Of a stretch of DNA of 35,368 nucleotides, positions 1-35,368 are shown one piece after another. The stretch's first letter is position 1. Each line of letters starts with the position of its first letter. Both the position numbers and the translations under genes were made by a program. Under the pieces are notes generated by a model, which was given only the letters and a program-made list of their open reading frames with translations, had not been told where the DNA came from and made no database searches. Source of the stretch: a virus; IMG/VR virus record IMGVR_UViG_3300042558_001647, positions 1 through 35,368 of that record; one strand, 5' to 3'.

Positions 1-2
1 AT

Positions 3-821
3 TGGTTGGCTAATGGTGGTTTGTTAGCCAGTAATCTTACAGCAACAACAATATCCGCAACAACATTAACAACACCATCATTTACCGCAAACACAAATGG
101 ACTGGTTGCAAGTACTGTTAAAGGTGTTTATGTTTCACCATATGTTACAGTAGGAGCAGCATATACAGCAACAACAGCAAATTCAACAATCGAAATAAGT
201 GGTGGTACATTTACATTGACATTATATACAGCTGTTGGTAATAGTGGTAGAACTATTTATATCAAAAATTCTGGTAGTGGGATTGTTACAGTAGATGCTA
301 ACGCTTCAGAAACAATCGATGGGCAATTAATAAGACCGTTAGGTACATTTGAAGATTTACTGTTGCAATCAAATGGTGCTAACTGGGTTATTTTAAATAG
401 AAAACCAGTTGTTATGCAATTTTCACATGATTCCCAATCGGTAATAACACCAGCAGATGCGACTACATATTATATTGGTAATTTCACTGTGGCTGACCCA
501 GCAACTACTTCTGGTGCTACTAGACAAGTTATTGCTTTGTCATCTGGTTGGGTGAGAAGTGCTACTTTGATGATTTCAGTTGCTGGTACGTTAGCTTCCG
601 CTCAAAATAGCACATTTTCTTTGAAAAATGTTACAACTGGTGCTGATTCCATCATTTCTTCAACAGTTGCACATACATCAGCGGCTCAATTACTGTCATT
701 TACATTAGCAACACCTATGTTAGTCACAAAAGGTGATTTGTTACAAATAAATTGGAGAACGCCAACTTGGGGAACGAACCCAAGTTCTGTTAGACAATAT
801 TTAACCGCATTAATCGAATAA
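3..821 (+). CDS. Fibre-like virion protein, C-terminal part (5' partial)
   Basis: The reading frame is already open at the window edge, so the gene starts upstream; the TTG near base 6 is probably not its start. The visible 272 residues are rich in Thr, Ser, Ala and Gly, with alternating hydrophobic/polar stretches typical of beta-structured phage fibres. A segment near residues 75-110 (NSGRTIYIKNSGSG, then a TVDANASETIDG stretch) is a pattern I associate with receptor-binding or collar fibres. The last ~130 residues look like a compact beta domain. The next gene resembles a small fibre-associated protein, which supports a fibre role. No enzymatic motif is seen. The fibre assignment is an inference from composition and context. 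Confidence 0.6.
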   Translation, partial: WLANGGLLASNLTATTISATTLTTPSFTANTNGLVASTVKGVYVSPYVTVGAAYTATTANSTIEISGGTFTLTLYTAVGNSGRTIYIKNSGSGIVTVDANASETIDGQLIRPLGTFEDLLLQSNGANWVILNRKPVVMQFSHDSQSVITPADATTYYIGNFTVADPATTSGATRQVIALSSGWVRSATLMISVAGTLASAQNSTFSLKNVTTGADSIISSTVAHTSAAQLLSFTLATPMLVTKGDLLQINWRTPTWGTNPSSVRQYLTALIE

Positions 822-822
822 A

Positions 823-831
823 AATATTTAT
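823..831 (+). promoter_or_regulatory. Late-type motif AATATTTAT before the 145-aa gene
   Basis: Copy of the ATATTTAT motif that precedes most structural genes in the window. It ends one base before the ATG at 833, so if it is a -10 element the transcript would have to start inside the gene, or the motif acts in another way. This is one of the weaker copies. Confidence 0.3.
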
Positions 832-832
832 C

Positions 833-1270
833 ATGATTTTAGGAAAATACAAAATAGAAGATTACATCGTTACAATAAATGGTGTTGATGAAACCAGACA
901 AAAGGTTACGTATTACAATATTGAAGGTGAGGAAGTTTCAGTTACTAGGTTTAATGGTAATTACGATGAGATTGATTCAAATTATTTAAGTTTTGACGAT
1001 GTACCTTTAAAAGTAACTAGGTGGCAATTTAGAACACAGTTGGCTTTCATGCCTTCTACAGACCCTAATTTTGATAACCTAAGAGATTTGGTTTCATATA
1101 TGATAACTCAAATGAGTGGTAATGAAAAAGTAAAAGCAGAAGAGGCTTGGACTAGTGCTAACTATATTAGCAAATATTCACCGTTGGTTTTATCTATGGC
1201 GCAAGCTTTAGGTTTAAGTGGTTCAGATGTTGACCAGATTTTCATTGAAGCGTACAAGATAGAAATTTAA
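833..1270 (+). CDS. Small fibre/tail-associated protein
   Basis: 145 residues, 11 bases after the fibre-like gene and probably co-expressed. The N-terminal half is beta-rich. The C-terminal half (about residues 65-145) shows a pattern seen in small proteins next to phage tail-fibre genes: an 'R-W-Q-F-R' helix start, then W-x-x-A, 'YSP', 'LxxALGLS' and a final 'DQIFIEAYKIE'. Exact function is unknown; fibre assembly or attachment is an inference from the pattern and neighbour. The ATG at 833 gives a sensible start, with no Shine-Dalgarno sequence. The stop overlaps by three bases the stop of the convergent minus-strand regulator. Confidence 0.6.
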   Translation: MILGKYKIEDYIVTINGVDETRQKVTYYNIEGEEVSVTRFNGNYDEIDSNYLSFDDVPLKVTRWQFRTQLAFMPSTDPNFDNLRDLVSYMITQMSGNEKVKAEEAWTSANYISKYSPLVLSMAQALGLSGSDVDQIFIEAYKIEI

Positions 1271-1425
1271 TTTATCTCATCACCATAGATATCTTTTTTG
1301 GGTGTACATTTTTCTTTGATTAATTTTTCAACAAAAGAAAACATTTTCAAACCGTTACTTTCACAATATTTCTTTAAAAGCTCATGTGTTGCTGGTGTTA
1401 TTTTTATGTTTTTATCCCTTTTCAT
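1267..1425 (-). CDS. Small ribbon-helix-helix-type DNA-binding protein
   Basis: A 52-residue reading frame starting MKRDKNIKITPATHELLKKY. The layout is that of a ribbon-helix-helix (Arc/MetJ/CopG type) repressor: a short N-terminal strand with alternating residues (KNIKIT), a first helix (PATHELLKKYCESNG), a turn, then a second helix (MFSFVEKLIKEKC) and a short polar tail. RHH proteins bind as dimers, inserting the strand into the major groove at short half-sites. The gene is convergent with the fibre-associated gene and divergent from the tail sheath. Its upstream region holds three copies of a 7-base half-site over the -7 promoter element, which fits autorepression. The fold call is from sequence pattern only. 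Confidence 0.65.
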   Translation of the reverse strand: MKRDKNIKITPATHELLKKYCESNGLKMFSFVEKLIKEKCTPKKDIYGDEIN

Positions 1426-1442
1426 TCATTGATTTTACTATA

Positions 1443-1474
1443 AGTATGACAAAAGTATGATAAAATTCATACTA
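1443..1474 (-). promoter_or_regulatory. Promoter -7 element with overlapping candidate RHH operator
   Basis: On the minus strand TACTTTTG (1457-1450) matches the Bacteroidota -7 consensus TAnnTTTG, about 25 bases before the regulator's ATG; a clear -33 TTG is not seen. AGTATGA occurs at 1443-1449 and 1454-1460 and its inverse TCATACT at 1468-1474. The two direct copies flank and overlap the -7 element. This is the expected place for a self-repressing small regulator. It is also in the sheath gene leader, so it could influence that gene. Confidence 0.45.
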
Positions 1475-1519
1475 AATTAAATATATCTTTTTAAATGCGA
1501 CTACTTTTGAAAAAAACAC

Positions 1520-1529
1520 AATATTTATA
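1520..1529 (+). promoter_or_regulatory. Late-type motif AATATTTATA before tail sheath
   Basis: AATATTTATA lies 46 bases before the sheath ATG, followed by an A-rich leader (ATAAAACAAAAAAG) of the kind Bacteroidota use in place of a Shine-Dalgarno sequence. Same motif as before the tube and other structural genes. Confidence 0.5.
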
Positions 1530-1575
1530 ATAAAGAAAACCATAAAGTAAATAACATAAAACAAAAAAGAACATT

Positions 1576-4419
1576 ATGTCAACAAAAGTATTCGTAAGTC
1601 CTGGGGTGTATACATCTGAAAAAGACTTAACATTTATAACACGTCAAGTAGGTGTTACAACACTAGGTTTAGTTGGTGAGACAACAATCGGTCCAGCTTT
1701 CCAACCTATTTTTGTAAGCAACTATGGAGAGTTTCAATCTTTCTTTGGTGGACAAAACGCTACAAAAATAAAAGATACTGGAGCACCTAAATATGAATTA
1801 CCATATATTGCTAAATCATACTTATCACAATCTAACCAATTATTCGTTACCAGAGTATTAGGATTTTCTGGTTATGATGCTGGTTTATCTTGGGGTATCA
1901 CGTTGGATGCAGCTATAGATTTATCTACAACTGCAACAACATCAACAACATCATATGACCCTTTGCTTACGTATACGGCTACATCAGCTAATACAAACGT
2001 AACTTTGGTTAGTGCTGACCCATTGCTTCAAGCACTTATCGATAATGGTGACCTAGATAGTACTTTAGCAAGTCTTTCTAATTTATCAGTTTCTGGTACT
2101 TTAGATATTATAGACGCTACTCAAAAAACTGGTACAGTATTTAGTGGTCTTAATACGACTTTAGTGGTTACCGCTAAAGGTACTACTGGTGCTGGTGCTT
2201 TCATTACTGGTACGACATCTGGTGTTAGTGTACATTTTTCTGGTACTGGTTATTCTGATGTTGAAAACCAATTAGTAGCGTTGTTACGTTCTAGAGGTGG
2301 TATCAATTTAGATACTCAATTACCAGCGTTTGAGGTTACTGGTGCAACTGGTGTTGTATTTGACCCTACGCAAACTGGCGCAACTGAAGATTCTTTAGGT
2401 GATTTTGCATTGACTGGTGTATCTACTATTCAAGGTGCGTTTAACTACGTTATGTCTTTAGATAGAACTAAGAAAAATTACTTACCAAGAGTTTTAGGTA
2501 GAACAGTATCTGATGGTAACACAGCTTTGTTCGCTGAAGAATTCTTTAACGTTATGTTTGAAAACTTAAACGATGCTAGCAAAATTAGAGGTATCAGACA
2601 ATCGGTTGTTAATTATGGTCAACAATATAGTGATTATTTACAAGAATTCAAACCAGCTGTAACTCCTTACGTTGTATCTGAGTTACGTGGTACTAAATTA
2701 TTAAGATTGTTTAGATTGTGGACTATCTCTGATGGTAACGCAGCTAACGAACAATTTAAAATTTCAATTAGAAACATTAAATTAGATACAAAAGAATTTG
2801 ACGTGGTTGTTAGAGCTTATTTCGATACAGATGCTCAGCCAACAGTATTAGAAACATTCGCTAAATGTACGATGGACCCAACATCTAACAACTATGTTGC
2901 TAGAAGAATTGGTACGTTAGATGGTATATATCCTTCTAAATCTTCATATGTACTTATTGAAATGGATGATTCTTCTGATACATCAGATGCTTTCCCATCT
3001 GGTTTCATTGGATTCCCAGTTAGAAATTATCAATTAAATTCAAACGCTACGGTTGTTGAACCTAAATTGACTTATAAAACAGAATATGGTGCGTTTGAAA
3101 ACAAACGTAAATATTACTTAGGTCTTTCTGAGACAGTAGGTATTGATTCAGACTTCTTTGATTACAAAGGTGTTCCTCAAACTACTACCCCAGATATGTG
3201 GACTGGTTTAACTAAAGGTTTCCACATGGATATCGATGCTACTGGTGCAACTATCGACAATGTATCAGTTGTTATTAACTCTTCTGGTGGTACTTATAAC
3301 CCTACATTCTTGTTTGACACGGGTGACTGGCAATTTAGAACTGAGTCTGGTTTGCTTAATGGACCATACGAAAAAGTATACGCTCGTAAATTTACATTTG
3401 TACCTTACGGTGGTTATGATGGTTGGGATATCTACAGAACTAGAAGAACTAATTTAGATAGTTTCTTAATCAACGGTACTTTAGGTTCTAAAGGTTTATT
3501 GAGTGGTGCTTTCCAAAACAGAACACTTACAAATGGTGATAACGGTATCAATTCAGATTACTACGCATATTTGGAAGCTATCTGGACATTTAGAAATCCA
3601 GAAGCTGTAAACATTAACGTGTTTGCTACACCTGGTATTGATAACTTTGATAACAGTAACTTGATTGAAGCTACAATCGATATGGTTGAGCAAGATAGAG
3701 CTGACTCTTTATACATTATGACAACTCCAGATACTGATGGTGGTGGAGATGTGTTAGGTGTTGAGGACGTAACTGATTTCTTAGATGGTATGTACGATAG
3801 TAACTATTCTTGTACTTACTGGCCTTGGATTCAAGTTAATGATACTGAAAACAATGTCTATATCTTCATGCCGCCAACAAGAGACGTGGTAAGAAACATT
3901 GCATTGACAGATAACATTGCATTCCCATGGTTCGCAGTTGCTGGTATCCAAAGAGGTGATGTGGATGCGATTCAAGCTCGTAAAAAACTTACACTTTCAG
4001 AAAGAGATGTGTTATACGAAAACAGAATCAACCCAATCGCTACTTTCACAACTGATGGTATCAAAATCTGGGGTAACAAAACTCTTCAAGTTAAAGACTC
4101 TGCACTTAACAGAATCAACGTTAGAAGATTACTATTACAAGCAAGAAAACTTATTTCTGCTGTTGCTATCAGATTGTTATTTGAACAAAATGATAACGTG
4201 GTAAGAAATCAATTCTTAGCCCTTGTTAACCCAATCTTGGATAACATTAGAGCTCAAAGAGGTTTAACTGATTTCCGTGTGGTTCTATCAAACGACCCAG
4301 AAGAAATCGACAGAAACCAATTGACTGGTCAAATATTCTTGAAACCAACAAGAGCATTAGAGTTCATCCAATTAGAATTCGTGATTATGAACACTGGTGC
4401 GTCATTCGACAACATCTAA
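1576..4419 (+). CDS. Contractile tail sheath protein (T4 gp18-like)
   Basis: 947 residues. The N-terminus (STKVFVSPGVYTSEKDL) is the classic sheath start that forms the inter-subunit handshake strand. The C-terminal third is the conserved sheath core: 'WGNKTL', a long helix ending in RRLLLQARKLISAVAIRLLF, then 'FLALVNPILDNIRAQRGL' and 'TRALEFIQLEFVIMNTG'. T4 gp18 is 659 residues; the excess here is a Thr/Ser/Gly-rich insertion at roughly residues 110-300 that is probably a surface domain on the sheath exterior, plus an enlarged middle. The sheath polymerises around the tail tube and contracts on infection. A strong terminator follows directly. Confidence is high from both ends of the protein. 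Confidence 0.95.
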   Translation: MSTKVFVSPGVYTSEKDLTFITRQVGVTTLGLVGETTIGPAFQPIFVSNYGEFQSFFGGQNATKIKDTGAPKYELPYIAKSYLSQSNQLFVTRVLGFSGYDAGLSWGITLDAAIDLSTTATTSTTSYDPLLTYTATSANTNVTLVSADPLLQALIDNGDLDSTLASLSNLSVSGTLDIIDATQKTGTVFSGLNTTLVVTAKGTTGAGAFITGTTSGVSVHFSGTGYSDVENQLVALLRSRGGINLDTQLPAFEVTGATGVVFDPTQTGATEDSLGDFALTGVSTIQGAFNYVMSLDRTKKNYLPRVLGRTVSDGNTALFAEEFFNVMFENLNDASKIRGIRQSVVNYGQQYSDYLQEFKPAVTPYVVSELRGTKLLRLFRLWTISDGNAANEQFKISIRNIKLDTKEFDVVVRAYFDTDAQPTVLETFAKCTMDPTSNNYVARRIGTLDGIYPSKSSYVLIEMDDSSDTSDAFPSGFIGFPVRNYQLNSNATVVEPKLTYKTEYGAFENKRKYYLGLSETVGIDSDFFDYKGVPQTTTPDMWTGLTKGFHMDIDATGATIDNVSVVINSSGGTYNPTFLFDTGDWQFRTESGLLNGPYEKVYARKFTFVPYGGYDGWDIYRTRRTNLDSFLINGTLGSKGLLSGAFQNRTLTNGDNGINSDYYAYLEAIWTFRNPEAVNINVFATPGIDNFDNSNLIEATIDMVEQDRADSLYIMTTPDTDGGGDVLGVEDVTDFLDGMYDSNYSCTYWPWIQVNDTENNVYIFMPPTRDVVRNIALTDNIAFPWFAVAGIQRGDVDAIQARKKLTLSERDVLYENRINPIATFTTDGIKIWGNKTLQVKDSALNRINVRRLLLQARKLISAVAIRLLFEQNDNVVRNQFLALVNPILDNIRAQRGLTDFRVVLSNDPEEIDRNQLTGQIFLKPTRALEFIQLEFVIMNTGASFDNI

Positions 4420-4445
4420 TAAACGAATAAATATTAAGCAGAAAG

Positions 4446-4467
4446 GCCCTCATATGAGGGCTTTTTT
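4446..4467 (+). terminator. Intrinsic terminator after tail sheath
   Basis: Perfect palindrome GCCCTCATATGAGGGC at 4446-4461 followed by a six-T run. GC-rich stem in an otherwise AT-rich intergenic stretch. Confidence 0.9.
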
Positions 4468-4477
4468 GTTTATTGTA

Positions 4478-4487
4478 GATATTTATG
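4478..4487 (+). promoter_or_regulatory. Late-type motif GATATTTATG before OmpA-like gene
   Basis: The motif contains the first possible ATG (4485). If it is a promoter element, translation must use a later start; the ATG at 4500 fits and gives an N-terminus like that of the gene at 9962. Confidence 0.4.
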
Positions 4488-4499
4488 ATTAAAAGTATT

Positions 4500-5654
4500 A
4501 TGAAAAAACTTAAAATAACCAAAGAACAATACGATAGATTAGTCCTTACCGAACAAAAGGTTAGAACTAACGTTTATGTTGACGGTATTTTGACTGAAGA
4601 TATAAATAATAAAGCAGAACTTTTAGATGAAGGTTTAAAAGACATCCTTTTGGGTGTTTCCATGCTTATAGGTTTGAATTTAAGTGGTCAGAACAAAGAC
4701 ATTGGTGACAAAGCTTTGAATAATGCTAATATATTGAAACAAATAGAGGCAACGTTAGAAGATAAGAGTAAAACGCAAGAATTGATTGATGCAATGAAAG
4801 CTAAAGGTATAAAAGACCCTTCGGCTATGTTGGCTACAAACGCTGAAAAAATAATCGATAGATACAACGAAATATCTGACGATAAAGATATAAACATCAA
4901 ACTAGGTGTTGTTGCTGTAAATAATTTAAAATCGTTAGAGAGTAAATTAAAACAAGGTTACGCTGTTAAGTCAGCTGAAATGTCAACAGATACAATAAAA
5001 GGTGTTCAAGAAACTAAAATAGTTGTTGTTAAAGATACGCTAAGTATTGATTTGGATAACATGCAGAATATGTTTGTAACTGGTGGGTACCAACTATCAG
5101 AAGATGGTAAAAAAGCTATAAAAGACGCTATTGAATCAGTTACTTCACAAGGTGGTAAAATCATAAGTGTTGAGATTGAGTCTTCTACTGATGCTGAAAA
5201 AATGGCTAGTCTAAGCACAAAAGAAGACCCTACTGGAAATATAGAATTAGCTAATTTGAGAAGTCAAAGTGTTAATGATATTGTTGGTGGTTTGGTTTCT
5301 GGTGCTGAAGTTACAACTAGAGAGATTCCTAACAATGGTTCTGAAGTTGTTAGTCCAGAAATGTTTAAAAAAGCAGCTAATAATAAAGAGGAATTGTTAA
5401 AACTTAGAAACAAAACATCTGAATTCCGTTATGTTAAATTAAACATTGTGGCTGAGTTTACAACTGAATCAACAGACCCAGAACCTAAACCAGATGTGAT
5501 AATCAAAAAATATAGATTTGAAGTAGTGAAGATGTACGAGACATCTTCAACTGGTAAAAAACTTGGTGGTGATGGGCTTAAATTTAAACATAAAAAGTTT
5601 AAATGTAAAAAACAAAAAGACAAGTCTATTGTTGCTAAATGTTTTACTTTTTAA
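4500..5654 (+). CDS. OmpA-like-domain protein with CTS-like N-terminus
   Basis: 384 residues from the ATG at 4500; an in-frame ATG at 4485 would add five residues but falls inside the upstream late-type motif. The N-terminus MKKLKITKEQYDRLVLTE resembles the gene at 9962 and ends in L-T-E, a possible prohead-protease site. About residues 180-320 look like an OmpA-type peptidoglycan-binding domain: 'GGYQLSEDGKKAI' helix, 'ISVEIESSTDAEK' strand-turn with Asp, 'GNIELANLRSQSV' helix with the conserved Arg, and a last strand 'RYVKLNIVAEF'. The last ~50 residues are strongly basic, with three Cys. A virion or entry role is inferred from position next to the sheath. It converges on the CAP gene and the two stop codons share TTAA at 5651-5654. 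Confidence 0.65.
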   Translation: MKKLKITKEQYDRLVLTEQKVRTNVYVDGILTEDINNKAELLDEGLKDILLGVSMLIGLNLSGQNKDIGDKALNNANILKQIEATLEDKSKTQELIDAMKAKGIKDPSAMLATNAEKIIDRYNEISDDKDINIKLGVVAVNNLKSLESKLKQGYAVKSAEMSTDTIKGVQETKIVVVKDTLSIDLDNMQNMFVTGGYQLSEDGKKAIKDAIESVTSQGGKIISVEIESSTDAEKMASLSTKEDPTGNIELANLRSQSVNDIVGGLVSGAEVTTREIPNNGSEVVSPEMFKKAANNKEELLKLRNKTSEFRYVKLNIVAEFTTESTDPEPKPDVIIKKYRFEVVKMYETSSTGKKLGGDGLKFKHKKFKCKKQKDKSIVAKCFTF

Positions 5655-6196
5655 TCAAAGTTAATCACACAATAAAAATCAACTAAATAATGACTTTTGA
5701 TGTTTTTAAAGGTCACTGTTTTCCCATTTATTACAACCTCGTTTGATTTAAACGTTATGTTTTTAATTACCGTTTCAAAACCAACATTTTTGTAATCACC
5801 TAACAATATTTTTTTATGTTTTGGTGATTTATCAAACATGTACAAGCAGTATAACTTAACGTATTTAACGACTTCTGTTTCTGTTTTAGGTTCTTCGTAT
5901 TCCATACCCATAACCGACTCAACAAAAACAAAAAACTCTAATTTGCTATCAACAGTGGATGGTAAATGTTCACCCATGGTTGCAATTTCAGATGTTTTGT
6001 GTGAGTGACTTAAACTATCGTCAGTGATTATTTTATTTGTTTGTTCAACAGATATTTTTGTTAAATCACTAGACAACACCAAAGATGTTTTGCCAAGTTG
6101 TTTTCTGTACTGGTTGATATAACCAAGCATTTCGGTATCTTGTCCAAAAACGTTAGACAAGTTTAAAAAACAAATTATATATAATAATACTTTCAT
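5651..6196 (-). CDS. Secreted CAP/SCP-domain protein
   Basis: 181 residues. A signal peptide is clear: MKVLL, a hydrophobic run and a probable cleavage before Gln near residue 19 (NVFG/Q), a common form in Bacteroidota. The mature part follows the CAP (cysteine-rich secretory protein/SCP) pattern: 'MLGYINQYRKQLG' first helix, 'DLTKISVEQTNKI', 'LSHSHK' His motif, 'MGEHL' in place of the usual GEN, and 'SPKHKKILLGDYKNVGFE'. CAP proteins are often secreted; some bacterial members have peptidase-like or lipid-binding roles, but the activity here is unknown. It is on the opposite strand to the tail genes with its own host-type promoter, like a cargo (moron) gene altering the host envelope. That role is an inference. 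Confidence 0.75.
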   Translation of the reverse strand: MKVLLYIICFLNLSNVFGQDTEMLGYINQYRKQLGKTSLVLSSDLTKISVEQTNKIITDDSLSHSHKTSEIATMGEHLPSTVDSKLEFFVFVESVMGMEYEEPKTETEVVKYVKLYCLYMFDKSPKHKKILLGDYKNVGFETVIKNITFKSNEVVINGKTVTFKNIKSHYLVDFYCVINFD

Positions 6197-6200
6197 GAAA

Positions 6201-6232
6201 CAAAGGTAATAATAAAAAATTACATTACCAAA
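6201..6232 (-). promoter_or_regulatory. Bacteroidota-type promoter of the CAP gene
   Basis: Minus strand: TTTG at 6232-6229, a 20-base spacer, then TACCTTTG at 6208-6201 (consensus TAnnTTTG). Only four bases separate the -7 element from the ATG at 6196, so the transcript would be leaderless or nearly so. The element lies in the stretch between the two minus-strand genes and overlaps the end of the 102-residue gene. Confidence 0.65.
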
Positions 6233-6533
6233 TAATTTCGTATTTTTTTTCTAATAAATCGTAAATTAAATGTATAATTTCTGGTATACCGTAGTTACTT
6301 CTCCATTCTGCATCAGTTTTAGAAACCTCGTCAACTCTATCTGAATACATTTTATAGAAATCTTGAACACAAATTTTTGGTTTGATATCGTTTTTTGTTA
6401 GAATACCAAAAACAATACCACATACTTCTTCACCAGTAAAATATGTTTTCCATTCACATTCATCAGCTATTTCGTTAACTATTTTGGTGTATTGCCTTAA
6501 TAATTTTTTTTCTGTTATTTTAATTTTACCCAT
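6225..6533 (-). CDS. Unknown 102-residue protein of minus-strand cargo pair
   Basis: I do not recognise a family. The protein starts MGKIKITEKKLLRQY, has no signal peptide or membrane segment, contains three Cys (two near residues 26-38, one near 55), and is predicted mainly helical with Trp near residues 28, 77 and at the C-terminus. It lies 28 bases upstream of the CAP gene in the same direction and has its own host-type promoter. Its N-terminus 'KITEKKLL' faintly resembles the 'KITKEQY' start of the OmpA-like protein, but the following L-x-E site is not clear. Coding is supported by an uninterrupted frame, a promoter and a compact intergenic layout. Confidence 0.65.
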   Translation of the reverse strand: MGKIKITEKKLLRQYTKIVNEIADECEWKTYFTGEEVCGIVFGILTKNDIKPKICVQDFYKMYSDRVDEVSKTDAEWRSNYGIPEIIHLIYDLLEKKYEIIW

Positions 6534-6552
6534 AGTTAAAACTTCTTTTATG

Positions 6553-6584
6553 CAAAAGTACTAAAATTTTTTGTGAAAAACAAA
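6553..6584 (-). promoter_or_regulatory. Bacteroidota-type promoter of the 102-residue gene
   Basis: Minus strand: TTTG at 6584-6581, exactly 20 bases, then TACTTTTG at 6560-6553, preceded by TTAG as in the gp32 promoters. The ATG is at 6533, giving a short leader of about 13 bases. Confidence 0.7.
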
Positions 6585-6602
6585 TTTATTCTCGTGAACC
6601 AT

Positions 6603-6666
6603 ATATTTATAGGAAAGCGGAAAATAATATTTTTTTTTGAAAAAAATAAATTTTCCAATATTTATA
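6603..6666 (+). promoter_or_regulatory. Two late-type motifs before the tail tube gene
   Basis: ATATTTATA at 6603-6611 and AATATTTATA at 6657-6666; the second is 35 bases before the tube ATG and is followed by an A-rich leader. Doubling of the motif could suit the high output needed for a tube protein. Confidence 0.5.
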
Positions 6667-6701
6667 ATTAAATAAGAACAAATTTTTAAAACAAATACGA
6701 C

Positions 6702-7190
6702 ATGGCTGATTTATTAATGAAAATGCCCCTACCTTACGAGCCTAAGAAAAAGAATCGTTGGTTAATCACTTTCCCAGCAGATTTAGGTATCCAACAATGG
6801 TGGTTATCTTCTGCTTCTAGACCTTCAATCACACAAAACGAAGTTGAGATTCCTTTCCTTAACACATCTACTTGGGTAATAGGTAGATTTACTTGGGAAG
6901 CAATTGACGTAACTTTCCGTGACCCGATTGGTCCTTCTGCTGCACAAGCAATTATGGAGTGGGTTCGTCTACACTCAGAATCTATTACTGGTCGTCAAGG
7001 TTACGCAGCTGGTTACAAACGTCCAGTTGAACTTGAGATGCTTGACCCAACTGGTGTTGTTATCGAGAAATGGTTACTTGATGGTACCATGTTAACAAAC
7101 GTTGGATTTGGTGACTTATCAATGGATGATGATGGTATCGCTGAAATCACTGCTACATTACGTTTTGACAGAGCAATCTTATTATTCTAA
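6702..7190 (+). CDS. Tail tube protein (T4 gp19-like)
   Basis: 162 residues, almost the length of T4 gp19 (163). It starts MADLLMKMPLPYEPKKKNRW, followed by 'FPADLGIQQWWLSSASRP' and a beta-rich body with 'TWEAIDVTFRDPIGPSAAQAIMEWVRLH', 'GRQGYAAGYKRPVELEMLDP' and the closing 'GDLSMDDDGIAEITATLRFDRA'. These match the tube family pattern, in which hexameric rings stack to form the DNA channel inside the sheath. Unlike T4, sheath and tube are separated by the OmpA-like gene and the minus-strand pair. Confidence 0.95.
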   Translation: MADLLMKMPLPYEPKKKNRWLITFPADLGIQQWWLSSASRPSITQNEVEIPFLNTSTWVIGRFTWEAIDVTFRDPIGPSAAQAIMEWVRLHSESITGRQGYAAGYKRPVELEMLDPTGVVIEKWLLDGTMLTNVGFGDLSMDDDGIAEITATLRFDRAILLF

Positions 7191-7196
7191 TTAATA

Positions 7197-7310
7197 ATGG
7201 CAAAGGCTAAAAAAGAAGGTAAACCTAAAAAAAATAGGGGTAACTTAGTTAAGCGTTTGAAACTTATTAGTAAGAATCGTGAACTACTAAAGAAATACGA
7301 AAATAATTAA
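7197..7310 (+). CDS. Small very basic protein (37 residues)
   Basis: ATG seven bases after the tube stop, running to a stop just before a terminator. The product MAKAKKEGKPKKNRGN... is 37 residues with Lys/Arg at about 40 percent and a C-terminal helix (LVKRLKLISKNRELLKKYEN). It shares the tube transcript, so it is expected to be made late in large amounts. Family unknown; nucleic-acid binding or a virion glue are possibilities only. Coding is supported by its tight fit between tube stop and terminator. Confidence 0.6.
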   Translation: MAKAKKEGKPKKNRGNLVKRLKLISKNRELLKKYENN

Positions 7311-7315
7311 CATTA

Positions 7316-7339
7316 AAACCTAGGGAACTAGGTTTTTTT
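7316..7339 (+). terminator. Intrinsic terminator after tube operon
   Basis: Stem AAACCTAG/CTAGGTTT with a GGAA tetraloop (7324-7327) followed by a seven-T run ending at 7339. Confidence 0.9.
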
Positions 7340-7348
7340 GTTTTATTT

Positions 7349-7358
7349 AATATTTATA
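7349..7358 (+). promoter_or_regulatory. Late-type motif AATATTTATA
   Basis: Ten bases before the ATG at 7369, immediately after the tube terminator. Confidence 0.45.
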
Positions 7359-7368
7359 AATAAAGATT

Positions 7369-8211
7369 ATGAGAAAATTAGATAAATTTAAAAACCTTAA
7401 AAAAGCTAATTCATTAGTTGAACAAAGATATTTGAAAACAAAAGGGTTGTTATCTGAAAACATTAACGAAGACCCTATTGGTGGTGGATATCTTGGTGAT
7501 ATTGGTTTTGTTCCTGGTAAAAAAGAGTTACAAATGGTTAAGGGTGAAGTTGAGGATTTAAAACCTAATTTCACAATTAATTACAACGCATTAAAAGTTA
7601 TGGATTTAGATTTAGAGATAACTTATGATTTAGAAGATAAAACATACGATGTTAGAAATTCTATAAATGGTAAGTATTACGCCAACAATATAACATACAC
7701 TCAGTGTGTTGATTGTGAATTTAGAACGCCAGAAGAAGTTGTTAAGTTTATCAGACGTAAAGCTGAACGTGGAGATGTTAGATTCATGCCTCAACAAAAT
7801 GAAAACGTTAAGGAAGCTGATTTAAACACATATAGAGCTAGTTTACAAAATACTGGTAACTATCCATGGACGATTTATTTAGGTAACAAAGAAAAAGGTG
7901 AGGTTGACAAAGCACAAAACGCTAAAGATTCTGAAGAATTTAAAAACGAATTCAAACAAGGTTACGCTGGACAAACAATCGAAACAACTAACGGAACATA
8001 TACTTTTTCTGATATAAAATATAAAAATAATTATGGTAATTATGATTTATTATTCACAAAACCTAAAGGTGAAAATGATTGGTCTGATAAAACTCTTTGG
8101 ATAACATATGACCCAACAAATGGTTATTATGTTGATAATTACTATGGTGTCGAATTATCGGATGCTGATTCGGAAGAAAAAGTAATAGAAATGCTAAGCT
8201 ACAATAAATAA
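7369..8211 (+). CDS. Unknown protein with CTS-like N-terminus
   Basis: 280 residues, not recognised. The first ~28 residues are basic and helical (MRKLDKFKNLKKANSLVEQ...) and end GLLSE/N, a good match to the L-x-E cut site of T4-type prohead proteases, shared with three other genes here. The rest is mixed alpha/beta and polar, with two segments of similar layout: about residues 80-130 ('DKTYDVRNSINGKYYANN...FRTPEEVVKFIRRKA') and about 225-280 ('DKTLWITYDPTNGYYVDNYYGVELSDADSEEKVIEML'), suggesting a repeated small domain. It has its own late-type motif and terminator, so it is a single-gene unit. Confidence 0.7.
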   Translation: MRKLDKFKNLKKANSLVEQRYLKTKGLLSENINEDPIGGGYLGDIGFVPGKKELQMVKGEVEDLKPNFTINYNALKVMDLDLEITYDLEDKTYDVRNSINGKYYANNITYTQCVDCEFRTPEEVVKFIRRKAERGDVRFMPQQNENVKEADLNTYRASLQNTGNYPWTIYLGNKEKGEVDKAQNAKDSEEFKNEFKQGYAGQTIETTNGTYTFSDIKYKNNYGNYDLLFTKPKGENDWSDKTLWITYDPTNGYYVDNYYGVELSDADSEEKVIEMLSYNK

Positions 8212-8217
8212 CAAAAA

Positions 8218-8241
8218 GCCACTCGAAAGGGTGGTTTTTTT
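8218..8241 (+). terminator. Intrinsic terminator
   Basis: Stem GCCACTC/GGGTGGT with a GAAA tetraloop (8225-8228) and a seven-T run. Confidence 0.9.
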
Positions 8242-8279
8242 ATTTTATTACATTCTATTTACAAAAAAAATTGTTTTTC

Positions 8280-8288
8280 TATATTTAT
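8280..8288 (+). promoter_or_regulatory. Late-type motif TATATTTAT
   Basis: 37 bases before the ATG of the gp26-like gene. Confidence 0.45.
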
Positions 8289-8325
8289 CTTAAAGTTATA
8301 ATATTAAAAACAAATTAGTTTTAAC

Positions 8326-9630
8326 ATGGAGAAAAAACCTAATGTTTTCCCTAAAAGGGAAACAACAAACACCCCAGTAATGACCGAAGAACAAAGACTT
8401 GCAGCTTTTGAAGCTGAAAAGGCTATGGCTACAAACGAAATATACAATACAGCTGTGGCACCAGAAGATACACCTCAAGGTCATATGAGTGCTGTTGAGA
8501 TGATGAGATATAGAACTCAACAACAATTACAACAAAGAGAAGAAATGGGTATTGTTCAAGACGCTGCTTTAGCTGAAAAAACAACTACTAGAGTTTATCA
8601 AGACCAAAACCAAACGAAAAACGAAGAACAAATGAGGCTTCGTGACGAACAACTAAGAAAAAATATGGAACAAACCCAAAGGTTTCAGCAATTAACTGAA
8701 GAAGCTAATAACAGAGTTAATACATATACAAACACTCAAAACAATATGCAACAAGAAACTTATCAAAACAATCACCAAAACAATCAACCACCAGTAACAC
8801 CACCGTCAAAACCACCAGTAAATAATGGTTATGGTGATAGTTACGGTAAAAATCCTTCTAACATCGACCCATATATTTTGGAGTTGAGTCAGCCTAACTA
8901 TAACGCACCTTTTGACGTTATTCCCTTACCTTCTCAAGGTAAACTATACAAAAACAAAAAGAAGAACATTAGATTGGCTTATATGACAACAGCTGATGAG
9001 AATATCCTTACAAGCCCTAACCTTTTGGAGAGCGGTCAGTTTTTAGAGATTCTTATCAATAGAAAGATTTTGGAACCAGATTTGAGATATAAAGACCTTA
9101 CTGTTGGGGATAGAAACGCTATTATGATATGGCTAAGAGCAACTGGTTATGGTGAAATGTATCCAGTGACTCTATTAGATGGTAGCCAAGAAGCGTTTGA
9201 CACTGAAGTTAATTTGAACGACCTTAAAACAAAATATTTAGGTGCTGAACCAGATGAAGATGGTTTATTTAGCTTTACGTTACCAATTAGTAAGACTGAA
9301 TTAAAATTTAGATTATTAACATGTGGTGATTTAGATGATATTGACAACATGATTGAACAAGATAATGAAAGAAAAATCCCAGTAAACAACTCAACAACTT
9401 ATAGATTTGAGAAGATGATAGTTGAAGTGAACGGAAATAGAGATAGAACTTATTTAAGAGATTTTGCAAGTTTCATGAGGATTGCAGACGCAAAAGCTTT
9501 GGATAATTACATTGAACAGATAGAAAGTGGTATCGACTTAAACATAGAGGTAACGACCCCTGGAGGTGGGTCTATTGCCACCTTTCTTCCGCTTAACGTC
9601 AGCTTTTTTTGGCCTAACTTCAGAGTATAA
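8326..9630 (+). CDS. gp26-like baseplate/tail assembly protein with disordered N-terminus
   Basis: 434 residues. The first ~175 are Gln/Asn/Glu-rich and probably disordered or coiled, ending in a Pro-rich linker (QPPVTPPSKPPVNN). From about residue 190 there is a folded domain beginning 'DVIPLPSQGKLYKNK', with 'LTVGDRNAIMIWLRATGYGEMYPV', a beta segment, and a C-terminus 'FLPLNVSFFWP'. This resembles the T4 gp26 family of baseplate hub proteins/tail chaperones, which also open with LPS-x-GK and end with an FF-x-P motif; here the usual Cys pairs before the end are replaced by 'VTTPGGG'. A T7 run lies seven codons before the stop and joins, by +1 shift, to the next frame. Family assignment is moderate. 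Confidence 0.65.
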   Translation: MEKKPNVFPKRETTNTPVMTEEQRLAAFEAEKAMATNEIYNTAVAPEDTPQGHMSAVEMMRYRTQQQLQQREEMGIVQDAALAEKTTTRVYQDQNQTKNEEQMRLRDEQLRKNMEQTQRFQQLTEEANNRVNTYTNTQNNMQQETYQNNHQNNQPPVTPPSKPPVNNGYGDSYGKNPSNIDPYILELSQPNYNAPFDVIPLPSQGKLYKNKKKNIRLAYMTTADENILTSPNLLESGQFLEILINRKILEPDLRYKDLTVGDRNAIMIWLRATGYGEMYPVTLLDGSQEAFDTEVNLNDLKTKYLGAEPDEDGLFSFTLPISKTELKFRLLTCGDLDDIDNMIEQDNERKIPVNNSTTYRFEKMIVEVNGNRDRTYLRDFASFMRIADAKALDNYIEQIESGIDLNIEVTTPGGGSIATFLPLNVSFFWPNFRV

Positions 9631-9895
9631 GGCTCCGTTATTAGAAGAAATCTATATTTGTACTCAATATTTAAAAGGTGTAACCTATAATGATGTGTTA
9701 TCAATGCCTACTTATGAACGAAGATTCTTTTTAGGTATGTTAACCAAAGATGCTAGAGAAAAACAAGAAGAAGCCGAAAAATTTAAAGAAGAAGCTAAAG
9801 CTAGGTCAAACGGTTCAAAGGGAACTAGAACAACTAGGGTATCTGGTGACGCATTGAAAAACAAAATGAAAACGGGTGAAATACCAACAACATAA
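9566..9895 (+). CDS. Probable frameshift extension of the gp26-like protein (tail chaperone-like)
   Basis: This frame is open from before the overlap to 9895 but has no convincing start: the GTG at 9566 lies inside the GGAGGTGGG stretch, and the first ATG (near 9704) would cut off a conserved-looking part. A +1 shift on the T run at 9604-9610 fuses it in frame to the upstream protein, adding 94 residues (GLTSEYKAPLLEEIYICTQY...) for a ~522-residue product. The added part has 'VTYNDVLSMPTYERRFFLGMLTKDAREKQEEAEKF', a helical pattern seen in second-frame parts of phage tail chaperones, then a basic tail. In T4, genes 26 and 51 are neighbours, so a gp51-like role is an alternative. A homopolymer sequencing error would also explain it. 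Confidence 0.6.
   Translation: MGLLPPFFRLTSAFFGLTSEYKAPLLEEIYICTQYLKGVTYNDVLSMPTYERRFFLGMLTKDAREKQEEAEKFKEEAKARSNGSKGTRTTRVSGDALKNKMKTGEIPTT
9604..9610 (+). promoter_or_regulatory. T7 slippery run, candidate frameshift site
   Basis: AGC TTT TTT TGG in the upstream frame. A +1 move (or a -2 slip, or transcriptional slippage) leads into GGC CTA ACT and the downstream frame; the upstream stop is 18 bases on. Confidence 0.5.
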
Positions 9896-9896
9896 T

Positions 9897-9926
9897 AAAA
9901 TACCCACTTAAATTGTGGGTATTTTT
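9897..9926 (+). terminator. Intrinsic terminator
   Basis: Stem ATACCCAC (9900-9907)/GTGGGTAT (9915-9922) with a TTAAATT loop, A-rich before and five Ts after. The flanking A and T runs make it possibly bidirectional. Confidence 0.9.
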
Positions 9927-9935
9927 GTTTTAAAT

Positions 9936-9944
9936 GATATTTAT
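9936..9944 (+). promoter_or_regulatory. Late-type motif GATATTTAT
   Basis: 17 bases before the ATG at 9962, directly after the terminator. Confidence 0.45.
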
Positions 9945-9961
9945 TAACAAACATCGAAATA

Positions 9962-11398
9962 ATGAATAAAAAATTAATCATATCTGAAACTCAATACGAA
10001 AAGCTAAGATTCTTTATTCTTGAAACGTCATTTGATAAATTGGCAAAAAATGTCATCAAGGATGGTGACACTATCAAGATAAACGCTAACAATGAAGTTT
10101 TAAGTTTTAAAGTTATTGATAGTATAACTGGACAAGTTTATATGGAAAATATAGACAAGGGTACACCATACTTTGGAAAATTAGTATTCATTAGTTTTAC
10201 ATCATTTAATGATAGTAAATTAGATTTAAGAGTTGCTAATGATACACAAAAAACAGAAAAACCAATCAATTCTTCAAATTGGGCTAAATTAACATTAAAA
10301 AACATTGAAAAAATAGATGTCTATAGAGGTGATAATTTGATAGACTCAACATCTGATACTAAAACACAAGAACCAGAAGAGAAAAAAGATGATGCTGAAC
10401 AAAACCTATCTGATGAAGCAATCGACAATATTAACGATTTAATGAGATTGATGTTGGATGGACTTGATGATGGTAAAGGGTTAACACTCGTAATGTCAAA
10501 CAACGAACAAGTAAAATTATGTTGTCAATCAGCATCAAATGGTACTTTTATTTTAGAACCTATTGGTGAATCATCGATAGAATTATTATCAAAATTTGAT
10601 AGTATAACTATCAAAATAATACCAGTTGATGATGAAGATGTTGATACTGATTTGCTAACAGCAAACAAAGAACTTTGGTCAACAACAGATAATGGTCAAA
10701 CTGTTAATATAGTTGTGGAAGGGCGTTCTGGTGATAAAACAGAAACTTTTAAAATAACTGGTGTTTCAGATTTAAAAATTACCCAAACATGTTCTTCTGA
10801 GCTAGATAATGATGATGAAGAGGGTGAAGATTATGACGCTGAAAAAGTTTTAAAAATGGTCTTATCGGACCCAGACTTAAAAGCGGCTTTTTATAAACAA
10901 CCAACATTTTGGCAAGCATTTAAAGCTGAGTTAACTGGAAAAGAAGCGACTGGTAAGGGTATTATACCAACATTAGATTTAATCGCTAGATATATGGATA
11001 AAAAATTAACCGATAAATTAGGTGATGGTTTTAAGAAAAAAGGTAGTGTATCATTTATACCTTTAGAGTCTGTATCGATTCCATATACAAATAAAAAAGG
11101 TGGTAGAGAATACTTTGAACTTAAAAAAGACATTAAGTATGAAGGTGAATTTGCGGTAATAGTTAAAGGGTTTTCTTATGAAGATGTTGAAAACCGTGAT
11201 TACCAAGTTTTAGAAAATTTATCAAAAGGTTTTAGAATAATTGTTAAAGAAAAAACAGAAACACCTAACGTGTTTATCTGTGATGTTGAAAAGCTTTATA
11301 GTGTTAAAAATGAACCTAAACGTGCCAAAGAAGAAGACGTTCAAATACGTTTGATGGATTCTAACGGTTATAAATCAGACAAACAAGAAAAAAAGTAA
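9962..11398 (+). CDS. Unknown protein with CTS-like N-terminus, upstream of tape measure
   Basis: 478 residues, not recognised. The N-terminus MNKKLIISETQYEKLRFFILE aligns with the start of the OmpA-like protein (I-T/S-x-x-Q-Y-x-x-L) and ends F-I-L-E, a possible prohead-protease cut. Residues ~25-120 and ~160-290 are beta-rich, separated by an acidic linker (TQEPEEKKDDAEQ), with a second very acidic stretch near 280-292. Residues ~295-365 are helical ('VLKMVLSDPDLKAAFYKQPTFWQAF'), and the C-terminus is basic. It lies six bases before the tape measure gene, so both are likely on one transcript. A structural role is inferred from context only. Confidence 0.65.
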   Translation: MNKKLIISETQYEKLRFFILETSFDKLAKNVIKDGDTIKINANNEVLSFKVIDSITGQVYMENIDKGTPYFGKLVFISFTSFNDSKLDLRVANDTQKTEKPINSSNWAKLTLKNIEKIDVYRGDNLIDSTSDTKTQEPEEKKDDAEQNLSDEAIDNINDLMRLMLDGLDDGKGLTLVMSNNEQVKLCCQSASNGTFILEPIGESSIELLSKFDSITIKIIPVDDEDVDTDLLTANKELWSTTDNGQTVNIVVEGRSGDKTETFKITGVSDLKITQTCSSELDNDDEEGEDYDAEKVLKMVLSDPDLKAAFYKQPTFWQAFKAELTGKEATGKGIIPTLDLIARYMDKKLTDKLGDGFKKKGSVSFIPLESVSIPYTNKKGGREYFELKKDIKYEGEFAVIVKGFSYEDVENRDYQVLENLSKGFRIIVKEKTETPNVFICDVEKLYSVKNEPKRAKEEDVQIRLMDSNGYKSDKQEKK

Positions 11399-11404
11399 CA
11401 TAGT

Positions 11405-14179
11405 ATGGCAAAAAGTAAAAAAGACGAAGCTGAAGAAGCGTTAAGGTTATTAAAAGAACAAGCTAGACTTCAAAAAGAGATTAGTACTAGTTATGATGCT
11501 TATATCGAAGGTGTTAAGAAGTACAAGGCTATTCAAGAAACTGTCAATAATAACATTGAAATAGAAAAAAAATTACAAGACAATTTAGATAAGAATAGGT
11601 CTAAAATGTCAGCTGAAGAAATTAAGGCTGAAGAACTTAAACTTAAAATCTTAAAAGAACAAACTGAAGAGATGAAAAAACAAGGGCAGACTATGGAATC
11701 TGCTCTTAAATCAGTTAATGTTAAAAGTTTGGCTGGTGCTAAATTGTTGGCAAAATCAGCAAAAGGTTTAAGTGATGCACTAGCTAGTTTACCAAACGTT
11801 GTTGAAAGGGCTTATGGTAAACTTAAAGGATTAGGGTTATTTGATTTGGATAAAGCGATGAAACAATCAGCTTTATCTATGGGTGTTTTAAGCAAGGAAA
11901 GTGTTGGTTTTAGAAACAACATTAAAACTGTTGCTAAAGAAACTCAAATGATTGGTGTTTTTATTGAAAAACTATCTCAGTTATCATCAGCATATAGTGA
12001 TAATCTTGGTAGAAACGTAATGCTAAGCAAAGAGGGTCTTAAAGCCATGGGTGAAATGGTTGCGGCTACTCAATTGGGTGTTGAAGGTACTGCTCAAATG
12101 GCTGCCGATATGGAGCTTCAAGGTGTTTCAGCTGAAAAAACTGGTAAATTCATAGAGCAAACCATGAATGACTCCCATAGAATGGGGTTAAACGCTAGTA
12201 AGGTTCTAAAGAATATTACTGGTAACATGAAAATGTTAAACCGTTACAATTTTAAAGATGGTACAAAAGGTTTAGAAAAAATGGCTATGTTGGTTACAAA
12301 ATTAGGTGTTGATATGGAGTTTGCGTCTGGTTTTGCTGATAAGCTTTGGGATGTTGAAGGTGCGGTTGATTTGTCAGCACAATTACAAGTTATGGGTGGC
12401 GCATGGGCAAACATGGCCGACCCATTCCATTTGATGTATATGGCACGTAACGATATGGAAGGGTTGACCGAGGAAATTGGAAACGCAGCTGCTCAGTCTG
12501 TTAAATTTAATGAAAGGACTGGTGAATTTGATATGGCGGCAAAAGAAATGCACAAATTAAAAATTATTGCAGAACAAACTGGTATGTCTTATGATGATTT
12601 GGTTACCGCTGGTAAAAATGCCAAAAAATTTAGTATGATTAAATCACAAATAAGATTTGATGTTGGTGGTGGTGAAGAAGGTAAGGCTTTGCAAGATTAC
12701 TTGACAAACAAAGCTCTTTTCCAAGATGGTAAAGCGTATATTCAAGTAAAAGGTGAGAAAAAACTTATTAGTACATTGACTGACCAAGATAAGAAAATCT
12801 TAAAAGCCGAAATGGAAGAAAAGAAAAGCATGAAAGAAAGAGCTGAAGAAGCTAGAACTTTTGATGAGGCACTTACTAATTTGATTAACCAATTAAAAAT
12901 TTATTTATTACCATTAATAGAAAAATTAAGCGACCCTAAAGATGGTTTAATTAAAAAGCTAGACACGTTAGCTGCTGATTTTAATAAACCTGGTGGTTGG
13001 GGTGATAAGATAGAATATTTTGCTGGTAAAATTGGTGAGTTTATAACAGCTGTTGGTGGTTGGATTATCGAACACCCTAAATTAACCGCTGGATTATTAT
13101 TGTTTAGTAAAGCCGTTCCTTTGGTTAGTGCAGCCTTTAAATTATTTGGTGGGGTTTGGGACACAATTAAATGGTTTAAAAACGGTGTTGCATTAGGTGA
13201 AGGGTTTAACACGGTTGCGTCTGCTGGTGGTGGCGGTGGCGGTGGCGGTGGTGACATAATGGATGAATTATCTGGTGGTAGAGGTAAAAGTAGAGGTTTT
13301 AATTTAAAAAGAACATTTCAAGCTTTTAAGAAAGGCGGTTTTAAAGGTGGTTTTAAGTCATTAGGTAGACAAGCAATGAGTTATTTTAAACCAGCTGGTA
13401 AGACAGCTAGTGCTGCTGGTAAAACAGCTAAAGTTGCTGGTAAAACAGCTAGTTGGGGTAGTAAAGCAATGAATGTTGCTGGTAAAGGTTTGAATTTGGG
13501 TGGTAAAGTTGTTTCTAAATTTGCTAAGGTCTTAGCACCTTTAGAAGTTTTAAAAGACCAATTTGATTTCTTTAGTAGTAAAAGTATGAGAAAAACTGGT
13601 GCTGCTGGTTGGTTCGAATCGTTGGGTGGGTCTGGTATGAGTTTGATTGATTGGATTCCTGGTGTTAATCAGTTGACGGAAGCCGTTGGTATTGGTGTTA
13701 ATAATATGAACACCGATAACTTGGCAAATGCAAGAGCTGTTTACAGAAGCAAATACCCAAGCGCACCAACAATATTACCAAACAAAGTGTTATTTAAAGA
13801 CATTAGAAAAAATCCAAAAGATTACCCAGATGATGTTGTTGAAGATGCTGAAGACGTAACCGCTGAAGATTTGGAAGATGGTATTATTAGACCTGGACGT
13901 GGAAGACATGTTATTAAGAATGAATACGGTAAAACATGGATTACAAAAAGCGGTGACGGCCTTGCTGTATCACCAAACATAAGTCAAACTGGTGGTGGTG
14001 GAACAATGAGACATGAATTCGGTTCATTGAATATTTCTGGAAACATAACCGTTAATATTCCAGGAGCGTCATCACTAACTGTTGAATTAACAAAAGATGA
14101 GACATTCCGTAGACACATTACAAGAATGGTACAAGAAGAAGCGGTAAAACAGTTGAATCAAGGTAAACCTAAACCATAA
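11405..14179 (+). CDS. Tape measure protein
   Basis: 924 residues. Residues 1-100 are a Lys/Glu-rich coiled coil; the middle is helical with many Met/Ala/Gly ('MAATQLGVEGTAQMAADM', 'LQVMGGAWANMADPFHLMY'). Hydrophobic segments at about 545-590 (FITAVGGWIIEHPKLTAGLLLF) could be membrane-active on ejection. A run of nine Gly near 607-616 is followed by a basic Gly/Lys stretch with AGKTA-type repeats (about 660-690). This layout fits a tape measure protein, which sets tail length and occupies the tube lumen; by the rough rule of 0.15 nm per residue the tail would be near 140 nm. Placement before the baseplate genes agrees. T4 gp29 is the functional counterpart. Confidence 0.85.
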   Translation: MAKSKKDEAEEALRLLKEQARLQKEISTSYDAYIEGVKKYKAIQETVNNNIEIEKKLQDNLDKNRSKMSAEEIKAEELKLKILKEQTEEMKKQGQTMESALKSVNVKSLAGAKLLAKSAKGLSDALASLPNVVERAYGKLKGLGLFDLDKAMKQSALSMGVLSKESVGFRNNIKTVAKETQMIGVFIEKLSQLSSAYSDNLGRNVMLSKEGLKAMGEMVAATQLGVEGTAQMAADMELQGVSAEKTGKFIEQTMNDSHRMGLNASKVLKNITGNMKMLNRYNFKDGTKGLEKMAMLVTKLGVDMEFASGFADKLWDVEGAVDLSAQLQVMGGAWANMADPFHLMYMARNDMEGLTEEIGNAAAQSVKFNERTGEFDMAAKEMHKLKIIAEQTGMSYDDLVTAGKNAKKFSMIKSQIRFDVGGGEEGKALQDYLTNKALFQDGKAYIQVKGEKKLISTLTDQDKKILKAEMEEKKSMKERAEEARTFDEALTNLINQLKIYLLPLIEKLSDPKDGLIKKLDTLAADFNKPGGWGDKIEYFAGKIGEFITAVGGWIIEHPKLTAGLLLFSKAVPLVSAAFKLFGGVWDTIKWFKNGVALGEGFNTVASAGGGGGGGGGDIMDELSGGRGKSRGFNLKRTFQAFKKGGFKGGFKSLGRQAMSYFKPAGKTASAAGKTAKVAGKTASWGSKAMNVAGKGLNLGGKVVSKFAKVLAPLEVLKDQFDFFSSKSMRKTGAAGWFESLGGSGMSLIDWIPGVNQLTEAVGIGVNNMNTDNLANARAVYRSKYPSAPTILPNKVLFKDIRKNPKDYPDDVVEDAEDVTAEDLEDGIIRPGRGRHVIKNEYGKTWITKSGDGLAVSPNISQTGGGGTMRHEFGSLNISGNITVNIPGASSLTVELTKDETFRRHITRMVQEEAVKQLNQGKPKP

Positions 14180-14235
14180 TATTAAGTTGATAATCAGATA
14201 ATTAAAACTTTTTTAAAAAAAATTTGTTTAAAAAC

Positions 14236-14266
14236 TTGTTTTTGTGGTAAAAAAACTGTACATTTG
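14236..14266 (+). promoter_or_regulatory. Bacteroidota-type promoter in the 14180-14492 gap
   Basis: TTG at 14236-14238, 20-base spacer, then TACATTTG at 14259-14266 (TAnnTTTG). No gene begins before the terminator at 14390. Confidence 0.55.
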
Positions 14267-14271
14267 CATTA

Positions 14272-14414
14272 TTATAAAATAATATAAATAATTATTAATA
14301 AATAAATTAAATACAAATATACTATGTTTTTAGGAAATATTGTATAAATATTAAAAATATTTTTTTCTTAAAAACATTAATTAAAATTTAAAGGCACTAT
14401 CTGTGCCTTTTTTT
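14272..14414 (+). ncRNA. Candidate small RNA between promoter and terminator
   Basis: The 313-base gap after the tape measure gene holds no gene longer than a few codons (the only ATG frame, at 14324, encodes seven residues). It holds a good promoter at 14236-14266 and a strong terminator at 14390-14414, which would define a ~140-base, very AT-rich transcript. The start is estimated from promoter spacing. Alternatively the promoter is fortuitous and the terminator simply ends the tape measure transcript. Confidence 0.3.
14390..14414 (+). terminator. Intrinsic terminator
   Basis: Stem AAAGGCAC/GTGCCTTT with a TATCT loop and a run of seven Ts (14408-14414). Confidence 0.9.
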
Positions 14415-14466
14415 ATTTATTGAAGTCGGTAATAACATTTATTTTATCAAAATTTATAGTACAATA

Positions 14467-14475
14467 GTATTTATA
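14467..14475 (+). promoter_or_regulatory. Late-type motif GTATTTATA before baseplate operon
   Basis: 17 bases before the ATG at 14493. The three genes 14493-25558 have no internal terminator or copy of the motif, so this would drive all of them. Confidence 0.45.
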
Positions 14476-14492
14476 TATAAATCAATGTTATT

Positions 14493-17400
14493 ATGCCTAT
14501 TTTTTATAATACAGCAGCACCAACACCGACAACTAAAAACACAATAAATAGTGTTACAGTTGGATATGGTATTCGTGACTTTTTATTAAACTTAAATTTA
14601 CTACCAACGTCAATGGTACCAGCTGGGTACTCAACAAATACGGCAATAAACGGTAGTCCAAGAGTTGGTGAACCAGTTTTAAACCTTATGGTTAACTCTG
14701 GTGCTAATGTTGTTCCAAATGGTTTACCTTTAGAGACTGAAGGTATTCTTTGGAAGGAATTAATTATTGTTACAAATAAATTCAAGAATACTGACTCAAC
14801 AGCAAATAATTTAAAAAGTGTTGATTATGTTCAAGATATATCCAACACTGATTTTGGAAACGCTGAATGGCCACAAGGTATTCAACCATACCCAACTTTT
14901 GAAAATGCAGATGTTGAAGCGTATGGTATCAAAGGAAAAACAGCAGTTGCTGAATATAGAAAAAAGAATACTATAAAAAATTTATATTTAGATGCTTCAA
15001 AGCAAATAGATATGGCTTCTTTTATTGATTTACAACCTTTAGACATATCTCAACAAATAAAAGGTTATTTAGACACATATGGTGGTTTAAATTTAGGTGG
15101 TAGTGGTGGTGTTCAAGCTGCAAATGTTATTGGTAGTATAGTAAACGGACAAGGGTTAGGTTTAGCAAAAGGTGGTGTGGTAACAAACTTTGATGTTAGG
15201 TCTTCATTGGCTGGTAGAGTGTTGGGAGCAACTGGTTTAATCAATGATACAAAATTAGGTTTGATTGGTGGTCAACAATTAGCGTTGGCTTTAGCCAACA
15301 ACGCAGCGTTTAATTTACAACAAGACATTTTAGGTGCGCTTAACATTCAAGATAACATATTAAGTTTAGTTAAAGGAGATGGTTTTGCTGCCTTTCCTAG
15401 ACCTAACTATACTATTACAATACCAGAAGGTAAAACTGGTAGAATTTTAGATTATACGTCTAAAGTTTTAGGTTTTACAATACCTAGAAGTTATGTTACA
15501 GATGACGGTTCCTTATTTCAATCAGAAAGCGGTGCAGATACATCTAACGTTGATAGAGCAAACGCTTTAATTTTAACAACTGGTAAAGGTCAAATACAAG
15601 CGTTATTAACAAATGTAAAAGCAAACCAAATAGGTACAAGCGCAGAAGGATACGATAGTCCAAAAAATTCACCATTTAGAGTTGGTTATGCACCAGCATA
15701 CGCTAATAACAAAGGTGAAGTTCAAATAACTGATGGTATTATTTATGCTTTTTATAAAGATGGTAAAACATTAAACTTATTCAACAAAGAAGATGGTGTT
15801 ATTTCTGATTTAACTTATTTGAGAGAAGATAAGGTTGATGGATATGGTTTTCAAAGTCCAGATGATTTTTTCCTTGAAACTTATCAAGGCAACGGGGTTT
15901 CGGATGAGAATAATATAAAAACACCAACATTTTCATGGTCAACAACAAAAGAAGGGTTAACAAATACTGAGTATGGGGCTACGTTTACCGCAAAAGTTAT
16001 CCCACAAAGTGAAGAAACCAAGAAAAGTTTATTGGTTAAAACACAAAAACTTTTCAACAGTAAAGGTATGAAAAATATCGTATCTAGAAAAGGTGAAATG
16101 TCTAAATTCTCAACACAAATACAAACAGCAAATGGATATGGTTTTTCAAAAGGTAATGCTGTTTTAAGCAAAGCTAGTTTTAATTTAGGGACTGGTAGAG
16201 TTGAGAGTTCTTTTAAAGAACCAGAAGATGCATATTGTAGAGCATGGACAACATATTCTAGATATGATACTATTGCTGGTGGACCAAATGAAGATAGAGC
16301 TGGTTTAGTTAGAAATGATGCGTTGTATTTAGGTACTGGTGAAAATTCTGTACCGTTTAGAAATATTGTACAAAATTCGGTGTTGGAAGACACTGGTTTT
16401 GTTAAAATAGTTCCATATAGAACTGATTTTGATAAAGCTAAAGATGCTATTAGTGTTGATTCTAAAAGATATATGTTATCTATTGAAAATTTAGCGTGGC
16501 ATGATAAAAGAGATATGTTACCTAAAGGAGAATTGGGTCCAGGTGATTTAATAACTGGTAAAAAAGGTAGAATCATGTGGTTTCCACCTTATGATATTCA
16601 ATTTAGCGAATCAACCAGTGTTGAATGGGAAACTAATAAATTTATTGGTAGAGGTGAACCAATATACACATACAATAATACTGAAAGAACTGGTAACTTA
16701 TCATTTAAGATAATTGTTGACCATTCAACATATACAAACACATTTAGAGACCCAAATGGTCCAGATGACCATTATGTTGCTTCTTTTATGGCTGGTTGTA
16801 TTGAACCAAGCAGTATTTGGACTGATAAATTTACTAGTTCTCAAAGTAGTCAAATTGTTAGTAAAGAAAACAGAATACCACAAAAGAAACAAGACCCAAA
16901 AGAGCCGCCAATGCCAGAAGTTATGTTTGTTTATTTTGCAAACGATAACACTATTTTAATTAAAGGTTATGAAAATGGTTTAAGCGGTTCAACTAGTGCA
17001 GACACAATAAACTATGAGGTTAACCCTAGTGGTGACGGTTTTGGTATTGGGGCGTACCCAGCTGGTCTTACAAAAGAATATTACGATAAAAAAATACCAA
17101 ATTCAGCAACATCAACTTGGCCAGATACCAACAACTATGGATTAAACTATAGTAAAAATAGTAAATTAACTAAAGAATCAAAAGTTGGTGACGCTGTTTT
17201 TAGGGGTATTTACTCTCCAGGTTATTTTGATTCTTTAGCTCAATACCTTAAAACTGAGTGTAAGTTTTGTAACGCTACTGTTTCTGGTTACGCCAGTGGT
17301 CAAGGAACTGCTGAGGTCAATGAAAAATTATCTAAATTGAGGGCTGATGCTATTATTGAATTTTATATTAAAGAGTTAGTTGCTAGAGGTGTAGATTCAG

Positions 17401-18944
17401 AAGCTAACTTAACAAAAAGATTTAAAGTTGGTAAATTTATGGAGCTAGGTGCTGTAGGGTCCGCATACAATGTAGTATACGAAGGTAAAAAATATCCAGT
17501 TAAGAAAGCTGATAGTGGGTGTATTATTTGTGTAAATAAAGACAAAAAAACTGTAAAAGTTAGGAATATTATCTGTCCAGTTGACCAATTAGGATGTAAG
17601 CAAGATAGAAAAGCTGAAATTGTTTGGGCGTTTGATAAAGATGCTGCATTGGCCGCTGTTGAACAACCAGCGGATAAAATTGAGATAACAAATGAAACAA
17701 TAACAACAACAATAAAACAAAAATTCTATAATGAAACAATGTTTTTTGATAAGTTGTTAAAAACCGATTCATTTATTTTTGATAAATTTAGAGAAAAGAT
17801 AAAATATTTTCACCCAGCTTTTCACTCAACAACACCAGAAGGTTTAAACTCTAGATTGACATTTTTACAACAATGTACTAGACAAGGTTCTACCGATAAT
17901 AAGAACACTAATAATTTAGCATTTGGTAGACCGCCAGTTTGTATTTTAAGAATCGGGGATTTTTACCACACTAAAATTGTTATGGATAGTGTTAGTTTTG
18001 AGTACGAACCATTGGTTTGGGATTTAAACCCAGAAGGTATTGGTGTACAACCTATGATTGCTAATGTATCTATATCATTCAAATTTTTAGGTGGTGAATC
18101 GATGTATGGTCCTTTGAACAAACTTCAAAATGCGTTATCATTTAACTATTTCGCAAACACGCAAGTTTATGAAGCTAGAGCTGATTATATTTCACAAGAA
18201 AGACAAACTAATACAACTGTTTCAGTTACAGACACACCAGGAAAAAAAGCAGAAGATGGCAGTAGTGAAAGATATGATGTAACGGTTACAGCTCAAAGAA
18301 TAAGTCCAACTGGTTTTTATTATAATAATGGTCGTGAAAGTATTGACCCAGAAATTAGCACTGTATCAACAACAGTAGCACCAGTGGCAAGCCCAGATAA
18401 CCAAATAAAAGGAAATGAAAACGCAAACAGTGGAACAGCAAATCAGACTGAACCAGCAACAACTGGAACAACTGAACCTAAACTAACTGGTATTAAATTT
18501 ATTTCGGTTAACGAATCACAAACGCTTTTAAACAGTACTGGCATTAAAAATTCAATATTATTAAAAATGAATAGTGAAAACATTATAACTGGTGGTTTTA
18601 TAGTAGAAAATATAGTAAAACCTTATGTTGAAAAAGGTATTAAAATAACTTTAAAGGGTATTGATTTACCTTCTTTAACTACTGGGTTAATTAAAAATGA
18701 TTTTTATTATGAAGAAATTGTAAAATTTGAAGATGATGGTGACACATATAAAGGTATATCAGCATTGGTTAGTAATGGTTACAAAATAGGTAAGTCTGAT
18801 ACTGATGATACACTATTGGATATACCAAATGGTTACTACACATTAAGCGTGTTAGAACAAACTAATATTGTAGCAAAAGCAGTAATAATAGTAGGTAAAA
18901 CAGATGGGTATATATACCCACTTCCAACTCCTCTTTCAATATAA
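14493..18944 (+). CDS. Giant baseplate/tail protein with internal OmpA-like domain
   Basis: 1483 residues. The family of the N-terminal ~690 residues is not recognised. About residues 693-750 ('IMWFPPYDIQFSESTSVEWE', then 'FIGRGEPIYTYNNTERTGNLSF') and the region near 1140-1240 ('RPPVCILRIGDFYHTKIVMDSVSFEYEPLVWDL', 'MIANVSISFKFLGG') look like the two halves of a tail-tube-like beta fold. Between them, about 807-1060, lies an OmpA-like domain: 'VMFVYFANDN', 'CNATVSGYASGQG', 'NEKLSKLRADAI' and 'RKAEIVWAF'. The conserved Arg is present but the usual Asp of 'GHTD' is not, and a Cys-rich insertion precedes the last strand. The C-terminus is a Thr/Gly/Asn linker and a beta domain. Operon position suggests tube-cap or hub-proximal baseplate; the T4 equivalent is uncertain. 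Confidence 0.7.
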   Translation: MPIFYNTAAPTPTTKNTINSVTVGYGIRDFLLNLNLLPTSMVPAGYSTNTAINGSPRVGEPVLNLMVNSGANVVPNGLPLETEGILWKELIIVTNKFKNTDSTANNLKSVDYVQDISNTDFGNAEWPQGIQPYPTFENADVEAYGIKGKTAVAEYRKKNTIKNLYLDASKQIDMASFIDLQPLDISQQIKGYLDTYGGLNLGGSGGVQAANVIGSIVNGQGLGLAKGGVVTNFDVRSSLAGRVLGATGLINDTKLGLIGGQQLALALANNAAFNLQQDILGALNIQDNILSLVKGDGFAAFPRPNYTITIPEGKTGRILDYTSKVLGFTIPRSYVTDDGSLFQSESGADTSNVDRANALILTTGKGQIQALLTNVKANQIGTSAEGYDSPKNSPFRVGYAPAYANNKGEVQITDGIIYAFYKDGKTLNLFNKEDGVISDLTYLREDKVDGYGFQSPDDFFLETYQGNGVSDENNIKTPTFSWSTTKEGLTNTEYGATFTAKVIPQSEETKKSLLVKTQKLFNSKGMKNIVSRKGEMSKFSTQIQTANGYGFSKGNAVLSKASFNLGTGRVESSFKEPEDAYCRAWTTYSRYDTIAGGPNEDRAGLVRNDALYLGTGENSVPFRNIVQNSVLEDTGFVKIVPYRTDFDKAKDAISVDSKRYMLSIENLAWHDKRDMLPKGELGPGDLITGKKGRIMWFPPYDIQFSESTSVEWETNKFIGRGEPIYTYNNTERTGNLSFKIIVDHSTYTNTFRDPNGPDDHYVASFMAGCIEPSSIWTDKFTSSQSSQIVSKENRIPQKKQDPKEPPMPEVMFVYFANDNTILIKGYENGLSGSTSADTINYEVNPSGDGFGIGAYPAGLTKEYYDKKIPNSATSTWPDTNNYGLNYSKNSKLTKESKVGDAVFRGIYSPGYFDSLAQYLKTECKFCNATVSGYASGQGTAEVNEKLSKLRADAIIEFYIKELVARGVDSEANLTKRFKVGKFMELGAVGSAYNVVYEGKKYPVKKADSGCIICVNKDKKTVKVRNIICPVDQLGCKQDRKAEIVWAFDKDAALAAVEQPADKIEITNETITTTIKQKFYNETMFFDKLLKTDSFIFDKFREKIKYFHPAFHSTTPEGLNSRLTFLQQCTRQGSTDNKNTNNLAFGRPPVCILRIGDFYHTKIVMDSVSFEYEPLVWDLNPEGIGVQPMIANVSISFKFLGGESMYGPLNKLQNALSFNYFANTQVYEARADYISQERQTNTTVSVTDTPGKKAEDGSSERYDVTVTAQRISPTGFYYNNGRESIDPEISTVSTTVAPVASPDNQIKGNENANSGTANQTEPATTGTTEPKLTGIKFISVNESQTLLNSTGIKNSILLKMNSENIITGGFIVENIVKPYVEKGIKITLKGIDLPSLTTGLIKNDFYYEEIVKFEDDGDTYKGISALVSNGYKIGKSDTDDTLLDIPNGYYTLSVLEQTNIVAKAVIIVGKTDGYIYPLPTPLSI

Positions 18945-18951
18945 ATAAATT

Positions 18952-19272
18952 ATGGCAAATTACGTAGATAGATATTCAAGCTTTAGAGTTAATTCTGGAA
19001 TGAAACCACTTCCAGGAATTGTAATACCACAAGCTGACAGCGATTTAACTTATGTTTACAAACAAGGTGTCACTAGACTTGACAAATTAAGCAACATGTA
19101 TTATAATAATGCATGGAGTGGATGGATGATTATGGCTGCAAATCCACAATTTGGTGGGTTAGAGTTTAACATACCAGACATGACATTAATTATAATACCG
19201 TACCCTTTTGATAGTGCGGTTAATAGATACACAACAGAAGTGAGAAACAACAAATTATTATATGGCGAGTAA
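18952..19272 (+). CDS. Baseplate wedge protein, gp53/LysM-like
   Basis: 106 residues. After a short N-terminal arm (MANYVDRYSSFRV) the body reads as a LysM-type fold: 'YVYKQGVTRLDKLSNMYYNNAWSGWMIMAANP' followed by 'IPDMTLIIIPYPFDS'. This is the arrangement of T4 gp53 and of small LysM-type tail proteins that bridge wedge and hub; T4 gp53 is 196 residues, so this is a reduced version. It starts seven bases after the giant baseplate protein and overlaps the hub gene by 11 bases, which implies coupled expression in one operon. Confidence 0.7.
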   Translation: MANYVDRYSSFRVNSGMKPLPGIVIPQADSDLTYVYKQGVTRLDKLSNMYYNNAWSGWMIMAANPQFGGLEFNIPDMTLIIIPYPFDSAVNRYTTEVRNNKLLYGE

Positions 19273-22200
19273 TGACGGAAAAATAGGATGTACAACTGGT
19301 AGGGCAAAAATAATCGACCCAAACGATTTTAATGGTTTTAACTCAGACTCAAATGTCCCAGTACAACTTGAAGATTTGAATATTTCGGTTATTTTAACAA
19401 CATATAAAAAACCTAGAACAAATCTAACAACAACATCTGATGGTAGTACCTTTGAAAGCTCTAGAGAGTTTCGAGTTAACTTCATAGAGGGAACAAATTT
19501 GGGTGGTAAAAAGGTTTTAACAACAAAATATACTGATTTAACAACTAGCTTTGAAAAAGGGGCTGTTAACGAAGAAACTTTAGGTATAACAAATATCGAC
19601 ATAGAGTTTAACTCTTCTATGGCACCTATGGTTGCCATAAGTTTTATAGATGTTAGAGGTAGTTCAATTTTTCAGAACGAAGAAAATATTTTAAATGGTT
19701 ACAACAAATACAGCGTATTCTTCCAGCTGCCTTATCCTTTATTTGAATTAGAAATAAAAGGTTATTATGGTAAACCAGTAAAATACTGTCTACACATGTT
19801 GAAGTTCAATTCAAAATTCAACTCACAAACTGGTAATTTTGAGATTACGTGTAATTTTATTGGTTATAGTTACGCTCTGTTATCAGATACGTTATTGGGT
19901 TATTTAAAAGCAATACCATATACAAAAATAGGTGAAGAAAGATATACTGCTTATAATTCAACTAGAAACACACCAATTCTGAACTTAAACGAATTGATGA
20001 AAAAAATTGACGACATTAATAAGAATTTACCAAAAATTGCTGACTCAGCTCCAGAATCTGTTGAATTTAATTCAACTACAACTGCTTTAGATAGGTTAAC
20101 GTATATAAAAGATACCATGGACACATTTGCCGAATCCATGCCAGAATTAAATACAGATAAAGAAAACCACGACTATATTGTTTTTAAAACAATAGATTTA
20201 AAAACAAAAGAAAATGAAATAAAAATATACAAAGATGATGTAACAAAATACATTGAATCTGATGAAGATAGTTTTAATAAATTAAGTGAAACTGATAAAC
20301 TAGATGTTAAAACTTTTACATCATTAGAATCAAACAATGTTGCTTTAGGTGCTAAAGTATATAAGAGAGTTACAAAAAAAATGTTTACATCAAATACAGA
20401 TGCAACGTTGACAACCGCTTTAGGTACACAAAATAATTTAGAAGAAAAAAAACAAAAAATATCTGAGTATCTAAAAAAAAATTATAGCACAGTTGGTGAA
20501 GATGAAAAATTAGATATAATTGATTTTAGTTTACAATATGAAGAACTAAACAAGAAAAAAAACACGACTGAAAAAGCTAATGAAAGTGCAAAGAAGGCTT
20601 TAGCTAAAAAATTTGAAGAGTCCGTTAGAGACACATTAGGTTTCGAACCAACTGTTAGAGAAATAGTTGAAATTTTTACAGCAGCAATAGAAGTTTTTAT
20701 TGAAACGATATATGTAGTGTCAACAACAGCTGAAGGTAATTCAGAAAGAACAGAAGAATTGGCTAAAAAATTTACAGCTACTGGTTCACAAGGTTTAGAA
20801 ACCGACATTTATAATGCAAACATAGAATTAAAAAAATTCTTTCCATGGCCAGATTATAGAGAAAAAGATGATGAGAAAAACACCTATGTTGAAAAATATT
20901 TAGGTGCGTCTGGTGTATTGGAATCACCAGAAAAAGTCGATGAACTTGTTTTTATCGAAGATTTATTAAATGCATTTAGAAAAGCTAAAAAAATAGAAGA
21001 TGCGATAGTTGAAAATCAAGACACTGAAACAACAGCTTGGCTAGCATCAAACCCATTGGACAGTATTGTTTTTAGTGATAAAGAACCATATTCTAGATAT
21101 GGTGAAGGTGGTGAATTCAAAACTAGAGAAGATTTTGTTAGACTTCTACTTATTAGAGGTATGACATTTTTAGGGTACTCAAACGACCCAGCCGTTCTCC
21201 AACCAGAAGAAATAAAAGCAATGGGTGAGGTTGAAGCAGCAGCGATATTAAGAGGTGTTAAAACGGTTGATACGTCTAGTGGTACGTTAAAACAATCATT
21301 AACAAAAATAACTTTAGATTTTATAAAAGATGTTGAAGGTACTATAAATGGTAATTCTAGAAAAGTAATAGAAAAAGCTGGGTCTGATTATAAATATACT
21401 TACATTTATAACGGAAATGAGTTTAAATTAATACCAGTAAACAAAGGGTTCAATAATGAAAATTGGGGTGACCCAAACAAAGAATATTTGCAAGTGTTAA
21501 CTGATTTGATTACAAAAAGAGATGTTGATGAATATTTGTTTTTGACAAATTATAGTGATGATTATACACCAGTTACAGCGGCTTCTAAACCAGTAGAAGA
21601 ATCAAAACAAAGAAAAAATGATGATGGTGGAACATACGTTAAATTTTTTAAAGGAACTGAATTTCCAGCTGCTAATGCAACAGTTACACTACCAGAAGGT
21701 GTTACTTCAGATAACGTTATGATATTAGAAAATTTAAAAAAAGATGCCGTAACGTTTGATGCTGGTTTTAATTCATTTGCTGGTGGTTATGGTGCTCAAG
21801 ATTTTAGTGTTATGGATTGGGGTAATGAAGATTTAACAGATTTAGCACTTATGTATGTTTTTTATAACGACTACCAAGTTGATAATAAATTAACTAATAT
21901 GGGGAGTGGTTTAGCGTATACTAGGAAAAAAAGTGGTGAATTAAAAGGTAAAGACTTAACAACTAGTAAGTTTGATTTAAAAACTAGTGGTAATATAACA
22001 GTACCAAAAATAGGTGACACTCTAAGGTCATTATACTTAAAAAAAGTAGATAATGAAGACGTTAGATTACATGCAGACTGGGGTAAAAATAGAATTTTAT
22101 TTAATAATATCAAAGATGACTCTGTTAGCTACCCTTATGTGGTATTAAAATATGACGAAAATAAACAATTTTCTCTTTTTGGTAGTGAACTGTATTATAA

Positions 22201-25200
22201 CCAATCATTTAGAGGTAGGTTTAAAAATTATAACAGAGCTTTATTGTTTTTACATTCATTACCTTTTAATAAAATTAAAGAAGATACAGTATTTACCGAC
22301 AACCCTTTCGGACCAAACGAGATAACACATTTATTTGATTCGAAAGCTGGGTTTGTACACGCACCTAGGTTGTGGTGTGCATATATTGGTGGTATATTAT
22401 GGAGACAGTCTGGAGATAAGCCAAAGTATGATGATAGTGGAACAAAAATAATAGGTGGCGGTAGCGGTTCTGATGACCCAATAGCATGGAATGTTAATTA
22501 TGCTGATAACAACAAAGTTAATGTTACCGATACACCAGCTGGTTCTTATTCTTATTTATTTGAAGTACCTAATAAAAACACACAATATTTACCATCGAAT
22601 ATAGAATTCATCGGTGATTTTGACAACCTTAATGATTATGTGAAAATTAATAAACAATTCGATATATGGCCAAACTTACCTAGACAAATAAAAAATGCTT
22701 TTAAAAAAACATTTTTTGATTTTGTTAACGGTGAAGATGGAATGACTAGTTTTGATGAAATAAGAAATGAATTAGAAATATATAACGGAACTGGTGACCA
22801 ATTCCATAACTATTTAGGTATCATACGCTCTAAAATAAAAGATAAAGACACCAACAACCCATATATTAGTGCCTCTGACCTTTTAAATTCACAATATCTA
22901 AATATAGATGTTATTAAAAATAATTACGAAAGAATGGTTCCGTTATCTGATAAAGATAAAAAATTCTTTATGTTTTTGGAAATAAAAGATGGTTCAGAAG
23001 CTGCAAGTAAATTAAAAACAGCGTTGACTGAAGAATATGTAATTGCGAATAATAGCTATGCTGCATGGGTTGGCTCTGATGCTGGTCAAGGTCAAATTAC
23101 AAGAAAACCTATAAAAGTTAGTAGCACAAATTTTGATTTATATTTTAAAAGTCTTGTTGATGCGTTGAAAAAAGAAGGTGACGATTTTTCACCAACAAAA
23201 GAAAAAGAAAATTTAGATATTTCAATATTTGGAACAGCAAACAAAGATTTAATTAGGTTAAATTTATATAGAACGTGTAAAAACATATATGACAAATGGT
23301 TAGGCGGTGCCAATGATGTAAACAAAGTAATGTATCAATGTGGTGGTAGAAGTTCAGTAGACGCTAAACTAGCTTCAAAATACGAAAATAAAGCTACTAA
23401 ATTTATTGATAGCTTTAGATTTGTAAGTAGGTCGTTTAGAGATATTGGTGATAAGCTATACATAAACCCTTTACCAATTAATGATTGGTTAATTGGTAAC
23501 CCTAATACTAGTTCCTACGATGCAATAAGCTCGTTGTTAGCGGCTAACAATTTTGAGTTTCAAGCTTTGCCTAATTTTATAAACTTTAACAATGACGAAA
23601 CATTAAAAGCAATCTTTAAACCATACAGTTATTACGATAAGCCGATTGAAGAAGGTATATGTGGACCATCATTTGTCTGTGTATATGTTGGTCAAACATC
23701 TAAACATTTAGATTTTAGAGGTGGTGAATACCCTAACGATGGTTTTGATTTGAGGTGTATAAATGGTAGCCCTAGCACTGAAATACCACCAGATTTTAAT
23801 GAAGCGTCAAACGATTACGAAGATGCGGTTGGTGCTTTTACAGTAAGGTATAGCCAACAAAACCAAAACATTTTTAAAGACATAAATTTGGACCAAAGTG
23901 AATTTAGTGAAACTGATGAATCATTGCAGATTCAAGACGATATATCACAAAAAGGTGCTGAAAACAATAGAAGTTTTGTTGGTCAAAACATATACAACGT
24001 ATATGCTGTTAGAAGTTATTCAGCTGAAATAGAAATGATGGGTAATGCCATGATACAACCAATGATGTATTTTCAATTAGATAACATACCTATGTTTCAT
24101 GGTGCTTATATGGTTACCAGAGTTAAACACTCTATTAAACCAAATAGCATGTCAACAAATTTTAAAGGTGTTAGGATTAGATATCCAGAAACACCTTTGA
24201 TTACAGCTTACGATATTTATATGGATTTAATTTCAACATTAGATACTAGTGGTGCTGGAACTGGAACATTCGGTAGTGGCGGTAGCGGTGGCGGTGTGAA
24301 AGGTACATTTGCACCAATTGTTGTTACATTAATCGAAAATGGTGCCATTAATGGTAAAGTAGAAGCTGGTAATAACAAATTGAAACCATTACCTAAAATT
24401 GAAGGTGTTGATAACGCAAAATTAAACAATAAAGCGGAAAATCTATTAATACAAGAAGCCGTTGACCCATTTGTCAAGATGGTTAAAGATTGGATTGGTT
24501 GGATGAAACAAAACGGGTTTAAAGGTAATAATGGTTATTATGTTGATATTACTAGTATATTTAGAGATTATGAAAAACAAGTTCAAATCAAAAAAGAATA
24601 TGGTTCGGCAGCTGCTGCACCTGGTTCATCTAACCATGGTTGGGCAATTGCGTTAGATTTTCAATTTTATAATAAAAAAGGTACTAAAATACCTAACACA
24701 AAAAACCAATCCCAATATTTTAAATTTGATTCAAACCCAGCAATAAAATGGATTTATGATAATTCATGGAAATACGGATGGGTTATGCCGTCTAGTTTGA
24801 GAGACGGTAGTGGGTTAGAAGAACACTGGCATATTGAGTATCATGGAACAGCTGCAAAATGTATCATAGAAAAGAACCCTACTATCTATGGTTATACTGT
24901 TAATATTGATAAAAACGCTAAAATAGATGCATCTGTTAAAAACCCAAAAACAAAAGATGGTAAAGAAGCTGTTTACAATAGTTGTGATTATAAATTCATT
25001 GAAAAAGCTGGGGATGGAACCGAGGGTGGTGGCGGTGGTAAAGCGGCTTTTGGTTGTAAATCACCTAACTATAGCTTCCCGTTCCAAGACCCATTACCAC
25101 CATCAAATAGTTTAACTATTAAAGAAGCTGTAACGATATTGAAAAAATTACCTAGTGGTACTGGAAAAGCTGTTTTTGCTATTTTGTGGGCAGAAGCGTC

Positions 25201-25558
25201 AAAAAATCCAGATAGAACAGCTTTCAAATCAGCTGGTGGGTATAACTATGCTGGTGTACAAACAGATGGTGGTAAATGGGGTGCTCCAGGAATTATCGGA
25301 CAATATTGTAGAGTTGATAGTGGTGGTAATAAAAGAGCGTTTGCTATTTTTGAAAATAATGAAACATTCTTAAAATTTATGGCTGATAGGGTTGAAAAGA
25401 AAGGGTTTAACGGTAATAATGGTGATGATTGGACAACAACATACATCAATAGTTGGTGGTCACCAGCAGCAAAAGCAAGCTACACAAAAGGAACCGAAAA
25501 ATATAATTCTAAACTATCAATTTATAATACGGCAATGAAAAAATGGAATGCTAATTGA
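19262..25558 (+). CDS. Giant baseplate hub with M15 peptidase and lysozyme-like domains
   Basis: 2098 residues. The N-terminal ~220 residues ('TNIDIEFNSSMAPMVAISFIDVRG', 'YPLFELEIKGYYGKP') and a segment near 1580-1640 ('AEIEMMGNAMIQPMMYFQLDNIPMFHG') look like the split halves of a gp27-type hub. A Gly/Ser linker (~1667-1681) leads to an M15 (VanY/D,D-carboxypeptidase-like) domain with 'SNHGWAIALD' (H1792, D1799) and 'EHWHIEY' (E1854, H1857), the expected zinc ligands and catalytic acid. A second Gly-rich linker (~1917-1930) leads to a C-terminal lysozyme/glucosaminidase-like domain with 'AILWAEASKNP' (E1978) and 'GGYNYAGVQTDGG'. Together they could cut peptide and glycan parts of the wall during entry, as T4 gp5 does with one enzyme. 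Residues ~220-1580 are largely unrecognised. Confidence 0.85.
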   Translation: MASNDGKIGCTTGRAKIIDPNDFNGFNSDSNVPVQLEDLNISVILTTYKKPRTNLTTTSDGSTFESSREFRVNFIEGTNLGGKKVLTTKYTDLTTSFEKGAVNEETLGITNIDIEFNSSMAPMVAISFIDVRGSSIFQNEENILNGYNKYSVFFQLPYPLFELEIKGYYGKPVKYCLHMLKFNSKFNSQTGNFEITCNFIGYSYALLSDTLLGYLKAIPYTKIGEERYTAYNSTRNTPILNLNELMKKIDDINKNLPKIADSAPESVEFNSTTTALDRLTYIKDTMDTFAESMPELNTDKENHDYIVFKTIDLKTKENEIKIYKDDVTKYIESDEDSFNKLSETDKLDVKTFTSLESNNVALGAKVYKRVTKKMFTSNTDATLTTALGTQNNLEEKKQKISEYLKKNYSTVGEDEKLDIIDFSLQYEELNKKKNTTEKANESAKKALAKKFEESVRDTLGFEPTVREIVEIFTAAIEVFIETIYVVSTTAEGNSERTEELAKKFTATGSQGLETDIYNANIELKKFFPWPDYREKDDEKNTYVEKYLGASGVLESPEKVDELVFIEDLLNAFRKAKKIEDAIVENQDTETTAWLASNPLDSIVFSDKEPYSRYGEGGEFKTREDFVRLLLIRGMTFLGYSNDPAVLQPEEIKAMGEVEAAAILRGVKTVDTSSGTLKQSLTKITLDFIKDVEGTINGNSRKVIEKAGSDYKYTYIYNGNEFKLIPVNKGFNNENWGDPNKEYLQVLTDLITKRDVDEYLFLTNYSDDYTPVTAASKPVEESKQRKNDDGGTYVKFFKGTEFPAANATVTLPEGVTSDNVMILENLKKDAVTFDAGFNSFAGGYGAQDFSVMDWGNEDLTDLALMYVFYNDYQVDNKLTNMGSGLAYTRKKSGELKGKDLTTSKFDLKTSGNITVPKIGDTLRSLYLKKVDNEDVRLHADWGKNRILFNNIKDDSVSYPYVVLKYDENKQFSLFGSELYYNQSFRGRFKNYNRALLFLHSLPFNKIKEDTVFTDNPFGPNEITHLFDSKAGFVHAPRLWCAYIGGILWRQSGDKPKYDDSGTKIIGGGSGSDDPIAWNVNYADNNKVNVTDTPAGSYSYLFEVPNKNTQYLPSNIEFIGDFDNLNDYVKINKQFDIWPNLPRQIKNAFKKTFFDFVNGEDGMTSFDEIRNELEIYNGTGDQFHNYLGIIRSKIKDKDTNNPYISASDLLNSQYLNIDVIKNNYERMVPLSDKDKKFFMFLEIKDGSEAASKLKTALTEEYVIANNSYAAWVGSDAGQGQITRKPIKVSSTNFDLYFKSLVDALKKEGDDFSPTKEKENLDISIFGTANKDLIRLNLYRTCKNIYDKWLGGANDVNKVMYQCGGRSSVDAKLASKYENKATKFIDSFRFVSRSFRDIGDKLYINPLPINDWLIGNPNTSSYDAISSLLAANNFEFQALPNFINFNNDETLKAIFKPYSYYDKPIEEGICGPSFVCVYVGQTSKHLDFRGGEYPNDGFDLRCINGSPSTEIPPDFNEASNDYEDAVGAFTVRYSQQNQNIFKDINLDQSEFSETDESLQIQDDISQKGAENNRSFVGQNIYNVYAVRSYSAEIEMMGNAMIQPMMYFQLDNIPMFHGAYMVTRVKHSIKPNSMSTNFKGVRIRYPETPLITAYDIYMDLISTLDTSGAGTGTFGSGGSGGGVKGTFAPIVVTLIENGAINGKVEAGNNKLKPLPKIEGVDNAKLNNKAENLLIQEAVDPFVKMVKDWIGWMKQNGFKGNNGYYVDITSIFRDYEKQVQIKKEYGSAAAAPGSSNHGWAIALDFQFYNKKGTKIPNTKNQSQYFKFDSNPAIKWIYDNSWKYGWVMPSSLRDGSGLEEHWHIEYHGTAAKCIIEKNPTIYGYTVNIDKNAKIDASVKNPKTKDGKEAVYNSCDYKFIEKAGDGTEGGGGGKAAFGCKSPNYSFPFQDPLPPSNSLTIKEAVTILKKLPSGTGKAVFAILWAEASKNPDRTAFKSAGGYNYAGVQTDGGKWGAPGIIGQYCRVDSGGNKRAFAIFENNETFLKFMADRVEKKGFNGNNGDDWTTTYINSWWSPAAKASYTKGTEKYNSKLSIYNTAMKKWNAN

Positions 25559-25585
25559 TATTTTTAAAATTTATTAGTATATTTG
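25555..25585 (+). promoter_or_regulatory. Bacteroidota-type promoter, leaderless arrangement
   Basis: TTG at 25555-25557, 20-base spacer, TATATTTG at 25578-25585 inside the 12-mer TTAGTATATTTG. The ATG follows after four bases, so the mRNA is probably leaderless. Confidence 0.75.
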
Positions 25586-25589
25586 CAAC

Positions 25590-26228
25590 ATGATAGTTGC
25601 GAACATAGTTTCAAAGAATAAAATAAACGTTTCAGAAGATTTTAACGTAGTTCAATCCATGGATGAAATAATCCATGGATTGCCTACATTAATTGTGGGT
25701 TTTGACTACATGGATAAACACTACCCAGATTTTAATATTTTGGATAGAAAGATTTCAGAAAACCTATATTGGACTTTTAAGAAAACAGAACGAAGAGATA
25801 AACATGACGAGGATTTAACTTGGTTTATGGTTAATTCTTACAACGACTTGATAAAAGATATTTCATATGTTTTTATCGACCCATTACAATACAAGACTAA
25901 AGTGCTATGGAAAATTTTAAGAAAAATAAATGAAATTAAAAACATAGTCACTTACGTAAATGGCGATATGGCTTACATATATGGCGAAAAATACATATTT
26001 GGGGTTGATTTAAGATTGCTAGAATATGTTGGGTTTAAAAAAGATAAGGTAAAACGCATGATTAAATCAAAAAGCTCAGTCTTTTTGGACCAAAACGAGA
26101 TACTTATAGAATATAAAAAATACGTTGAAGACTTAGGGTTAAAAGTTAGATACTTACCATATTTATTTTCTATAAAAAATGAACAAAACAATATTACTAG
26201 CAACATTCATCTTCCCAGAGAGAGTTGA
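25590..26228 (+). CDS. Unknown 212-residue protein, first of a two-gene unit
   Basis: Not recognised. It starts MIVANIVSKNKINVSEDF and has an alternating alpha/beta look: 'LPTLIVGFDYMDKHYP', 'NLYWTFKKTERRDKHDEDLTWF', 'DISYVFIDPLQYKTKVLWKILRKI', then a basic C-terminal half. Conserved-looking Trp, Asp and Tyr residues hint at an enzyme or binding protein, but no known active-site motif is seen. It has a strong early-type promoter, so it is probably expressed early despite lying behind the baseplate operon. A perfect palindrome lies within its codons 22-31. It overlaps the next gene by 50 bases. Confidence 0.7.
   Translation: MIVANIVSKNKINVSEDFNVVQSMDEIIHGLPTLIVGFDYMDKHYPDFNILDRKISENLYWTFKKTERRDKHDEDLTWFMVNSYNDLIKDISYVFIDPLQYKTKVLWKILRKINEIKNIVTYVNGDMAYIYGEKYIFGVDLRLLEYVGFKKDKVKRMIKSKSSVFLDQNEILIEYKKYVEDLGLKVRYLPYLFSIKNEQNNITSNIHLPRES
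25653..25682. repeat. Perfect 12-bp palindrome with 6-base loop inside a coding region
   Basis: CAATCCATGGAT, loop GAAATA, ATCCATGGATTG. The stem extends by GTAG/CTAC (25647-25650, 25684-25687) past a small bulge. It starts 63 bases downstream of the ATG at 25590 and contains in-frame and out-of-frame ATGs. Confidence 0.85.
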
Positions 26229-26580
26229 TTGGTTTCTAAGTTATTTAGAAGCCAAATTTGCTATTACCAAAAATAAAGTGTTTTGTTATAAGAATCTTGA
26301 TGACGAATCTAAAGTCATTATGACATTTAAAATAAATGTCCAAAAAGACAAGCCATTAAATCTTAAAAATTTATTCCCAAGTGCTGTACCAGTACATAAA
26401 AAAGGTGATGCTATTTATACAATAAATGCGTTAAATAAATTAATCGAAAAAAACTACCCAGAGTCAGTTGGAAACATAGATTACAAAACTGTGAAAATCA
26501 ATTGGGAAGAATATCAAAACAAGATGATTTTAATAAATGGTGAAGAACTTACCATTTTTAATATAACTAGGGTTTTTTAG
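26179..26580 (+). CDS. Unknown 133-residue protein
   Basis: Not recognised. MNKTILLATFIFPERVDWFL opens with a hydrophobic strand rather than a convincing signal peptide. It is followed by 'YLEAKFAITKNKVFCY', a Lys-rich middle and a C-terminal 'WEEYQNKMILINGEELTIFNITRVF'. The start lies 50 bases inside the upstream gene, suggesting translational coupling; the frame is well supported downstream of the overlap. Confidence 0.6.
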   Translation: MNKTILLATFIFPERVDWFLSYLEAKFAITKNKVFCYKNLDDESKVIMTFKINVQKDKPLNLKNLFPSAVPVHKKGDAIYTINALNKLIEKNYPESVGNIDYKTVKINWEEYQNKMILINGEELTIFNITRVF

Positions 26581-26589
26581 TGTTTTACT

Positions 26590-26599
26590 GATATTTATA
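26590..26599 (+). promoter_or_regulatory. Late-type motif GATATTTATA
   Basis: 32 bases before the ATG at 26632, with an A-rich leader. Confidence 0.45.
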
Positions 26600-26631
26600 T
26601 AAAAACATAATACAAATTTAAAAATATAGTT

Positions 26632-26832
26632 ATGGAAAACAACACTTCAAATAAAAATGTTCCTAACCAAAAAGATTTAGACAAAGCTTTAGAAGGATAT
26701 TTGAACACAGAAAACCAAGACCCGAACTTAGATTGTAGTTCTGGTGTTTGTGTTATCAAAGGTGATAAAAGCCTTATTGAAAGAATAAACAAAAAAATAA
26801 TCACCGAAGACGGTAGACAATTATTATTCTAA
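26632..26832 (+). CDS. Unknown 66-residue protein
   Basis: Polar N-terminal half (MENNTSNKNVPNQKDLDKAL), a 'DCSSGVCVIKGDKSLIERINKK' core with two Cys five residues apart, and a conserved-looking end 'ITEDGRQLLF'. Family and function are unknown. It lies four bases before the acidic protein gene under the same late-type motif, so the two are probably made together late in infection. Confidence 0.65.
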   Translation: MENNTSNKNVPNQKDLDKALEGYLNTENQDPNLDCSSGVCVIKGDKSLIERINKKIITEDGRQLLF

Positions 26833-26836
26833 TTAA

Positions 26837-27619
26837 ATGAAAAAAAATAAACTTAATCCAGAATTATTGAAAGAAGAACTTAAAAAGTTTAGGTTGCTTT
26901 CTGAATATGATTTTTATGGTAAAACAACTGAAGATTCAGAATATGAAAAACCATTAGTTTTAGGTGCTGAACTAGAAGAAGCTGACGAAGAAGAAGCTAC
27001 TGATGCAATCGCTGCCGACTTAGGTTTAGATGCTGAACAACCAGCTAACGATGCTGAACAACCAGCTAACGATGCTGAACAACCAGCAACTGACGAAACT
27101 GGTGATGACGAACAAACTGGTGAAATACCTAACGAAGAACCAGCGACTGGTGAAGTTCCAGCGGAAGAACCAGTAGAGGAACCAGTAGAAGATACATCAG
27201 ATGATGTTGAAATCGATGTTACATCGTTGGTGAAGGGTTCAGAAGATGCTAAAGCTGCTGCTGACAAAGCTACTGCAAACACAGAAGTTCTTTTACAGAA
27301 ACTTTCAGACTTAGAATCACGTGTTGCTAGCATGGACAACATAACAAACAAAATCGAAGGTTTAGAACAAGAAATAATCAAAAGAAACCCAACACCAGTT
27401 GAGAAACTAGAAATGCGTTCATTAAGTTCTTTCCCATACAGTCAAAAATTAACAGATTATTGGGCCGACAAAGAAGGTGCTTATGACGTTATGGGTAATA
27501 AAGACAAAAAAGAAGAATACGTTTTAACACAAGATGATGTTGATTATGGTTATAGTGAACCAGAAGTAAAAAGAAGTTTTGGTGTCAACCCAGACGATTA
27601 CGAAGAAGAAGAAATTTAA
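26837..27619 (+). CDS. Acidic protein with CTS-like N-terminus and DAEQPAN repeats
   Basis: 260 residues. The first ~23 residues are basic/helical (MKKNKLNPELLKEELKKFR) and end LLSE/Y, matching the L-x-E site of T4-type prohead proteases. Residues ~45-130 are a strongly acidic, Ala/Pro/Glu-rich disordered region with three DAEQPA(N/T) repeats. About 135-185 is a coiled coil ('NTEVLLQKLSDLESRVASM'), and the C-terminus (MRSLSSFPYSQKLTDYW...) is a short folded motif followed by an acidic end. The layout resembles scaffold- or core-type proteins, but no head gene lies in the window to confirm this. A terminator follows. Confidence 0.7.
   Translation: MKKNKLNPELLKEELKKFRLLSEYDFYGKTTEDSEYEKPLVLGAELEEADEEEATDAIAADLGLDAEQPANDAEQPANDAEQPATDETGDDEQTGEIPNEEPATGEVPAEEPVEEPVEDTSDDVEIDVTSLVKGSEDAKAAADKATANTEVLLQKLSDLESRVASMDNITNKIEGLEQEIIKRNPTPVEKLEMRSLSSFPYSQKLTDYWADKEGAYDVMGNKDKKEEYVLTQDDVDYGYSEPEVKRSFGVNPDDYEEEEI
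27029..27091 (+). repeat. Three tandem 21-bp repeats in the acidic gene
   Basis: Units start at 27029, 27050 and 27071 and encode DAEQPAN, DAEQPAN, DAEQPAT. The first two copies are identical at DNA level, implying recent duplication and likely length variation among relatives. Confidence 0.9.
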
Positions 27620-27629
27620 CAAATAACTA

Positions 27630-27655
27630 AAAGCCTCAGAAATGGGGCTTTTTTA
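27630..27655 (+). terminator. Intrinsic terminator
   Basis: Stem AAGCCTCA/TGGGGCTT with a GAAA tetraloop (27639-27642) and a T run. It separates the late-type unit from the replication block. Confidence 0.9.
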
Positions 27656-27683
27656 TTTTTATGAAAAATAAATTGGTTTTTTG

Positions 27684-27714
27684 TTGTATCATGAGAAATT
27701 TGTTAGTATATTTG
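27684..27714 (+). promoter_or_regulatory. Upstream tandem promoter of the gp32 block
   Basis: TTG at 27684-27686, 20-base spacer, TATATTTG at 27707-27714 within the 12-mer TTAGTATATTTG. A nine-codon frame starts at 27723, just after the expected transcript start; it is probably not a gene. Confidence 0.75.
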
Positions 27715-27770
27715 TAGAAATTATGTGGCTAAAATTAATAAAAATACTTTAAAAAAGTTGTCTAAAATAC

Positions 27771-27800
27771 TTGACTTTTCAGAGTTTTTTAGTATATTTG
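27771..27800 (+). promoter_or_regulatory. Downstream tandem promoter of the gp32 block
   Basis: TTG at 27771-27773, 19-base spacer, TATATTTG at 27793-27800, again inside TTAGTATATTTG. The ATG of the gp32-like gene follows 53 bases later after an A-rich leader. Confidence 0.75.
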
Positions 27801-27853
27801 TAGTATCAAAAGTTAGTAAATAAATAACATAAATATATAAAACAAAAAGTAAA

Positions 27854-28765
27854 ATGAGTAATGAAAAAAGTGCATTGGATGCAATGCTAGCACAGTACGA
27901 GAAGAACAACGCTCCTAAGTACGAAAAAAAATCTGAGAAGGTTTATGATTTAAAAAACTACTTTAACACTTACATTAAAGAAGGTGTTAAAGCGGCAACT
28001 AAAGAAATCAGAATTCTTCCATCTGAAAACGGTTCTCCGTTTGTAGAAGTTCACGGACATAAAGTTCAAGTTGATGGTGAGTGGAAAACATTTGCATGTT
28101 TAAAACATGAAAAAGGTGAACCATGCCCATTCTGCGAGGCTCGTGAAGCTTTGTTGGCTACTGGTAATGAGTCAGACAAAGAATTGGCTAAAAAATACAA
28201 CGCACGTAAAATGTATGTTGTTAAAGTAATTGACAGAGCTGCTGAAGAAGAAGGTGTTAAGTTCTGGAGATTTAACCATGACTACCGTAAAGAAGGAATT
28301 TTCGACAAAATCCACGGTGTGTTGACGGCTCTTAAAACAAATAGAGATGTTACTAACCCAGAAACTGGTCGTGACTTAGCTATCACAATCCAAAGAAACC
28401 AAAACAACATTCCAGTTGTATCAGCTGTTGTTGCATTGGATTCTACACCATTATCTGAAGATGTTGAAAAATCACAAGAGTGGTTGGCTGATGCTAGAAC
28501 ATGGGAAGATGTTTATTCTGTTCGTACTTATGACTACTTGGAAATCATTGTTAAAGGTGGTGTTCCAGTGTGGGATAAAGAAGAGAAAAAATTTGTTGAC
28601 AAAGAATCTTTGAAAGCTGACGATAACTCAACTTTGGAAGCTGAATTGACAATGGGAGTTGAAAATGTTAAATCTAACGTACAAGCTGCGTCTGAAACAA
28701 CAAAAACAACAACTACTACACAATCGGTTGAGTCTGATGACGAAGAAGACGACCTACCGTTTTAA
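27854..28765 (+). CDS. 32: ssDNA-binding protein (T4 gp32-like)
   Basis: 303 residues (T4 gp32: 301). The basic N-terminal region ends near residue 30. The core carries a zinc motif H69, C82, C91, C94 (C-L-K-H-E-K-G-E-P-C-P-F-C), close to the T4 H64/C77/C87/C90 spacing. 'KFWRFNHDYRKEGIFDKI' and 'YDYLEIIVKGGVPVWDKEEKKF' are typical core segments. The end is a Thr/Ser linker and an acidic tail finishing DDEEDDLPF, which copies the D-D-x-P-F tip of bacterial SSB proteins. It coats ssDNA during replication and recombination. It leads the replication block under two tandem promoters and is followed by a terminator, so it is probably made in excess. Confidence 0.95.
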   Translation: MSNEKSALDAMLAQYEKNNAPKYEKKSEKVYDLKNYFNTYIKEGVKAATKEIRILPSENGSPFVEVHGHKVQVDGEWKTFACLKHEKGEPCPFCEAREALLATGNESDKELAKKYNARKMYVVKVIDRAAEEEGVKFWRFNHDYRKEGIFDKIHGVLTALKTNRDVTNPETGRDLAITIQRNQNNIPVVSAVVALDSTPLSEDVEKSQEWLADARTWEDVYSVRTYDYLEIIVKGGVPVWDKEEKKFVDKESLKADDNSTLEAELTMGVENVKSNVQAASETTKTTTTTQSVESDDEEDDLPF

Positions 28766-28782
28766 TTAGGTTTAAACTAAAC

Positions 28783-28811
28783 AAAAAGAGGTGAGGAATT
28801 GCCTCTTTTTT
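28783..28811 (+). terminator. Intrinsic terminator after gp32 gene
   Basis: Stem AAAAAGAGG (28783-28791)/CCTCTTTTT (28802-28810), ten-base loop, T run. With no new promoter seen before uvsX, partial read-through probably feeds the downstream genes. Confidence 0.8.
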
Positions 28812-28845
28812 GTTCTAAAATAACAATTAAGAAAAACAAATTAAA

Positions 28846-29943
28846 ATGGCTAAAAAACCGACAAAGACACCAATCGATAAAAAAGAATTTAACCTAGAAG
28901 ATTTTAAAAAAGAACAAGGGTTAGACTTTCAAGTTAAAGAAAAAGATTTAGCATGGATTCCATTATCAGAAGCATTTCATGATGCTGTTAAGGTACCTGG
29001 AATCCCTATTGGATATTTTACAAGTTTTAGAGGTTATTCAAACACTGGTAAATCAACCGCTATGTATGAAGGTGTTGCTGGTTGTCAAAAATTAGGTATT
29101 TTACCTATTATTTATGAAACAGAAGGTAACTGGAATTGGGAACACGCTAGAAATATTGGTGTGGAATTCGAGGAAAGAGTAAACGAAGAAACTGGTGAGA
29201 TTAATTACGTTGGGGATTTCCTTTTTATGCAAGGTGCTGATTTAGTAAAAATGTACTCTTGTTACGACCACCAACATAGCAAAATGGGTACGAAACCATT
29301 AAGATATGAACCAGTTGTAGAGGATATTTCATTCCACATGCATTCAATGTTAGATGCGCAACAAGAAGGTAAACTACCAAGAGATGTTGCTTTTTACTGG
29401 GATTCAGTAGGTTCAATAAATTGTTTCAAAGGTTCTATTTCAAAAACAACGAACAATCAATGGACAGCTGGTGCGTTAGCAACATGTTTCAAATCACTTA
29501 TCAATTACAGAATACCAGCTTCTAGACGTGAAGATTCACCATACACAGCTACATTTGCTGTTGTTCAACAAATTTGGTTAGATAACGAAAACAAAGTTAT
29601 CAAACATAAAGGTGGTGAAGCGTTCTTTTACTCTCCAAGACTTATTTTCCATTTCGGTGGTATCTTAACACACAGTACCGAGAAATTAAAAGCAACAATG
29701 AATGGTAACGAATATGAGTTTGGTGTTGAAACAAGAATCAGATGCGAAAAGAACCAAGTTAATGGCGTGGTTCAAAAAGGTAAGTTATGTTCAACACCAC
29801 ATGGTTATGTAAACCCAGATAAAATAACTGAGTATACAAAAGAAAACAAGGAATTTTTCAAATTGCACTTGGACACTGAATACGATGATTTTGTCGTAGA
29901 AAAAGAAGAAATCGGTTTAAGCAGAGAAGACATGCACGCTTAA
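28846..29943 (+). CDS. uvsX: UvsX-like recombinase (RecA family)
   Basis: 365 residues (T4 UvsX 391). The Walker A motif GYSNTGKST is at residues 63-71, with a UvsX-type 'YETEGNWNWEHARNIG' after it. Walker B is near 181-186 (VAFYWD), followed by 'GSINCFKGSISKTTNNQW' and 'FAVVQQIWLDNENKVIKHKGGEAFFYSPRLIFHFGG', the DNA-binding loop region. It catalyses strand invasion for recombination-dependent replication, acting on gp32-coated DNA, which explains its place next to the gp32 gene. The acidic C-terminus is short. Confidence is high for RecA/UvsX family. Confidence 0.9.
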   Translation: MAKKPTKTPIDKKEFNLEDFKKEQGLDFQVKEKDLAWIPLSEAFHDAVKVPGIPIGYFTSFRGYSNTGKSTAMYEGVAGCQKLGILPIIYETEGNWNWEHARNIGVEFEERVNEETGEINYVGDFLFMQGADLVKMYSCYDHQHSKMGTKPLRYEPVVEDISFHMHSMLDAQQEGKLPRDVAFYWDSVGSINCFKGSISKTTNNQWTAGALATCFKSLINYRIPASRREDSPYTATFAVVQQIWLDNENKVIKHKGGEAFFYSPRLIFHFGGILTHSTEKLKATMNGNEYEFGVETRIRCEKNQVNGVVQKGKLCSTPHGYVNPDKITEYTKENKEFFKLHLDTEYDDFVVEKEEIGLSREDMHA

Positions 29944-29971
29944 CCTAGTACTAACTATTAACTTATAAAAT

Positions 29972-31024
29972 GTGAATAAAAGACCACCAAGAAACGGTGA
30001 TACTGTTCAAAAAATTCAAAATACACTACTGGTAGATGGCAATGCCCTTTTTAAAAGGGCATTTGCTGGTGCCAAAGATGAGTATAATTCAAAAGGTGAA
30101 CACATAGGTGGTGTTTACCAATTTCTCACACTATTGCGTAAATTGTTAACTGAAGACCTATACCATAGAGTTTATGTTTTTTGGGATGGTAATTTCAGTG
30201 GAAAACTACGTTATGACATTTACGAACCGTATAAAAGTGGTAGAGGTAAAGATTACAAAAACGGAACTCACCCTATAGATGAAGAAGAGATAAAACAGCG
30301 TAAGCTTATCTGGGAATACTTAAATGAGTTATACGTAAGACAATTAAAACATGAAGTTATTGAAGGTGATGATTTTATTGCCTATTATTGTCTAACAAAA
30401 AAACAAAACGAAAAAGTCACTATCTGCACTAACGATAGGGATATGGCGCAACTAATAAGCGAAGATGTAAGGATTTATTTCTTGGACTTAAAAAATTATG
30501 TTGATAATTCTAATTTTATTTCGTACTTTTGCTATAAATTAGAAAACGCAGCCCTTATAAAGACTATGATTGGCGATAACAGCGATACTATAAAAGGAAT
30601 CAAAGGTTTAGGGGTGAAAACGTTATTAACACTGTTTCCAGAATTAACTGAAAGAGAATTAAATATTAACGAAATTATAAGTATTGCAAAAGAAAAACAA
30701 GAAGAAAGATTAAAAAACAAACAAAAACCTCTAGCCGTTTTGGATAACATTATAAATTCGGTAACTGAAGGTGTACAAGGTAAAAGAGTTTATGAGATAA
30801 ACGACATGCTTGTCAACCTTAAAAGACCGATGTTAACTGAAGATGGTATTAGAGAGTTAGAACAATTGATTGATGGTACTTTAGACTCATCGGGTAGAGA
30901 TATCAAAAAAGTTCTTATATACATGGAAAGAGAGGGGTTAGATAAATCAATAGGTGAGGTTAGATATCCAGAATATCTAATACCATTTAAAAAACTTATT
31001 GACAGAGAGAAATTAATTTTTTAA
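29972..31024 (+). CDS. 5'-3' exonuclease/RNase H (FEN-1 family)
   Basis: 350 residues from a GTG at 29972; an ATG one frame away (29970) is immediately followed by TGA and cannot start it. 5'-nuclease motifs are in order: 'LLVDGNALFKRAF' (D22), 'VYVFWDGNFSGKLRYDIYEPYKSGR', 'VIEGDDFIAYY', 'TICTNDRDMAQL', and the helix-3-turn-helix 'MIGDNSDTIKGIKGLGVKTL' that binds duplex DNA. T4 Rnh (305 residues) is the counterpart; it removes RNA primers and flaps behind the fork. The gene sits between uvsX and an unknown conserved gene in the replication block. Confidence 0.9.
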   Translation: MNKRPPRNGDTVQKIQNTLLVDGNALFKRAFAGAKDEYNSKGEHIGGVYQFLTLLRKLLTEDLYHRVYVFWDGNFSGKLRYDIYEPYKSGRGKDYKNGTHPIDEEEIKQRKLIWEYLNELYVRQLKHEVIEGDDFIAYYCLTKKQNEKVTICTNDRDMAQLISEDVRIYFLDLKNYVDNSNFISYFCYKLENAALIKTMIGDNSDTIKGIKGLGVKTLLTLFPELTERELNINEIISIAKEKQEERLKNKQKPLAVLDNIINSVTEGVQGKRVYEINDMLVNLKRPMLTEDGIRELEQLIDGTLDSSGRDIKKVLIYMEREGLDKSIGEVRYPEYLIPFKKLIDREKLIF

Positions 31025-31046
31025 CAAAACAAAAAAAAAACAAAAA

Positions 31047-31535
31047 ATGAGTACCGAAACTGAAAAAACAGCTAAAAAAATTGAAGAACAAAGATTTGAA
31101 TTTATTCTTTACATTAATGACCATATCATTTGTCAGAGATATTTCAATATTAGAGATTTCAATGAGGATTCTCTTAATTCACTTGAATTAAAAGAATTGA
31201 TGGACAACATTGTTGGGATGAACAATGGGCAATATGGTTCTTTGGGTATTATACCTAGATACCTACAAAACAAGTCTAAAGACTATCTTTGGGATAACTA
31301 CAACCCATATTTCACGCAAAAAGAAGAAACAACAAAAAACATTTTTGAAAAATTAGACAATTTTCAATTTGAAATTAAAGTTGATAAAAATTCAGTTGCA
31401 AAAAGTGAGTTCTGTGGTAACTATTTTCCACCAAAGGTTAGATACGCTGTGGACGTTAGAGAAATTATCCCGTCAATAATGTCTGAAATCAGACATTCAT
31501 TGAGTCAAAAAAATTATAACTTGGTTGGTGCATAA
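31047..31535 (+). CDS. Conserved-looking unknown protein of the replication block
   Basis: 162 residues. It starts with a Lys/Glu helix, then 'FEFILYINDHIICQRYFNIRDFNEDSLNSLELKELMD', 'MNNGQYGSLGIIPRYLQNKSKDYLWDNYNPYF', a central 'FEIKVDKNSVAKSEFCGNYFPPKVRYAVDVREIIP' and a helical end. I recall similar unnamed proteins in other large phages but cannot attach a function. Its place between the 5'-nuclease and helicase genes suggests a replication role, by context only. Its stop codon lies inside a long hairpin. Confidence 0.7.
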   Translation: MSTETEKTAKKIEEQRFEFILYINDHIICQRYFNIRDFNEDSLNSLELKELMDNIVGMNNGQYGSLGIIPRYLQNKSKDYLWDNYNPYFTQKEETTKNIFEKLDNFQFEIKVDKNSVAKSEFCGNYFPPKVRYAVDVREIIPSIMSEIRHSLSQKNYNLVGA

Positions 31536-31548
31536 TCGACCAAGTTAT
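31516..31548 (+). other. 12-bp hairpin over a stop codon, without T tract
   Basis: ATAACTTGGTTG (31516-31527) pairs with CGACCAAGTTAT (31537-31548), one G-T pair, nine-base loop. It contains the stop of the upstream gene. The following bases (TATATTTATTAT) are not a T run but contain a late-type motif. Confidence 0.6.
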
Positions 31549-31557
31549 TATATTTAT
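31549..31557 (+). promoter_or_regulatory. Late-type motif TATATTTAT before helicase
   Basis: 35 bases before the helicase ATG, directly after the hairpin. It is the only copy seen in the replication block, so it could be chance in AT-rich DNA or allow late helicase synthesis. Confidence 0.3.
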
Positions 31558-31592
31558 TATAACAAACAGTTTTTAAAAACAGAAAGAAAAGA

Positions 31593-33023
31593 ATGGCAAA
31601 AATAGACAAAAATAGTTTAGGGTATCTAGGGTACGATTATCAATTAAGATTAATAGCGCAAATATTAACAGACAGAAAATTCGCCAGCTCAATTATAGAC
31701 ATTGTTGACCCTAATTATTTTGAAGACCCATATTTAAGGGTTGTTGCTGCCACAATTAAAGACGCTGCCAAAAAGGATGATATTATACCAGATGTTGGCA
31801 GTTTAGAGTTTAGATTATTAGAAGATGTAACCGATGATATACAAAGAAAGTATGTCATCGGTCAACTTCGTAAGATAAAGGAAGCTGATTTGAACGATAC
31901 GCTTAAAGTACAAGATATCGCAATGAAGTTTTGCAAGCAACAAGAATTAAAAAAATCGGTAAATGAAATTACCAAAATCATAAATAAAGGAAACATCGAT
32001 GATTATGAACAATGTGAGGCTATATTAAGAAAAGCTTTAGAACATGGTGATAACAAAGATGATGGGATTAGTGTTTTCGACAACATTGATAGCGTATTGG
32101 AAGATGACTTTAGAAAACCAATACGAACTGGTATAAAGGGTTTAGATGATGTTATGGATGGTGGGTTATCCAAAACAGAATTAGCTGTTATATTGGCACC
32201 TTTTGGTGTTGGTAAAACAACTATGATGACAAAAATTGCCAACACCGCAATCAGTGATGGTAAAAAAGTTTTACAAATATTTTTCGAAGATAACCCAAAA
32301 GTTATCCAAAGAAAACATTTATCTTGTTGGTCTGGTTACGATTTGAATAGTTTATCTCTACATAAAGACGAACTTATTCAAATGACAAAAGAGTGGGAGG
32401 AAGGCATGAAAGGTAAAGGTCAATTAATACTTAAAAAGTTTTCTAGTGACGGAACCACTATCCCAGTAATTAGACAATATATTAGAAAGTTGATTGCTCA
32501 AGGTTTCAGACCAGATATTGTTTTGCTAGATTATATTGATTGTGTTGAACCATCTAGAAAATTTGATGATGTTAATGTTGGTGAAGGTAGCGTTATGCGA
32601 CAGTTCGAAACCATGTTATCAGAATTAGATATTGCTGGTTGGACAGCCATTCAAGGAAACAGAAGTTCAATTAAAGCAGATGTGGTTGAGGCCGACCAAA
32701 TGGGTGGTTCAATCAAGAAAGCTCAAATTGCGCATTTTGTTGTATCAATAGCAAAAACACTCGACCAAAAAGAGGCTGGAACAGCTACTATGGCTATTCT
32801 TAAATCTCGTTTTGGTAAATCTGGATTAATATTCGAAGATATTAGATTTGATAATGCAACAATTCAAATCGATATGGGCCAAAACAATGGCGCAAGAACG
32901 CATAGTGAGCACAAGCAAGGAAAAGAAGTTGCTGGACAGCAAAGAGTCAACACTGTTTTAGAAGCAGCGAAACAAAGAAACGCTGTATTGAATGCGTTAA
33001 CAACGCCAAAAATAGACGAATAA
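31593..33023 (+). CDS. 41: Replicative DNA helicase (T4 gp41/DnaB-like)
   Basis: 476 residues, almost the length of T4 gp41 (475). The N-terminal ~150 residues are helical. The RecA-like motor domain begins near 175 ('RTGIKGLDDVMDGGLSKTELAVIL') with Walker A APFGVGKTT (K208) and Walker B 'DIVLLDYIDCV' near residue 310, then 'WTAIQGNRS' and an arginine-containing 'AILKSRFGKSGLIFEDIRFD' that matches the DnaB-family C-terminal motif. It forms a hexameric ring that unwinds the fork. The T4 partners gp59 loader and gp61 primase are not seen in the window. Confidence 0.92.
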   Translation: MAKIDKNSLGYLGYDYQLRLIAQILTDRKFASSIIDIVDPNYFEDPYLRVVAATIKDAAKKDDIIPDVGSLEFRLLEDVTDDIQRKYVIGQLRKIKEADLNDTLKVQDIAMKFCKQQELKKSVNEITKIINKGNIDDYEQCEAILRKALEHGDNKDDGISVFDNIDSVLEDDFRKPIRTGIKGLDDVMDGGLSKTELAVILAPFGVGKTTMMTKIANTAISDGKKVLQIFFEDNPKVIQRKHLSCWSGYDLNSLSLHKDELIQMTKEWEEGMKGKGQLILKKFSSDGTTIPVIRQYIRKLIAQGFRPDIVLLDYIDCVEPSRKFDDVNVGEGSVMRQFETMLSELDIAGWTAIQGNRSSIKADVVEADQMGGSIKKAQIAHFVVSIAKTLDQKEAGTATMAILKSRFGKSGLIFEDIRFDNATIQIDMGQNNGARTHSEHKQGKEVAGQQRVNTVLEAAKQRNAVLNALTTPKIDE

Positions 33024-33048
33024 AAATTAAAATTAAGATTTAAGAGAG

Positions 33049-34002
33049 ATGTATTTAAAAGATAAGACATTAAAAAAAAGGTATTCTATTTTCCCAATCG
33101 TTCATAACGATTTGTGGCAGATGTACAAAAAAGCCGAAGCTCAAACATGGGTTGCCGAAGAACCAGATTTATCAAAAGATAGATTTGACGAATTAAAAGA
33201 TAACGAAAAAACTTACTTGAAAAACATTTTAGCGTTTTTCGCTATTTCTGATGGTTTAGTTATTGATAACCTAGCTACAAACTTTTTAAATGAAGTTGAA
33301 ATTCTAGAAGCTCAATATTTTTACGGTCACCAAACGTTTATTGAACAAGTACATGCAAATGGTTATTCTTTGTTAATCGAAACGTATATAAAAAATCTAT
33401 TGGAAAGAGAAGAGTTATTCAATTCTATGGAAACAAACCCAGCTGTTGGTAAAAAAGCAGCATGGGCTGAAAATTGGATTCAACACCCTTCATTTGGTCA
33501 TAGATTAGTTGCGTTTGCATGTGTTGAAGGTATTTCATTTGCTAGTGTATTCTCTGGTGTGTTTTGGTTTAGAAGTAGAAACAAGATGCCTGGATTGGGT
33601 GCTATGAATGAACTTATTTTGAGAGACGAAACATTCCATTATGAATTTGCACTTAACCTTTATAAAAATTATTTGAAAGATGACTACAAACTTTCAAAAG
33701 AAGAATTGCGAAACATTATATTAGGGTGTTATGAGGCTGAAAAAGTTTTTGTTGAGGAAAGTATGCCAGATGGGTTACAAGGGTTAACAAAAGAAGATAT
33801 GGTTAAATACGTACAATATGTTACAGATGTTGTGTTGAACGATTTTGGTTGTGAAACAGAATTCAAAGTAAGTAATCCATTAGAATACATGTCTAGAATT
33901 GGTTTATCATCTAAAAATAATTTCTTTGAAAAAAGAGAGGGTGAATACACTAGAGTTGAAATACCAACAACTATGGATGGTATTTTTGATGAAGAATTTT
34001 AA
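33049..34002 (+). CDS. nrdB: Ribonucleotide reductase small subunit (class I)
   Basis: 317 residues. All iron ligands are visible by alignment to the mouse/E. coli R2 pattern: D68 (AISDGLV), E99 and H102 (FIEQVH), E160 (CVEGISF), E194 and H197 (DETFHYEF). The radical tyrosine is Y106, four residues after H102. The overall wording ('VHNDLWQMYKKAEAQTWVAEEPDLSKD') is closer to the eukaryotic-type R2 than to E. coli NrdB. The C-terminal tail (GIFDEEF) should dock in NrdA. It makes the tyrosyl radical needed to reduce ribonucleotides. It lies just before nrdA, the reverse of the T4 order. Confidence 0.95.
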   Translation: MYLKDKTLKKRYSIFPIVHNDLWQMYKKAEAQTWVAEEPDLSKDRFDELKDNEKTYLKNILAFFAISDGLVIDNLATNFLNEVEILEAQYFYGHQTFIEQVHANGYSLLIETYIKNLLEREELFNSMETNPAVGKKAAWAENWIQHPSFGHRLVAFACVEGISFASVFSGVFWFRSRNKMPGLGAMNELILRDETFHYEFALNLYKNYLKDDYKLSKEELRNIILGCYEAEKVFVEESMPDGLQGLTKEDMVKYVQYVTDVVLNDFGCETEFKVSNPLEYMSRIGLSSKNNFFEKREGEYTRVEIPTTMDGIFDEEF

Positions 34003-34024
34003 TAATTAAAATAAACAGATAAAA

Positions 34025-35368
34025 ATGAGAATACTTAAAAGAGATAAATCAACACAAGCTTTCACACCTAACAAAATATTAACAAGAATAAAAACACAAG
34101 CCAAAGGCTTGAAAGTGGATTCGGATATTTTGTTTCAAGAAGTGATTCCTTTGATTAGTGATAATATAACGACAACAGAGATTGATGAAATAATTGCGTT
34201 TAAGGCCGCTGATAAAATCATTCAACATCCAGATTATTCATTATTGGGTGGTAGAATTTTATTAAGTCGACAATCTAAATTAATAAACAAAGAATTACAA
34301 CCAGTAGATTTAACCTATGACTTCTTTGCTGCGACAACTTTCTTGTCAAAATACTCAATGAAAGACGATAAAAAAACACCTATCGAATTACCATCATGTA
34401 TGTATGAAAGAGTTGCGAAACATTTGCATGGTGAAAATGAATCTGACAAATTAGAATTGTTAGAAGAACTTAAATCTAAAAGAGGTAACTTTGCAACACC
34501 AACATACACAAACGCTGGTATTGAAAAAAGAGGTGGTATGATTAGTTGTAATCTAACACACTTGGAAGAAGACTCGTTTGACGGTATTGAAAATACTCTT
34601 TCTAAGATATCTTCAGCGTCAAAAGAAGGTTCTGGTATCGGATTACTGATTGACCCATTAAGAAGCAAGGAAAGTGTTGTTGAATCGTTTCAAGGAAACG
34701 CTGGTGGTGTTGTTAGATTGGCTGACATGGTTCAATCAAAAATGAGGTTCTATAAACAAGGTTCACGTTCTGGTAGCTGCGCATTATATTTGTCATTGTG
34801 GCATAAAGATATTATTGATTTCTTAGATTTAACATTACCTATTGGTGACGAACAATTAAGAACTCGTGATTTGTTTACATCTGTAATCGTGAACGACTTG
34901 TTTATGCAAAAATTAGAGAAGGGTGAAGATTGGTATTTGTTCTGTCCTAATGACATTAAAAAAGCTGGGTTAAAACCACTTTACAATCTACATGGTGCGC
35001 AATTTAATGCTGAGTATGAAAAAGCCGTTTCTTTAGGTATTGGTAAAAAGGTTAACCCTAAAGACATTTTTGACTCGATAATTAAATCACAAGTTGAAAG
35101 CGGTAGACCTTATGTGATGTTTAAAGACAACGCAAACAAAAGAAACATGCAGAGCAATATCGGACCAATTAAACAATCTAATTTGTGTATAGAGGTAATG
35201 CAAGCTTCAAAACCTAAATATACACCACAATGTACTTTAGCCTCAGTTAACTTAGCAGAACACGATAATCTAGAAACAATAGCTAAAACAACAAAAGTTT
35301 TGGTTAAAGCACTGAACAGAGTAATCGAAACGAACAAATGGAGTGATGATTGGAGTAAAAAAGCTGGT
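34025..35368 (+). CDS. nrdA: Ribonucleotide reductase large subunit (3' partial)
   Basis: 448 codons are visible from the ATG at 34025, 22 bases after nrdB, and the frame runs off the window end. The N-terminus 'KSTQAFTPNKILTRIKTQAKGL' to 'HPDYSLLGGRILLSRQ' looks like an ATP-cone region. Active-site residues seen are C175 (MISCNLT), the N386-L-C388-I-E390 motif that corresponds to the E. coli N437/C439/E441 triad, and C403 (PQCTLASVNL), equivalent to C462. 'EGSGIGLLIDPLRS' and 'RSGSCALYLSLWHKDI' are typical large-subunit segments. It reduces NDPs to dNDPs with NrdB for genome synthesis. Confidence 0.95.
   Translation, partial: MRILKRDKSTQAFTPNKILTRIKTQAKGLKVDSDILFQEVIPLISDNITTTEIDEIIAFKAADKIIQHPDYSLLGGRILLSRQSKLINKELQPVDLTYDFFAATTFLSKYSMKDDKKTPIELPSCMYERVAKHLHGENESDKLELLEELKSKRGNFATPTYTNAGIEKRGGMISCNLTHLEEDSFDGIENTLSKISSASKEGSGIGLLIDPLRSKESVVESFQGNAGGVVRLADMVQSKMRFYKQGSRSGSCALYLSLWHKDIIDFLDLTLPIGDEQLRTRDLFTSVIVNDLFMQKLEKGEDWYLFCPNDIKKAGLKPLYNLHGAQFNAEYEKAVSLGIGKKVNPKDIFDSIIKSQVESGRPYVMFKDNANKRNMQSNIGPIKQSNLCIEVMQASKPKYTPQCTLASVNLAEHDNLETIAKTTKVLVKALNRVIETNKWSDDWSKKAG

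Follow-up and report, generated by a model that had tools for sequence, protein, structure and literature searches.

Do the unrelated proteins encoded in the tail region of an uncultured T4-like phage carry addresses that take them into the head? The question is raised by one linear viral record of 35,368 bp, here called the window, the whole of which was analysed. The window represents part of a T4-like phage with a contractile tail, and its sequence is contained almost unchanged in a 137-kb record, G001 (704 of 707 sampled 50-mers). The Flavobacterium phages immuto are among the nearest cultured relatives by sheath (only ~36%, over part of the protein), and no match to the phage was found in cellular genomes. 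The hub gene of the window was named by PHROG and the remaining genes by inspection and homology (Table 1).

In T4, gp21 cleaves after L/I-X-E, and a stretch of ten IPIII residues is enough for packaging (PMC9026906). The preliminary description proposed a signal of this kind, ending in L-x-E, at the N-termini of four proteins, the products of genes 4500, 7369, 9962 and 26837, and on this basis suggested that the OmpA-like protein (4500) and the acidic protein (26837) could be head cargo instead of tail parts, processed and possibly injected with the DNA. All four peptides are indeed present, but they do not form a single common signal. In addition, [LI]-x-E is found within residues 6-38 in 10 of the 29 window genes, which is the chance level: the fraction is 0.37 in T4, 0.36-0.41 in relatives and 0.29-0.35 in internal windows. 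As about one third of genes carry the motif anyway, four cases have little weight, and with a background of 30-40% of genes L/I-x-E alone was rejected as evidence. What exceeds chance is that two longer leaders, F1 and F2, recur in front of unrelated proteins and that hydrophobic-x-E marks the junction.

The T4-like reading, including head cargo for the OmpA-like protein, is supported for genes 4500, 7369 and 9962: their leaders behave as the capsid-targeting sequence of T4 does, with one conserved N-terminus on unrelated proteins, hydrophobic-x-E where it ends, and a gp21-type protease in every leader-bearing relative whose contig includes the head genes. It is not supported for gene 26837. 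F1 and F2 are short N-terminal leaders common to unrelated mature parts, whereas the N-terminus of 26837 occurs in its own family only; there the Glu shifts by one position and is often followed by Tyr, and in two members the motif is absent. Gene 26837 was accordingly rejected as leader-bearing cargo.

Table 1. Positions in the window of the leader genes, their upstream signals and neighboring genes.
Feature	Position	Strand	Remarks
Sheath gene	1576
Terminator hairpin, palindromic, upstream of gene 4500	4446..4461	+	Scan lists minus strand; T run also on plus
Late-type box GATATTTAT before gene 4500	4478..4486	+
F1 leader of gene 4500, MKKLKITKEQYDRLVLTE	4500..4553	+	Putative cut after E18; E18 nearly invariant, 17 homologs
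Second ILTE site in gene 4500	ends at 4598
Gene 4500, putative head cargo	4500..5654	+	Helical domain and OmpA-like peptidoglycan-binding domain
Tube gene	6702
Terminator hairpin upstream of gene 7369	7315..7336	+
Late-type box AATATTTAT before gene 7369	7349..7357	+
F2 leader of gene 7369, MRKLDKFKNLKKANSLVEQRYLKTKGLLSE	7369..7458	+	Putative cut after E30; F2 site 39/39
Gene 7369, putative head cargo with F2 leader	7369..8211	+	Cargo part highly variable across relatives
Terminator hairpin downstream of gene 7369	8213..8240	+
Hub protein gene	8326
Terminator hairpin upstream of gene 9962	9897..9925	+
Late-type box GATATTTAT before gene 9962	9936..9944	+
F1 leader of gene 9962, MNKKLIISETQYEKLRFFILE	9962..10024	+	Putative cut after E21; E21 invariant, 36 homologs
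Gene 9962, putative head cargo with F1 leader	9962..11398	+	Multidomain, beta-rich
Probable tape measure gene	11405
gp32, UvsX, RNase H and gp41-like genes			After the tape measure
N-terminus of gene 26837, MKKNKLNPELLKEELKKFRLLSE	26837..26905	+	Family-specific, no shared leader
Gene 26837	26837..27619	+	Acidic, coiled-coil-like, upstream of gp32; head role unsupported

Leaders shared by unrelated proteins

The F1 leader, ITExQYxRL…LxE, also given as KxITxxQYxxL, is common to genes 4500 and 9962, and gene 7369 has the F2 leader, MRKxDK…NLLxEQRYLxSKG[LI]xxE. DNA-pattern scans of a public viral collection returned 67 F1-type and 47 F2-type stretches, most of them N-terminal, and in public viral contigs the leaders precede 23 (F1) and 15 (F2) mutually unrelated cargo clusters. 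Unbiased clustering of the N-termini of 2892 genes gave a similar picture, with F1 on 25 unrelated bodies and F2 on 17. The same clustering revealed further, smaller leader families (LTESDL…ILTE, NEEINRMKSLFTEERLYGNL and MKNLIKQLLRE), mostly with a similar terminal site, as well as a leader of the cultured phage immuto, MENFDLKKFLVENKLTxNSxLLxE, which is common to its genes _3, _179, _194 and the gene at 118632-118931. As a control, clustering within the T4 genome recovered the IPII/IPIII leader MKTYQEFIAEA, together with ordinary paralogs. Cultured phages gave no convincing match to the F1, F2 and LTESDL leaders. Among open-licence papers no published description of these leader sequences was found, and relative to that literature F1 and F2 appear to be new sequence families.

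The bodies behind the leaders are diverse. Comparison of gene 7369 with its relatives often shows conservation limited to the first ~33 residues, the remainder being wholly different, and phage G008 has several genes of this type, the leader conserved and the body different. Pfam, NCBIfam and PHROGs searches with the four flagged proteins gave a weak OmpA match and otherwise nothing solid. This match, in the product of gene 4500, is below the Pfam cut-off (E = 0.005), and the best Foldseek match is the OmpA C-terminal domain (probability 1.00); many 4500 homologs are shorter and have no OmpA part. In the AF2 model of this protein the leader forms a helix (residues 8-25) followed by disorder to approximately residue 44. 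The AlphaFold model of 9962 has pLDDT values of 53-56 over the first 20 residues and 85-97 from approximately residue 21 onwards, and a fold search with it gave low-TM beta-rich matches only, with no convincing match in the PDB. The window's phage has a third F1 gene, at G001:77660-80386, which has an ArdC-N domain (E = 3e-9, above the cut-off) and a weak M78/zincin match, and which by its domain would be an ArdC-type anti-restriction protein. Another F1 protein is an acetyltransferase.

Each of the genes 4500, 7369 and 9962 is preceded by a terminator-like hairpin and by the box [AG]ATATTTAT. The sheath and tube genes have the box too, and the window's replication genes lack it. Among the F1/F2 genes it precedes 11 of 22, compared with 90 of 934 among other genes, counted at called starts and with F1 classed by pattern.

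The junction site and the head module of relatives

The site at the end of the leaders is conserved. Hydrophobic-x-E lies within 16 residues after F1 in 20.7 of the 23 clusters (cluster-weighted), compared to 10.7 (sd 1.8) in shuffles and 6.3 (sd 1.9) in internal windows, and after F2 in all 15 clusters (shuffles 6.7, sd 1.5). In the F2 proteins it follows KG in 39/39, a one-residue indel being tolerated, and in 36 of these 39 proteins S, N, D, G or T stands directly after the site. The 36 homologs of 9962 are only 19-39% identical to it, and E21 is among just three invariant columns; two positions earlier every homolog has L, I, M or V, so that hydrophobic-x-E is retained in 36/36. In some of these homologs the leader is swapped for IIAEAR or YIEEAR (cf. 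FIAEAR of T4) and the site is kept, and where leaders are tandemly duplicated, the site comes after the last copy. The leader ends of most F1 clusters, of F2 and of the 9962 homologs carry the L/I-x-E of the gp21 site, with V or M sometimes at P3.

The same type of site is used for capsid maturation in the relatives that contain a head module, in which portal, protease, scaffold-like and capsid genes follow the T4 order. Their capsid propeptides end in L/I-x-E before the mature arm, as in T4: LLTE is followed by T, G, A, S or N, LLSE by S, and LLKE and LINE by A, aligned with FLTE before A in T4 gp23. The next gene after that for the portal contains ILVE or IIAE before G, or ILAE before N. Genes with the LLRE-type leader directly adjoin the capsid gene, and the N-terminus of the T4 vertex protein gp24 reads MAKINELLRE before S. 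An identification by eye of these genes near the capsid as ADP-ribosyltransferases had no database support and was abandoned.

The protease of the leader-bearing relatives, for example that at G003:7487-8212, belongs to PF03420, with scores above the cut-off. In five aligned proteases the residues corresponding to H85 and S140 of T4 gp21, which we take to be catalytic, are invariant; the family score and the His/Ser pair of peptidase S77 (T4 gp21) are both found in the clade. Among the leader-bearing contigs, 13 have a T4-type portal, and each of them also encodes a gp21-type protease (13/13), a co-occurrence that stands without a matched protease-free control. The portal was recognized by family search in nine of these contigs and by similarity in four (G002, G003, G009 and G010). 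The tested contigs with no protease have no portal either, without exception in either direction, and the missing protease in shorter contigs is uninformative for this reason. Neither the window nor G001 yielded a gp21-type protease; the head module is absent from both, G001 also having no portal, and the protease of the window's own virus is therefore inferred from relatives. Cultured immuto, too, encodes a gp21-type protease, along with leader families of its own.

Since the leaders recur on unrelated proteins and end in a head-protease signal, the products of genes 4500, 7369 and 9962 are probably head-loaded cargo trimmed inside the head, similarly to T4 but with new address tags. It is rather likely that F1 and F2 are capsid-targeting propeptides like those of the T4 internal proteins, releasing head cargo by gp21-type cleavage. 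The first 18-30 residues (F1 or F2) would then be interchangeable addresses taking unrelated proteins into the prohead core, a gp21-type protease would cut after the Glu of hydrophobic-x-E and free the mature cargo in the head, and at least some of it may be injected along with the DNA. Prohead targeting, cleavage, packaging and injection we infer from conservation and from the T4 precedent.

Less likely readings: tail parts, other destinations and shuffled DNA

Three leader genes lie among tail genes, which counts against a head reading, and the OmpA-like domain would also fit the tail or the periplasm. On a docking reading, the leaders would be peptides by which tail components attach while the tail or baseplate is assembled, and the Glu would be a conserved helix end that is not cut. 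The placement of genes 4500, 7369 and 9962 amid those for sheath, tube, hub and tape measure agrees with docking, as does the OmpA-like domain of 4500; the relatives that were examined also have leader genes in this interval. However, the ArdC-domain F1 gene is ~67 kb away (G001:77660), and the LLRE-type leader genes are next to the capsid gene. The survival of hydrophobic-x-E through leader swaps and one-residue indels is also more readily understood for a protease site than for a binding surface, and we consider docking unlikely.

Slightly less probable still is an incidental L-x-E on leaders that direct their proteins to another place in the infected cell or that serve to bind an early partner. 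A few F1 proteins, including short F1-like ones, do have no site, and contig G037 encodes many leader-like short proteins, some of them without L-x-E. For this reason F1 may have a second role. The strong retention of the site over unrelated cargo speaks against an incidental motif, as does the co-occurrence with the protease, with the reservation on controls given above.

Across different cargo, the leader codons have pS values of 0.54-0.66 and pN values of 0.18-0.26 (pN/pS ~0.35); with pS high and pN low, the leader protein sequence is under selection. Shuffling of promoter and 5' coding DNA between genes, giving similar N-termini with no targeting role, would suit genes that look like self-contained cassettes and have a terminator and box in common on their upstream side, but it is very improbable given this divergence at synonymous sites with amino acids retained, and upstream DNA that is just ~50% identical (ungapped).

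Relation to known head-loaded proteins

Considered as capsid-targeting propeptides, the leaders most resemble those of T4 IPI-III and Alt (MKTYQEFIAE before A): a short leader on unrelated mature proteins, an L/I-x-E end, a gp21-type protease and anti-restriction proteins among the cargo (PMC9026906, PMC3012670). IPI of T4 is injected and has an anti-restriction function, and the internal proteins of T-even phages are described as diverse defence proteins alike only in the targeting sequence (PMC3012670). Unlike in T4, the leaders described here are 18-30 rather than 10 residues long, belong to several families per genome, and lie on genes that form individual late cassettes within the tail region. 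F1 and F2 seem to act like the T4 CTS and yet lie outside its family, because their sequences are unrelated to MKTYQEFIAE, only some 9962 homologs showing IIAEAR or YIEEAR.

Large uncultured T4-like phages, many of them probably infecting Bacteroidota, may have a plug-in address code made up of co-existing leaders (F1, F2, LLRE, LTESDL and FTEERLYGNL types), by which many effectors and anti-defence proteins per genome would be loaded into the head from late-gene cassettes freely exchanged between phages; this broader proposal is tentative, its chances being a little short of even. The mature sequences of internal head proteins are not conserved, and for this reason these proteins are among the least-known parts of virions. 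If the leaders are head addresses, the N-terminus alone would be enough to recognize injected proteins in metagenomes, among them new proteins for anti-defence and host takeover, and would provide a portable tag with which proteins could be packaged into the heads of phages beyond the T4 group. The literature search found no virion proteome of immuto or of these uncultured phages.

Propeptides of 20-24 residues, cut after Glu by a distant relative of gp21, are also described for gp45 and gp225 of SPN3US, with Ser preferred directly after the cut (PMC10052503). The SPN3US motif differs, being A-x-E, and the available text of that report does not describe shared leaders on unrelated cargo. As for the polyvalent proteins of phages, the excerpted account describes no head-targeting leader and has ArdC-N as rare in the phage-type ones (PMC5512222). 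The gene at G001:77660-80386, with its ArdC-N domain and weak M78 match, otherwise resembles these proteins, which combine ArdC-N with a zincin peptidase and, according to the same account, have been proposed to travel with the DNA (PMC5512222).

Apparent cargo exchange behind the leaders and probable duplication of leader genes

In the phage to which the window belongs (137-kb record G001), the F1 leader, ITExQYxRL…LxE, opens a protein whose ArdC part was not found among the relatives searched; the cargo domain therefore seems to have been swapped behind a conserved front part. The tandem arrangement and near-identity of the leader genes in contig G031 suggest that they were duplicated recently, at a hot spot for cassettes. 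In another contig, G037 (52 kb; L360-L362), many genes start with leaders of the F1, LLRE or LTES type, and several of these leader-type genes are without the L-x-E site, the proposed cut site of the head protease.

Coordinates of the features (strand where recorded)
Feature	Position	Strand
F1-leader protein, 908 aa, ArdC-N and weak M78 match	L092:1660-4386 = G001:77660-80386	
Near-identical tandem leader genes, between tube and sheath	L353-L354 = G031:29827-33194	
Immuto gene adjoining protease, EHFIAEARMQ near start	L139:43578-45238	
Small protein, 55-aa capsid segment	L094:7361-7945 = G001:121361-121945	
Further small proteins, 55-aa capsid segment	G007:35694, G008:226364, G022:190314, G027:67693	
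Second type, capsid N-arm segment	G008:278273, G022:133357	
Gene starting MGKIKITEKKLLRQY, F1-like, clear leader end missing	window 6225-6533	minus
Protein with apparent signal peptide, CAP/SCP-like by eye	window 5651-6196	minus

Leaders of phage immuto

The cultured Flavobacterium phage immuto carries the leader MENFDLKKFLVENKLT on four genes and MKKQILSEQFRRMQKLAGIITES on two, and the motif of its protease-adjoining gene is close to the T4 junction FIAEAR.

Small proteins with capsid segments and minus-strand genes

Small proteins of 139-194 aa join a common N-terminal domain of approximately 75 aa to a 55-aa part corresponding to the most conserved segment of the major capsid protein. Together with the second type, they are possibly capsid decoys or regulators.

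Relatives of the F1-like minus-strand gene occupy the same place in contigs G002 and G003. The CAP/SCP-like gene is oriented opposite to the surrounding tail genes.
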